DNA of 46,529 bases from contig QZJY01000015.1 in assembly GCA_003597995.1 (NCBI GenBank), forward strand, positions 1 to 46,529. The letters run 5' to 3'. Within the stretch, counting starts at the first letter, position 1. The number at the start of each line of letters is the position of its first letter. Under the pieces are notes generated by a model. That model saw only the letters and a list, made by a program, of their open reading frames with translations, was not told the DNA's origin and searched no databases. The DNA comes from Dehalococcoidia bacterium. Its GTDB lineage: Bacteria; Chloroflexota; Dehalococcoidia; Dehalococcoidales; UBA1222. Of this stretch, positions 1 through 46,529 are shown piece by piece. Both the position numbers and the translations under genes were made by a program.

Positions 1-1
1 T

Positions 2-103
2 TCAAAAGAGCTTTTTCAGGCAATGATCAGTCTTGCAAGATGCTGGCCGAAAACCGTTTCAAGAGAAATATGGCACATCCAAATTAAAGGCACTGCTCTC
101 TAA
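2..103 (+). CDS. C-terminal tail of an unidentified gene entering from the left edge
   Basis: A frame open from the window edge reads about 33 residues, including ARCWPKTVSREIWHI, and stops at TAA 101-103. It converges on the small minus-strand gene that ends at 109. It could be the end of a transposase or only a chance open frame; I do not recognise it and there is too little to assign. Confidence 0.25.
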   Translation, partial: SKELFQAMISLARCWPKTVSREIWHIQIKGTAL

Positions 104-108
104 ACAAC

Positions 109-285
109 TTAATCTTTGGGCATAAATACTTTGATGAACTTAAGTTGATACTCAATCCTTTTGATGACCTCTAAGGCTTCTTGGAGAATCATATTTTTTC
201 GCGCCATCATGTCGATAATCTCTACAGCCACCTCGTTAACAACACCGTGGCGAATATAGAAGTCCAACTCGTCTTTTTGCAACAT
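109..285 (-). CDS. Small hypothetical protein (58 aa)
   Basis: The ATG at 285-283 follows a perfect AAGGAGGCT ribosome-binding site (293-299) at good spacing, so this short frame is likely translated. The protein starts MLQKDELDFYIRHGVVNEVA and ends in a lysine-rich amphipathic stretch (VIKRIEYQLKFIKVFMPKD). No signal peptide, membrane helix or known motif is seen. It is mostly helical in appearance and could be a small regulatory or antitoxin-like protein, but nothing shows this directly. A terminator hairpin lies just upstream, so it probably has its own transcript. Confidence 0.6.
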   Translation of the reverse strand: MLQKDELDFYIRHGVVNEVAVEIIDMMARKNMILQEALEVIKRIEYQLKFIKVFMPKD

Positions 286-314
286 TATTCAGCCTCCTTT
301 TTTTACGGGATAAA

Positions 315-336
315 AAAGAGCCGAAACCGGCTCTTT
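315..336 (-). terminator. Intrinsic terminator hairpin
   Basis: AAAGAGCCG and CGGCTCTTT form a 9-bp stem with a 4-nt loop. On the minus strand it is followed by a T-run that leads straight into the Shine-Dalgarno of the gene at 109-285. It would end transcripts of the secreted-peptide gene now interrupted at 467/2795. Confidence 0.7.
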
Positions 337-466
337 CCCTCAAAAATATTTCACCCTTGCGGCGCCGGATAATCCCCCTTTGCATCCGGCCCCTCCCGCC
401 CCGGCCTTAGCGCCGGTCTGCCTCCGCAGGGTGAAATTTGCTCCTCAGTTCTCCAGCGCCGTCCTT

Positions 467-556
467 TTAGCGAGCAAAGGTAACAATAGGCATTTTCGGC
501 GCTTCCGGCATCCTGGGCACGCCGTATCCCGGCGGGTTAACCAGCTTCGGCTTTAC
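467..556 (-). pseudogene. 3' half of an interrupted secreted proline-rich peptide gene
   Basis: The minus strand reads LVKPKLVNPPGYGVPRMPEA and then PKMPIVTFAR before TAA at 469-467. This nearly matches the C-terminus of the intact 69-aa peptide encoded at 24981-25190. The missing N-terminal half lies at 2795-2917, beyond the IS200/IS605 insertion. Joining the halves at the shared CAGTAT restores the frame as ...PLPILVKPKLVNPP..., compared with ...PLPIIEPKPVNPP... in the intact copy. The gene was therefore functional until the insertion. Confidence 0.85.
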
Positions 557-573
557 CAGTATGCGCCGTAAAG

Positions 574-623
574 CCCCTGGCTTTAGCCATGGGGATATAA
601 GGCGCGCCAGGCGAAAGCCTGGC
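574..623 (+). other. Left-end structures of the IS200/IS605 element
   Basis: Hairpin 1 (574-594) is the transposase-recognition type. Hairpin 2 (606-623) is GCCAGGC/GCCTGGC with a GAAA tetraloop and could shield tnpA from incoming transcription. The same arrangement recurs at the left end of the tnpB-only element near 38,500, with a T-A pair changed to C-G in the stem. Confidence 0.75.
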
Positions 624-652
624 AAAATAACTGTCTCATAGCGAACATATGA

Positions 653-681
653 TTGTATTATGCTGCATTGTATGGTATAAT
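653..681 (+). promoter_or_regulatory. tnpA promoter, possibly giving a leaderless mRNA
   Basis: TTGTAT (653-658) and TATAAT (676-681) are separated by 17 bp. The predicted start of transcription falls at about 687-689, on the ATG of tnpA (688). No Shine-Dalgarno is seen before that ATG, so the transcript may be leaderless. Confidence 0.6.
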
Positions 682-687
682 ACTCTC

Positions 688-1095
688 ATGAAGCAATATA
701 CCATCTCCTACAAATCCAACAACAACATAGTCTATTCCTGTAAGTATCACATAGTATTTTGCCCGAAATACCGGCGCAAAGTTCTGACAGATGGAGTAGA
801 TGGGCTTCTAAAAAATATCATACATGAATTCGCTGCAGAGCATGGCGTGGACATAATCAACCTTGAAATCATGCCGGACCACGTACACATCCTCTGCGAA
901 GTTGACCCGCAGTTCGGTATCCATAAGTTTGTTAAGTGGTTGAAGGGCCGCTCCTCCCGGATACTGAGGGAGGAGTTCCCCTGGCTCAAGAGCCGGCTGC
1001 CGACGTTGTGGACAAACAGTTACTTTGTCAGCTCCGTGGGCGGCGCGCCGCTGGAAGTAATTAAGCAGTACATTGAACAACAAAAGGGTGTGTAA
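688..1095 (+). CDS. tnpA: IS200/IS605 transposase TnpA (HUH, Y1)
   Basis: Single-strand DNA transposase of 135 aa that cuts and rejoins the element ends through a 5'-phosphotyrosine. The HUH motif is in MPDHVHIL (His65 and His67) and the catalytic tyrosine is Tyr128 in IKQYIEQQ. Length and motif order fit the family and nothing is missing. I chose the ATG at 688 because the protein then begins MKQYTISYKS, as usual; an upstream ATG at 649 would add 13 unlikely residues and overlap the promoter. The tnpB gene starts 3 nt after the stop, implying coupled expression. Confidence 0.93.
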   Translation: MKQYTISYKSNNNIVYSCKYHIVFCPKYRRKVLTDGVDGLLKNIIHEFAAEHGVDIINLEIMPDHVHILCEVDPQFGIHKFVKWLKGRSSRILREEFPWLKSRLPTLWTNSYFVSSVGGAPLEVIKQYIEQQKGV

Positions 1096-1098
1096 CAT

Positions 1099-2514
1099 AT
1101 GGGCAGGTCCAAAACGCCGTCGTTTATCACTGAATTCCCACTGGCAACCAATTCAGAGCAAAAACACGTCCTTAACTCCCGCTTCGAAGCCGGCCGGCAA
1201 ATATACAATGCCTGCCTGGGAGAAGTATTAAAGCGCCGCGACATGATGCTGCGGTCGAAAATCTACCGGGCGGCCCGGGCTATGCCCCATAAAACCGAGG
1301 AAGAAGCAAAAGCCAGGTCGAAAGCCTTCAAAGAAGCCAGGGAGAAGTATGGCTTCACCGAATACTCTTTGCATGACTATGTTGGGATAATCCGGAAATC
1401 ATGGTTAGGCGAGCACATAGATTCTCTCGCCGCGCAGAAAGCAGCTACCAGGGCTTTCGACGCTGCCAATAAGACCGTCATTGGAGACGCCGAAAAAGTC
1501 CGGTTCAAACGCCGCGGTGAGCTCGAATCCCTGGAGGGCAAGAACAACGCTTCCGGCATTCGCTGGAGAGACGGCAAGGTTGTTTGGAACAGCCTGGAGC
1601 TAGAAACGTTAATTAACGTAAAAGACCCCGTTATAGCCCACGGGTTGTCCAGTCCGGTAAAATACGTCCGGATCGTCAGGAAGATTATCCGCGGAAAAAC
1701 AAGATTCTACGTCCAGTTGGTTTGTGAAGGCAAGCCATACCGGAAGGAAAAAAACAAAGTCGCCAGGGGTAAAATTGGCCTGGACGTGGGACCTTCCACC
1801 ATAGGGGAAGTAAACAATGCCGGCGCCGGGCTCGACCTGTTCTGCCGCGAGTTGGACAACCTCCAGAAGACGATTGGGGCGTGTCAGCGTAAGATGGACC
1901 GCCAACGCAGGATAAACAATCCGGACAACTACAACCCGGACGGCACGGTCAAAAAGGGCAAAAAGAAATGGGTCAGTTCAAAAGGCTATTTAAGAACCTG
2001 CGCCAAATTCGCCGAATTGAATCGCCGCCAGGCGGCGCATAGAAAATCGCTTCATGGAAAATTAATCAACGATATCCTGCGCCGGGGCGACGAAATCTAC
2101 CTGGAGAAAGTATCATATAAAGCATGGCAAAGGGTATTTGGCCGGTCGGTCAATTGCCGCGCTCCCGGCATGTTTGTTTCCGGTTTAAAACGCAAAGCCG
2201 ACTCCGGCAACGGACAGGTGATTGAGTTTCCCACTGGCAGCACCGCTCTCTCACAGAGGTGTCACTGCGGGCGGAAATTAAAAAAGAAGCTTTCCGCCCG
2301 GTGGCATAGCTGCGACTGCGGCGTGACAGCCCAGAGGGACTTGTATTCAGCTTTCCTTGCCAGACACATAAAGGAGGACGGTAACGGCAAACGCTACCTG
2401 GATATTGGTTCAGCGGCTGCAGAGTGGCCGGCAGTCAAGTCTTTGCTTGATGCCGCGATTGAAGATGTTCGTAAAAAATATTGGTATAAAGCGCCTGCAA
2501 GTTTCGGTTTGTAA
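1099..2514 (+). CDS. tnpB: TnpB RNA-guided nuclease (RuvC-like)
   Basis: This 471-aa protein is of the TnpB/Fanzor/Cas12 ancestor family, whose members use an RNA from the element's right end to cut matching DNA next to a short motif. The RuvC residues are present: Asp229 in KIGLDVGPS, Glu336 in IYLEKVSYK and Asp414 in AQRDLYSAF. The zinc finger Cys pairs are CHCG (388/390) and CDCG (405/407). The N-terminal helical and beta domain is complete. It is longer than the compact TnpBs (about 380-410 aa) through a lysine-rich insert near residues 270-295. It appears intact and catalytically competent. Confidence 0.92.
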   Translation: MGRSKTPSFITEFPLATNSEQKHVLNSRFEAGRQIYNACLGEVLKRRDMMLRSKIYRAARAMPHKTEEEAKARSKAFKEAREKYGFTEYSLHDYVGIIRKSWLGEHIDSLAAQKAATRAFDAANKTVIGDAEKVRFKRRGELESLEGKNNASGIRWRDGKVVWNSLELETLINVKDPVIAHGLSSPVKYVRIVRKIIRGKTRFYVQLVCEGKPYRKEKNKVARGKIGLDVGPSTIGEVNNAGAGLDLFCRELDNLQKTIGACQRKMDRQRRINNPDNYNPDGTVKKGKKKWVSSKGYLRTCAKFAELNRRQAAHRKSLHGKLINDILRRGDEIYLEKVSYKAWQRVFGRSVNCRAPGMFVSGLKRKADSGNGQVIEFPTGSTALSQRCHCGRKLKKKLSARWHSCDCGVTAQRDLYSAFLARHIKEDGNGKRYLDIGSAAAEWPAVKSLLDAAIEDVRKKYWYKAPASFGL

Positions 2515-2794
2515 AAGTTTATCACGGGCTCATCTACCCGGGCAGCCGGGCAGGGCGGAGTCGTCCTGGTGCGGCGAAGGTGGGCCTTATGCCGAACCCG
2601 CGAGAGCTAAAACCGGTTTCATCAGCCGGTTTAAGGACGCCTACGGCAGGTTGGAGCGGGTCGCCGCGAAAGTTGTCTGGATGATGCAACATGCTAAGGC
2701 TCTGCCAGGTTCGTCCGGCGGAAAGAGGCAGGCTGACAGGCAGATACTTGTGGTTTAAGGTCAGGAACCCCCTGGCTTTAGCCATGGGGAGGCT
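2515..2794 (+). ncRNA. Putative reRNA/omega-RNA at the right end of the IS
   Basis: About 280 nt lie between the tnpB stop and the element end, with no convincing gene and several hairpins, for example AACCGG/CCGGTT near 2621-2643 and the end hairpin 2769-2789. In characterised IS605 elements this region yields the guide RNA, with the guide copied from DNA just past the right end. Here that guide would begin near 2795. The RNA itself is inferred from position and family knowledge. Confidence 0.35.
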
Positions 2795-2917
2795 CAGTAT
2801 CGGCAGCGGAGTTAGATCCGGTCCCTCGCCCGGCGGTATTCCGACGTCATACGCGTGCGCGGCTAACGGCAGCACCAGCAGCGACACACAGAACATTAGC
2901 AGCAAAATCTGTCTCAT
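2795..2917 (-). pseudogene. 5' half of the interrupted secreted peptide gene
   Basis: The ATG at 2917-2915 follows a GGAGGTG ribosome-binding site. It begins a signal peptide (MRQILLLMFCVSLLVLPLAA then HA) and the mature start YDVGIPPGEGPDLTPLPIL. The reading then enters the insertion sequence antisense and continues as nonsense to 2534. The remaining C-terminal half is at 467-556. The paralogue at 24981-25190 shows the intact form. Confidence 0.85.
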
Positions 2918-2944
2918 TTTCTCACCTCCTTCTTCCTTGTAAAA

Positions 2945-2979
2945 AAGTAGAAAGCCGGATAATTTCCGGCTTTCTACTT
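2945..2979 (-). terminator. Strong terminator hairpin before the secreted-peptide gene
   Basis: A perfect 15-bp stem (AAGTAGAAAGCCGGA with its complement) is followed on the minus strand by TTTTTT and, about 10 nt later, by the Shine-Dalgarno of the gene at 2917. It ends transcription from the genes at 3101-5054. Confidence 0.75.
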
Positions 2980-3081
2980 GGCAGACGTGCCGGGCGAGCA
3001 AAAAAAAGAGCCGAAACTGGTTCCCTCATTAAAAGAAGCGCTGTTTTCGTTTCCACCCGCCGCCTCCCTTCACTTTCCAAA

Positions 3082-3101
3082 AAGCCCGGCCTTCCGGGCT
3101 T
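3082..3101 (-). terminator. Intrinsic terminator after the small HTH-like gene
   Basis: AAGCCCGG and CCGGGCTT form an 8-bp stem with a CTTC-type loop, followed by TTTTTGG on the minus strand. It begins at the stop codon of the gene 3101-3520. Confidence 0.7.
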
Positions 3102-3520
3102 CATGCAAGCTTTTTCACCATAACGACCAGCTTTTCTTTCGCCTTTCCGCGAAGCTCCTGCAGCAAGCAAAGCCTTACCATGTCCGGGTTGGCGCTCAGC
3201 GCGTCGATAGTCTCGTCCAGAACCCTGACGAAACTCTTGATGTTTCCAATCGCCTGTATCTCTTTCCGCTCCCCGACGCGCAGGAGCTTTTCGCTGTCAC
3301 CGTTGCAGATGTGATATATCCCACCAAGCGCGTAGACAGAGTGCCCGACGTCCCGCAGGCTGCGCGCCAGACCGTAGATCCTCGCTCTTGCACGTAAACC
3401 GCTGTTCCTGTACATGATCATTGCAGCTTCAGCTACAGGCACACCTTCCGGATAGTTTTTCTCCAACAGTTTCAGGAATGCGTCAGCCATTGTCGCTCTT
3501 TTACGGCTTTTCTTTGCCAT
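3101..3520 (-). CDS. Hypothetical basic protein, possible winged-helix fold
   Basis: This 139-aa protein starts MAKKSRKRATMADAFLKLLE and is rich in Arg/Lys. Residues 10-75 alternate helix and short strand (GVPVAEAAMIMYRNSGLR, then RIYGLARSLRDVGHSVYALG), as in a winged-helix DNA-binding domain; this is pattern reading, not a match. The ATG at 3520 is preferred because GGGAGGTG lies 9 nt upstream; a GTG 12 nt earlier falls inside that site. It overlaps the end of the ParB-like gene by 20 nt, so the two are co-translated and may act together in partition or DNA binding. Confidence 0.7.
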   Translation of the reverse strand: MAKKSRKRATMADAFLKLLEKNYPEGVPVAEAAMIMYRNSGLRARARIYGLARSLRDVGHSVYALGGIYHICNGDSEKLLRVGERKEIQAIGNIKSFVRVLDETIDALSANPDMVRLCLLQELRGKAKEKLVVMVKKLA

Positions 3521-5054
3521 CAATCTTTTCACCTCCCTTTAGAACCCTTAGCGCTGGCTTTTTGCTTTCAAGTAACTCAAAACATTGGCCCATTCTCATT
3601 GCCAATGTTTCAAGCGACACTTCAAATAGGTTAAAGGAGGTAGCCCCGGCTATAACATCAACGGCGTCATGTAGGTCAGAAGCCGTTTTTCTCTGAGTAA
3701 TGAACAGAATCTCCTTTGAATATTTTTGGAGCATGAGGGACAGCGTTTCCGATAGGTCGATCGCCGCCTCCCGCGCTTTTTTCATCAGGCTCATCATTTC
3801 CTCCTGAGCCGGGTCACTCTTCGGCCTGTTCTCTTTTCGAGTCAAGCTTTTCTTCAGAATCTCTTCCCGGCGCTCCAATTCCTCCACGCGCTCCTTTAAT
3901 TCCCGGAGCTTTACTTCTTTCCGCTCGCCGTCCGTAGCCATGTCCCGCATCCGCTCCTGGAAAAAGTTGCGCTCTTGCGACAAAGATGCCGCCCTGTTCC
4001 TGGCTTCTTCCAGTTCTGCCCCTAAGACCGGGTCAGCGCGGTAAACCACTTTTTCGACGATTTTCTCGATAACCTCCGGCTGGGGCAGTTTCTGTTCCTC
4101 CAGTTCTTTGACCCGCTTTTTCAGTATGTTTGCTTCTGCTCTGTATTTGTTTTCGGCTTCGGACGCTCTTTGTTGCGCAAAAACCAACTCCCGCTCCTTT
4201 TCGCTCAATTCTTCCTGCAAGACAGATGCTTTATCAACAGGTAAACTTTCCCTTAATTGCTCCTGCATGTCGGTTATAGCTTTTCTAAGCTCCCGTTCCT
4301 GTTCTCCGCCGGCTATCTGCAGCTCGTCCTTCTGCTCAGTCAGCCTGGCTACGGCCTCTTTTAATCCACTTATCTGCCGCTCGCTCTCAGCCCGAATTTC
4401 AGCCTCGATTCCGGCGCGCAGTCCCTTCGCTTCGGATTGCTTAAGGCCGGTTATGCTCTCACCGTAAGCGTCTAGCAATTGCCTCTGCGTCTCCGATGAA
4501 AGGAAAGCCAATTCGTAGGCGGCGGTGGAACCGAGTTTGCCGGAGGAAACAAGAGTTTGGAATTCGGGAACGAGGTCGTTGAGTTTGTCACAACGCTGAA
4601 CCTGCCTTTCGGTCATCCCCACAACATCAGCAATTTTCAAAACGACATTTTGTCGTTTTGACCCATCATCTTTTTCCATTTTTGGTTCGCGGTACCCACC
4701 GTGTTTCACCCCATACTTTTCCTTCAGCACCCTGACCAGCCTCGCCGCCTGCATGTCCGACAGCTGCCTCCTCAGCAAGTTGTCCTTAATTAACAACTCT
4801 ACAGCCTCGTCGCTGTCGGCAGAGACATCCCTGATAACTACCGGCACGTGCGTAAGCCCAGCCTGCTTAGCTGCCTCCAACCTCAAGTGCCCCGCCAGCA
4901 CGGTGTAATCGGTTGTAGCGATTAACGGGTTAATTATGCCTTCTTCTTTGATGTCATTGACAAGTTCTTGCCAGAGGCTTTCGGGCAAGGCGTCGGGAAA
5001 ATACTCCTTGTTTTTCGGATGCGGTTTTAATAGTGCAATTGGTATCAGGTTCAT
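3501..5054 (-). CDS. ParB/Srx-domain protein with long coiled coil
   Basis: The 517-aa protein begins with a ParB-like N-terminal domain (residues 1-100: LKPHPKNKEYF, GIINPLIAT, VLAGHLRLEAAKQAGL). Residues 100-175 form a helical HTH region (QLSDMQAARLVRVLKEKYGV, IADVVGMTERQVQRCDKLNDL). A long, charged heptad-rich coiled coil follows (about 215-420) and then a helical tail. ParB proteins bind centromere-like sites; the element may use it for segregation or as a transcription factor. No ParA partner sits next to it, although the TadZ proteins downstream are ParA relatives. Start: ATG 5054 after GGAGGTG. Confidence 0.85.
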   Translation of the reverse strand: MNLIPIALLKPHPKNKEYFPDALPESLWQELVNDIKEEGIINPLIATTDYTVLAGHLRLEAAKQAGLTHVPVVIRDVSADSDEAVELLIKDNLLRRQLSDMQAARLVRVLKEKYGVKHGGYREPKMEKDDGSKRQNVVLKIADVVGMTERQVQRCDKLNDLVPEFQTLVSSGKLGSTAAYELAFLSSETQRQLLDAYGESITGLKQSEAKGLRAGIEAEIRAESERQISGLKEAVARLTEQKDELQIAGGEQERELRKAITDMQEQLRESLPVDKASVLQEELSEKERELVFAQQRASEAENKYRAEANILKKRVKELEEQKLPQPEVIEKIVEKVVYRADPVLGAELEEARNRAASLSQERNFFQERMRDMATDGERKEVKLRELKERVEELERREEILKKSLTRKENRPKSDPAQEEMMSLMKKAREAAIDLSETLSLMLQKYSKEILFITQRKTASDLHDAVDVIAGATSFNLFEVSLETLAMRMGQCFELLESKKPALRVLKGGEKIDGKEKP

Positions 5055-5081
5055 GAAAAAACACCTCCTGAAAAATACAAA

Positions 5082-5098
5082 ACCGGGGTTGTCCCGGT
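5082..5098 (-). terminator. Hairpin between divergent genes
   Basis: ACCGGG/CCCGGT stem with a 5-nt loop, followed on the minus strand by TTTTGTATTTTT, directly before the Shine-Dalgarno of the ParB-like gene. A second weak stem (GAACCG/CGGTTC) lies at about 5106-5128. The 122-bp gap to the divergent Nudix gene must also hold its promoter; no clear -35/-10 pair is seen. Confidence 0.5.
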
Positions 5099-5176
5099 CA
5101 TTTGCCGAACCGCCGTTGTTTCGGTTCTTCCAAAAACAATACGAAAAGTATATACTGTTAACGGAGGAACGCGATT

Positions 5177-6322
5177 ATGCCTTTTACTGATTTTGCTTTA
5201 AGCGTTGTTTCTAACCTGGCGGGCAATATACTTACGGTGATATTTCTTGCCCTGGTTGCTTTTCTTGCAGCCGTTTCCGCAAGAAAACTGTCTATCCTAA
5301 AAAACAGAAAACCTTACTCTCAGATGATAGTTGATGACCCCGCTTTAACATCGTATTTCTGCCAACATTCAGATATAAACACCCGCTATCACACAAAAAG
5401 CCGTTTTAAAAACATCATACCCGAATGGCACATTGAATTCCTGGTGGAATATTATAACAAGTTGACCGGCTCACGCTCCTTCAACGGCCCATGCGTGCGT
5501 CTTGACGGATATACGGTGGAAAACGATTGTCTGACGCTGGAACTATCCACCGTTGGTTTCTACGACCTGCTTTCGACTAACATGACTGTTTTCCCCGGCA
5601 ATGTGCGTTACAGCGGTTTTTGGAAATACATTTCTCTTCTCTCTTACCTGCCGGGATACTACAGCGTCCTCGCCGAGTACAAGAATAAGATATTCAGTGG
5701 TAAAGATGATCCCGAGTTCCCGGAGATCATCGGCAACAACCGCCTCGCCAATGTCCTGGCGGTAAGCGCAATGGTAATGGACAGCCAGGGCAACACTTTG
5801 ATTGTTAAGCGGACTTCTTCGCTTGCTATCTCAGGTAGCATCTACTCCGTTGCATCAACCGGCACGGTCATTGAAAGCGACTTGGTGGGCGAAAAGGGCA
5901 ATGTTTTAAGCAGAGCCGCTGTCCGGGAAATTACAGAAGAAACCGGCATAATTCCTGATAGCGTCCGTATTCTCGATATTGTTTTAACAAAACAAAAATA
6001 CCAGCCTATAGCGTTGGCAAGATGTGATGTCGCCGACCTCAAATCAGCTCTATTGAACACAGCAAAGGCAAAAGACTTTCCCCAGGAGGTCAGGGAAATG
6101 TATATTTTAAACATGTCTGACGTTAAAACGTTTTTTGCCGTGCTGTCGAAAGCCGAGTTATCACCTGCCTCCGCCTATTCTCTTGAACTGGCTTTCAGGC
6201 AGTTTCACAACATCAGCGGCGGCGAATTCGAGATCATGAGAAGAAAACGCTTCCGAAATATCGGCAACTACAAGCTCTTCTCCGAATGGAAATACCGGTC
6301 GAAGGTTATTACAACCTCGTAG
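5177..6322 (+). CDS. Membrane-anchored Nudix-domain protein
   Basis: 381 aa, one of few plus-strand genes. Residues 5-35 are a transmembrane helix (NLAGNILTVIFLALVAFLAA). Residues 45-185 are a domain I do not recognise. Residues 190-290 look like a Nudix hydrolase, with REITEETGI at 250-258 giving the metal-binding core of the Nudix box. The upstream glutamate of the box (Gx5Ex7REUXEEXGU) appears to be Asn242, so the motif is partly degenerate. Nudix enzymes cleave nucleoside diphosphates linked to another group; the substrate here is unknown. The codon use is more AT-rich than its neighbours, suggesting accessory cargo. Start: ATG with GGAGG 10 nt upstream. Confidence 0.75.
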   Translation: MPFTDFALSVVSNLAGNILTVIFLALVAFLAAVSARKLSILKNRKPYSQMIVDDPALTSYFCQHSDINTRYHTKSRFKNIIPEWHIEFLVEYYNKLTGSRSFNGPCVRLDGYTVENDCLTLELSTVGFYDLLSTNMTVFPGNVRYSGFWKYISLLSYLPGYYSVLAEYKNKIFSGKDDPEFPEIIGNNRLANVLAVSAMVMDSQGNTLIVKRTSSLAISGSIYSVASTGTVIESDLVGEKGNVLSRAAVREITEETGIIPDSVRILDIVLTKQKYQPIALARCDVADLKSALLNTAKAKDFPQEVREMYILNMSDVKTFFAVLSKAELSPASAYSLELAFRQFHNISGGEFEIMRRKRFRNIGNYKLFSEWKYRSKVITTS

Positions 6323-6471
6323 AGGTATGGGAATTGTTTCAGCAAATTGTCCACCTGTCCTTCCTGCTCAGCCGTTTCCAGGCATTTCCCGGCGAACTCG
6401 AACACTTTTTCTTTGTCCAGATATTTGGCTTCAATCGCTTCTCTTAGTTTTCCGGATATTTCACCGTACAT
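6268..6471 (-). CDS. Small hypothetical protein convergent with the Nudix gene
   Basis: 67 aa, MYGEISGKLREAIEAKYLDK..., helical and acidic/basic mixed, without membrane segment or known motif. GGAGGTGAT lies about 9 nt before the ATG at 6471. Its last 55 nt overlap the 3' end of the convergent Nudix gene, so the two transcripts would pair antisense. An out-of-frame ATG at 6483 gives only 11 codons. Confidence 0.55.
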   Translation of the reverse strand: MYGEISGKLREAIEAKYLDKEKVFEFAGKCLETAEQEGQVDNLLKQFPYLYEVVITFDRYFHSEKSL

Positions 6472-6498
6472 TTTGCCATTATCACCTCCATCCTACAG

Positions 6499-6512
6499 GG
6501 TACGCGCATACC
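6499..6512. repeat. 14-bp palindrome GGTAYGCGCRTACC, copy 1
   Basis: GGTACGCGCATACC in the non-coding stretch upstream of the gene 6268-6471. One of five near-identical copies in the window. Confidence 0.7.
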
Positions 6513-6548
6513 GGGCTGATAGACAAGATTATCAACCCCTTAATAAAG

Positions 6549-6585
6549 AAAACCGCCCGCAGCATCTATCCGCCGCGGGCGATTT
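6549..6585 (-). terminator. GC-rich terminator-like hairpin
   Basis: CGCCCGC and GCGGGCG form the stem with a roughly 14-nt loop. On the minus strand GGTTTTC follows. It would end transcripts from the 6792-7851 genes before the small gene at 6471. Confidence 0.55.
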
Positions 6586-6739
6586 TCCCCTGTCCTATTT
6601 TTTGCCTCCGCGTTCTTTGCAAATGTCAGTTATAGCCAATTTAAGAGCACCTTATGCTCCCGATCCCGCAAATCTCCCGCCTGTAAAGCGAAGGCTCTCA
6701 GGACCGCTTTCTCAAGCCCCTGCCTTCAGGCGTTGATAA

Positions 6740-6767
6740 TTGACACTTCTACCAAAAGTGGTATGAT
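6740..6767 (+). promoter_or_regulatory. Consensus-like promoter facing away from any sense gene
   Basis: TTGACA (6740-6745) and TATGAT (6762-6767) with a 16-bp spacer. It points into the 3' end of the minus-strand gene 6792-7241, so its product would be antisense to it. It may be a leftover of a lost gene or drive an antisense RNA. Confidence 0.4.
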
Positions 6768-6791
6768 TAAAGGACAGGGGACGAGGCGTTG

Positions 6792-7241
6792 TCAGAAGTG
6801 TTTGTCCGTTGCACTCCCGAAGAAAAGGGAACTGAAAGGCGCCTCCCAGTGCACTGCCAGCGCCCTGTCGCCTTCCGCCAGGACGTCAACCGTCATGCCG
6901 GCCTTAACATATCTCCCTAAATCGATCGCTTCGTCAGGCCGGTTTAAAACGTTCATCCCGGCTTGGACGGTCGTCGTTTTACCGATCTTGAACGTTAATT
7001 TCTGACCGATTAAAGAATCGTCTCCGCTTTTTTTCACTTCCAGGGTTACAGAATCGGATGTGACATCGGTCACCTCTCCGGTCCGCACCATCTTTTTCAT
7101 CTGCTCCATTTGCTTTTGGGCTATTATCTTTGTTTTTTTCGCCGGAGCAATGTCCGTGAAGTACCAGTGGCCCAACACGCCCAAGCATGCGCCAATAACG
7201 GCGGCGGCTATTATCAGTAATACTATTCTTGTCCTATCCAT
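6792..7241 (-). CDS. Membrane-anchored hypothetical protein
   Basis: 149 aa. Residues 5-27 are one N-terminal transmembrane helix (RIVLLIIAAAVIGACLGVLGHWYF) and the rest is an outward-facing beta-rich domain (GEVTDVTSDSVTLEV, KLTFKIGKTTTVQAGMNVL, YVKAGMTVDVLAEGD) that resembles small OB/DUF5666-like folds. It lies 4 nt after the SpoIIM-like gene (GGGGGAG ribosome site inside the stop region), so they form one operon at the end of the Tad region. Function unknown; an envelope or pilus-associated factor is a guess from position. Confidence 0.7.
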   Translation of the reverse strand: MDRTRIVLLIIAAAVIGACLGVLGHWYFTDIAPAKKTKIIAQKQMEQMKKMVRTGEVTDVTSDSVTLEVKKSGDDSLIGQKLTFKIGKTTTVQAGMNVLNRPDEAIDLGRYVKAGMTVDVLAEGDRALAVHWEAPFSSLFFGSATDKHF

Positions 7242-7245
7242 TTTT

Positions 7246-7851
7246 TTAACTCCCCCTATATAATACTTTTGCCGCGAACAGCGCCGCCGGGGTTACATAC
7301 ACCTCGACCAGCGCCGCTACGGCCAGCGGGCCGGCGACGTATGTCATTCCGCGCAACAGCCTTTCTTTAAGCCCTGCGCCTTTAAGGCATACAGCCAGCA
7401 CGCACGCCCCGATCAATGCGGGTATTTCGATGACCCCGTGCGGCGCGAAATACGATACCGCCTCCTGCCACGGAGCGCCGGAAGCCGTCAGATCGCCGTA
7501 CACCGCTCCTATGACCGCGGCGTTGACCGCCAGCACGAACGCGGGGAACAACCCGAAAAGCCGGCGGCCGAACGCCAGCACAAGCAACGCCACTACAATG
7601 TTTTTGGCGAATATAGCTCCCGCTAGGATAAGCGGCAGGTTGCCGCCCGCCCTGTCCACCGCCTCGACCATGCTTATAGCCGTATTTACGGACGGCGAGA
7701 GGGCGGCGAGCGCCTCGCGGTGGAAACTGTATCCCGCATAAAGAAAAACGGTAAAGACGAAAACAAAAACGGCGGCGTAACTGAACAATGCACGCGCCGG
7801 CAAGCGATGTTCTGTTTTATCTACAATCTGCAAAATCTTATCATTTGCCAC
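7246..7851 (-). CDS. SpoIIM/DUF95-like integral membrane protein
   Basis: 201 aa with about five transmembrane helices. The pattern NIVVALLVLAFGRRLFGLFPAF...NAAVIGAV...PHGVIEIPALIGACVL carries the PHG-x-EIPA signature of the SpoIIM/DUF95 family. SpoIIM takes part in membrane migration during sporulation, but stand-alone homologues occur widely with unknown roles. The frame uses GTG at 7851, with the preceding small gene's stop 4 nt upstream, so translation is probably coupled. Its position beside pilus genes suggests envelope assembly rather than sporulation, but this is inference. Confidence 0.75.
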   Translation of the reverse strand: MANDKILQIVDKTEHRLPARALFSYAAVFVFVFTVFLYAGYSFHREALAALSPSVNTAISMVEAVDRAGGNLPLILAGAIFAKNIVVALLVLAFGRRLFGLFPAFVLAVNAAVIGAVYGDLTASGAPWQEAVSYFAPHGVIEIPALIGACVLAVCLKGAGLKERLLRGMTYVAGPLAVAALVEVYVTPAALFAAKVLYRGS

Positions 7852-7857
7852 CTTTCG

Positions 7858-7968
7858 TTACATTTTTTTATCCCGGATAAACAATATGATTGAAGGAATT
7901 AAAACAAGAACCGCCAACACTATGAGGCAATAGATGCTTATTATTTTTTCCAGATAGGCTTTAACCAA
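7858..7968 (-). CDS. Possible 36-aa single-span membrane peptide
   Basis: From a TTG at 7968 the frame reads VKAYLEKIISIYCLIVLAVL and then VLIPSIILFIRDKKM: one hydrophobic helix with a basic tail. GGAG lies 12 nt upstream. The frame stays open to 8091, but that part is antisense to the plus-strand peptidase gene and is less likely translated. The stop is 4 nt before the SpoIIM-like start. Weakly supported. Confidence 0.35.
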   Translation of the reverse strand: MVKAYLEKIISIYCLIVLAVLVLIPSIILFIRDKKM

Positions 7969-8017
7969 AGATATTATTACAACTCCGGCAGCCGAAGCTA
8001 CAACAGGAGGAATATCT

Positions 8018-8536
8018 ATGTATCCTGTGTTGTTTCCGATTAAGTTAAAAAGTCCCCCAAAGCGCCTTTTCATGATATTGCTTTTTATCACCCTTTCTTT
8101 TTCAGGACTTGTTATTACAAAAGCAAAACTAAACGCCTCAGATATGATCTTATTCTTTCTCTGCTTCGTTATCGCCCTCTTACTATTTACTCTCCCGATA
8201 CATGAATATAGCCATGCTCTTGGTTTTAGGTTAACAGGTGTTACGTGGAAGGTATACCTTACTTATTGTGAGGCTCTTGCTGGATGCCAAGTGTCCCGGT
8301 ACAAATATGTTTGCCTGGCACCTTTGTTTACGCTACTTGCTTCTATATTACTTCTTTTGCTGCTCAATAAGTTTTTTCCAGGATGGCTATTCTACGGCTT
8401 GCTTCTCGGTGGTATTTCCAGTTTTCCGGGCATTACCAGAGATATATATTGGTTCTTTCAGCTTACAAAACTCGACAATAGTTGGATTGTATTTGATCAT
8501 GGCAAATACGCCGATGTTTTCCCTCCAAATTTTTAA
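8018..8536 (+). CDS. DUF3267-type putative zinc metallopeptidase
   Basis: 172 aa, integral membrane. The zinc motif HEYSH (His62, Glu63, His66) lies in LPIHEYSHALGFRLTG, at the end of the second of about five helices. This fits DUF3267 membrane zincins, related to site-2 protease-like enzymes. The third ligand is not identified with certainty. AGGAGGA precedes the ATG by about 6 nt. The gene is AT-rich and on the opposite strand to all its neighbours, splitting the Tad cluster from the SpoIIM-like gene, so it looks inserted. Its end overlaps the TadE-like gene by 4 nt, tail to tail. Confidence 0.75.
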   Translation: MYPVLFPIKLKSPPKRLFMILLFITLSFSGLVITKAKLNASDMILFFLCFVIALLLFTLPIHEYSHALGFRLTGVTWKVYLTYCEALAGCQVSRYKYVCLAPLFTLLASILLLLLLNKFFPGWLFYGLLLGGISSFPGITRDIYWFFQLTKLDNSWIVFDHGKYADVFPPNF

Positions 8537-8979
8537 TCCTCGTACTCATGCTTCGCCGACCCCGCCGCCTTAAATATAAACTCCTTCGGCCACCACGACG
8601 GGTTGTCTTCGGCGGCCGCCAGGCGCGGGACCAGCGGCAGCGCGTTGGGCATCCTGTACGTTATCACGCATGTTACCCAAGCCCCGTCCTCCGTGAACTT
8701 CACGTCGTTGTCGGCGTTAAAGTTCCTGCTTCCCCCTTTTGGGTACGCGGCGTTTTCGGATAGCAGTCCTTCCTGCTTTAAGACGTCCCACGCCACCCGG
8801 CGGGCATTGCTCTCTTTGTGGTTTATCCCGTAGTCGCGGGCCGATTCGCGCGCGGCCATCGCCGCGCAGGCCCTTATCTGGTTCAAGTGGATCATGACGA
8901 AGCCGGCGAAAACAACAAAAAAGATGAGAGGCGTAAGCAGCGCCCAGGATATAATTGCAGAGCCCTTTTCCCCGCGCAC
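8533..8979 (-). CDS. TadE/TadF-like pseudopilin
   Basis: 148 aa. The N-terminus RGEKGSAIISWALLTPLIFF is a short basic leader, a Gly, and a hydrophobic helix, as in TadE-type minor pilins processed by the prepilin peptidase. The remainder is a small extracellular domain ending in KHEYED. GTG start at 8979 with GAGGGGGG upstream; the preceding TadE-like gene stops 3 nt earlier. It would be a minor component of the Flp pilus, made at the end of the Tad operon. Confidence 0.75.
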   Translation of the reverse strand: MRGEKGSAIISWALLTPLIFFVVFAGFVMIHLNQIRACAAMAARESARDYGINHKESNARRVAWDVLKQEGLLSENAAYPKGGSRNFNADNDVKFTEDGAWVTCVITYRMPNALPLVPRLAAAEDNPSWWPKEFIFKAAGSAKHEYED

Positions 8980-8982
8980 CAG

Positions 8983-9447
8983 TTATCCCCCCTCGCTAAT
9001 TTTGAAGTACGCTTTTCCCGTGATTTTCATATCATCCGTCAAGTCGTTCCCTCCTATCAACCGCGTCAGCTTTTTTACGGGCGTGGGGTAGTGATAGGTT
9101 ACCTCACAATATGCGTAGCTCCCGTCCTTTTTTACCTTGATGTCTGTTTTTTCATTAAAGGTAAGCTTTTTCTTCTCAATTTCCTTTACCGGCGTGACGT
9201 TCACCGACCCGACGACGACCTCTTTCGCTTTTTTCCCTGCCTCATCTTTAGCTTTCTTTTCGCCGAAGTGAGCCGCGTAATACCTCGCCCCGGCCCGGGC
9301 GGCCTCTTCGACGACGCTGGATACGTCAGCCATCTGGCCGTACATGACTCCGCTGTAAATCAAAACGATCAACAGGGGAAACAATAAAACCGTCGCCACT
9401 ACCGGTGCGCTGCCGTTTTTGTCTTTATAGAACTTGCAGATACGCAA
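8983..9447 (-). CDS. TadE-like pseudopilin
   Basis: About 154 aa. Leader KFYKDKNG, then SAPVVATVLLFPLLIVLIYSG as the pilin-type helix, followed by VVEEAARAGARYYA, characteristic of TadE proteins, and a lysine-rich beta domain. I prefer TTG 9447 with GGGGGTG about 7 nt upstream; a GTG at 9456 lies inside that site. It overlaps the prepilin peptidase 3' end, so the genes are translated in chain. Confidence 0.78.
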   Translation of the reverse strand: MRICKFYKDKNGSAPVVATVLLFPLLIVLIYSGVMYGQMADVSSVVEEAARAGARYYAAHFGEKKAKDEAGKKAKEVVVGSVNVTPVKEIEKKKLTFNEKTDIKVKKDGSYAYCEVTYHYPTPVKKLTRLIGGNDLTDDMKITGKAYFKISEGG

Positions 9448-9952
9448 AAATATCACCCCCGAACATTTGCGCTAATTGAACCGCGATATACCCAAACAAG
9501 ACAAAAGGCGCGAAAGGCGCCTTGGCAACGTCGAGCTTCTCTATTTCGGGCCGCTGCAGCTTTATCTTTAGCAACAGAAACATAAGACCCTGTTTCTCTG
9601 TCTCCCACGTGCGCCTGAACCCCCATTTCACAAGACGCACCGGGATTGACCACAGCGCCATTAACGTAATAGACAATAAAAACAAGGCGAATATTTCATC
9701 CTGCCCTACGATACTCCCCAAAGCTATAAGCATCTTCGCGTCTCCCGCGCCGAAGACGCCGAGAAAATAGAAGAACAAACCGAACGCCGCCCCCCATATA
9801 AGGCCGTGCATAAAAAAGCCCGGGTTTTTTATGCTCAGCGCCGCTCCAGCGACGACCCCCGCAACGTTCAGCCAGTTCGGTATTCTGTACGAAAGCATGT
9901 CTATGTGCGAAGCAGCCAGTAAAAATACTGAAGCAACTAGATATCCCAACAT
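9425..9952 (-). CDS. A24 prepilin peptidase (TadV/CpaA-like)
   Basis: About 175 aa membrane aspartic protease that removes leaders of Flp and TadE-type prepilins at the inner face of the membrane. The two catalytic aspartates are Asp18 in SHIDMLSYRIPN and Asp71 in FGAGDAKM (GxGD motif). It is short, without a methyltransferase domain, as in Tad systems. Start: ATG 9952 lies 11 nt after GGAGGG; ATG 9970 would sit inside the preceding pilin gene. It overlaps the pilin-like gene region upstream and the TadE-like gene downstream. Confidence 0.88.
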   Translation of the reverse strand: MLGYLVASVFLLAASHIDMLSYRIPNWLNVAGVVAGAALSIKNPGFFMHGLIWGAAFGLFFYFLGVFGAGDAKMLIALGSIVGQDEIFALFLLSITLMALWSIPVRLVKWGFRRTWETEKQGLMFLLLKIKLQRPEIEKLDVAKAPFAPFVLFGYIAVQLAQMFGGDIFAYLQVL

Positions 9953-9959
9953 TTCTTTT

Positions 9960-10124
9960 TTACCCTCCATTCAAAGCGTTGCCCATCTTTTGAGTTGATG
10001 ATTTTATCCCCGGCGCGAGGTTCTTGAATATAATCGAACATAAAATCGCGCAGGCGATCAACACCAGCAACCACTCGACAACCCCTCCGCGTTCGTCTCT
10101 TGTAAAATTACGCGTCTCTTGCAT
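9960..10124 (-). CDS. Short Flp-like prepilin (54 aa)
   Basis: MQETRNFTRDERGGVVEWLL followed by VLIACAILCSIIFKNLAPGI. The DERG-GVVEW motif, with Gly at the cleavage point and Glu four residues on, and the adjoining helix match the other pilins here. It overlaps the end of the GT-C gene by 17 nt and has no strong ribosome site, so coupling is likely. It is easily missed because of its size. Confidence 0.65.
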   Translation of the reverse strand: MQETRNFTRDERGGVVEWLLVLIACAILCSIIFKNLAPGIKSSTQKMGNALNGG

Positions 10125-11535
10125 AAACAACCGCCACATCGTCCCTGTAGACCTCCTTCCAGTTATCTTTCTTTAATATCCAATCCAGCGGGCCGTTCGA
10201 CGGGATGAGCGCCGTCTTAACGCCCCAACCGTTTAATATTTCAACCGGGTTCTCCAGTTGTTCAACATCTTTTCCGTACCCCGGAGCAGCGGCGTGCAGA
10301 TAATCCTTAAACACGCCTTTTCCTGACGATACGTACATGTCCGCCCTGCCGTCAATAAACACCGGTATACCTTCCCATATTAAATAGCCGCCCCACGAGT
10401 AATAGTTGAACACTCTGTCCGTTAGCCTGTTTTCCTTCATGAACGACACGGCTTTAATAGGGAAATAGACGCCTTCCTTCGGGTTGTCCACCCACGCCGG
10501 CGGCCATGACCATGCGCTGAAAATTATGAACACCGCGGCAAGAAAAGCCGCAGCCGCCTTGCTTAAATGGTTTGCCGACACGCCTTTGACGGTTGACGCT
10601 ATTAACAATGCCCCCGCCAAAGTGAAGTAAGGGACGTGGCGCAGGGAGACGAGCCACAGGGCGCATGTTGACGCGGCAAATAATGCTTCAAACAAAGAAG
10701 GCCGCTCTTTTCCCAACGCCGCGACTACAAGCACCAAAAGCAGCAATACTAACGCCGGCAGAAGCACCGGGTTATGAAAGTTGGGCGAAAACCACTCGCC
10801 TACGTTGTTGGTAATCTCCGGGTGCGACGACGCGAAAAATGTGTAATACCAGATCCCCGTCCCCTGCTGGCTGCAAAAACTCGCCAGCAGCATCGCTGCC
10901 GTGGACACGCCCAGTTTTTTGTGTGCTTCGGTCCCTCTTTCCAGCGGCGCACCCCTAAATAAATAGGGATATACGAAGACCCCTGCCGCAAACAGCACGC
11001 CCAGCGGGGCTGAACTGTGGATGTTGGCCCATACGAGCGCGACAAAGGACAGCAGATAAAGCTTTTTCGGGTTGTCTTTCGCGGTTAACACCAGGTAAGC
11101 AGTGAGGGCAAATAAACCCTGCGCCATCACGTGCGGCCTCGCGTCCCAGGCGTAGCTTGCAGCGATCAAGGCAAGCGCAGAGAGCATGGACGCAAGTGGT
11201 AGAGAGCATCTCCTTACGAGTAGTCCAAATAACGACAGAGCATAAGCGATTATCCCGGCGCACGTCAAAAGCCACACTCCCCACTTCCCGGCGTAAGCGT
11301 AGCTCAAGTAAGCCAACACCTCCCAAAGCCATTCGTGCGCAGTCCAATGAGCTCCGCAAGCCGTCCAGGAATAAAAGTCAGAAACGGGAATCATGCGGTT
11401 CTCTATAATCCACTGTCCGGTTTTGACGTGCCATAGCGTATCTCCTTCGATCAATGGACTCCCCGCGTCAACGCAGATATATGCCAATGCCGCAAGGAAC
11501 AAAATATGCCAGACATTGATTTTAACTTTTCCCAA
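10108..11535 (-). CDS. GT-C type membrane glycosyltransferase
   Basis: 475 aa with 10 or more transmembrane helices. The first loop has DAGSPLIEGDTLWHVKTGQW with acidic residues typical of GT-C enzymes, which move sugars from polyprenyl phosphate to acceptors outside the membrane. The C-terminal soluble part contains YYSWGGYLIWEGIPVFIDGR, seen in many such membrane proteins. It follows a small flippase-like gene with a 14-nt overlap. A polyprenyl-phosphate glycosyltransferase is nearby at 12362-13060. Together with pilins on both sides this suggests pilin glycosylation. TTG start 11535 after GGGGGTGG. Confidence 0.75.
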   Translation of the reverse strand: MGKVKINVWHILFLAALAYICVDAGSPLIEGDTLWHVKTGQWIIENRMIPVSDFYSWTACGAHWTAHEWLWEVLAYLSYAYAGKWGVWLLTCAGIIAYALSLFGLLVRRCSLPLASMLSALALIAASYAWDARPHVMAQGLFALTAYLVLTAKDNPKKLYLLSFVALVWANIHSSAPLGVLFAAGVFVYPYLFRGAPLERGTEAHKKLGVSTAAMLLASFCSQQGTGIWYYTFFASSHPEITNNVGEWFSPNFHNPVLLPALVLLLLVLVVAALGKERPSLFEALFAASTCALWLVSLRHVPYFTLAGALLIASTVKGVSANHLSKAAAAFLAAVFIIFSAWSWPPAWVDNPKEGVYFPIKAVSFMKENRLTDRVFNYYSWGGYLIWEGIPVFIDGRADMYVSSGKGVFKDYLHAAAPGYGKDVEQLENPVEILNGWGVKTALIPSNGPLDWILKKDNWKEVYRDDVAVVYARDA

Positions 11536-11848
11536 TCATTACCACCCCCAAAACGATTAAAACTGTTCCAACGCATTTTACTGCGCTTATGGGTTCTTTA
11601 AGCGCAAGAACCGATAAAAGCAGCACAAGCGTGAAATTTAACGCAAGCATCGGATAAGCTGTTGAAAGCGGTAGTTCGGATAAAACTCTTAGCCAAAATA
11701 GGGACGACGCGCCGTAGAGAAAAAATCCCGCAATTGTGTATGGACATAGAAGCGCTTTTCCTAAAGACGACCCCGAAGCGCCTATTTTCATACATAGCTG
11801 GCCGAACGACCCGAGGAGCACCGCTATGGCCGCAAACGCATAACTTAT
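11522..11848 (-). CDS. Small EamA/SMR-like membrane protein (polyprenyl-phosphate sugar flippase-like)
   Basis: About 108 aa with four helices: SYAFAAIAVLLGSFGQLCMK, GFFLYGASSLFWLRVL, STAYPMLALNFTLVLLLSV, VGTVLIVLGVVMIGKS. This is the ArnE/ArnF or EmrE-like half-size transporter fold. In sugar-modification loci such proteins flip polyprenyl-phosphate sugars. The start is odd: the frame has no ATG, GTG or TTG until GTG 11821, which would remove half of helix 1, yet GGAGGT lies 9 nt before an ATA at 11848. I place the start at ATA as a hypothesis; GTG 11821 is the conventional choice. Confidence 0.7.
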   Translation of the reverse strand: MSYAFAAIAVLLGSFGQLCMKIGASGSSLGKALLCPYTIAGFFLYGASSLFWLRVLSELPLSTAYPMLALNFTLVLLLSVLALKEPISAVKCVGTVLIVLGVVMIGKS

Positions 11849-11871
11849 TTTTAACCACCTCCTTTACAAAA

Positions 11872-11899
11872 AAAAGAGCCGGGGTTCCCCGGCTCTTTT
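11872..11899 (-). terminator. Terminator after the flp pilin gene 1
   Basis: Perfect 13-bp stem (AAAAGAGCCGGGG and its complement) with a TT loop, then TTTTT on the minus strand. It is identical in sequence to 13082-13109, with the same 26 nt of pilin 3' end beside it. Confidence 0.8.
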
Positions 11900-11901
11900 C
11901 T

Positions 11902-12099
11902 CTAATACGCCCTGATGCCGTTCACCGCCGCGGCGGCGTTTGCTCCAGCGTCGTTGATAGATGTTCCGACGTTGCCGGGGCTGTTCTTTAGTTTTGCGTA
12001 AGCGACCGCCGCGATTATTACCCCGGCGATTATGGTCACTACCCATTCAACCGCTCCCCCGGATTCATTAGCCAGGAAGGTTTTTAGAGCATTAAACAT
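11902..12099 (-). CDS. flp: Flp pilin 1
   Basis: 65 aa major Tad pilin. The leader MFNALKTFLANESG precedes GAVEWVVTIIAGVIIAAVAY: Gly14 is the likely cleavage point, with Glu18 and an adjacent aromatic residue (Trp rather than the usual Tyr). The mature peptide is about 50 residues, almost all helix. It is nearly identical in DNA and protein to pilin 2, a tandem duplication. A terminator follows immediately, so this copy ends its own transcript segment. Confidence 0.9.
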   Translation of the reverse strand: MFNALKTFLANESGGAVEWVVTIIAGVIIAAVAYAKLKNSPGNVGTSINDAGANAAAAVNGIRAY

Positions 12100-12148
12100 A
12101 AGTATTGCCTCCTTTCAAACTTTTTTAAAAATTCTTTCGGATCTTTTC

Positions 12149-12346
12149 TTAATACGGTCTTATACCGTCCACCGCCTTTGCGGCGTTTGCTCCAGCGTCG
12201 TTGATAGACGTGCCGACGTTGCCGGGGCTGTTCTTTAGTTTTGCGTAAGCGACCGCCGCGATTATTACCCCGGCGATTATGGTCACTACCCATTCAACCG
12301 CTCCCCCGGAATCGCCGGTAAGGAAGGTTTTTAGAGCACCAAACAC
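12149..12346 (-). CDS. flp: Flp pilin 2
   Basis: 65 aa, GTG start after GGAGG. Leader MFGALKTFLTGDSG then GAVEWVVTIIAGVIIAAVAY. It differs from pilin 1 at only a few residues (leader, and KAVDGIRPY against AAVNGIRAY at the end). The pair could be alternative subunits or a gene-dosage duplication. It lies just after the GT2 gene. Confidence 0.9.
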   Translation of the reverse strand: MFGALKTFLTGDSGGAVEWVVTIIAGVIIAAVAYAKLKNSPGNVGTSINDAGANAAKAVDGIRPY

Positions 12347-12361
12347 AAGTATTGCCTCCTT

Positions 12362-13060
12362 TCATAAAACTTTTTTAAAAAATCTTTGCGCCGGATCTCT
12401 GCGAACCAGCCCGACGACAGACCCAAGCATCCGGCTTCCGTCTCCCCACATCTTTACGGTTGAACCCGGCGCGTCGCTCCACTCGACAGGCACTTCAGCT
12501 ACGTCAAACCCCATGCTTTTAGCCAGCAGCAACACCTCTACGTCGAAAGCAAACCGGTACTCATAAGAACGTGAAAATATCTCTTGCGCCGCGTCTTTTG
12601 TGAACATCTTAAAACCGCACTGCGTATCTTTGTACCGCAGTCCAGTAGCCGCGCGGACAAACAAGGCAAACATCTTGCTTGCCAACCGGCGCGCCGGCGA
12701 CCAGTCGTGGATAATCGACCCGGGCATGTACCTTGACCCGATTGCTATATCCGAGCCGTCTCTTATCGCCTTCATCAACATTGCCGCATCCTTAATCGGC
12801 GTGGCCATGTCGGCGTCCGTAAACAACACCACGTCGCCCTTTGCGGCTAGCGCGCCCCTGCGCACCGAGTACCCCTTGCCGTAGTTTACCGAATTGCGCA
12901 GAACTGTCGCCCCGTATTTAGTCGCCAATTCAAACGTTTTATCGGTTGAACCATCGTCCACGACAATTATCTCGCCTACAGGTCCATATGTCGTTAACTG
13001 CCGTAAAGTCTCCGGAAGCCTTTGTTCCTCGTTGTACGCCGGGACAACCACGCTCAGCAT
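12362..13060 (-). CDS. GT2 polyprenyl-phosphate glycosyltransferase (DPM1/Alg5-like)
   Basis: 232 aa with the GT-A fold: nucleotide-sugar motifs VVVPAYNEEQRL (residues 4-15), VDDGSTDKT and FTDADMATP (DAD metal-binding motif), then GSRYMPGS and QCGFKMFTKDAA typical of dolichyl-phosphate sugar synthases. There is no C-terminal membrane domain, as in Alg5/DPM1 soluble or peripheral forms. It would load a sugar onto polyprenyl phosphate on the cytoplasmic face. It is set between pilin genes 3 and 2, and its partner flippase and GT-C gene follow pilin 1. Confidence 0.88.
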   Translation of the reverse strand: MLSVVVPAYNEEQRLPETLRQLTTYGPVGEIIVVDDGSTDKTFELATKYGATVLRNSVNYGKGYSVRRGALAAKGDVVLFTDADMATPIKDAAMLMKAIRDGSDIAIGSRYMPGSIIHDWSPARRLASKMFALFVRAATGLRYKDTQCGFKMFTKDAAQEIFSRSYEYRFAFDVEVLLLAKSMGFDVAEVPVEWSDAPGSTVKMWGDGSRMLGSVVGLVRRDPAQRFFKKVL

Positions 13061-13081
13061 TTTTCCACCTCCTTTAAAGAG

Positions 13082-13109
13082 AAAAGAGCCGGGGTTCCCC
13101 GGCTCTTTT
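13082..13109 (-). terminator. Terminator after flp pilin 3
   Basis: Same perfect 13-bp stem with TT loop as 11872-11899. On the minus strand its T-run ends about 5 nt before the GGAGGTGG site of the GT2 gene, so read-through is needed to express GT2 from the pilin promoter. Confidence 0.8.
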
Positions 13110-13111
13110 CT

Positions 13112-13309
13112 CTAATACGCCCTGATGCCGTTCACTGCATGTGCGCCCCACGCGCCGGCGTGCCATATAGAGTCTCCAATTCTACCCGGCGAGTTTTTCA
13201 ACTTCATGTAAGCGACCGCTATGATTATTACCCCGGCGATGATGGTTACCACCCATTCAACGGCGACGCCGGATTCGTCAGTTAGGAAGATTTTTAGAGC
13301 ATTAAACAC
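13112..13309 (-). CDS. flp: Flp pilin 3 (divergent)
   Basis: 65 aa from GTG 13309, which has GGGGGTGAT upstream. Leader MFNALKIFLTDESG then VAVEWVVTIIAGVIIIAVAY. The C-terminal half is distinct from pilins 1 and 2 (RIGDSIWHAGAWGAHAV). It shares the last 26 nt and the terminator exactly with pilin 1, suggesting duplication or gene conversion of the 3' end. Confidence 0.88.
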   Translation of the reverse strand: MFNALKIFLTDESGVAVEWVVTIIAGVIIIAVAYMKLKNSPGRIGDSIWHAGAWGAHAVNGIRAY

Positions 13310-13375
13310 AAGTATCACCCCCTTTTTTATAAAAAACTATCCCTGAAAACCCATGCGGCTCGTCCCGGAGGAAAT

Positions 13376-13954
13376 TCACAAAGTCGGCACGACCTGCGCC
13401 GTGCCCTTTGCCTTTACCGGTATCTCGCGCTCTTTTTCGTCAACGCCAACAAGCCACCCGGCCAGGGCGCCGCTCATCAGAAACGCTTTAACCCTCGCGA
13501 CCGCTTCGTAGGCGTAAGAATCGCCGTAACAATGCACCCCCTTTTTTTCTTTATAATAGGTGTCCGGGATTACGTCGCTTTTTATGGAGCCCGGTTCCGT
13601 CCGGACGCCCCATTTGTTGCTTTTCGGCATGTTCTTGCCGTATGTTTCTCCTGCGTCTTTATCGGCTCTGTTTTTGTCATACACACTCATATGGACGGCC
13701 TTAAGCTTCTGCTCGATCCTATCCGGCACGCCGTCCCCGTCCTCGTCGATTGGGACGTAATCATACTCGCACTGAGCCCGAGCGGTCATAACCCCGGCTA
13801 GAGCCGCCGCGTCTACAGCCGTCCGCAGCCTCGCCCTGACAGCGTGAGCGCGCGAAAAATCAAACGTGACGACGCCGAGCACCAGAAATATAATCATGAA
13901 ATATAAAAAGAGCACGGCCATACCGCGCTCGTCTTTGATAAAGTTCCTGAACAT
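13376..13954 (-). CDS. TadG/TadE-like pilus protein
   Basis: 192 aa. KDERGMAVLFLYFMIIFLVL is a class III-type leader plus helix, followed by RARLRTAVDAAALAGVMTA, the hallmark of TadG-type N-termini (Flp pilus assembly, putative TadE/G-like). The rest has DEDGDGVPDRIEQKL, an EF-hand-like acidic loop that may bind calcium. It is shorter than classic TadG, without the von Willebrand A domain. It would sit at the base or tip of the Flp pilus. Confidence 0.8.
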   Translation of the reverse strand: MFRNFIKDERGMAVLFLYFMIIFLVLGVVTFDFSRAHAVRARLRTAVDAAALAGVMTARAQCEYDYVPIDEDGDGVPDRIEQKLKAVHMSVYDKNRADKDAGETYGKNMPKSNKWGVRTEPGSIKSDVIPDTYYKEKKGVHCYGDSYAYEAVARVKAFLMSGALAGWLVGVDEKEREIPVKAKGTAQVVPTL

Positions 13955-13969
13955 AACCGCGCCCCACTT

Positions 13970-14131
13970 TCATTTAACTATCCGGTTGAACGACTCCCCC
14001 AGTTCCCTGGAAAAATTGTTCGTCCCGGGTTTTATCCTTTTAAAAAACACTCCTACCATTATTGCCGCCACTATAACCAAAACTATCCACTGCACCGCCA
14101 TGCCGCGTTCGTCTTCTAAAAATCGCCTCAT
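13970..14131 (-). CDS. Short prepilin-like peptide (53 aa)
   Basis: MRRFLEDERGMAVQWIVLVI then VAAIMVGVFFKRIKPGTNNF. The leader ends in DERG as in the other pilins, but the glutamate after the cleavage point is Gln. ATG 14131 shares ATGA with the TadC stop and has GGGAGGGGGG upstream, so expression is well supported. Probably a minor pilin. Confidence 0.7.
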   Translation of the reverse strand: MRRFLEDERGMAVQWIVLVIVAAIMVGVFFKRIKPGTNNFSRELGESFNRIVK

Positions 14132-14970
14132 AGCAACCCCCCTCCCGTCTGCATCTGGGTGATTATCATCGGCGCCAGAGTTAATATAATAGACGGGGTA
14201 GCCATTATGAACAACGCCAACTGCATCTTCTGCTCCGCCGCCTTCGCCTGGCCGATTATCTCGGCCCTTCTCCGTATTCTTGCATCGCTGACGGCCGTTT
14301 GCAGGGATTCTACTATTGAGACCCCATATTTCCGGGCCTGCAACACGGCGATCGCCAATCGCCGGACGTCCGGGACGCCCGTTCTCTCAGCCAATCCGTC
14401 GAATATTTGTTCAAACGGCAGGCCGATCCTGGCTTTCGCGATGCAAACGTTAAGTTCGTCGCGAAGCGCGTATTTTTTGTTCATCCCAGACGCCGTCCAC
14501 TCCAGCGATTTTTCCAGCGAGAGGCCTCCGGCCTGCGCCGCGGAAAGCCGGGAGGCGACCGTCAGGAACTCTCTCTTCATTTTCCGGCGGCGCTCAGCAA
14601 CCTGAAAGTTGAGCCACCAGTCCGGCAGTTTTGGCGTCAATATGAAAGCCAGAGCCCAGTATTCGCCCAAGAAAGAGGCAAATACCATTATTATCGAAAC
14701 GCCAAGCGCCGCAAATCTTACCGCGTCGTATGTCTCGGGCGTCAGCCCTTTCGGCCGCCCGGCCAACTCGATCAATTCTTTTGCGTCAGCGGGTCCGAAC
14801 AGTTTCACAAGAAAAGAATGTCTTCCCAGCAGATTCCGTAAAACGGCGGCTGGGTCGCCGGGCTGAAATTTACGCTCAACCAACAGAGGGTTTGTGGTCG
14901 CGGCAGCGCGCAGCGCGCACATGGCTGCAACCACAGTAAAAAACGCCAGCGCTCCCATTAAGATAATCAA
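14128..14970 (-). CDS. tadC: TadC-like platform protein (T2SSF domain)
   Basis: 280 aa inner-membrane platform protein with N-terminal helices, a cytoplasmic T2SSF domain (FLTVASRLSAAQAGGLSLEKSLEWTA..., RRLAIAVLQARKYGVSIVESLQ) and C-terminal helices ([20 protein letters not shown]). With TadB it couples the CpaF ATPase to pilin insertion. Its ATG overlaps the TadB stop by 4 nt (ATGA). Confidence 0.88.
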   Translation of the reverse strand: MIILMGALAFFTVVAAMCALRAAATTNPLLVERKFQPGDPAAVLRNLLGRHSFLVKLFGPADAKELIELAGRPKGLTPETYDAVRFAALGVSIIMVFASFLGEYWALAFILTPKLPDWWLNFQVAERRRKMKREFLTVASRLSAAQAGGLSLEKSLEWTASGMNKKYALRDELNVCIAKARIGLPFEQIFDGLAERTGVPDVRRLAIAVLQARKYGVSIVESLQTAVSDARIRRRAEIIGQAKAAEQKMQLALFIMATPSIILTLAPMIITQMQTGGGLL

Positions 14971-15857
14971 AATTCCTCAACCCCTTTGATAATCGTCCAC
15001 ATTAACCACGCACCAAAAATATATAACACGACGCACCCGCCGAGCACGTTTTTACCCAGCGGATGGTTGAACAGAACCTTAATCAAGTCGGGCGCAACGA
15101 AGAACATGGCCACAATATATGCCAGAGGCATCGCTCCAACTATCAATCCGGACATTTTCACACCCTTTGTCTCCTGGTCAACCTGGTACCTCGCATTCGT
15201 TCCTTCTTTTATATTTCTTATTACCGACCTGATTAGTTCTAATGATTCTCTTCCGCCTACTTTCATATACAGCTCCACAGCGTCCCTCAATTCTTCGGTC
15301 TCAACGCATGGCACGCGCCTCGCCATGCCGGCAAAGGCTTCAGACGGGGGAACATTCGCATACTCAACCGCCATATAAACGCGGGACAGTTCATCCTGCA
15401 CTTCTCTGGGAGCTACGCGGGCCGTCTCTCTCACCGCTTCTTTTATACCCATGCCGGACTCAAGACAGCCGAGGAGTATGTCCACCACAAACTCCATGTT
15501 GGTTTTAATTGCTTTTACTTTTGCCTTTGTCACAAATGTAGACGCCGGGCGCGGCGCAAACATGAACCCCAGCATCCCCAAGGCTACACCTATGGGTACG
15601 CCGCCCAGCAGGCACCCGGCCATCGCGCTCACCACAGCGCCGATTACCGCCGCCGTGAACGCCGCATCGGGGGACATCGCTGTGTCGCGCGACACGCCCC
15701 ATATACGATACAAATCTTCCATAACGCTTCTTTTCGCTTTCGACAACCTGGCTCCGGGCTCCCGCTCAACGAGCGGGTTGCGCGATGCATAACCGGCAAC
15801 GAAATACGCGGCTGATAACACTGTAAAAAACGTGAGCATTCCGACAACCAATAACAT
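14967..15857 (-). CDS. tadB: TadB-like platform protein (T2SSF domain)
   Basis: 296 aa. N-terminal helix, a pair of helices around 70-110, the T2SSF region (MEFVVDILLGCLESGMGIKEAVRETA..., LRDAVELYMKVGGRESLELIRSVIRN) and three C-terminal helices. Pairs with TadC as in all Tad loci. Its start overlaps the CpaF stop by 1 nt. Confidence 0.88.
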   Translation of the reverse strand: MLLVVGMLTFFTVLSAAYFVAGYASRNPLVEREPGARLSKAKRSVMEDLYRIWGVSRDTAMSPDAAFTAAVIGAVVSAMAGCLLGGVPIGVALGMLGFMFAPRPASTFVTKAKVKAIKTNMEFVVDILLGCLESGMGIKEAVRETARVAPREVQDELSRVYMAVEYANVPPSEAFAGMARRVPCVETEELRDAVELYMKVGGRESLELIRSVIRNIKEGTNARYQVDQETKGVKMSGLIVGAMPLAYIVAMFFVAPDLIKVLFNHPLGKNVLGGCVVLYIFGAWLMWTIIKGVEEF

Positions 15858-17203
15858 TAGACCACCCCCTTGAAAAATAAACCGAGTTCTTCCCTCTCTC
15901 TGTCCGTCAGGAAATACTTCAGCTTGCGGTGAAGTAAAAAGCCCGGCGTTTTACCCAACGCTTTCAGTTCGCCTATCGGCTCTTCACCCGGCGCAAAACC
16001 TTTCAGGTCACATTCAAACAAAGGCACAATCGCCGGCAAAGATTCTTCCGCGCGCCGCACCTCCACTACGTCGGTTATCCTTCTATGACCACCAAGCTGT
16101 GAAAGATAAACGATCAATTCCACCGCCGCCACTTTTCCGGCGCGCGCTGTCAAATCTTTGTAAGAGCCGTCCGGATACGCCGCAAGCATATCGGACAGCC
16201 GCTGCGGCACTTCCTCCGGGCTTTCTGCATGCACAGTGCTCATCGAGCCGGGATGACCTATGTTCATCGCCTGAAGCGTGTAGTAGGTCGTCTTTGGGCA
16301 TCGGCTTTCCGAAACAAGCACGCGCGTCGGTTTCATCCGCAACGCCTTTTCAAATATCAGATCTATCGGCACCTCTCCGACCCCCTCCGCGTTGGCGCGG
16401 CGCGGCTCGAATACTTTTACGACCGGCGTCGGCAGCCAGGGTCGAGAGGGGTCCGGCTGACCCACCTTTGATTCCGCCGGGTCTTCCACAAAGACCAGGT
16501 TTTCTTTCGGACCGACGCACAGCATCAATGCGTTCAAAAATGTGTTCTTGCCGGAGCCCATCCCTCCAGCAGCATATATATTGAGCCTAGCTTTCACAAA
16601 AAGCTTGAACATCTTGACCAAATTTTCCGGGAAGAGCTTCCTCTCGGCAAGCTCTTCCAATGTAAACAACCTGGAAAACTTGCGTATCGTCACGCTGGTC
16701 CCGCGCACTGAAGGCTGCGGGATAGTGATAACGACGCGCGACCCGTCTGGCAACCGGCAGTCTTCGATAGGCTGGAATTCGTCTACTTTCCTGCCGACCG
16801 ACGCAGCCATTCTCTCGGCCGTCCGGCGGAGATGCTCCTCCGACAGGAAATTTTTTTGCCATTCCTTTACTTCCCCGTTTTCTTCGTAGGTTATCAGGTC
16901 ATAGCGGTGAATCCATATGTCGGTTACATCCGGGTTGGACATTAGTTCGTTGATCGGTCCGTATCCATACATATCCCTGATCAGCAACTCCAAAGCTTCG
17001 TTCACATGGTTGGGGGCGGCGCGATTTTTTATTATCTCTCTGAACAGCCCCTTCGCCGCGCTCTGTTCGCCGTCCTTAAATATGTCTGGGCGCTCCCTCC
17101 ATGCGCGCACAAAAAATTCAGCGCGCACTTCGTCCAACACTTTTTCTGACAGGAGTGGGTTCGTCCGTGTGGCTGCACCAAACCTTGTTTCGTAAAGCGA
17201 CAT
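15857..17203 (-). CDS. cpaF: CpaF/TadA-family secretion ATPase with altered Walker A
   Basis: 448 aa hexameric ATPase that powers Flp pilus assembly. The N-terminal domain (YGYGPINELMSNPDVTDIWI) and the CpaF arginine-rich region (LPDGSRVVITIPQPSVRGTSVTIRKF) are conserved. The P-loop reads GGMGSGKNT: the residue after Lys219 is Asn220 (codon AAC), where Ser/Thr normally holds magnesium. FVEDPAE and STVHAESPEE are in place, but the usual GEVRG is SESRC. The enzyme may hydrolyse ATP poorly or bind it differently. The gene overlaps TadB by 1 nt. Confidence 0.87.
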   Translation of the reverse strand: MSLYETRFGAATRTNPLLSEKVLDEVRAEFFVRAWRERPDIFKDGEQSAAKGLFREIIKNRAAPNHVNEALELLIRDMYGYGPINELMSNPDVTDIWIHRYDLITYEENGEVKEWQKNFLSEEHLRRTAERMAASVGRKVDEFQPIEDCRLPDGSRVVITIPQPSVRGTSVTIRKFSRLFTLEELAERKLFPENLVKMFKLFVKARLNIYAAGGMGSGKNTFLNALMLCVGPKENLVFVEDPAESKVGQPDPSRPWLPTPVVKVFEPRRANAEGVGEVPIDLIFEKALRMKPTRVLVSESRCPKTTYYTLQAMNIGHPGSMSTVHAESPEEVPQRLSDMLAAYPDGSYKDLTARAGKVAAVELIVYLSQLGGHRRITDVVEVRRAEESLPAIVPLFECDLKGFAPGEEPIGELKALGKTPGFLLHRKLKYFLTDREREELGLFFKGVV

Positions 17204-17205
17204 TT

Positions 17206-18486
17206 TCAGTCTACCTTTCTTTTGTTTTTAAAAGAAAATACGTTTTTCAGACTCAACCTTTTCTTGTGTTCTCGGCGCATCTCCGTTCCTACCAGCGAAC
17301 TGCATAACTTTATTATCTCAACCGAAAAAGGAGAGTCCGGCTTTAAACACATCAAGGGGGCGCCCTTACCTTTATGTTTTTCTATTTCCTTGTCTTCCGG
17401 CAACTGGGCGCGCGGCGGCAGCACCATGCCGGCTTCTTCTTCAAATAAGTTCAATATATGTTTTACGGTGAACCATGTACTATGATTTCTATTTATTACC
17501 AAAGACACCTTTGACATGTCTCCGAATATCTGCCTCGCTTCGTATTTGATAAACTTTGCTAATTTTTTGACGCTTTCATAGTCAACGTCTATAACCAACA
17601 GTATTGACGACGCCTTATCCAGAGCGACAATCGCCGCGTCCCTTCTTTCCAGCGCCACCCCGAGGTCAATGAACATAAAATGGAAATACTTTTTTGTTAT
17701 GAGCATTATTCTTTCTGCGACTTCAGCGGTAAGTAAAGATCTCTCACCGGGCAAAAGGGGAGGCGCCAGATAATATACATTCGCTTTCTCATGATAATTC
17801 ATACATTGCCGCACTTCTTCCCAACCCGATGATAAGCTCAGGTCTTGCCAGGAGACGACCGTCTTCATCTCGTCCATGCCGGCGAAGCCCATTGCCACAT
17901 CTCCAGACCCATAATCCGTGTTGAGGTCGATTAGTGCCGTCCGGAATATCTTTCCTTTGTCCTTCTCAATCTTGCTCGCCCACATTCCGACGGCTGCGGC
18001 GGAGTTGGTGGAAATAGTAGTCTTCCCCGCGCCGCCTTTTGTTGAGTAAACCGCTGCTGTGAACGTATTTACAACTTCTACTTTCCCTGAAGCATTGAAA
18101 CTAATCTCGTTGTTACCTTCTTTTTTGTCTTCAAACTCGAACCGCGTCGGAGACATTTTTGACAAAATGGAATAAATCGTCTTCAATGACTTTACTGGAT
18201 TCTCCGGTACGGTCATTACCTGGCTGGACGATAACCTGTTGTATGTATCCATATCTACGCTTCCCGCCGTGAACACCTTTATGTTCGGACGCAGGTAAGC
18301 TATGTCAATCGCTGCCTTTGACCATTCCACAGGCACCAGCACGCCGTCTGGTTTAATAACGTCAACTTGCGCGTACAACCCTTCAGTCGTAAACACTTCG
18401 CCGGCCACTGCTATTTTATCTCCAGCAGCGCGCCGGCTACTTTCCACAAATTCACGGCTGCCGCCTATGATTATCCGTGGCGTCAT
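17206..18486 (-). CDS. CpaE/TadZ-like ATPase 1
   Basis: 426 aa. N-terminal receiver-like half (residues 1-115, PDGVLVPVEWSKAAIDIAYL) and a C-terminal MinD/ParA-type ATPase with a full Walker A (STKGGAGKTTIS) and FIDLGVALERRDAAIV. TadZ proteins mark the pole or site where the Tad machine assembles and recruit CpaF. It sits 2 nt before cpaF and shares ATGA with the CpaB-like gene. Of the three paralogues it has the most regular P-loop. Confidence 0.85.
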   Translation of the reverse strand: MTPRIIIGGSREFVESSRRAAGDKIAVAGEVFTTEGLYAQVDVIKPDGVLVPVEWSKAAIDIAYLRPNIKVFTAGSVDMDTYNRLSSSQVMTVPENPVKSLKTIYSILSKMSPTRFEFEDKKEGNNEISFNASGKVEVVNTFTAAVYSTKGGAGKTTISTNSAAAVGMWASKIEKDKGKIFRTALIDLNTDYGSGDVAMGFAGMDEMKTVVSWQDLSLSSGWEEVRQCMNYHEKANVYYLAPPLLPGERSLLTAEVAERIMLITKKYFHFMFIDLGVALERRDAAIVALDKASSILLVIDVDYESVKKLAKFIKYEARQIFGDMSKVSLVINRNHSTWFTVKHILNLFEEEAGMVLPPRAQLPEDKEIEKHKGKGAPLMCLKPDSPFSVEIIKLCSSLVGTEMRREHKKRLSLKNVFSFKNKRKVD

Positions 18487-19121
18487 TCGTCACCACCAAC
18501 CTTCGGCTTCGGTTTTAAAACAAAAGTAATATCGCCGGGCTCGTAAAAATACGGCAAAACTTTTTCTATTTCATCCGACTTAAAAGCCAGAACAAGCCCT
18601 TCGCTTTCGTTCTCGCCGTACCGGTTTCTGGCTACTAAAACGTCTGAGGCTATATTTACAACCGCCGGCTCATCTTTCTTTTTCTCGTTTTTCTTTTTAG
18701 TGTAGATATCCACAATATCGCCCTCGTTCAAAGAGCCGGCGACCGTCGTGGAAAGCTGCTTCGGCAGAGCGACGGCCCTGTACGTTTCGCCCAGGGCGGC
18801 GAGTTTTCCTGACATCATCGCGTTCTGCGGCGGCTCGAACATCGAATTCCTCAACACCGTGCCCGCAGGAACAAAGCCCTTTACCACCATCCCGGCTACC
18901 TGCTGCGGTTCTATAACAACATCTTCGTATAGCCCCATCCTGAGAGCATCTTCATACTGCAGGAACTCCCCGGTCACGACCTGCGCCGCGCCCATATCTT
19001 TTTTAGCCGTCACCACTCTGACCGTGCCGGTGTACCTTTGCACGGTCGCTACGGTTACCAGGGCTGCAGCCGATGCCAGCAGGACCGTTACGGCCAGCCA
19101 CAACTTGTAGTTTTTGACCAT
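18483..19121 (-). CDS. cpaB: CpaB/RcpC-like SAF-domain protein
   Basis: 212 aa with one N-terminal transmembrane helix (YKLWLAVTVLLASAAALVTV) and a SAF domain (ITAKKDMGAAQVVTGEFLQY in type, GMVVKGFVPAGTVLRNSMF, AVALPKQLSTTVAGSLNEGDIVDIYTKK). CpaB proteins are periplasmic or cell-wall parts of Tad systems. There is no secretin gene, as expected for a Gram-positive cell, so its role is probably in the wall zone. Confidence 0.85.
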   Translation of the reverse strand: MVKNYKLWLAVTVLLASAAALVTVATVQRYTGTVRVVTAKKDMGAAQVVTGEFLQYEDALRMGLYEDVVIEPQQVAGMVVKGFVPAGTVLRNSMFEPPQNAMMSGKLAALGETYRAVALPKQLSTTVAGSLNEGDIVDIYTKKKNEKKKDEPAVVNIASDVLVARNRYGENESEGLVLAFKSDEIEKVLPYFYEPGDITFVLKPKPKVGGDE

Positions 19122-19134
19122 ACGTCTATCCCCC

Positions 19135-20319
19135 CTAAATTTTTAAAATTTCACATACGGCGTTTGATAGCTCGCTGACGGATGTGTCGTACTCCACGCT
19201 TATTCCCACAGGAGGGTTATTCTCCCGCTGGGCCGAGTTGAGCGCAACTTCCTCCTCGGAGCCTCCTATCACGCCTATAACTCTTTTCACACCCAACTCC
19301 CCGGCGTAAACCTCGGGGGACAGGCCAACTCCATACAGCATTCTGTTAACTACGAGAACGTGCAGAGGCCAACCGGATTCCACCCATGAGCGCGCCCGTT
19401 CAAACGCCATAACCGACGTGTCGGTGACCATTATTACGCAACTGGCGCGGGACAACACATCTCCTATTGGCGCTCCTTCCCCGGTGTCTATTATCACTAT
19501 CTTTTTCTCTTCCTCCTTGCACTCGGCCAATTGCCCCAAAGAATCACAGAAAACATAATCGCGTTTCGCAGCGGACTCGGGGCTTGATCCATAATAGATA
19601 TACCCGCCGGGCTCTTTTCCAACTTCTAGATGCAGCGCGCCGTAATCACTCATCGAAGCTGCCAGCGACGCGCAGATAGTGCTTGCTCCGACGCCGCCCT
19701 TGGCCCTGACTACAAGGACGACGTGCTCGGCGCCTTTAACGAGACCGCCAAGCGGCTCATCAAAACGCTGCGTCTTTTGAACTGCGCTATCTGCCGCTAA
19801 ACACCGCGTTTCTTCTAAATTACTCCCTTTTTCCCATAAAGAATAATCTATAGAATTATCTTCACCTGGTTCACCCGGCGACCACAGGACCGGCTCGGGA
19901 TAAAGCTCTTTCTCGGCGGCGCTTCTTGCCGCCGCCACAACAGCTTTTATCCCTATTCCCCGCTGCGAAACCGCGTCGGTTATTATATTCCCGGCTCCAT
20001 CGACCACTTTTCCGTTATTTACATACAAAAGACATCCTGGAGGAACCCCGGCGCTTTGCGCTTCTTCTTCCATCTCTTTTCCTCGCCGGTCCTTATCTCC
20101 CACCAGAACAACCACGGGAACATTCATTCGCAGCGCGGATTCAAGCGCTTTATCCTCATTTATTTGAACCTTATCTGAGCTGCGCAACACTACCGCAACC
20201 ATTCCCTTTTCAATCTCTTTTAAACTTACTGGAAAAGGCATACACGACAACCCCGCCGCCCTCTCCATTTTTTTTACTTGACCATCGTCCAGCGGCAAAG
20301 CAAGACATTTCAGCTCCAT
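19135..20319 (-). CDS. TadZ-like protein 2 with degenerate P-loop
   Basis: 394 aa. N-terminal receiver-like part, linker, then a MinD-like fold. The P-loop reads RAKGGVGASTIC: the catalytic lysine position is Ala (codon GCA). Later motifs IVIIDTGEGAPIGDVL and HVLVVNRMLYGVGLS keep the fold. Some TadZ/CpaE proteins are known to have atypical Walker A boxes, so it is probably a scaffold or poor ATPase. It follows TadZ 3 directly and precedes CpaB by 13 nt. Confidence 0.8.
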   Translation of the reverse strand: MELKCLALPLDDGQVKKMERAAGLSCMPFPVSLKEIEKGMVAVVLRSSDKVQINEDKALESALRMNVPVVVLVGDKDRRGKEMEEEAQSAGVPPGCLLYVNNGKVVDGAGNIITDAVSQRGIGIKAVVAAARSAAEKELYPEPVLWSPGEPGEDNSIDYSLWEKGSNLEETRCLAADSAVQKTQRFDEPLGGLVKGAEHVVLVVRAKGGVGASTICASLAASMSDYGALHLEVGKEPGGYIYYGSSPESAAKRDYVFCDSLGQLAECKEEEKKIVIIDTGEGAPIGDVLSRASCVIMVTDTSVMAFERARSWVESGWPLHVLVVNRMLYGVGLSPEVYAGELGVKRVIGVIGGSEEEVALNSAQRENNPPVGISVEYDTSVSELSNAVCEILKI

Positions 20320-21774
20320 TTAACCTTTCATCTCCTTTTTTAGGTTTTCAACCAATAATTTTACTGATTTTGCGAACCTGGTTTTTCCCCATTTTACAGG
20401 CGGCACGTAAATGTTTCTTTTTTGTGACTCTTTCCTCGATTTCTCCATCAGCGCCGGGTCGTCCGGTATTGTCGCGCATACATCTAAATTCATAATGTTG
20501 GAAATATCCTGCGGGCTCACTTCGGATCTCGCGCTCACGCAGTTTACCACCAAAGACATCTCTTTTTCCGAAAGAAACGACGCTCTACCCATCCGGTACA
20601 TAGACACGACGTTCACTGTGCTCCAGCTTGGCTTTGCGACCAGCACTACTTTATCCGCCATCCTCAGCGCTTCTTCTGTTTTTTTAGAGAGCAGGGCCGA
20701 TCCGAAATCGAGAACAACATATTCATACTCGCTGCGTTTTTTAGCAATGAACTCGTGGATACTTTCAAGACTCTCCACCTCGTCAATGAACACAACTTCT
20801 AAATCGCTTTTCGGGGTTATGCCGCCGCGGGTAAGAGCGGTTAAGCCGCTGTTTATATTATCCATGTCTATAACTACTGTCTTATGGTTCACTGACAACG
20901 CGAACGCTGTGTTTATCGCCAGCGTGGTTTTGCCCTGGTCTCCTTTCGTCGATGAGTAGAAAGCAACCACGCTCCCTTTACCGCCAACCCCATCCACTTT
21001 AAATACCTTTTCAAGAACTCCCAGAGCGCCTGTCGCGTTGGTCTTTAACACCGCATTATGCCGTATTGCTTCAGACCAGATATCAGGCGTCGCCTCTCCC
21101 ACTTTCCCCATTGCAATTAAAAAAGAACCGTTGCCATTTCTCAGTGCGGCAATTTCCTCAATATCAACTATAACAGCATCCGCGCTGTCAGGCTTCTTTT
21201 TTATCTCCCATCCTTTCTTAACAATCAAGTCCGCGCATTTTTGCGAGTTCGGGCCGATAAGGCATACGGATTTAAACGTCGCGATGGAAGAAGCTTTTCC
21301 TTCCTGTTTTACCGGCCTGTCCTTTCTAAATATACTTAGAAGGCTAAACCCTCGTGCCTTTTGGCGGCTGCTTCCGTCGTTATCCATATCGCTTCTCACA
21401 TCCGCCAGTGTTCCCGGCGTCATTATGCGCCGGGCAATTTCCCGGGGTTCCACGGGGTCATATACAACATCGTACACGCCCAACAGGGCAGCGTCTCTGA
21501 CCACGCTTCTCGCCTCCGGGTCGTTGCGCCGGCCCGGCAGAAGGATCACTCTAACGTTTTGAAGCCTCAACTGCTCCACTACTTCAAAAAATTCTTGCCC
21601 TCTCTTTAAGAGCCGCGACAACACCACAATGTCCGCGCCACGCTGCTGCGCCATGGTCAGAGAAGCCTCCAGGTAGTAGCATTCGCCTACTACTTCCATC
21701 CCTTGTTTTTTTAATTCCCTGGCTATGCTTTTATCCAGGCTCTCCGTGCCAGTGGCTGTAATTATTCTTTGCAT
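20320..21774 (-). CDS. TadZ/CpaE-like ATPase 3
   Basis: 484 aa, longest of the three. A receiver-like domain at 1-130 (GADIVVLSRLLKRGQEFFEVVEQ), a second receiver-like segment around 170-240, then an ATPase with STKGDQGKTTLAINTAF, VVIDMDNINSGL and YVVLDFGSALLSKKTEEAL. The P-loop keeps Lys-Thr. First gene of the Tad block, 46 nt after the cell-wall hydrolase gene; start ATG 21774 with AAAGGGGG. Confidence 0.82.
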   Translation of the reverse strand: MQRIITATGTESLDKSIARELKKQGMEVVGECYYLEASLTMAQQRGADIVVLSRLLKRGQEFFEVVEQLRLQNVRVILLPGRRNDPEARSVVRDAALLGVYDVVYDPVEPREIARRIMTPGTLADVRSDMDNDGSSRQKARGFSLLSIFRKDRPVKQEGKASSIATFKSVCLIGPNSQKCADLIVKKGWEIKKKPDSADAVIVDIEEIAALRNGNGSFLIAMGKVGEATPDIWSEAIRHNAVLKTNATGALGVLEKVFKVDGVGGKGSVVAFYSSTKGDQGKTTLAINTAFALSVNHKTVVIDMDNINSGLTALTRGGITPKSDLEVVFIDEVESLESIHEFIAKKRSEYEYVVLDFGSALLSKKTEEALRMADKVVLVAKPSWSTVNVVSMYRMGRASFLSEKEMSLVVNCVSARSEVSPQDISNIMNLDVCATIPDDPALMEKSRKESQKRNIYVPPVKWGKTRFAKSVKLLVENLKKEMKG

Positions 21775-21820
21775 TTACATACCCCCTTTACGATCCAAAA
21801 AAAGATACTTGTGAGACCGG

Positions 21821-23545
21821 TCACGGCCTCGCCACCATCAGCGGGTCTATCCAGGTGTTCCTTTCCAGATCCAGCACCCCGAAGTGCAGGTGCGCCCCGG
21901 TCGAACGCCCGGTGATGCCCACGCCTCCGACCTGCTGCCCGGGTTGCACGGACCAGCCGACCGACACGTCAATACTGCTTAAATGAGCATAGACATAAGT
22001 GTGGCTGCCGTCCATGATTTTTATGTACATTCCGTATCCCCGGCTGTGGTCGTTCGGGTCCTGCCACCCGGCGTGTTCAACCACGCCGCCGGATATGGAC
22101 ACAACAGGCGTCCCTTCCGGCGCAGTGATATCAATCCCGTCGTGATGCCTTAATTCCCCGGTGATCGGGTCTTTCCGCCAGCCGAAGTACGATGATATCG
22201 CGGTGTGTCCCGGCACCGGCCAGGCCGCCGGGCTCTTAAACCGTTCCGCCAACTCCCATATGGGCTCAGCATACTCTTTTCTGCACCTTTTCAGCGCGTC
22301 GTCCCCGCGAAATCCCCCGTAGAAAGCCAGCACGCCCAGCGTCCGCTCTTTCCAATCCGGACCGTCCCAGTCTATGTCTTTTAGTCCCAACCCCTTCAAC
22401 ATGCACGCCCCCACCATTATCTGAGCCCTTGGGTTGTTTTTATCCAGGTTTACGTCGAAACCCAGAAGCGGGGCGTAATACTGCCAGTTTTCGGGCGATA
22501 CCTGCATCAACCCGTAACAGTGGGTCTTGGGGTTCTCAGCCTGCGGGTTGAAGCTGCTTTCCTTAAAAGCCACCGCCGCCAGGAACCACCAGGGTATGCC
22601 GTACCGCTGCTCCGCTTCCTTAAAATAGGGAAGCAGGTCGGGCGGGATCATCGCTTCCGAGGCGTATTCCGACGGCGAATACTGCGCCAGCAGCCAGTCC
22701 AGCCATTCCTTACGCTCGTTGAAGCCATTCCCGGCTTCGACAACCATTATGCGGTTCAGCGCCATGTCGTCGTCCGGCTTTAAGTCATAGAACTCTTTCA
22801 GGTATTGCTCCAGGCGTTTCCACTCGGACAGCGTCTTTATATCCTTCAGTCGTTCGTATGTTATTGTGTATGTATTTTCGCCTTCACCATGGGTCTCCGT
22901 CACCCATTCGTAGTGATACTGGTAATGTCCGAATATGGTGTAAGCCTCAATAAGAAGGTAGACTTCATACATTTCGCATCCGTCCTTGCCGCATACCTCC
23001 ACTAATGACTTTTTATAGTAGAAGTACGGGTGGATGTCCTTGGCCACTTTTTCTCTTATGGTATCCGGTATTCCAGGCTTATTTTTTACATAAGCCCAAT
23101 ACAGCGACGTGGCGTGGACCATGCCCCATTTTAGCTTCAGTTTCTGATCGTTTCCGTAGCGGTCCACCATCTGATGCAGGTTCCCTACGCCTTGGCCGGG
23201 GTAATACGGATCTTGGGGGGAACTTTCATATTTACCGTTTTGGCCGATTTCAACGGTTTCTCTATTGACGAGCCAGGTATCTTCCACGTTATACTTACTG
23301 CAAAGATTTTCATACTTCTGCTGTATGGCTGCGTCTTCCGGCGACGGTTCCACGCCGGTCAGCGCCCTCTGCGGCGTCATGGCGGCGTATGTAGCAGCGA
23401 TGAGCGTAGTCACCAGCGCTGCCGCAATAAGCAACATTATTATGACCGGCAAATAAGGAGCAAGTAGAAGCAAAAGCTTTCTACCGGCTGCTTTTCCTAT
23501 CGTTTTAGCCGCGTTCTTAGCCGCGCTTTTAATTTGATTCTTCAT
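21821..23545 (-). CDS. Lytic transglycosylase + M23 peptidase (VirB1/Orf14-like cell-wall hydrolase)
   Basis: 574 aa. An N-terminal transmembrane helix (YLPVIIMLLIAAALVTTLIA) is followed by an unassigned region (60-280), a lytic transglycosylase-like domain (GIPWWFLAAVAFKESSFNPQA, the Glu being catalytic, then YGLMQVSPENW) and a C-terminal M23 LytM domain with HHDGIDI and HLHFG zinc ligands. It would open glycan and peptide parts of peptidoglycan for the secretion channel, as VirB1 or TcpG/CwlT-type proteins do. Its ATG overlaps the HerA-like stop (ATGA). Confidence 0.85.
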   Translation of the reverse strand: MKNQIKSAAKNAAKTIGKAAGRKLLLLLAPYLPVIIMLLIAAALVTTLIAATYAAMTPQRALTGVEPSPEDAAIQQKYENLCSKYNVEDTWLVNRETVEIGQNGKYESSPQDPYYPGQGVGNLHQMVDRYGNDQKLKLKWGMVHATSLYWAYVKNKPGIPDTIREKVAKDIHPYFYYKKSLVEVCGKDGCEMYEVYLLIEAYTIFGHYQYHYEWVTETHGEGENTYTITYERLKDIKTLSEWKRLEQYLKEFYDLKPDDDMALNRIMVVEAGNGFNERKEWLDWLLAQYSPSEYASEAMIPPDLLPYFKEAEQRYGIPWWFLAAVAFKESSFNPQAENPKTHCYGLMQVSPENWQYYAPLLGFDVNLDKNNPRAQIMVGACMLKGLGLKDIDWDGPDWKERTLGVLAFYGGFRGDDALKRCRKEYAEPIWELAERFKSPAAWPVPGHTAISSYFGWRKDPITGELRHHDGIDITAPEGTPVVSISGGVVEHAGWQDPNDHSRGYGMYIKIMDGSHTYVYAHLSSIDVSVGWSVQPGQQVGGVGITGRSTGAHLHFGVLDLERNTWIDPLMVARP

Positions 23546-24909
23546 AAAAACCCCTCGCTTTCCCTGCGCCTCGTTTTCCTGTCCGACCGCACTTTTACCG
23601 TTACGGCGTGCTTAACTGTTTCATGAGTCCCCGAGAGCAAGCAGGTTCCCCTCGGCATCTTCGGTATTCTTCTGAACATATCTTCAGTTATGTCAGCTTT
23701 CACTCCCTGCAGCGACGACAACTGGTCCGGCTCAAGCGCAAATATAAATCTTGTGTTACACTGAGAAATGGTCTTTTTATCTATATCCAGCGGGTTTTGG
23801 GTCACCATTACGACGCATATCCCATAGTGCCGGCCAATCCTTACGTTTTCTCTGATGACTTGCTTGCAAGGCGATTCCCCCTCTTCCGGCGCCAAAAGGT
23901 GTGCCTCATCTAATACCAGAACGTAAGGCGGGACTTTCTTGTCCAACCGCAGTTTCTGTAACTCACGCAGCGTCGCGCCGGTCACCAGTTGCAACTGGAG
24001 CAGGTCAAGCCTTGAGCAATCTACATTCACAGTTAAGCCTTTTTTTACGAGTCCGGCCCAGTCAAGCTTCTTTCCCATCACACCGAGGAAATCGTGCCTG
24101 CGGATGGAAGACTCCGCGCGCGACGCCGCCATCCGCATCTGGTAGCCGTCCAGCCCGAGGGATGGGGCGTCAGACTCCATCTTTCTCAGGAGGTCGGCCA
24201 AGTTGAACTCCGCCCTCCGGCCTTCGGCTACCTCCCTTTTGAGCGCTAGAAACGAAAAATTGAAGAGTTCATAACCCGACGTACCGCGCAGAGACGCCGC
24301 CAGTGCCACGGCTTCCTCATTTGTAAGAGAAGACAGTTGTACCGTATAGTCCCGGCCCGGTCTTACAACTACGCCGCTTAAGTCTTGTGCCAGGTTTGTA
24401 TACTCGTCCTGGGAGTCTATCACAACCGCGGGTATCCCCAACCGCGACAGCTCTTCCAGGATTATCCCCACAGTATACGATTTTCCGACGCCGGTAGTTC
24501 CACCGATAAACACATGTCGGATCAATATTTCGGGCCTCAGCAAGACGCTACACGCTCCGGACTCTCCGATATAAATAGCCCGCCGGCTGTTTTCACCAAA
24601 CCCCACCGCCTGCGCTATAACCTCCCCTCCTGCCACGTGGACCGACGCTCCCGGGCGGGCGGGTTCTTTAGGCTCGGACAGGGATATCGCTCTCCCTTCT
24701 TCAAAAAACTGCTCCAATGCGCTTGCTTCATACATGCTTCCGGACGCCGTCCTGAAAGCGTTGATTACCCGGCCCAAAACAAAAGAGTTACTATTTACAG
24801 GAGTGGTAACATACGAACCCGGCGGCAGGCTTTCGTTCGACTCAAACTTAAACACATCAAACGTAGCGCCTTCTTTGACAACGCCGACGGCGCTTGCTTT
24901 AAGTTTCAT
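23542..24909 (-). CDS. HerA/VirB4-superfamily ATPase (DUF87-type)
   Basis: About 455 aa. An N-terminal HerA-type barrel (residues 1-110) precedes an FtsK/HerA ATPase core. Walker A is GGTTGVGKSYT (137-146), Walker B VLVLDEAHLL, and the arginine/sensor region is MVTQNPLDIDKKTISQCNTRFIF. HerA enzymes translocate DNA as hexamers; in archaea they work with NurA, which is absent here. Placed between VirB6-like and VirB1-like genes, it may be the coupling or motor ATPase of this secretion system. Start ATG 24909 after GAGGTGATG. Confidence 0.85.
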   Translation of the reverse strand: MKLKASAVGVVKEGATFDVFKFESNESLPPGSYVTTPVNSNSFVLGRVINAFRTASGSMYEASALEQFFEEGRAISLSEPKEPARPGASVHVAGGEVIAQAVGFGENSRRAIYIGESGACSVLLRPEILIRHVFIGGTTGVGKSYTVGIILEELSRLGIPAVVIDSQDEYTNLAQDLSGVVVRPGRDYTVQLSSLTNEEAVALAASLRGTSGYELFNFSFLALKREVAEGRRAEFNLADLLRKMESDAPSLGLDGYQMRMAASRAESSIRRHDFLGVMGKKLDWAGLVKKGLTVNVDCSRLDLLQLQLVTGATLRELQKLRLDKKVPPYVLVLDEAHLLAPEEGESPCKQVIRENVRIGRHYGICVVMVTQNPLDIDKKTISQCNTRFIFALEPDQLSSLQGVKADITEDMFRRIPKMPRGTCLLSGTHETVKHAVTVKVRSDRKTRRRESEGFL

Positions 24910-24925
24910 TATCATCACCTCAAAA

Positions 24926-24959
24926 AAAGAAAGGGCCAGGAAGACCCGGCCCTTTCTTT
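24926..24959 (-). terminator. Terminator before the HerA-like gene
   Basis: AAAGAAAGGGCC/GGCCCTTTCTTT, 12-bp stem with a 10-nt loop, followed by TTTGAGGTG on the minus strand: the T-run touches the HerA ribosome site. Confidence 0.75.
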
Positions 24960-24980
24960 TTGCTCTACTGAAATACTTTT

Positions 24981-25190
24981 TTAGCGAGCAAATGTAACAA
25001 TGGGCATCTTCGGCGCTTCCGGCATCCTGGGCACGCCGTACCCCGGCGGGTTAACCGGCTTCGGCTCTATTATGGGCAGCGGAATTGGGTCCGGCCACTC
25101 GCCCGGCGGTATTCCGGCGTCATGCGCGTGCGCGGCTAACGGCAGCGCCAACAGCGACACACATAACATAAGCAGCAATATTAGTCTCAT
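24981..25190 (-). CDS. Secreted proline-rich peptide (intact copy)
   Basis: 69 aa. Signal peptide MRLILLLMLCVSLLALPLAA with AHA-type cleavage, leaving a mature peptide of about 45 residues that starts HDAGIPPGEWPDPIPLPIIE and ends PKMPIVTFAR. Rich in Pro and Gly, no cysteine in the mature part and no lipobox. It is set between the VirB6-like and HerA-like genes, with terminators on both sides. A close paralogue was broken by the insertion sequence at 467/2917. Function unknown; an extracellular factor of the secretion machine or a signal peptide is possible. Confidence 0.8.
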   Translation of the reverse strand: MRLILLLMLCVSLLALPLAAHAHDAGIPPGEWPDPIPLPIIEPKPVNPPGYGVPRMPEAPKMPIVTFAR

Positions 25191-25220
25191 TTCTTTCACC
25201 TCCTTTTTAACAAAGAAAAA

Positions 25221-25242
25221 GCCGGGTACGCGCGTACCCGGC
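25221..25242 (-). terminator. Hairpin with embedded palindrome copy 2
   Basis: A 22-nt near-perfect palindrome (GCCGGGTACG / CGTACCCGGC) followed by TTTTTCTTTG on the minus strand, then the peptide gene's ribosome site. Its core GGTACGCGCGTACC (25225-25238) is the repeated palindrome. Confidence 0.7.
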
Positions 25243-25285
25243 AATTGTAGAATCCCCAAATTGTTACCCTTGCCCCCTACAGAGA

Positions 25286-25320
25286 TAAGCCCTGGCTTCA
25301 GTCAGAGGCGGCTGACTCTC
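25286..25320 (-). other. IS605-end-like text in the 190-bp gap after the VirB6-like gene
   Basis: The minus strand reads GTCAGCCGCCTCTGACTGAA then GCCAGGGCTT. The CCTCTGACTGAAGCCAGGG part resembles the right ends of the TnpB elements at 35.9 and 37.1 kb. It may be a solo remnant, or simply a hairpin acting as terminator for the VirB6-like gene. Confidence 0.3.
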
Positions 25321-25380
25321 TTTTTTGTGGATTTTGCTCCGAGATTATTTAGATTTGCAACACCCCTTTTTCCTAATTTC

Positions 25381-27366
25381 CTACCTGTGCCTATACCCGT
25401 CCAGCGACGGCTGTTGTTTCGGCTGCGACCACCTCTCCGCAATCGCTGGGGACAACCCCGGCGAAACCACTTCCGCCCCCACTACCGTCGCTGCTCTGCC
25501 TATACTGCGCGCCGCGTCTTTTCCGCCGGTTACCTGTTTAAAGGCTTCTTTTACGCCAACCCCTTCTTCCTTTCTTACTTTGGCCGTTTGATACGCCAGG
25601 CCGCCCACGGCGCCAACGGCGCGCCCGGCGGCGCCGCCCACCGCGGATGCAAGGTTGACCATATGTTGTCCTCCCGGTACCGCCGCGAACATCACCGCAG
25701 CCGGCGCCGCCAGCGCCTTCGCCCCCGCCGCGCCGACCGCCCTCGACGTACTCACCACTTGCGAGAGCCTGGCGCCCTGCGCTCCATAAAGATTTTGCGT
25801 CGCCGAACCGGAGCCAAGCTCGCCCAATCCTGACGCGCCCGAAACGCTCGTTCTTGCAACACCGACGTTGCCGGCCGGCCCTGACGATACCGTCGTCGAA
25901 CCGGGGCCAAACGCGCCGAACGAGCCGCCGGCAGGCGATCCGCCGGGCGGACTTATCGGAGGTGGAGACGGCGGCGCTTCGCGCCCTCCAAGCGAAAGAC
26001 CGCCGGATGGGCCTCCGCTGGGCGGCTGAACCGGGTGTTTTCTTGGGGCTGCCGTCGAGGCAAGCCTCCCCATCCCGACCATCGCGCCGAGCCCCAACGC
26101 GCCCATAACCTTACCCGCCGCGCCTGATTCGTCAATGCCGGACATGCGGGTGAACAGTCCCTGCACCGAGTTCCTGAGCATCTCGGCTATAGGAAGCAAT
26201 ATCATAAGCCAAACGAGAAGTTGAAACCAATTCTGAACATCGCAAAATGTTAAAAACAATAAAAAAACAAGCGCGTAAGCGGTCTGCATGAAAGCGTTTG
26301 ACAATAACTCCCCCAGCCATATCCCGGCCGCGTTCACGTTCTTGTTCATGGCCCACATCCAGGCCATTATCGGCGTGAACACGTAGATAGCCATCAAAGC
26401 GTACTTGCGGATCAAAAACAGTATGTTGAGGTGAAAAATTATCCCACATAATATCAGCTTTACGATAGCCGTCGCCAGGACTGACCCGGTTATCAGGCCC
26501 TTCATGACGCCGCCCTGCAGGCTTACTTCTTTTAAACCGCCTGCGCCTATATTCAGCACATTTTCAGCAACGCTCAACATGCTGCCCACCATCGCGATGT
26601 TGACGCTGAACACCACGTAGAAAAGTATCGGCGCGGCGGCAATTATGAACAGCGCCCATACCCACCTCCACATACTCTCTACGGCTTCCGCCCGGTCGGC
26701 TGGTTTGAAGGCAGCGGCGAAAAGCTTAAAAGCCGTCATAATAATTGCTATCAGCAAAAGGGCGCCCATCACCGCGGACATCCCTTTGTACCAAACGTTC
26801 AACCTGTCCCATTCGGTGCGGGTAAACGGAGACATTTCCTTGTCTTCTTCCGAAACCCCGATATTGAAGATAAGTTTATCAAGAGATTTCAGGTCAGCCC
26901 CATTCTCAAGCCACTCAAAAAACACGACGAAGCCGTTTACCACGCCGGCTATGGCTCTTTCCAGCATTCCCCCTTCGTCCTTCGTCGGCCTTCTGGGTTT
27001 CTCGGGCACGCCCGCGTCCGGCGGCGGTACGTCTGGCGGTTTATAAGGCTGTACTTCTACATCCGGCGTAAACTTCCCGACTCCGTAATGCAGTCGGTAG
27101 TAAAGCGTTTCATCCGGGTCGGCGGTTCTGTCTGTGTACGAGCCGTCCACCTGCTGCACTTCGGCGATATCAACATGGCCGCCGCCCGGTCTCAGCGAGC
27201 GTTCGATCGTAAGCGTCTTACCCTGCTCCCCGTCGGTCCAGGTCACGGTAACACTCCCGTCCGGGTTCCTGACGGCGCCTGTTATCGACGCTGCGAAAGC
27301 CGGCAACGGAGCGTTCAGCGCAAACAAAAATACAAGTATTAAAAATATCACTTTTTTTCTACTCAT
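25381..27366 (-). CDS. VirB6/TrbL-like polytopic channel protein with fibronectin-like N-domain
   Basis: About 661 aa. Signal peptide KKVIFLILVFLFALNAPLPA with AFA cleavage, a fibronectin III-like domain (residues 27-105: GAVRNPDGSVTVTWTDG..., LYYRLHYGVGKF), a Pro-rich linker, then about six helices from 150 to 400. A long Gly/Ala/Ser/Pro-rich C-terminal tail (430-660) is low in complexity. VirB6/TrbL proteins form the inner-membrane channel. ATG 27366 is preferred because it starts the signal peptide; its GGAGGT site is 16 nt away, rather far. Confidence 0.8.
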   Translation of the reverse strand: MSRKKVIFLILVFLFALNAPLPAFAASITGAVRNPDGSVTVTWTDGEQGKTLTIERSLRPGGGHVDIAEVQQVDGSYTDRTADPDETLYYRLHYGVGKFTPDVEVQPYKPPDVPPPDAGVPEKPRRPTKDEGGMLERAIAGVVNGFVVFFEWLENGADLKSLDKLIFNIGVSEEDKEMSPFTRTEWDRLNVWYKGMSAVMGALLLIAIIMTAFKLFAAAFKPADRAEAVESMWRWVWALFIIAAAPILFYVVFSVNIAMVGSMLSVAENVLNIGAGGLKEVSLQGGVMKGLITGSVLATAIVKLILCGIIFHLNILFLIRKYALMAIYVFTPIMAWMWAMNKNVNAAGIWLGELLSNAFMQTAYALVFLLFLTFCDVQNWFQLLVWLMILLPIAEMLRNSVQGLFTRMSGIDESGAAGKVMGALGLGAMVGMGRLASTAAPRKHPVQPPSGGPSGGLSLGGREAPPSPPPISPPGGSPAGGSFGAFGPGSTTVSSGPAGNVGVARTSVSGASGLGELGSGSATQNLYGAQGARLSQVVSTSRAVGAAGAKALAAPAAVMFAAVPGGQHMVNLASAVGGAAGRAVGAVGGLAYQTAKVRKEEGVGVKEAFKQVTGGKDAARSIGRAATVVGAEVVSPGLSPAIAERWSQPKQQPSLDGYRHR

Positions 27367-27396
27367 GAAAACAATCCCGACCACCTCCTTTTTTCC

Positions 27397-29241
27397 TTAA
27401 ACCGCGCTTTCCCCCGGCGTCGTCGTAACAAATGGCTGCTCGTACTGCGTAAACGATATCCTTACCGCCGTCGTCGCCCCGGCCAGGGACAGCAGGCATT
27501 CCCCAGGCACGAAATCTTCCAGGTAACGCCTCGCGCCGGATGCAAGGTGGAACGCTTCGACCACATCGTCTATTACTGTAGGCGATTGCCTCAGCAGCAT
27601 TATCGTCGCGCAGTTGGAAATTACCGCCCTCCCTTTCTCGCGTCCCAGGAATTCTTCTATGTGCTGGGACGCCACCAGGAGAGAGGTGTTATGTTTCCTC
27701 CCCCTGCGCGCCACTATTTCCAGAAATTCCGCCGACTCGTTATACTTCATAAACATCCATGCCTCGTCAACGACTATCCGCTTTCTCACGTGTCGCTCTT
27801 TCTGAGCGAATTTCTGCCACGCCCATCCCAGCACCACGAACGTCGCGTAGAACCTGGTAAATTCGTCCCTGATGTCGCTTAAGTCAAAACACACCACCGG
27901 AGCGTTCAGATTGACGCTCGTCTGGCAGTCGAACATCCCCAGGCTTGATCCAGCCAGAAACGGTTTCAGCAACACCGCAAGGTCGCTGCAACCCGGTTTA
28001 GCGATCAACCGTTTATACAAATCCGACAGCGTCGGCATTTTTTTTCGCACCGGGCTAATGTAGTGCTTGCCGTCTTCCGATTTCCCTCCGGGCTCGTAGA
28101 GGCTGTCGGGGTTTGATTTTATTCCCCGGAAGTCGTACTCTTCTCTCAACGACTCTTCCAGCATCGCCGCTTCGCGCGGGTCCAGCCCTCGGCCGGCGGA
28201 GTTCTGGACCACCGCCGAAAACAAAGCCCTTATTTCGGATACTTTGTCAGTTATATTTATAACCTCGCGGCCGTCCTTCTCTTCTTCCGTCTCCAGATCC
28301 AGAGGGTTTATCCCGGTTGGCCGGCCCGGAGCAATTTTAACCACTTCTCCGCCCGCGAGTTTTTCCACCATGCTCCGGTACTCACCTTCAGGGTCGATTA
28401 TGACCGATTTAATGCCGACCAGCGTTGACCTGGCAACAAGAATTTTCAGCGCGGTGCTCTTTCCGCTGCCGGAGAACCCGAAGCAAGCCATATGCTGGTT
28501 CGGCAAATGCGGAGGGCCGATGAAAGAGTTATAGAACACCGGCGCTCCGGTGAACATGCTGTACCCTATAAACACCCCTCCCGGATGCGAAAGGTCCGGG
28601 TTTGATACGGGCATCATGGCCGCCACGCCTCCTGTGGTCAGGTTGCGGTTATAGTCCTGTATAACGAGGTTTCCCACCGGCAGAGCGCTCTTCAAGCCAT
28701 CGACCTGGCGCATCACCAGAACGCGCAAGTACGCCGAGTTCCTCGCCAATATATCATCTAATATGTTGCTTTTTCTTTCGAGTTCTTCTTCAGAAAAAGC
28801 GTGCAGCGCAATAACGACGGTGACGTAAAACATGCGCTCCCTGTTCGTTTGGATCGCCGAACGCACGGACTCCAGGTCGCCGATGACGTTTTCCAGGTAA
28901 GGCAAACGCAGGATATTACCGGCCTTCATGTCGACCACCCTTTGCGCCTGAGCTGAAGCAACCTTTTCTGTTAGCTTGTACACTATCTTCCGGTCAGGGA
29001 TCGGATCAACATGCACTGAAAGGTCCACACTGCCGAGAGAAAATATTCTATCCAGCCAGGCGACGCTAATTTCTCTGGGATACACTGTCAAAACATAAAC
29101 CCGGCAGTATTTGGATGCGCCTAGCGCAAGCATATCGAACCGCTCTTCCAGTCCGTCCGGGCTGAACAAATCATGAAGCCTGGGCACGTTTTTTTCTATA
29201 TCGATTTCTGTTTTTTGAGGTTTCTTAAACGCCTTAAACAT
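27397..29241 (-). CDS. virB4: VirB4/TraE-family conjugation ATPase
   Basis: 614 aa. Residues 20-215 match the N-terminal VirB4 domain (YVLTVYPREISVAWLDRIF, TVVIALHAFSEEELE). The ATPase part has Walker A GFSGSGKST (255-263), IDPEGEYR, Walker B RIVVDEAWMFM and ASQHIEEFL. VirB4 is the universal energiser of type IV secretion systems, driving pilus and channel assembly. It overlaps the preceding TraC-like gene by 8 nt. This is the strongest evidence that a conjugation-type system is present. Confidence 0.92.
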   Translation of the reverse strand: MFKAFKKPQKTEIDIEKNVPRLHDLFSPDGLEERFDMLALGASKYCRVYVLTVYPREISVAWLDRIFSLGSVDLSVHVDPIPDRKIVYKLTEKVASAQAQRVVDMKAGNILRLPYLENVIGDLESVRSAIQTNRERMFYVTVVIALHAFSEEELERKSNILDDILARNSAYLRVLVMRQVDGLKSALPVGNLVIQDYNRNLTTGGVAAMMPVSNPDLSHPGGVFIGYSMFTGAPVFYNSFIGPPHLPNQHMACFGFSGSGKSTALKILVARSTLVGIKSVIIDPEGEYRSMVEKLAGGEVVKIAPGRPTGINPLDLETEEEKDGREVINITDKVSEIRALFSAVVQNSAGRGLDPREAAMLEESLREEYDFRGIKSNPDSLYEPGGKSEDGKHYISPVRKKMPTLSDLYKRLIAKPGCSDLAVLLKPFLAGSSLGMFDCQTSVNLNAPVVCFDLSDIRDEFTRFYATFVVLGWAWQKFAQKERHVRKRIVVDEAWMFMKYNESAEFLEIVARRGRKHNTSLLVASQHIEEFLGREKGRAVISNCATIMLLRQSPTVIDDVVEAFHLASGARRYLEDFVPGECLLSLAGATTAVRISFTQYEQPFVTTTPGESAV

Positions 29242-29947
29242 GGTAGAATTCCATCCCCCCTGCCGCGACCAGTTCCGAGGGTTTAACCGTGCGACCGCGG
29301 TTTAATATTCTGTGAAGCAAGTCAACTATTTCTTCCGTTCTCAACATTTCCGCCGTCACGCCGGCGCGGCTGAGCGATTCCATAAAAACGCCGGCGCGCC
29401 TGATCAACTCCGCCCTTGTCCGTTCAAACGGTTCTATCGTGTCGTTCATTATAACGACGTAGCTTCGCCTGCTATAAACAGCCCTGTCTTGCATTATATT
29501 TTCAAGGCTGCTTGCTATATGCAAGGCGTACTCTTTCAACTCCGCCGGAGCATTGCCGCCTGTGCTCTCATATATCTCAGAAATTGACTGCTTTGCGTCA
29601 ACCATTTCAGTTGTGACAATAGTTTGTATTGGAAAACCGAGCGCAAGCGATAGCGACATTAGAGCGGATTCAACCGAATGCTGCTCAGGCTCTGACATGA
29701 GATGATAATCAACCGACCCGACACGTATTACTGCCCGGTACCGGTTTCCGGTTAAAAGAATTACATCGTTTTTTATGTCTTCTATGTCCCATAGTTCTTT
29801 CAAATTTAACTTTTTATTTTTCCTTATTTTAACGTTTGTCGGGTTTGCCGTCCTACCTCCGGTGGCCTTGTTCTCGGCTACTTTTTTTAGAAAAGGCGTT
29901 AACGCGCCCACCAGGATTGCTAGAATCACAAATATTATTCCGACCAA
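29234..29947 (-). CDS. Membrane-anchored TraC-like conjugation protein
   Basis: 237 aa. One N-terminal helix (VGIIFVILAILVGALTPFL), then a soluble domain: VILLTGNRYRAVIRVGSVDYHLMSE, SLALGFPIQTIVTT, SRRSYVVIMNDTIEPFERTR. This looks like the VirB4 N-terminal or TraC-type domain found next to VirB4 in Gram-positive conjugative elements. It is not the missing half of VirB4, which has its own N-domain. TTG start with GGGGTGAT upstream, 2 nt after the PrgI-like stop. Confidence 0.72.
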   Translation of the reverse strand: MVGIIFVILAILVGALTPFLKKVAENKATGGRTANPTNVKIRKNKKLNLKELWDIEDIKNDVILLTGNRYRAVIRVGSVDYHLMSEPEQHSVESALMSLSLALGFPIQTIVTTEMVDAKQSISEIYESTGGNAPAELKEYALHIASSLENIMQDRAVYSRRSYVVIMNDTIEPFERTRAELIRRAGVFMESLSRAGVTAEMLRTEEIVDLLHRILNRGRTVKPSELVAAGGMEFYHV

Positions 29948-29949
29948 GT

Positions 29950-30246
29950 TTAATCATCACCCCGCAAGACAAACTGTTTTCGGCGGCGGCAGTAGTTGAT
30001 TAGCAGCACTACATACCTATCGAGCTTTACGGAGTAAAGCTCTACAAAAGCAAGCGATACTCCGGCTACGGCAAACGGCGCGCTCAAAAAAACCCTGACC
30101 GGCAACGGCAGGGTTTTTGGTAAAAGCAGGACCAACACCGTTAATATGACGCCTATTAGCATATAGACAACTTGACGGACCGAGAATATACCGCCGAACG
30201 TTTTTTCCTCCTCGTTCAAATCAAGCGGGACAGGGAAAAACCGCAT
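29950..30246 (-). CDS. PrgI/VirB3-like membrane protein
   Basis: 98 aa. A short soluble N-terminus (FFPVPLDLNEEEKTFGGIFS) and two close helices (RQVVYMLIGVILTVLVLLLP, VFLSAPFAVAGVSLAF) then RRRKQFV. This is the PrgI layout, the Gram-positive counterpart of VirB3, which binds VirB4 at the membrane. Order PrgI, TraC-like, VirB4 is typical. Confidence 0.82.
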   Translation of the reverse strand: MRFFPVPLDLNEEEKTFGGIFSVRQVVYMLIGVILTVLVLLLPKTLPLPVRVFLSAPFAVAGVSLAFVELYSVKLDRYVVLLINYCRRRKQFVLRGDD

Positions 30247-30270
30247 TACTGCACACCGTCCTTTCTGAAG

Positions 30271-30615
30271 TTATTGCAGCTTTTGGCCGATGCCCAGTAT
30301 CGCTCCAGCGACGAACATGGCCGCCCCGAGGATTATCCCTCCCAAGCCGACGTAGAACAAACCGCTCATGGCGTCTGCTTTACGGTCGGGATTTATGCCG
30401 CTGAGCATCATCTTTATTGCTATCAGACAGACAGCTAAAAACAATATTGCGCCGCCGAGCGGCATGCCGATGGTTTTGACGATTTCAGCTATTTTGTCTC
30501 CCAGCGTTGTCGCGTCAACCGGTGTCACGGGCTCGGCATACGCTGCGGCGGCGAAAGGCATGGTCAAAACGTAAAACCAAAAAGCGCGGCAAAAGATGTT
30601 TTGAATGTTAAACAT
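30271..30615 (-). CDS. VirB2/TrbC-like pilin or small channel subunit
   Basis: 114 aa. Signal peptide region AFWFYVLTMPFAAAAYAEP, then two helices (GMPLGGAILFLAVCLIAIKM and GLFYVGLGGIILGAAMFVAG). VirB2-type conjugative pilins have this size and two-helix pattern. Ribosome site AAGGAG 10 nt before ATG. It is first in the PrgI-VirB4 run. Confidence 0.7.
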   Translation of the reverse strand: MFNIQNIFCRAFWFYVLTMPFAAAAYAEPVTPVDATTLGDKIAEIVKTIGMPLGGAILFLAVCLIAIKMMLSGINPDRKADAMSGLFYVGLGGIILGAAMFVAGAILGIGQKLQ

Positions 30616-30637
30616 GTTTCATTGACTCCTTTCTTTT

Positions 30638-31168
30638 TTAATTTTCAAATTGACCGGCGAAAGATTTAATCAATCCTAAAATTACAGGTATCAAAAAGTA
30701 AACCAAAAGTCCAAATGCGCTCATTAACAACCCTCCGAATCCTACGCGCTTTACTAGACCGATTCCGAACAATCCACCAACTGCGAGCACGGCAAGGCTA
30801 ACCAACATACCAAATATGGCTAGCTGGACTATTATACTTCCCAAAGCCACGTTCGCGCCGCTTATTATGTTTTCAACTTTCCCGACGAACTCTCCCGGAG
30901 ATACGGGTTTAATTCCAAAGTTTCCGTTTGTTGCAGATGAACCTTTTTGGCTTTGGCCTCCATTATTGGGTTGGATTTTTTGAGGCAATCGAGTCTCTTC
31001 TTTCCCGGCGTCGCTCTTATCAACAGCAGTTTCAATAACAGCCGGCGGCGGGGCGCCTTCCGCCCGCTCTTCGCCATAAAAAAGCGCGGCTATCAGGATT
31101 GCGATTAAAAACATTTTTGCTGCAATCAAATTAAAGTTCTTATAGTCTATTTTCTCCAGACAAATCAA
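30638..31168 (-). CDS. Second VirB2-like two-helix protein
   Basis: About 176 aa. N-terminal hydrophobic stretch MFLIAILIAALFYG, a polar Gln/Ser/Gly-rich linker (residues 50-95), then two helices (VQLAIFGMLVSLAVLAVGGLF, GLLMSAFGLLVYFLIPVILG). The final part aligns by eye with VirB2-type subunits. TTG 31168 follows AAGGGGGTG by 6 nt and is preferred to GTG 31177 inside that site. Possibly a second pilin or an extension of the channel. Confidence 0.6.
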   Translation of the reverse strand: MICLEKIDYKNFNLIAAKMFLIAILIAALFYGEERAEGAPPPAVIETAVDKSDAGKEETRLPQKIQPNNGGQSQKGSSATNGNFGIKPVSPGEFVGKVENIISGANVALGSIIVQLAIFGMLVSLAVLAVGGLFGIGLVKRVGFGGLLMSAFGLLVYFLIPVILGLIKSFAGQFEN

Positions 31169-31227
31169 CGTTTTCACCCCCTTCCGCTTTATCCCTCTTT
31201 GTACTCCCCCGTTGCTACTAAAAAAGA

Positions 31228-31251
31228 GAGCCGGCGATTTTACGACGGCTC
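31228..31251 (-). terminator. Terminator ahead of the conjugation genes
   Basis: GAGCCG/CGGCTC stem, followed on the minus strand by CTCTTTTTTAG. It overlaps the last codons of the gene 31240-31530. The 60 nt between it and the VirB2-like gene should hold a promoter; none is obvious. Confidence 0.6.
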
Positions 31252-31530
31252 GGATTCACAAATATGTGTGCAATTTGCCAGGCATTGTATCCGGTGGGCG
31301 CTTTTGTTCAGCTGCTCCACCGCTGAAAAAAACGATGTTTTCGTGGTCGCTTGTTCCAGGTCGCAGATTGAGGCTTTGACTGCTTTGATTGCTCTTTCTG
31401 CTTCTCCATCTCCGAGCACGGGGCTCCAGCCTGCCGCTATTCTTACCGCTTCCATGACGGTTTTCGGGTGATACTTGTCATACAGGGTTAAGACCTTTTT
31501 TCTGAGTTCGTCGTCGATTGTGGTTTTCAC
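31240..31530 (-). CDS. Hypothetical small protein
   Basis: 96 aa from GTG 31530, which overlaps the preceding stop (GTGA). VKTTIDDELRKKVLTLYDKY begins an amphipathic, helix-rich protein with two cysteines near the end (CLANCTHICESEPS). It could be a small DNA-binding or accessory protein; no family recognised. Coupled to the YdjM-like gene. Confidence 0.6.
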   Translation of the reverse strand: MKTTIDDELRKKVLTLYDKYHPKTVMEAVRIAAGWSPVLGDGEAERAIKAVKASICDLEQATTKTSFFSAVEQLNKSAHRIQCLANCTHICESEPS

Positions 31531-32033
31531 CAAAACAACCCCCTCCAAAAAGAACTAATCAGAACCAGAAACACCAAAACCAGCGCGGGCATCACCACCG
31601 TTCTTTCCAGCAATCCTCCGGTTTGCGCCAGAGGCAATCTTATCCTCAGCGGCAGGGGCCAGAGCCAGGGAACGCCGGAGTTGGTCAGGGTGTCTAAAAC
31701 CAGGTGAGATAGATACCCTGCCATGAAAGCAGGTATCATGCTTTGGATTATTGCAGCCGGATACCATTGACGCAGTAGAAAAGAAATCAGCAAACTAACC
31801 GCCAGAGCCCCTGCAATTGAATGCATAGCCCCCCTATGCCCCATTGTGTTCTCAAGCACCCAGGGCGCGACCGGAACGTTCCTGCTTATCATCGATTTCG
31901 ACGAGTCTATATCCGGCAGGAGAGCCGCTGCCGCCGCAACGCCCATTGTTATTAACTCTCCGCCCTGGCCGGTGTACCTTGAGACAATCAGTCCGGCGGT
32001 TAAGCCCGCTAAAATATGAGTACGGCCAAGCAT
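31527..32033 (-). CDS. YdjM/DUF457-type membrane-bound metal-dependent hydrolase
   Basis: 168 aa, four or five helices. MLGRTHILAGLTAG, ALLPDIDSSKSMISR, GHRGAMHSIAG and YLSHLVLDTLTNSGVPWLWP are the conserved His/Asp motifs of the family. In E. coli ydjM is SOS-regulated. Role in the element unknown. It begins directly after the RecU-like stop (TAAATG). Confidence 0.88.
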   Translation of the reverse strand: MLGRTHILAGLTAGLIVSRYTGQGGELITMGVAAAAALLPDIDSSKSMISRNVPVAPWVLENTMGHRGAMHSIAGALAVSLLISFLLRQWYPAAIIQSMIPAFMAGYLSHLVLDTLTNSGVPWLWPLPLRIRLPLAQTGGLLERTVVMPALVLVFLVLISSFWRGLFW

Positions 32034-32558
32034 TTAATCACCTCTCGGCAAAAAATCTAAATACCGCATGAACCTCACTTCGATTAATCCGTTTTCACCG
32101 GCTTTAACCGAAGCGGGGCCTGTTTTTGTTTTCCACGCCTGCCATCGCTTCTCCAATTCAGGAAAAGGGAGCACGAAGAATTTTTGCAATTCCCAATACG
32201 CAATCAGGAGAAATGAAAAAGCGCCGGTTTCGGCGCTGTCTTTCAGGTATTCGTACTGGTGATCTTCGAGCTTCGGGAGGGGCCATCTGTCTCCCCTTGC
32301 CACCTCTTTCGCGTCGAAGGATAGGGGAATTATTGCCTTCGGCGAATTAATGTGCCCAAGGAAGTCCACCGCAGATTTTTTGTCCACTTTGGCGGACATT
32401 ATTTTGCCAGAACGATCTCTTATGGGCAACCATTCTGTCGGCACTTTATGGATCAAAGCGATTTTTTTCTCTCTGTATAGTTGGTTGGATGATATGATCA
32501 GATCCTCAAGTGTTTTACCGCGATTGGCGTGGTTATTTAAACGGTTTTGTTTTAGCAA
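32034..32558 (-). CDS. RecU-like Holliday junction resolvase
   Basis: 174 aa. NRGKTLEDLIISSNQLYREK at the N-terminus, VPTEWLP, AKVDKKSAVDFLG and PLSFDAKEV form the RecU/endonuclease fold with the expected acidic and lysine residues (AVDF, DAKE). RecU resolves Holliday junctions in Firmicutes. A phage or element-borne copy could resolve integration or replication intermediates. TTG 32558 is chosen from GGAGGGAGGA 7 nt upstream; the longer ATG start would read through that site. Confidence 0.82.
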   Translation of the reverse strand: MLKQNRLNNHANRGKTLEDLIISSNQLYREKKIALIHKVPTEWLPIRDRSGKIMSAKVDKKSAVDFLGHINSPKAIIPLSFDAKEVARGDRWPLPKLEDHQYEYLKDSAETGAFSFLLIAYWELQKFFVLPFPELEKRWQAWKTKTGPASVKAGENGLIEVRFMRYLDFLPRGD

Positions 32559-32581
32559 ATGTGAATCCTCCCTCCAAAAAA

Positions 32582-32624
32582 AACAAGTCATAAGCTCGAA
32601 GGTGTCTCGAACTCATGACTTGTT
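32582..32624 (-). terminator. Terminator of the MNT-HEPN pair
   Basis: AACAAGTCAT/ATGACTTGTT, a 10-bp stem with an inner TCGA/TCGA pairing, followed on the minus strand by TTTTTTTTGGAGGG: the T-run merges with the RecU ribosome site. Confidence 0.75.
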
Positions 32625-32645
32625 GACCTTTTTAGGATTATGCTA

Positions 32646-32990
32646 TTAATCCATCTCTTGAAGGATAATCTTGATTTGTTTAAGCAATTCAGGAATGTCT
32701 TCGATAACTGTTCCCCAAACTTCTTCTAAGTCCACCCCAAAATATTCGTGGATCAAGATATTCCTCATTCCTGCTATTTCTCTCCACGGTACTTCTGGAT
32801 GTTTTTCTTTAAGCTGGTTCGACACACTCTTGACCGCTTCTCCGATTACCTCGATTTGTCTGATTACCGCTTCCTGAAGCATCTTGTCACCAAGAAAGCC
32901 TTCTTTTCCCTTGCCAGTGACCCATTTCGAAATTAAGCCGGTGCTTTCTAAGACGTGGTTAAGCCGCACCTTATCGCCTTTTTCCTTCAC
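32646..32990 (-). CDS. HEPN-domain toxin (DUF86)
   Basis: 114 aa. The HEPN RNase motif is RNILIH (Arg76, His81; RX4-6H) followed by [11 protein letters not shown], typical of DUF86 toxins. In known pairs the HEPN protein cleaves RNA and the MNT partner AMPylates it near the tyrosine of the RX4HXY motif, here Tyr83. The start overlaps the MNT gene stop by 4 nt. Confidence 0.88.
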
Positions 32991-33274
32991 ATGATCACCT
33001 TTTTTTCCCGTAATACTTCTTCTCGGAAATAATGGGACAAAGCACCTTCCGTTACCACGTCCACATCTTTTTGAAGAGATTCCCTTAACTCGTCAATTAT
33101 TCTGGCGCGGGTGAGGAGTGATTTCCTAACACCAGGAGCATACTCAATCAGGACATCTACGTCGCTGATTTCGTTTTCTCTTCCTTTCGCGTGGGAGCCA
33201 AAGATAGACGCCCTTGCTACGCCGTGCCGCCGCAATATCGGGACGGCTATTTCTTTGATTTTTTCTATATCCAT
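32987..33274 (-). CDS. MNT-domain nucleotidyltransferase antitoxin
   Basis: 95 aa. [18 protein letters not shown] carries the GSx10DxD motif (Gly26-Ser27, Asp38, Asp40) of minimal nucleotidyltransferases. It is the antitoxin that modifies the HEPN toxin in this two-gene module. ATG 33274 with GGGGTGG upstream. A possible -10 is at 33294-33299. Confidence 0.88.
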
Positions 33275-33293
33275 AACATCCACCCCTGGGAAT

Positions 33294-33299
33294 ATTATA
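33294..33299 (-). promoter_or_regulatory. -10 element (TATAAT) before the MNT-HEPN module
   Basis: TATAAT on the minus strand, about 20 nt before the MNT start. The -35 region is weak. The T-rich end of a small upstream ORF does not extend into it. Confidence 0.4.
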
Positions 33300-33382
33300 C
33301 CCCAGGAGATTGCCGCATTTCCAGTGTTTTGAACCAAAAAAATCTTCCTTTCTTCGCGGTTTTTTTGATATCCCTGATTACT

Positions 33383-34516
33383 TTACCCTCGCGCCTGCAC
33401 CGTCTTTTTCCCGTGAGCAGCCGCGTTGATTGTGTCTGTTTCTTTACTTGCCAGGTTCCGCAACTCCTCCGGATGCATAACATCTGCAATAACAACGCTT
33501 ATGTTAGCCCTATCCAGCAGATCAATTTCTTCGCCTTCAACCGTTTTGACTACCGGCCTGAAGGGCGCAACATTCAACTTGCACACGACCCCGGCCAGGC
33601 CGTTGCTTAACCTGACCATCGAACCGACAGGATACGGCGTTACGCATTCCAGGAAAGCGTTTACCACTTTAAAATTAAACATAAAGCCGCCGGAAGCCAT
33701 TATCATCTCGTAAGCTTCGTGCGGCGGCAGCGCTTTCCTGTAAACCCTGTCTGTGGTTATTGCGTTGTAAACGTCGGCGACGCCGCATATGGCGGACATT
33801 TCATCGATTTTGTCCCCCTTCAAGCTGCGCGGATAGCCGCTGCCGTCGTACCTTTCGTGGTGGTTCAGGATAATCGCCGCGCTTTGTGAACTGGCGTTGC
33901 GTATGTTTACGAACATCTGGCGCCCGTACTCAGGATGTTTTTTAATCTCGGCAAATTCATTTGGGGTTAATTCGCCCGGTTTGTTCAGTATCTCCGCTGG
34001 TACCTTTACTTTGCCTATGTCGTGGAGCAGGCTACCCACTCCCAATCGAAGCAGCTTGGGCTTTGGGTAGCCCAATTTAACTCCTACCATGAGCGACAGG
34101 ATGCACACATCAACCGAGTGGGCATACGTGTAAATATCACACGAGCATATTTCAGCCAGGCTCCCGGCGACTTCTTTACCGGAGAGGATTTCCTCGACTA
34201 TTACTTCCACTGATTTCGTGATTTCGACCAATTCCGTTTTGCCGGTTTTAACAGCAACCTCGTCACAACGTTTGAACGTCCATTCGCGGACGACGCCCAT
34301 CATATTTCGGCGCACTTCGTCGGTTATAACGTCTCTGTCGCCTTCAAAGCTGATGGGGCCGTTTATCTCGACGGCCAAGACCCCGTTGCGGCGCAGCGAC
34401 ATTATATTACGCGCCGTCAATACCGCTCCCGCTCGCAGGAGCAGTTCTCCGTTTAAACCGAAAATGGGCCGGGAAAGCTTCATGCCCGGCATAAGGAATG
34501 AAGTGGATAATCTCAA
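33383..34516 (-). CDS. HD-GYP domain phosphodiesterase
   Basis: 377 aa. N-terminal region with a PilZ-like or beta-rich segment (PIFGLNGELLLRAGAVLTARN), then HD-GYP: LLHDIGKVKVPAEILNKPGELT, HHERYDGSGYPRSLKGDKI and VADVYNAITTDRVYR. All metal ligands (HD, HH, GYP loop) appear present, so it may degrade c-di-GMP. It could tune pilus or transfer activity. TTG start at 34516 after AAGGAGA. Confidence 0.86.
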   Translation of the reverse strand: MRLSTSFLMPGMKLSRPIFGLNGELLLRAGAVLTARNIMSLRRNGVLAVEINGPISFEGDRDVITDEVRRNMMGVVREWTFKRCDEVAVKTGKTELVEITKSVEVIVEEILSGKEVAGSLAEICSCDIYTYAHSVDVCILSLMVGVKLGYPKPKLLRLGVGSLLHDIGKVKVPAEILNKPGELTPNEFAEIKKHPEYGRQMFVNIRNASSQSAAIILNHHERYDGSGYPRSLKGDKIDEMSAICGVADVYNAITTDRVYRKALPPHEAYEMIMASGGFMFNFKVVNAFLECVTPYPVGSMVRLSNGLAGVVCKLNVAPFRPVVKTVEGEEIDLLDRANISVVIADVMHPEELRNLASKETDTINAAAHGKKTVQARG

Positions 34517-34579
34517 CTTTTCTTCTCCTTCCTTTTGACGGGCTTTGCTTAAGCCGCCCGCATGTTTTTTTAGTTAAAA

Positions 34580-34606
34580 AAAGAGCCCGGACTTAGCCAG
34601 GCTTTT
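34580..34606 (-). terminator. Weak terminator before the HD-GYP gene
   Basis: AAGAGCCCGG pairs with CCAGGCTTTT with one mismatch, followed by a T-run on the minus strand; it overlaps the end of the zinc-ribbon gene. Confidence 0.45.
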
Positions 34607-34724
34607 CGTGATAGGGGTTTATGAAAATCGTCCCACAATGGATGCACTTGACCGCTTCCCGGTCGCGCATGTCCCAGGAGCTATGCATCGTTTTCCCGCA
34701 TTTGGGACAGGTCCACTGTACCAT
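34593..34724 (-). CDS. Zinc-ribbon mini-protein (43 aa)
   Basis: MVQWTCPKCGKTMHSSWDMR followed by DREAVKCIHCGTIFINPYHE. CPKC and CIHC are a complete four-cysteine zinc ribbon. AAAGGAGG lies about 7 nt before ATG 34724, a strong site. It overlaps the last 44 nt of the HNH gene in another frame. A small nucleic-acid binding protein is likely. Confidence 0.72.
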   Translation of the reverse strand: MVQWTCPKCGKTMHSSWDMRDREAVKCIHCGTIFINPYHEKPG

Positions 34725-35565
34725 GACAAACCTCCTTTTCTTGGAAAACATCCTTTAATTTTCCTCGGAGCCATTCAGCTCCGGCTCCTCCTTTTGCAAG
34801 CACTTTCTTGGTTTTCGCGAATACATTTTTTGCTTCTTGAACTTCTTTTTCTTCCTCCACTCTCGCGAAATGTTCCGCAGCAGATTTTGCTTCATCCCCT
34901 GCCTCCTCTTGTAAAATTGCTTTTCTCATCTCTCTGGTGCTCATCTGTTCACCGACCGCCCGGTTTATCCATTCAACCGGGCGGTCGGTATTTGCCGCAA
35001 CGCGGTGGTGATACCAGCTTAAATCGGGTACGCGCATACCTTCGTCGGGGAATGCACGGTGGACTTTGACCAGTTCCCGGACCTGCGCTGCGCTCGCGCC
35101 TACCTGTGAGGCTATCCAACTAGCTTTCACACCTGTTTGGAGCATGGCGTCCAAAATCTGGCCTTTGGCCCACTTGCACTCGCGCTCTTGTTCCTCCAGG
35201 CTTATGTACGCTTGAATGAGTTCTTCTATGGACGGTTCTGGTGGTTTTTCTTTCAGGACAGGGAAGGTGTCAGGGATGGGTAGGCCGGCGGCGACGCAAA
35301 CTTCTTCTGGCGTTATGTCCTCCCGGCCGGCTACGATTTGCGCTAACTCCAAGCGGTCGATTTTGTACTCCTGGGCTTGCCGGTGGTGTTCGGCGCAAAG
35401 GTTGATCAGATTGGGCCTGATGTCGCGGCCGCCGGAGCCTCTGGTTTTTATGTGGTGGGGTTCGCCGAAAACGGGCCGGTTGCAGCCGGGGATCTCGCAG
35501 TCTCCCGAGCGGACGGATTGAATTATCTTTCTGCCGGCGGGTATGCTTTGAGCCACTAAAGACAT
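34681..35565 (-). CDS. HNH-type nuclease protein with helical C-terminal region
   Basis: 294 aa. The N-terminal HNH/zinc domain reads CEIPGCNRPVFGEPHHIKTR, GRDIRPNLINLCAEHH: Cys23, Cys28, Cys57 and His60 may bind zinc, His37-His38 and Asn52 form the HNH core. Residues 90-290 are helical (VKASWIASQVGASAAQVREL is HTH-like) and Lys/Glu rich. ATG 35565 is preferred (AGGAG 9 nt upstream). A 41-bp piece of the zinc region is duplicated in the XRE gene at 41828. One palindrome copy (35027-35040) is read as GMRVP. Confidence 0.78.
   Translation of the reverse strand: MSLVAQSIPAGRKIIQSVRSGDCEIPGCNRPVFGEPHHIKTRGSGGRDIRPNLINLCAEHHRQAQEYKIDRLELAQIVAGREDITPEEVCVAAGLPIPDTFPVLKEKPPEPSIEELIQAYISLEEQERECKWAKGQILDAMLQTGVKASWIASQVGASAAQVRELVKVHRAFPDEGMRVPDLSWYHHRVAANTDRPVEWINRAVGEQMSTREMRKAILQEEAGDEAKSAAEHFARVEEEKEVQEAKNVFAKTKKVLAKGGAGAEWLRGKLKDVFQEKEVCHGTVDLSQMRENDA
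35027..35040. repeat. 14-bp palindrome GGTAYGCGCRTACC, copy 3 (inside the HNH gene)
   Basis: GGTACGCGCATACC; read on the minus strand as Gly-Met-Arg-Val-Pro. Confidence 0.7.
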
Positions 35566-35666
35566 GTACATGCACTCCTTTCTGAAGCAGTAGGAAAGAT
35601 CAAAAAAAGCCAGGTTTGTTTCAGCTTGGCATCCAATAGTCATCTAAAAAAGATTATGGGCGCCGG

Positions 35667-35893
35667 CATAACCAGCGAATGCGCCAGTGGATGTTCGGCA
35701 GATGTTCAGTTTGCTCAAATACAAGCTGGCTGCCCGCAAGATTGAGATGGTGTTGGTCGGGGAAGAGAACACTTCTTCCACCTGTCCGGCGTGTGGCATT
35801 AAAGCTGAGGAATCCAGCAAACCGGTAGACGCCGGCCCAAACGGCGGGCCGGACCCCTCTACAGGACAGCGTTGCCGTCCTCCCCATGGCTGA
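35667..35893 (+). pseudogene. TnpB C-terminal remnant with frameshift
   Basis: HNQRMRQWMF in one frame is followed, after a one-base loss, by RQMFSLLKYKLAARKIEMVL and VGEENTSSTCPACG in the next. This is the RuvC-III side and first zinc half-finger of TnpB; the second Cys pair and everything upstream are gone. The end runs into a hairpin at 35874-35912. Confidence 0.75.
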
Positions 35894-35912
35894 AGCCAGG
35901 GGGGAGGACGGC
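35874..35912 (+). other. IS605-type right-end hairpin
   Basis: GCCGTCCTCCCC and GGGGAGGACGGC form a 12-bp stem around GGCTGAAGCC. It resembles the right end at 37109-37140. Bases 35908-35924 (ACGGCGCGTCATGATAA) are identical to 38506-38522. Confidence 0.55.
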
Positions 35913-35917
35913 GCGTC

Positions 35918-36061
35918 ATGATAAGGGGAGTAGCGGAAGAACTGGGGATAGAAATTTCACCCGACCAAGTGCGGTTTCTGTCTTTCTTTCAGTTCCCTTT
36001 TCTTCGGGAATTGACCAAGCGACACTTCCAACAACGCCCTGTTCTCCAGATCCACATTGCC
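35918..36061 (+). pseudogene. Possible Nudix-domain fragment
   Basis: MIRGVAEELGIEISPDQVRF followed by LSFFQFPFLRELTKRHFQQR. GVAEELGI fits the end of a Nudix box (REUXEEXGU) and the following pattern suits a MutT-type strand order. The upstream part is replaced by the TnpB remnant, and the 3' part is covered by the gene at 36062. Only a suggestion. Confidence 0.35.
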
Positions 36062-37024
36062 TTACGAAAGGTACAGAGACTTAATTATCTCCCGCTCTTT
36101 CTCGCTGTACCTGTCCTCCGTTATCCGCCGCTCCGCCGGCCTGCTCTTTTTCCCCGGCCAGTTATTGCGGGTCTGCCTGCGCGATTGATTTGACCCCGGA
36201 ACTCTCCTGTAGTCATTTTTGAGAGCAGAAATCAGCCACCCGACCACGTTGTTTACTTCGGAGACATACTGCAGAAGGCGGAGTTTCTCCTTAACCTTGA
36301 CAATCCCGTAGCACAGGGCAAGTTTTCTCAGCACGTCCTCCGGAATCTCCGAGGCGCAAACAGCCTTTACTACACTCTGGAGATCTCTCACCACGTCAGC
36401 CTCCGTTATTTGGACAGCAGGTGAGTCTACCTTGTCATCCTCTTCACTGTCTGCCTCCATCGAGACAACTGGAGGCTCTTGTGAATCATCCCCTGTCCTT
36501 TTAGTGTCAGCTGAGAGGCACCTTCTGGCAGTCAGTGTTTTCTTCTCTGGCAATTTGTGGCAGTCGGGGCTCTCTACAACAACATTATATTGATCTGAGT
36601 CTTTTTTGTCGGAAAGCTCTTTCCGGTTTTGAACGGAACATCCTTTCCGGTCCGGACCGGAAAGCTCTTTCCGGTCCTTGCAGCACAAGGCTTGCAGCCT
36701 GCCGACTTTTGAAATATCGTTAATGTAGTAAATATTTGTCTGGTTTAATCCCCTCTGCGTCCACGAGATCAAACCATATTCCCGAAGTTCGTCGAGATAT
36801 TTTCTTATCGTCCTGTCGGTGCATCCAGCCACCTCCGCCAGTTTTTCCTGACCGGGAAAACATTCTTCCTTCTGCCAAGCAAACATTAAGAGAATGGAGT
36901 ACAACGCTTTTGCCGGCAAAGATAACCCCGGCGCGGCTAAAATTAGGTTGGGGGTAGCTACGAAACCCTTTTTTAGCACAGGATCAAGAATTATCAACGT
37001 TTTTTCGCCTGTTTTCTTGTCCAC
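36062..37024 (-). CDS. Replication initiator-like HTH protein
   Basis: About 320 aa. KGFVATPNLILAAPGLSLPAK and AWQKEECFPGQEKLAEVAGC, DRTIRKYLDELREYGLISWTQ make up a winged-helix domain (HTH_36/RepA N-like, residues 12-105) used by plasmid and phage replication initiators. The middle is Ser/Asp/Glu-rich and the C-terminal part is helical and ends in a basic region (PGKKSRPAERR). GTG 37024 is preferred, with GGTGGGGGTGG upstream; an earlier ATG lies within a terminator hairpin. Confidence 0.72.
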   Translation of the reverse strand: MDKKTGEKTLIILDPVLKKGFVATPNLILAAPGLSLPAKALYSILLMFAWQKEECFPGQEKLAEVAGCTDRTIRKYLDELREYGLISWTQRGLNQTNIYYINDISKVGRLQALCCKDRKELSGPDRKGCSVQNRKELSDKKDSDQYNVVVESPDCHKLPEKKTLTARRCLSADTKRTGDDSQEPPVVSMEADSEEDDKVDSPAVQITEADVVRDLQSVVKAVCASEIPEDVLRKLALCYGIVKVKEKLRLLQYVSEVNNVVGWLISALKNDYRRVPGSNQSRRQTRNNWPGKKSRPAERRITEDRYSEKEREIIKSLYLS

Positions 37025-37046
37025 AAAAACCACCCCCACCAAAAAC
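37024..37046. repeat. Leader repeat, copy A
   Basis: AAAAACCACCCCCACCAAAA then ACAA, repeated at 38522-38545 in the same direction. On the minus strand it is the G-rich ribosome-binding region of the initiator-like gene. Confidence 0.7.
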
Positions 37047-37077
37047 AAGCCGGGCACATATTTATCCGGCCCGGCTT
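37047..37077 (-). terminator. Terminator hairpin
   Basis: AAGCCGGG/CCCGGCTT stem with a 15-nt loop; the T-run on the minus strand runs into the leader repeat. Confidence 0.65.
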
Positions 37078-37108
37078 CTTCGATTCATTTGCATATTATC
37101 TAATTCGT

Positions 37109-38512
37109 TTGACGTCCTCCCCTGACTGAATTCAGAGGATTCCCCGGGAATTACGTACCCTTTTCGGGTTCGCGCCCGGTTGTGGTCGGGATTCAGCTCC
37201 GCCTGTACATTTCTGCCGGGCTTCACCGCCTCACCCATTGGGCCGCGCCAACACGGCCCGCCCCGGTCGGTTCAAAAGACCACTTGCCTTCTACCCAACC
37301 GGGCGGCGACACTGTGACCATGCCGCTAAGATTTACGCCGCCAGGCCGCTTATCGCCTGGGCTATGTTGTCCGCGGCGTTCGCGTCGATGTGCTTGATTT
37401 TCTTGCAGCGGGGGCATATGAACCACCGGCCTCTGGGCCTGCTCTCTACTACTTCTCCGCACCGGCTGCAGGCGACGCTGGTTTTGTCCCGGTTGACGTA
37501 CTCTACCGCTATGCCCGCAAGGGCTGCTTTATACTCGACGAACTGCTGCAACTGGTAGAAAGCCCAACTGTGCAGGCTCCTGCCGGGGTCTTTTCTCTGT
37601 TTCCGGCGCTGCTGTTTTGTCCACCGGACGCCGGTTAAGTCTTCCAGGTGGATTTTTGTTGCTCCTTGAGTAATTGCAAAGTCTATGAGCGCTCGGCTGA
37701 TTTTGTGGTTTACATCAGTCACCCAGCGGTGTTCTCTGTCGTCAAGTTTTTTCAGCGCCCGGTGCGCCCCGGCCTTCTGGAGTTCGCGCCGCAGGTTTGC
37801 GTAACGCCGCCGGACGTAAGCCAGCTCTCCTCCGGGGAAGAAAAGGGTATAGCCGGACACGCTGGCTACCAGCAGGTCGATTAGCCCCAGGTCTACGCCC
37901 ATGATTTTCTCAGGCTTTTGCTCTTGCTCGACAGCGACGGTCATTGACAGGTGGATATACCAGCTTCCGCCTTTCTTTACCAGGTAAGCAGTTCCCTGCC
38001 TGGCTTCGCCTGACAGCAGCCTGTCCAGGCGCTTTTCCTGGTATGGTTGGACCACAACAGGTACGCCTACTCTTTTTTCCAGCGTGGGAAAAGACGCTTT
38101 CCAGACGGCTCCGCCATCTTGGGATATTTCTTTTTCCACCCGGAAGTTCTGGCTGTTAAAGCCGGGCCAGAGATGCTTGAATTTCCTGGCCTTCTTCTTT
38201 GAGCAGATGTCCCGGATGGCCTGGTTCAAAACGGCTGACGGCAGGGGGCCGGAGTATTCCCCGGCTTGCTTTGATGTTCTGGGTCGTAATTCCTTAACCA
38301 AACCAAGGTATGTGTTGGCAAATTCTGTGCACCTGCCTGCCATCGTCTGGTACACCTCTTGTTTGGCCTGCGTGGGTTTGTACAGCTTGAGTTTGAGTGT
38401 GGTTACCTGTTCCATTTCTCCACCACCTTCTACATACAAAGCAAAAAAGATACCGGGCTAACGCCCGGCGCGCCTTATATCCCCACGGCTGAAGTCGGGG
38501 GTTTTACGGCGC
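37109..38512 (-). mobile_element. tnpB-only IS200/IS605-family element
   Basis: Left end near 38512 and right end near 37109 (GGGGAGGACGTCAA on the minus strand). The left end aligns with that of the element at 557 over about 46 nt, with a compensatory T-A to C-G change in the hairpin. It has no tnpA, so movement would need a transposase in trans, for which the element at 557 is the candidate. The 223 nt between the tnpB stop and the right end could encode a guide RNA. Confidence 0.8.
37333..38415 (-). CDS. tnpB: TnpB RNA-guided nuclease 2
   Basis: 360 aa. RuvC residues Asp175 (GVDLGLIDLL), Glu258 (IHLEDLTG) and Asp344 (HIDANAADNIA); zinc finger Cys316/319 (CSRC) and Cys334/337 (CPRC). All are present, so the protein should be active. 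It is compact and not closely similar to the TnpB at 1099. ATG 38415 with GGTGGTGG upstream; the longer start is less likely. Confidence 0.92.
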   Translation of the reverse strand: MEQVTTLKLKLYKPTQAKQEVYQTMAGRCTEFANTYLGLVKELRPRTSKQAGEYSGPLPSAVLNQAIRDICSKKKARKFKHLWPGFNSQNFRVEKEISQDGGAVWKASFPTLEKRVGVPVVVQPYQEKRLDRLLSGEARQGTAYLVKKGGSWYIHLSMTVAVEQEQKPEKIMGVDLGLIDLLVASVSGYTLFFPGGELAYVRRRYANLRRELQKAGAHRALKKLDDREHRWVTDVNHKISRALIDFAITQGATKIHLEDLTGVRWTKQQRRKQRKDPGRSLHSWAFYQLQQFVEYKAALAGIAVEYVNRDKTSVACSRCGEVVESRPRGRWFICPRCKKIKHIDANAADNIAQAISGLAA

Positions 38513-38521
38513 GTCATGATA

Positions 38522-38545
38522 AAAACCACCCCCACCAAAAACAAA
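38522..38545. repeat. Leader repeat, copy B, beside the left end of the tnpB element
   Basis: Same text as 37024-37046. On the minus strand it is followed by TTTTTATCATGAC and then the element's left end, as though an ATG-AC start codon was cut off by the insertion. Confidence 0.6.
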
Positions 38546-38548
38546 ACC

Positions 38549-38570
38549 GGGTGGTATGCGCATACCACCC
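38549..38570 (-). terminator. Terminator after recD2 with palindrome copy 4
   Basis: A perfect 22-nt palindrome whose core is GGTATGCGCATACC (38553-38566). It is followed on the minus strand by TTTTGTTTTT. Confidence 0.75.
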
Positions 38571-38574
38571 AGCT

Positions 38575-40809
38575 TTATCGCCCCGCAACCATCCCCTGTC
38601 CTTCTCCAGATGCGGCCCTTGCTTCTCTCAGTCTCTCTTTTAATCTGGTATTCCTCTGCACCGGCTTATCATTTTTCACCGCTATCGCCAGCGCCTTCTT
38701 CGCGCCGACCATAACGACTTTTTTTTGCGCCCGGGTTACAGCAGTGTAATAAAGGTTGCGGCTCAACATAATATAGTGCTGCGTGCTCACCGGCATGATA
38801 ACCACCGGCGACTCGCTCCCCTGCGCCTTATGAATTGTTACTGCGTAGGCCGGCAGCAGGTCTTTCATTTGACCATTGCCATATCTTACCTCGCCGGCAT
38901 AGGGGTAACTAACCACTAGGGATATTTCTCCGGTCTCCACTCCGCCTTCGTCAAATGTTTTTTCGATTTTATCGATTATACCGATATCCCCGTTGGAGAC
39001 GTTTGCCTCCTTATTATTTCTGGTCTGCATAACCTTGTCGCCAACCCGGAACACTGTGCTTCCATATATTACCTCCGGCTTTGCGGCGGAGGGCGGGTTA
39101 ACGGTTTTCTGGATAAGAACGTTTATTTCCCTCGTTCCTATCGGTCCCCTTTTCATTGGTGACAAGACTAAAATGTCGGACATTTTATAGCCCAACTGCA
39201 GGAATCTCACGACGCTTGCCAGGATGACCCTGGCAATCTCCTCCGGCGCTTCTTTTTCTATGAAGTAAAAGTCGCCTTTGGAGTGGTCGGCCGCCGGAAT
39301 CCGCCCGTTCAAAATGCGGTGGGCGTTTGTGATAATCTGGCTCTCCGCCGCCTGACGGTGCACTACTTTTAATCGCACCGCCGGGAGGCCGGCGTCAATC
39401 ATGTCTCTTAAGACGTTTCCTGGGCCGACCGCCGGCAACTGGTCGGCGTCTCCCACCAGTAGCATTTTCGTGCCCGGTTTTACGGCGTCGAACAAAAGGT
39501 TCGCAAGCTGCAGGTCGAGCATGGAAACTTCGTCCACCACCAGCAGGTCGCACGGCAGGGGGTTGTTTCTATTGTATGCGGGTCCCTCTCCCGGGCGTAT
39601 GCCCAGCATGGAGTGTATCGTCGACGCCTCCATGCCGGCGACTTCGGCCAGCCGGCAACTCGCTCTCCCGGTCGGCGCGGCCAGCAGTATTTCAGCGTCA
39701 GGTTTTAGCTTCCGAAAGGTTTCAAGGACGTATTTGACCGTCGTAGTTTTACCTGTGCCGGGGTTGCCGGTCAGGATGAGCAGGTTTTCCCCGAGCAGCC
39801 TTTCAGCCGCTTCTTTCTGCTCTGCCGTGAGCGTTACCCGGTATCTCAACTCAAATTCCTTCGACCAGACCGGTACGCGCATACCATTCCGGGCGCTCCC
39901 GGCGCGGCAGAGAGTTTTGACCCTCTCAGCCGTCCGCGCTTCGGCCTTGTGCAACCAGGCAAGGTATACCGCGTTGCCTTCGACAACCATCTCTAATTCC
40001 CTTACCATTGTTTTCAGCGCTGTTTTGACATCGCTTTCTGAAACATCTTCGGCGTCTCGATTGAGCAGTTTCAACGTTGAGGCTATGTGTTCATCAAAAG
40101 GTAGGTAGCAGTGCCCCAATCCCCAGCAGGCTTCTTCGAGGACGTGGCGGACGGCGGCTTTGATGCGGTACGGCGAGTCTTTCGATACCATCGCCTTTAC
40201 CGCTATTTCGTCGGCTCTTACGAAACCTATCATGTCCATGTCCATCAGGCAATAAGGGTTTTGCCTGATGCGCTCAACCGCGAGGCCGCCAAAATGCTTG
40301 TATGCTTTCTGCGCCATTTTGACGGTCAACCCCAGCGGCGTAAGCCGGGCGACGACTTTCTGCATTTCGTAGTTTTCCAGTAAGCTGGTGTGAATTGCTT
40401 CAGCTTTTTGGGGGGTTATGCCCTTGATTCCTCTAAGGACATCCGGCCCTTTTTCCACAATCTCGGTTATCGCGTCCGAACCGAGCCTCTCGACTATCCG
40501 CTCCGCGCTCACCGGGCCGACGCCTTTCACCAGGCTTGACGATAGGAACTCGACCGCCTGCTCCGCCGTGGTCGGCATCGGCCTTTCCCAGTGTTCGATT
40601 TTGAACTGTTTGCCGTGTTTGGGATGGTTTTCCCAAGTACCGTTTGCGATTATTTCTTCGCCTTGTTTTACGCCAAACAAAGAACCCAAAACAATAATAT
40701 CCTGGGTTCTGTCACACATGATGTTGTCGCACATGACAGCGATGGCGAAGTCGTCGTTTCGATAAATAAAGCGGCGGATTGTGCCGCTGATTTGCTCCAG
40801 GTTTACCAC
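38575..40809 (-). CDS. RecD2-like helicase
   Basis: 744 aa from GTG 40809 (NLEQISGTIRRFIYRN). The N-terminal RecD2 OB/HhH region (VKGVGPVSAERIVERLG, IKGITPQKAEAIH) is followed by SF1B helicase motifs: Walker A LTGNPGTGKTTTV, DEVSMLD, GDADQLPAVGPG, VHRQAAES and YAVTIHKAQGSE. RecD2 is a 5'-3' helicase; element copies may help replication or repair. The start is uncertain: GTG 40809 sits very near AAGGAAGGG, and CTG 40800 is also possible. Palindrome copy 5 lies inside it. Confidence 0.9.
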   Translation of the reverse strand: MVNLEQISGTIRRFIYRNDDFAIAVMCDNIMCDRTQDIIVLGSLFGVKQGEEIIANGTWENHPKHGKQFKIEHWERPMPTTAEQAVEFLSSSLVKGVGPVSAERIVERLGSDAITEIVEKGPDVLRGIKGITPQKAEAIHTSLLENYEMQKVVARLTPLGLTVKMAQKAYKHFGGLAVERIRQNPYCLMDMDMIGFVRADEIAVKAMVSKDSPYRIKAAVRHVLEEACWGLGHCYLPFDEHIASTLKLLNRDAEDVSESDVKTALKTMVRELEMVVEGNAVYLAWLHKAEARTAERVKTLCRAGSARNGMRVPVWSKEFELRYRVTLTAEQKEAAERLLGENLLILTGNPGTGKTTTVKYVLETFRKLKPDAEILLAAPTGRASCRLAEVAGMEASTIHSMLGIRPGEGPAYNRNNPLPCDLLVVDEVSMLDLQLANLLFDAVKPGTKMLLVGDADQLPAVGPGNVLRDMIDAGLPAVRLKVVHRQAAESQIITNAHRILNGRIPAADHSKGDFYFIEKEAPEEIARVILASVVRFLQLGYKMSDILVLSPMKRGPIGTREINVLIQKTVNPPSAAKPEVIYGSTVFRVGDKVMQTRNNKEANVSNGDIGIIDKIEKTFDEGGVETGEISLVVSYPYAGEVRYGNGQMKDLLPAYAVTIHKAQGSESPVVIMPVSTQHYIMLSRNLYYTAVTRAQKKVVMVGAKKALAIAVKNDKPVQRNTRLKERLREARAASGEGQGMVAGR
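39872..39885. repeat. 14-bp palindrome GGTAYGCGCRTACC, copy 5 (inside recD2)
   Basis: GGTACGCGCATACC; read on the minus strand as Gly-Met-Arg-Val-Pro, the same peptide as in the HNH gene. Confidence 0.7.
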
Positions 40810-40877
40810 CCCTTCCTTTTTTTGCTGCAGGCCGACTTGCGCCACCTGCAAAATGTTTTTTTACTTAAAAAAAAGAA

Positions 40878-40896
40878 AACCCGGACGAACCGGGTT
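40878..40896 (-). terminator. Terminator before recD2
   Basis: AACCCGG/CCGGGTT stem with a 5-nt loop, then TTTTCTTTTTTTTAAG on the minus strand. It overlaps the stop codon of the gene 40895-41776. Confidence 0.7.
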
Positions 40897-41776
40897 AATC
40901 TTTTACGTTTGAAGCGGCGAAAGCCTGTTGAAAATACTGCCATGCGCCGCTTTCCATTGCGAGATATTCTGTTTTCTTTACTTTTCCGGCATCGTCAACG
41001 ACGCAATCGATGTTAACGTACAACCTCTGCGGCCTGTAGTGCTCGATCTCTTCCGCTACATCTCTTTTTTGCTCCGGCGTCATACAAACCACTTTTTTAC
41101 CTGACGATAACGCCAGCAGTCGCTTTAATGTTTCCGCGTTGCGTTTGAATATCGCCGGCGTCCTCAATATTTTTCCCGCCGCCCGCAAACTAATTTCAGC
41201 CAGGACTTTTTCTTCCGAAACCGGTTCATTGTAGTTTGAGAAATAAAACCTGGCTATTCTGACATTCGTTGCATCTGCAATGAATGTCTTTTCTTTTTCC
41301 AGTGGCGATAATACATCAGGAATAACTATATTTTTAATATCAATTTTCTTATAATCGCACACGCTTACGTTCCGTCGCTTTAATATCTGCCTTATAGCAT
41401 TCTCGCTTTTTCCTATCCTGCCGGCAACGGCTTTAACCGTCATACCGTTTCCGGCCAACTGCAGGACCTGATATTCTCCCACAGACATGCGTGTTGTGGG
41501 AACATCTTCCATAATACCGGCTATTTCTTTTGTTGTTTCCCAACATATGGAAGATTTTTGCACAGAGGTATTGCGTCGGAGGTATTTTGGGTCATTTTTG
41601 TTACCCCCCCCGGTTGCTTCTTTTTTGTTTTTGATTCTTCTAATCTGTTGCTTCGTATGGTCTACGCTTATTCCTATCTTTTTCGATATTATTTTTGAAC
41701 CGTACCCCTCGTTTAACAACCTCTGTATTTGTTCTTGTTGAGAGCTTAATATTTCCAAGGGTACGTTTAGCTCCAA
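40895..41776 (-). CDS. Hypothetical protein with two HTH-like segments
   Basis: 293 aa, TTG start after GGTTGGTGG. Residues 10-50 (QQEQIQRLLNEGYGSKIISK then KIGISVDHTKQQIRRI) and 97-135 (EYQVLQLAGNGMTVKAVAGR then IGKSENAIRQILKRR) both look like sigma-70 region 4 or resolvase-type HTHs. The C-terminal half has no clear motif and is beta-rich near 245-270 (RPQRLYVNIDCVVDDAGKVK). It is likely a DNA-binding regulator of the element. No known family is recognised. Confidence 0.65.
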   Translation of the reverse strand: MELNVPLEILSSQQEQIQRLLNEGYGSKIISKKIGISVDHTKQQIRRIKNKKEATGGGNKNDPKYLRRNTSVQKSSICWETTKEIAGIMEDVPTTRMSVGEYQVLQLAGNGMTVKAVAGRIGKSENAIRQILKRRNVSVCDYKKIDIKNIVIPDVLSPLEKEKTFIADATNVRIARFYFSNYNEPVSEEKVLAEISLRAAGKILRTPAIFKRNAETLKRLLALSSGKKVVCMTPEQKRDVAEEIEHYRPQRLYVNIDCVVDDAGKVKKTEYLAMESGAWQYFQQAFAASNVKD

Positions 41777-41827
41777 AGCACCACCAACCTTCTTTAATAG
41801 ATTGGTTAACGAAGCAATTAGAGCGTT

Positions 41828-42220
41828 TTAGGGAGGCTTGCGAGGAATTGTTTTCCTCCTCCGGCGCAGAAACCTCGTTCTTCGCCGGGCAGCGTTAATT
41901 GCCGCCGGAAGGCTTTGTTTCCCCCGGTTTTCTTTTTCTTTCAGTCCCCTTTTCTCTTCGGGCGGTTCGCCGAAAACGGGCCGGTTGCAACCGGGGATCT
42001 CGCACACCCCTTCGGCGGCTATGTACAAATCGCCAATGGATACTCCCAAGATAGAAGCGATGACTGGAAGCTGTTTTGCTTTTATTTCGCAGCAGCCGGT
42101 TTCCAGGCGGTGATAGCTGACGCACGACTGGTAACCCAGTTTTTCGGCAATCTCGCGTTGCTTGATTCTTTTCCTCTTACGTATCTCTTTTATTTTTTGC
42201 AGGTCAACCTCGTAAACCAA
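41828..42220 (-). CDS. XRE-family HTH protein fused to a piece of the HNH gene
   Basis: 130 aa. Residues 1-65 are an HTH_3 domain (IKQREIAEKLGYQSCVSYHR, LGVSIGDLYIAAEG). Residues 71-84 read CEIPGCNRPVFGEP, identical to residues 23-36 of the HNH protein at 34681, and 40 of 41 bases are the same (41964-42004 and 35459-35499). Afterwards it is Arg/Lys-rich without structure. TTG start. It is divergent from the repressor gene and controlled by the operator region between them. Confidence 0.75.
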   Translation of the reverse strand: MVYEVDLQKIKEIRKRKRIKQREIAEKLGYQSCVSYHRLETGCCEIKAKQLPVIASILGVSIGDLYIAAEGVCEIPGCNRPVFGEPPEEKRGLKEKENRGKQSLPAAINAARRRTRFLRRRRKTIPRKPP

Positions 42221-42257
42221 GCCGAAAACCTTCTTTCCTGGCGTTTTCTCGATGTGA

Positions 42258-42388
42258 GTTACGCACAGTGCACCTACAATTTAATTATAGGTGCACTCTA
42301 AGCACATGTCAATACCTTTTCACTCACTCTGCGTAACTTTTTATTTACAAATTTATTTTTCTGATATATAATTTACAGTGTGCGTAAT
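42258..42388. promoter_or_regulatory. Divergent promoters and repressor operators
   Basis: Rightward promoter: TTTACA (42344-42349), 17 bp, TATAAT (42367-42372). Leftward promoter: TTGACA (minus strand, 42312-42307), 17 bp, TATAAT (42289-42284). Three copies of a motif like CACTSTGCGTAAY lie at 42258-42270 (inverted), 42325-42337 and 42376-42388. The palindrome AGTGCACCTA-11-TAGGTGCACT (42267-42297) covers the leftward -10. The layout is a classic switch between two mutually exclusive regulators. Confidence 0.75.
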
Positions 42389-42425
42389 TTTTACTTAAAC
42401 TGAAAACGGGAAAGGAGGAACGCCC

Positions 42426-42869
42426 ATGGCTAAAGATAAAGAACAACAAAATATAATTTTCGGCGAGCGATTGAAATCTGCGCGTCAAAAAAAAGGATAC
42501 ATGCTAAAGGAGTTGTCCGCAAAGGTCGGAATTTCTCATGCAACACTTTCCCGATATGAGGCCGGTAAGTATAACCCGGACGTTAAAATACTTAACAGAC
42601 TTGCGGATTCGCTTAATGTTTCAATTGATTATCTCTTCGGCCGCACTGACGACCCGGCGCCGCGGCCGGCGCAGGCGATACAGCTAATAGACATAGATCA
42701 GGCGCTAACCGAGGTTTTCCAATCGACGCACATCATGTTCGATGGAAAACATCTCCATGAATTTAACAATGATACGGTTGAAGACGTAAAAACTATTGTT
42801 ACTGCATATTTGGGGAGAAAAGCGCGGGAGAAGCAGGAGAAACAGGGGGGGCACGCGAGTGTTCCATAA
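42426..42869 (+). CDS. ImmR-like XRE repressor
   Basis: 147 aa. Residues 10-66 are a canonical HTH_3 domain (ERLKSARQKKGYMLKELSAK, VGISHATLSRYEAGKYNPDV, LADSLNVSIDYLFGRTDDP). ATG 42426 with AAAGGAGGA. It is followed directly by an ImmA-like peptidase gene (11-nt overlap). In ICEBs1 the ImmR repressor is cleaved by ImmA to induce excision. Confidence 0.88.
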   Translation: MAKDKEQQNIIFGERLKSARQKKGYMLKELSAKVGISHATLSRYEAGKYNPDVKILNRLADSLNVSIDYLFGRTDDPAPRPAQAIQLIDIDQALTEVFQSTHIMFDGKHLHEFNNDTVEDVKTIVTAYLGRKAREKQEKQGGHASVP

Positions 42870-43314
42870 AATATTCGCCATAGTAAAATCGGTTATCTCC
42901 CGGTATGGATTATTGCCGCCTGAAGAGTTAGCAGGTGGTTTCAATGTTGTCACCTTAGACGTAAACACAAAACAGGTGAGGGGATGTTCCATGACTATCG
43001 CGGGCAGGCGGCTCATCGCTTTGAATTCTTCGCTGTCCAATCAATATCGCAGGGGCGTGCTGCTTCATGAGGTCGGGCACTTCTTGTTGCACCCCGGCGT
43101 GAATCGTTTTTTCCTTGAACGGTCTACATTTTTCCAGCCTGGAAGGTATGAGACCGAAGCCGACCTGTTTGCCCTCACTTACCTTTTGCTTTGGAACAGG
43201 GATGGGTTTGAGGAGTGCGGTTATGACGTTTTCCGGTTCGCGGAGTGTTACGGTTTATCGCGCCGGGCGGCGGAGGTCGTTTATGGAGAGGTGGAAAAAA
43301 ATATTTTTTCGTGA
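42859..43314 (+). CDS. ImmA/IrrE-family metallopeptidase
   Basis: 151 aa. Zinc motif HEVGH (His70-Glu71-x2-His74) in [15 protein letters not shown] and downstream [14 protein letters not shown] (ExxAD). Together with the upstream repressor it forms the ImmR/ImmA pair. GTG 42859 is preferred, with GGGGGG upstream; the frame extends earlier but overlaps the repressor. Last gene before the element boundary; a strong terminator follows. Confidence 0.88.
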
Positions 43315-43321
43315 AAAACAA

Positions 43322-43353
43322 AAAGCGGTCAGCCCGAAAAAGGTGACCGCTTT
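43322..43353 (+). terminator. Terminator after the ImmA-like gene
   Basis: AAAGCGGTCA/TGACCGCTTT, 10-bp stem with a 12-nt loop, then AAGCGTTTTTTG on the plus strand. Confidence 0.8.
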
Positions 43354-43404
43354 AAGCGTTTTTTGCCCTGTAAGCCTTGGTATTTCTCGCTTTTTCGCGT
43401 AGGG

Positions 43405-43430
43405 TAGTGTCATGGGTGGTATAGGCACGC
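43405..43430. other. Candidate attachment site / right boundary of the element
   Basis: The tepA-like sequence ends about 43,420. Nearby text is TAGGGTAGTGTCATGGGTGG. No repeat copy exists in the window because the left end lies outside it. The break point is inferred from protein similarity. Confidence 0.5.
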
Positions 43431-43945
43431 CGATGGAATGACCGCCGCCGAGAACAACCGACACCGTCGGTTTGGATATGCCGGCGATCATTTCGGCAAT
43501 AGCCAGACCGGCTTCCACGTCACCGCCCACCGTGTTGAGCAGGATCAGCACCCCTTCCACCTCCGGCGACTGCTCCAGCGCCACCAGTTGAGGGATCATA
43601 TGCTCATACTTGGTGGTTTTGTTTTGCGGCGGCAGAACCAGGTGGCCCTCGATCTGGCCTACGATAGTAAGACAGTGGATGTTGCTCTTTACCTCCGGCA
43701 TCCCAACAGCGCCCATCTCCTTCATCGCTTCCATTGAACTTTTAGAATGACCGGTTACTTTAACCCGCTCCGGGTCGGCTTTCCGGTCGGGATTTTCAGG
43801 CTGATCCGGCTCCGGTTCCGGATCCACGTCCGGATCAGGCAAAGGCACAGTTTCCGGTTCCGGCACAATTTCCGACGTAAACAATAATTTTAACCCCCTC
43901 CATCATTTTAACTCTTTTTATTATGCTTTTAACAAAACAAAAATA

Positions 43946-43963
43946 CACAGGCAATTGCCTGTG
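43946..43963 (-). terminator. Palindromic terminator downstream of the sugar genes
   Basis: CACAGGCAATTGCCTGTG, an 18-nt perfect palindrome, followed by TATTTTTGTTTTG on the minus strand. Confidence 0.65.
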
Positions 43964-43979
43964 CCCGTGTATATATATT

Positions 43980-44054
43980 CTATTTTATTACAATGTGGGG
44001 GCTGTCCACCACAACGCCGTCAATGTCCCAGATAAAACCCACACTGATTGCCAA
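43980..44054 (-). pseudogene. 24-aa remnant of a HAD-type beta-phosphoglucomutase
   Basis: From TTG 44054 (GAGGTG 6 nt upstream) it reads MAISVGFIWDIDGVVVDSPH then IVIK and stop. DIDGVVVDSPH is the nucleophile motif (DxDGV) of HAD/beta-PGM enzymes. In many bacteria a beta-PGM gene follows a GH65 phosphorylase, as here, so a once complete gene was cut short. The ribosome site is intact. Confidence 0.7.
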
Positions 44055-44059
44055 TTTTA

Positions 44060-46381
44060 TCACCTCTTTACGATTATTTCTTCACCCGGCCCTAAGAAAT
44101 ACTTTTTACCATAAATTTCTATATCAAACCCCGGATTCCTTGCTTTCGTCTTCACTATAAACACCTTTGTCGTGTCTTTTGTAACAGCAAGCTCGACAAG
44201 CGTCTTTTTAAACCAGAGCCGCAAAGCAAGCCGGCGCCACTGCCGGGGCAAAACCGGGTTTACTTTCAGCATGCCGTCCGGCAGCGCTATACCGGCAAAA
44301 CCGTACCCGATAATCTGCCATACTCCGCCCAGGGCCGCCGCATGGATGCCGAGGTCCGTATTGCCGTACAGATCGACCAGGTCGGTCTTAGCCGCCTGGA
44401 TAAAATAATCATAGGCCCTTTTCTCATCGCCCAGTTCAAGGGCAATTATGGCGTGGCTGGAAAGACTCAAGCTCGACTTGTGCGTCGTTCTTTTTATGTA
44501 ATAATCGAAGTTTATTTTTTTTACGTCCGGCGAAAATTCACCTGAAAACAACTGCAAAAGCAGGATTACATCCGCCTGTTTGACCAGTTGCGTCTCTTTT
44601 ACTTCAGCCAGGCTCACCCCGGCAGGCCAGACCGGCATGCCGTTCTTATCCAGTTCAGTTATGGTAACATCCTTTTTTTTAAAGTAGCCCTCAAACTCTT
44701 CAATCAGGCCGTCAGGTGAAACGAGAAAGACAATCCTTTCGGCCGTCTCCCGCCAGGCGTCGACTTCACTACCGCTCAGCCCGATTTTTTTAGCGATAAA
44801 ATCAAGCCGGCGCGGACGGCTCTTTTGCAGGCGGTAATAGAGATCGGCCGCGTACCTCAAAACCCACCGGGCCAGGGCATTGGTATAAGAATTATTATCC
44901 ACACACTCCTGAAACTCATTCGGGCCGATGACGCCCTTGATTTCATAGCACTCCCCGGTCCGGTCGTAAGAAACCCGGGAGGCCCAGAACCGGGCGGTTT
45001 CAAAAACCATTTCGGCGCCGTACCGCCACATGAAATCGTCATCGGCGGTGGCCCGGTGGTAAAGGGAAATGCCGTAAACTATATCGCCGGCGATGTGGTG
45101 CTCTCTCTTGGAAGTATGCACCGGTATTACCGTACCGTCAAAATTGACCCACGTCTGCGGCGTTTCGTCCCGGCCGCCGGCCGCCGATTCCCACGGCCAC
45201 AGGGCGCCCCTGTAGCCCTGCGCCCGCGTCCCTTCCCGCGCTTGCGGCAGGCGGCGGTACCGGTACAGGAGGAAATTTTTCGCAACTTCCGGCTGGGTAA
45301 ACACAAAAAGGGGAAGCACGAAGATTTCCGTATCCCAAAAAACATGCCCCTTGTACCACTCGCCCGACAGGGTCTTGGCTCCCACGCTCACATCTATGTC
45401 TGCCGGAGGAGCCGCCGCCAGCAGGTGGTAGATATTGAAGCGGACAGCCTTTTGCAAAAAACTATCCCCCTCGATTTCGACGCCGGAATGCCGCCACCTG
45501 TTTTCCCAGGCATGCACGTGCTTTTTAAACAGGTAAGCGAACCCCCGCCTTCCGGCAGTTCTTAGCTCGTCAAGACAGGCTTCCTTAACCCCCTGCTTTT
45601 TTTCGCGTGAAGTATACAGGGAAAGATACACGTCAAAGCGGTACTTCTTTCCCTTCCCGGCCTTAAAAGCACACTGCCTCCCGGCATAATCCTTCCCCAT
45701 AAGGTTCTGCCACCCGGCCCGCGCTTTTAGCCTGGCAGCCTTCATGTCTAAAGCAGCGGCAATGCCCAGCGCAATCCCGTAGTCATTTGTCTTCGCTTCC
45801 AAATATACCGCTTCGCCCCCGGCTTCGAAAGCCTCCGCCCGCGTCACGGCATAATGCTTGATCGGACTTCCGACGGCCTGCCCCGCGTTTTCCGTCGTCC
45901 CGTCGATAATATGCCGCACAATCACCTGGACGTCACCATCCAGCGACCGGAAAGAAAAGGCCATTGCTCCCGCGTGCATGTCAGAAAGGCTGAAAAAGCG
46001 CACTGACTCGTACTCGTACCTTTTGTCCCCGTCTTTAAAAACCGTCCGCCTCCACAGGGCCGCTTTTTTTAAATCCAGTATGCGGTGGTGTTCAACAACC
46101 TCCATATCGTCCACGGAAAGCTTTCTACCGCCGGCACATATCTCCACCCGGACCGGGTTGGGCGCGTTTACAAGCTCGTAAGACTGTCCTGCGCCGCGGT
46201 CATATACGCCCGCAAAGTAAGTGCCCGCGCAACCTTTTTCGCACCCCTCCTCCAGAATTCCCCTCGACCCCAGGTAGCCGTTTCCCAGGGTGAATACTGT
46301 TTCCCAAAACCCCATTCTTGCTGTCTCAATACTATCCCCGGATATGGTCCATCCCTCATCTGACGATAGTCTTAAAAGCAT
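44060..46381 (-). CDS. GH65 disaccharide phosphorylase (kojibiose/maltose/trehalose type)
   Basis: 773 aa cytoplasmic enzyme that splits an alpha-glucoside with phosphate to release beta-glucose 1-phosphate. Conserved parts: GNGYLGSRGILEEG (N-terminal), VFWDTEIFVLPLFVFTQPEVA, GALWPWESA, and the catalytic-acid region GVIGPNEFQECVDNNSYTNA (general acid Glu). Substrate cannot be read from sequence alone; kojibiose, maltose or trehalose are candidates. A beta-PGM remnant follows and a GT4 gene precedes, which fits a disaccharide synthesis or breakdown operon. Start ATG 46381. Confidence 0.93.
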   Translation of the reverse strand: MLLRLSSDEGWTISGDSIETARMGFWETVFTLGNGYLGSRGILEEGCEKGCAGTYFAGVYDRGAGQSYELVNAPNPVRVEICAGGRKLSVDDMEVVEHHRILDLKKAALWRRTVFKDGDKRYEYESVRFFSLSDMHAGAMAFSFRSLDGDVQVIVRHIIDGTTENAGQAVGSPIKHYAVTRAEAFEAGGEAVYLEAKTNDYGIALGIAAALDMKAARLKARAGWQNLMGKDYAGRQCAFKAGKGKKYRFDVYLSLYTSREKKQGVKEACLDELRTAGRRGFAYLFKKHVHAWENRWRHSGVEIEGDSFLQKAVRFNIYHLLAAAPPADIDVSVGAKTLSGEWYKGHVFWDTEIFVLPLFVFTQPEVAKNFLLYRYRRLPQAREGTRAQGYRGALWPWESAAGGRDETPQTWVNFDGTVIPVHTSKREHHIAGDIVYGISLYHRATADDDFMWRYGAEMVFETARFWASRVSYDRTGECYEIKGVIGPNEFQECVDNNSYTNALARWVLRYAADLYYRLQKSRPRRLDFIAKKIGLSGSEVDAWRETAERIVFLVSPDGLIEEFEGYFKKKDVTITELDKNGMPVWPAGVSLAEVKETQLVKQADVILLLQLFSGEFSPDVKKINFDYYIKRTTHKSSLSLSSHAIIALELGDEKRAYDYFIQAAKTDLVDLYGNTDLGIHAAALGGVWQIIGYGFAGIALPDGMLKVNPVLPRQWRRLALRLWFKKTLVELAVTKDTTKVFIVKTKARNPGFDIEIYGKKYFLGPGEEIIVKR

Positions 46382-46405
46382 ACCGCACCTCGTTCAAGAA
46401 TAATT

Positions 46406-46529
46406 TTACGACAGAGCTTTCATATACATCTGTTCGTAAGCGGCCACCATTGCCTCCGACCGGAACATTTTGCCTACCCTTTCCCGGCAACGCCGCGGGT
46501 CAATTTCTTCCACCCGCCCGGCTGCCTTT
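46406..46529 (-). CDS. GT4-like glycosyltransferase, C-terminal end (partial)
   Basis: The last about 40 residues read AGRVEEIDPRRCRERVGKMF then RSEAMVAAYEQMYMKALS and stop at 46406. This is the usual C-terminal helix pattern of GT4 glycosyltransferases. The rest lies beyond the window. It stands 24 nt before the GH65 start and is probably co-transcribed. Confidence 0.65.
   Translation of the reverse strand, partial: KAAGRVEEIDPRRCRERVGKMFRSEAMVAAYEQMYMKALS

Follow-up and report, generated by a model that had tools for sequence, protein, structure and literature searches.

Do a Tad pilus locus and a set of type IV secretion system (T4SS) genes that lie side by side form one machine, and is such a layout new? 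The question is raised by a 46,529-nt contig (QZJY01000015.1, here the window) from an assembly assigned to Dehalococcoidia (GCA_003597995.1). A first-pass annotation had read the two gene sets as one machine of unfamiliar layout, with a HerA-like ATPase standing in for the coupling protein VirD4. All of the Tad and T4SS parts that it named were found in place, all on the minus strand (Table 1).

The full Tad set lies at 8533-21774 on a single (minus) strand and comprises a CpaF/TadA ATPase, TadB, TadC, Flp pilin, A24 peptidase, TadE/G and TadZ. No secretin (RcpA) was seen in this set, as is expected for a Gram-positive system. The three TadZ/CpaE-like products are P-loop proteins, and the position of the first one after the hydrolase is conserved in relatives. 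CpaF matches both TIGR03819 (1e-58) and VirB11 (2.2e-38) under the equivalog cut-offs. The five pilin-like peptides reported earlier are present as five Flp-like pilins, and the "dedicated sugar pathway" comes down to three genes, encoding a GT2 glycosyltransferase, a 99-aa EamA protein and a membrane protein whose hydrophobic pattern suggests the GT-C type. The EamA protein is a possible polyprenyl-sugar flippase, and the three genes may glycosylate the pilins.

The T4SS at 25381-31177 is of the Gram-positive type, with VirB2-, PrgI-, split VirB4- and VirB6-like proteins in addition to the hydrolase. What had been taken for separate TraC-like and VirB4 genes is really a single VirB4 split into an N-terminal and a C-terminal half, and this split is common to most relatives. 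The ATPase half is 47% identical to its counterpart in Thermoanaerobacterium butyriciformans, and the solved VirB4-like chain 4ag5 matches the VirB4 family profile at 7.8e-55. The outermost small membrane protein is labelled VirB2-like because of its size, its position and a 48-bit match to a protein at the same position in T. butyriciformans. The "VirB1-like" protein is a wall hydrolase with two domains, SLT + M23; its gene overlaps that of HerA by 4 nt and ends 46 nt before the first TadZ gene. The widest spacing between adjacent listed genes is 173 nt, and a pilin sits in that gap. The hairpin between VirB6 and HerA (25242-25221) is strong, so a single transcript for the whole block is doubtful. 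An ORF at 24981-25259 reads through this hairpin; its N-terminal part was rejected as coding, and translation probably begins at an ATG inside the ORF that has a good RBS.

Table 1. Features of the T4SS/Tad block, the element backbone and the element end in the window.
Feature	Coordinates	Strand	Evidence
ParB-like protein, ICE backbone	3501..5054	-	ParB_N 1.6e-10
TadE-like	8533..8979	-	PF07811 0.0078, below cut-off
TadE	8983..9456	-	PF07811 1.6e-5, over cut-off
A24 prepilin peptidase	9425..9970	-	PF01478 1e-13
Fifth short Flp-like pilin	about 9960..10118	-	start uncertain
GT-C-like polytopic membrane protein	10108..11535	-	no Pfam or NCBIfam match
EamA half-transporter	11522..11821	-	PF00892 3e-8
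Flp pilin	11902..12099	-	
Flp pilin	12149..12346	-	
GT2 glycosyltransferase	12362..13060	-	PF00535 3.7e-30
Flp pilin	13112..13318	-	DESGVAVEW motif
TadG-like minor pilin	13376..13954	-	Pfam Tad 8.1e-8
Short Flp-like pilin (53 aa)	13970..14131	-	
TadC	14128..14970	-	T2SSF 4.1e-7
TadB	14967..15857	-	T2SSF 1.3e-7
CpaF/TadA ATPase (VirB11 superfamily)	15857..17203	-	T2SSE 3.9e-31
TadZ/CpaE-like 3	17206..18486	-	MinD_arch 5.2e-13, below cut-off
CpaB/RcpC	18483..19121	-	RcpC 2.7e-5, SAF 6e-4, below cut-off; profile with relatives
TadZ-like 2 (weak)	19135..20319	-	ParA 8.1e-4, CpaE_hom_Actino 5.7e-4, both below cut-off
TadZ/CpaE-like 1	20320..21774	-	CbiA 6.8e-9
SLT + M23 peptidoglycan hydrolase	21821..23545	-	Pfam SLT 1.8e-11, M23 7.1e-24
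HerA-family ATPase	23542..24918	-	Pfam DUF87 1.1e-15, HerA_C 1.5e-13; HerA structures
Terminator-like hairpin between VirB6 and HerA	25221..25242	-	9-bp stem, T-rich tail
VirB6-like polytopic channel protein	25381..27384	-	position; profile built with relatives; weak Pfam T4SS_pilin
VirB4 ATPase half	27397..29241	-	NCBIfam CD1110 8.5e-78
Split VirB4, N-terminal half	29234..29947	-	NCBIfam CD1110 VirB4 positions 12-173
PrgI (VirB3-like)	29950..30246	-	Pfam PF12666 2.3e-11
VirB2/T4SS pilin-like	30271..30615	-	Pfam T4SS_pilin 1.9e-7, TrbC 2.2e-4
VirB2-like small membrane protein	30638..31177	-	size, position; no Pfam match
ICE backbone protein, no assigned function	34681..35643	-	no Pfam match
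RecD2-like helicase, ICE backbone	38575..40851	-	Pfam
att core	43420..43436	-	17-bp direct repeat; chromosomal tepA/ICE junction
5' part of chromosomal tepA-like (ClpP-type) gene, ICE-interrupted	43420..43884	-	Pfam CLP_protease 8-92/182

That the two gene sets belong together was borne out by relatives. Among 40 VirB4 loci found in 299 Bacillota genomes, 20 have a CpaF ATPase no more than 35 kb away, on the same strand in every one of the 20 pairs, where chance would give about 2.3 such pairs on either strand; in some Bacillota the T4SS has no CpaF close by. All or most of the gene order is repeated in Thermoanaerobacterium, in relatives of Desulfotomaculum and in Alicyclobacillus. Like the window, the loci of T. 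butyriciformans, Desulforamulus, Desulfotruncus and Desulforadius have a split VirB4, PrgI, VirB6 and the hydrolase, as do Alicyclobacillus pAACI01, Geobacillus pGspE55-1, a Paenibacillus plasmid and Vallitalea pVpro, and all eight also share TadZ, CpaB, CpaF and TadB/C, the order being either that of the window or a permutation of it. Relatives with the two blocks apart had been named as the finding that would make them mere neighbours, and the comparison spoke for linkage, with synteny of the pairing in many genera of Bacillota. Since it recurs so, it is real, and not a new type of system. Unlike the window, several of these loci have two CpaF/TadBC sets, and neither HerA nor the sugar genes (GT2/GT-C) were found at the relatives' T4SS/Tad loci; judged by this comparison, both were added to the layout locally. 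Scans of viral contigs with HerA, CpaF and VirB4 gave no relatives. Agreement between the VirB4 tree and the CpaF tree is only partial (Mantel r 0.36, p 0.0015, n 16). Some elements may therefore have exchanged their Tad block, and the trees give only partial support to the idea that T4SS and Tad descended as one inseparable unit.

What carries the block? On sequence grounds the window covers the greater part of a mobile DNA element whose source bacterium was of Bacillota type, and the block is its predicted transfer region. The att core, CCATCGGCGTGCCTATA, has a second copy on contig C39 (L224) at 16532-16548. This repeat splits the tepA-like gene, whose 3' part is on C39; when the flanks are joined, the TepA-like frame runs through without a break. 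The inverted repeat ACCCATGACACTACCCTACG stands immediately inside each ICE end, and a large serine recombinase is encoded at the opposite end. The 17-bp att repeat, the inverted repeats and the recombinase demonstrate, at the level of sequence, a site-specific integration. The element thus has the integrase and bounding att repeats of an ICE and a T4SS with VirB4; its coupling protein would be a VirD4 on contig C62 of the same bin, tied to it by composition and by homology to relatives' elements, the contigs being unjoined. Terminal redundancy, as of a circular plasmid, was checked for and not found. The RecD2-like helicase has homologues on pGspE55-1 and, close to T4SS/Tad loci, in the Tobar18m MAG and in T. 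butyriciformans. The ParB-like protein has a homologue inside the T. butyriciformans T4SS/Tad locus, and one protein of that locus shares 50% identity over 253 aa with the backbone protein of no assigned function. We think it probable that this is a large ICE in the tepA-like gene of a Bacillota-type chromosome, with the Tad/T4SS block as its transfer region, and we infer that it moves by conjugation. By composition, six contigs cluster together (r 0.92-0.96 against the window; at most 0.84 in the rest of the bin), of which the att sequence ties only two, and they are not physically joined. If all six are part of it, the ICE would measure about 124 kb.

The earlier remark that VirD4 is lacking holds within the window only. 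The VirD4 gene on C62 (composition match to the window r = 0.95) is interrupted by a group II intron, with the PF02534 profile matched over 35-312 and then 313-442 across the intron. Its product is 48% identical to the VirD4 that shares a contig with the nearest T4SS/Tad relative, and two further C62 genes match genes close to VirD4 in relatives' elements. A VirD4 domain shares contig and strand with the T4SS/Tad locus in T. butyriciformans, Desulforadius, Desulfotruncus, UBA3567 and others. The intron insertion in the VirD4 gene was counted against the ICE reading. HerA has DUF87 and C-terminal domains over the Pfam cut-off and the Walker motifs GGTTGVGKS and VLVLDEA. Its neighbours are the wall hydrolase, a small secreted ORF and VirB6; no partner nuclease, as in HerA-NurA or another HerA-based defence pair, lies beside it. 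The nearest homologues (31-38% identity) come from Chloroflexota, at loci that also have genes resembling those for DNA methyltransferases or Vsr; none of the remaining proteins of the window had a match around them. In Desulforamulus putei the hydrolase is followed by the remnant of an ATPase (L086 17232-17441), which matched the VirB4 profile, not HerA.

One could imagine a machine that works without a relaxase, much like archaeal Ced import, in which HerA is the coupling protein or pumps the DNA. Its gene is inside the block and overlaps the hydrolase gene, the protein is weakly similar to CedD and CedB, and no relaxase was found: PF03432 had zero matches in the bin (contig C16 read as N), and for the candidate ORF that precedes VirD4 on C62 a single distant relative provides the only link to Replic_Relax, an identity to which profile comparison gave no support. 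We consider this role most improbable, for HerA is closer to HerA helicases and has its nearest homologues in the Chloroflexota loci just named, it was found at no relative's T4SS, and relatives with long contigs have VirD4 too. In contrast to the Ced system, of which no CedA-like component was recognised, the T4SS set of the window is of the Gram-positive PrgI/CD1110 type. Because a VirD4 gene is on C62, HerA need not replace it; HerA would be an accessory of putative role, probably co-expressed with the hydrolase. The contig itself looks misbinned in a Chloroflexota MAG. Were it truly Chloroflexota, as the assembly has it, the element would have been acquired across phyla. This is improbable, since the composition is unlike the remaining bin, and a search of nine Chloroflexota relatives turned up no homologue of the GH65 flank, every match found for it being in Bacillota. 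The flanking tepA, uppP and ftsK/spoIIIE-like genes, whose look we take to be Bacillota-type, were also counted against such an origin.

As the transfer region of an ICE, the block would work as follows. VirD4 would feed DNA into the VirB4/VirB6 channel, the SLT/M23 enzyme would open the wall, and CpaF, TadB/C and TadZ would assemble an Flp pilus, which may keep donor and recipient together like the type IVb pili of PAPI-1 and R64. By this analogy we infer a mating pilus in Tad, and T4SS and Tad are probably one mating apparatus. Alternatively, the pilus may be cargo, an adhesion or biofilm pilus dispensable for DNA transfer, its genes adjoining the others since each was useful to the element. 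The hairpin at 25.2 kb, the only partial congruence of the trees, the second CpaF set in several relatives, and the T4SSs with no Tad in the 10-20 kb examined (pBpOF4-01, a Planococcus plasmid, Oscillospiraceae loci) would all agree with cargo. However, adjacency and order are repeated across Clostridia, Desulfotomaculum relatives and Bacilli with 20/20 pairs on the same strand, and other conjugative elements depend on their type IVb pili for transfer; we rate cargo as unlikely. Going further than one mating apparatus, CpaF and TadB/C could be working conjugation parts of a single chimeric T4SS/Tad apparatus in the mobile elements of many Bacillota genera, a proposal that we make tentatively and regard as doubtful. 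If it is true, Tad supplies the VirB11 function and the pilus otherwise missing from Gram-positive T4SSs. The same-strand linkage (20/40 loci) is compatible with the chimera.

To our knowledge, Gram-positive conjugation systems are usually viewed as working without mating pili. With Tad syntenic with T4SS in many Bacillota elements, a role of the pilus in Gram-positive mating is testable in cultured strains. A coupling protein seemingly missing from a draft contig can be an assembly effect.

The layout is widespread in Bacillota, and the claim that it was unfamiliar fails because the Sulfobacillus plasmids pL15/pY0017 (PMC6803676) and a Cutibacterium plasmid (PMC5696575) have been described. 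In Sulfobacillus thermotolerans, pL15/pY0017 and the integrated Kr1 element have a conjugation region with Tad homologues. Like the window, they have VirB4, a TraG-like coupling protein, a lytic transglycosylase, MinD-like protein, CpaF/TadA and TadB/TadC, a likeness by description; unlike it, they have a plasmid backbone with relaxase, and HerA and glycosyltransferase are unmentioned in the available text (PMC6803676). The linear plasmid of Cutibacterium acnes, a Gram-positive bacterium, has a tad locus beside VirB4 and other conjugation genes, and its authors leave a functional link between tad and conjugation open. It differs in its FtsK/TraB- and TcpC-like proteins and its actinomycetotal host, with HerA unreported in the available text (PMC5696575). 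The ICE PAPI-1 of Pseudomonas aeruginosa and R64 carry a type IVb pilus that is required for transfer (PMC5297154), although, unlike the window, they have diderm hosts and an R64-type Pil pilus, not Tad. The T4SS/Tad pairing is of an already known kind, and the HerA ATPase is here an addition to one such machine.

Profile scans (Pfam and NCBIfam) and direct reading of contig C15, taken entire (46,529 bp) from a 1.8-Mb draft assembly of 71 contigs, upheld the gene list of the first-pass annotation for 8533-31177, with all genes on the minus strand and tightly spaced. The genes at 29234 and 27397, listed as separate, are two halves of one VirB4, which is also split into two genes in most relatives. 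The wall hydrolase has SLT and M23 domains in one protein, and all five Flp-like peptides are genuine, including two very short ones. Positions 1-410 of the window recur in closely similar form at the end of contig C38, from the same bin, and this common repeat probably caused the assembly break at the window start. Other features are given in the table.

Features of the window, of other contigs of the bin and of relatives' loci
Feature	Location	Strand	Remark
att core	window 43436-43420; C39 16532-16548	minus (window)	common to both junctions
IS200/IS605-type TnpA and TnpB, plus second TnpB-like gene	window 649-2514 and 37333-38439		
NUDIX-domain protein	window 5177-6322	plus	N-terminal membrane segment; opposite strand, beside Tad end
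DUF3267 putative zincin	window 8018-8536	plus	opposite strand, beside Tad end
Small secreted proteins, paralogous genes	window 24981-25259 and 2534-3001	minus	upstream segment including RBS in common; the former between VirB6 and HerA, directly past the hairpin
Group II intron (RT/maturase ORF 17632-19356)	C62 (L187) 15730-19926		exactly between VirD4 Pfam profile positions 312 and 313
HerA relatives in Chloroflexota	L051 16940-18448; L053 2317-3912; L054/L055		adjoin methyltransferase/Vsr-like genes or 726-728-aa protein
Tad and T4SS-start block	Aneurinibacillus plasmid 340000-379999 (L163-L164)		twice in tandem, 20 kb apart; near-identical profile scores

In its right part the window carries the 5′ portion of a tepA-type gene for a ClpP-like protease, and the 3′ portion of this gene is found on contig C39, immediately past a large serine recombinase. 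When the flanks were joined at the core CCATCGGCGTGCCTATA, the TepA-like frame was whole again, and ACCCATGACACTACCCTACG is located just inside both element ends in inverted orientation. The common core, the restored frame and the inverted end repeats thus indicate that the element was integrated by a serine recombinase, and on these sequence features we assign the block to an ICE.

Tetranucleotide profiles were taken from at most the first 20 kb of each bin contig, with one unreadable contig left out. C15, C39, C62, C35, C4 and C38, 129 kb in total, were set apart from the bin, correlating with the window at r 0.92-0.96 against 0.84 for the next contig. The first-pass annotation had seen no VirD4 and suggested that HerA may take its place. 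This does not hold for the element: the end of C62 encodes a VirD4-type protein (a group II intron reverse transcriptase separates PF02534 positions 35-312 from positions 313-442, the latter followed by TraG-D_C) 48% identical to VirD4 on the T4SS/Tad contig of Thermoanaerobacterium butyriciformans, the closest T4SS/Tad relative. Its absence from the window reflects the contig ends, and a HerA substitute is therefore unnecessary. Two more proteins of C62 have matches among the genes around VirD4 in the Tobar18m MAG and T. butyriciformans, and proteins of C35 and C38 match those in elements of relatives including Desulforadius and Desulfotruncus; few such matches came from the rest of the bin, sampled as about 358 kb of control contigs. 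We read the element as spread over several contigs, probably the six of shared composition. No relaxase was identified by a profile search of the bin and comparison of a candidate C62 ORF. The six-contig set also encodes DnaN, SSB, RNR-like, RecJ and RNase H-like proteins, a DEAD/SNF2-type helicase and an XcyI restriction endonuclease.

The flanking GH65 gene had no homologue among nine Chloroflexota relatives searched, and its best match in the searched set was from T. butyriciformans (37%). Past tepA, C39 carries ORFs that we take to be uppP-like and ftsK/spoIIIE-like. Because of the GH65 matches, the foreign composition and this tepA/ftsK neighbourhood, C15 and the matching contigs are most likely a Bacillota fragment misbinned among Chloroflexota.

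Relatives' loci were found by a VirB4 alignment scan and then annotated. The synteny check proposed with the first-pass annotation came out for linkage: T4SS and Tad genes lie together across many Bacillota. The series VirB2-PrgI-VirB4N-VirB4-VirB6-hydrolase-TadZ-CpaB-(TadZ)-CpaF-TadB/C occurs, whole or largely (some contigs stop short of CpaF), in Thermoanaerobacterium, Desulforamulus, Desulforadius, Desulfotruncus, Pelotomaculum, Clostridium oryzae, Alicyclobacillus and several MAGs. The Tad block is ahead of the T4SS in Geobacillus, Paenibacillus, Bacillus and Aneurinibacillus, and the two blocks are directly contiguous in Vallitalea pVpro. Among 299 evenly drawn Bacillota genomes, 40 VirB4 loci scored above threshold. 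Half of them (20/40) had a CpaF-family ATPase no more than 35 kb from VirB4, always on the same strand (20/20), against about 2.3 expected on either strand; the count is of CpaF alone and does not imply a complete Tad set at every locus. In the 10-20 kb examined, CpaF was not found at some T4SS loci (Oscillospiraceae, pBpOF4-01, Planococcus). Since the VirB4 and CpaF trees agree partly (Mantel r 0.36, p 0.0015), the association appears old or recurrent, with exchange of parts.

Two CpaF/TadB/TadC sets lie downstream of one T4SS in several relatives (L078/L158-L160, L092, L093, L118 and L141), near copper-amine-oxidase-like secreted proteins; similar ones are on C38. Many Patescibacteria, Saccharibacteria among them (L094-L157), have the PrgI-VirB4N-VirB4 trio with the same VirB4 split. 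The Saccharibacteria PrgI matches had unusually high scores, and Tad genes were not detected in the flanks of the Patescibacteria loci.

HerA is a true HerA-family protein with the base composition of the adjoining genes. Among 42 genomes that have related T4SSs, none showed a HerA homologue at the T4SS, the few hits there being VirB4 itself. The closest homologues (31-38% identical) come from Chloroflexota, where they neighbour DNA methyltransferase- or Vsr-like genes or a 726-728-aa protein with no PADLOC match, and possibly form with them an uncharacterised defence set. We take the HerA of this element as a local accessory to the T4SS/Tad block. A strong terminator-like hairpin precedes HerA and may divide the block into separate transcripts, with the T4SS genes on one side and the HerA, hydrolase and Tad genes on the other. 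GT2, EamA and a GT-C-like protein, whose genes were not found at relatives' T4SS/Tad loci, would be consistent with glycosylation of pilins through a polyprenyl-phosphate-sugar route.

Judged from sequence, integration, T4SS, VirD4, Tad and the conserved pairing are all present. The element would excise, and VirD4 would then hand DNA to the VirB4/VirB6 channel, with the hydrolase opening the cell wall. Like the type IVb pili that hold mating cells together for PAPI-1 and R64 (PMC5297154), the Tad pilus would keep mating cells together. CpaF might also be the missing VirB11 of the T4SS.

Tad was the type IV filament family commonest on plasmids in one survey (PMC6668835). The layout, which had seemed unfamiliar, is common in Bacillota, and two reports already describe T4SS genes together with the T2SS-like Tad genes in Gram-positive conjugative elements, one for Sulfobacillus (PMC6803676) and one for a Cutibacterium plasmid (PMC5696575). 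Within the open-access literature, the breadth of the syntenic pairing over Bacillota is possibly less well known. Compared with these systems, what is new in this element is HerA and the putative glycosylation genes.
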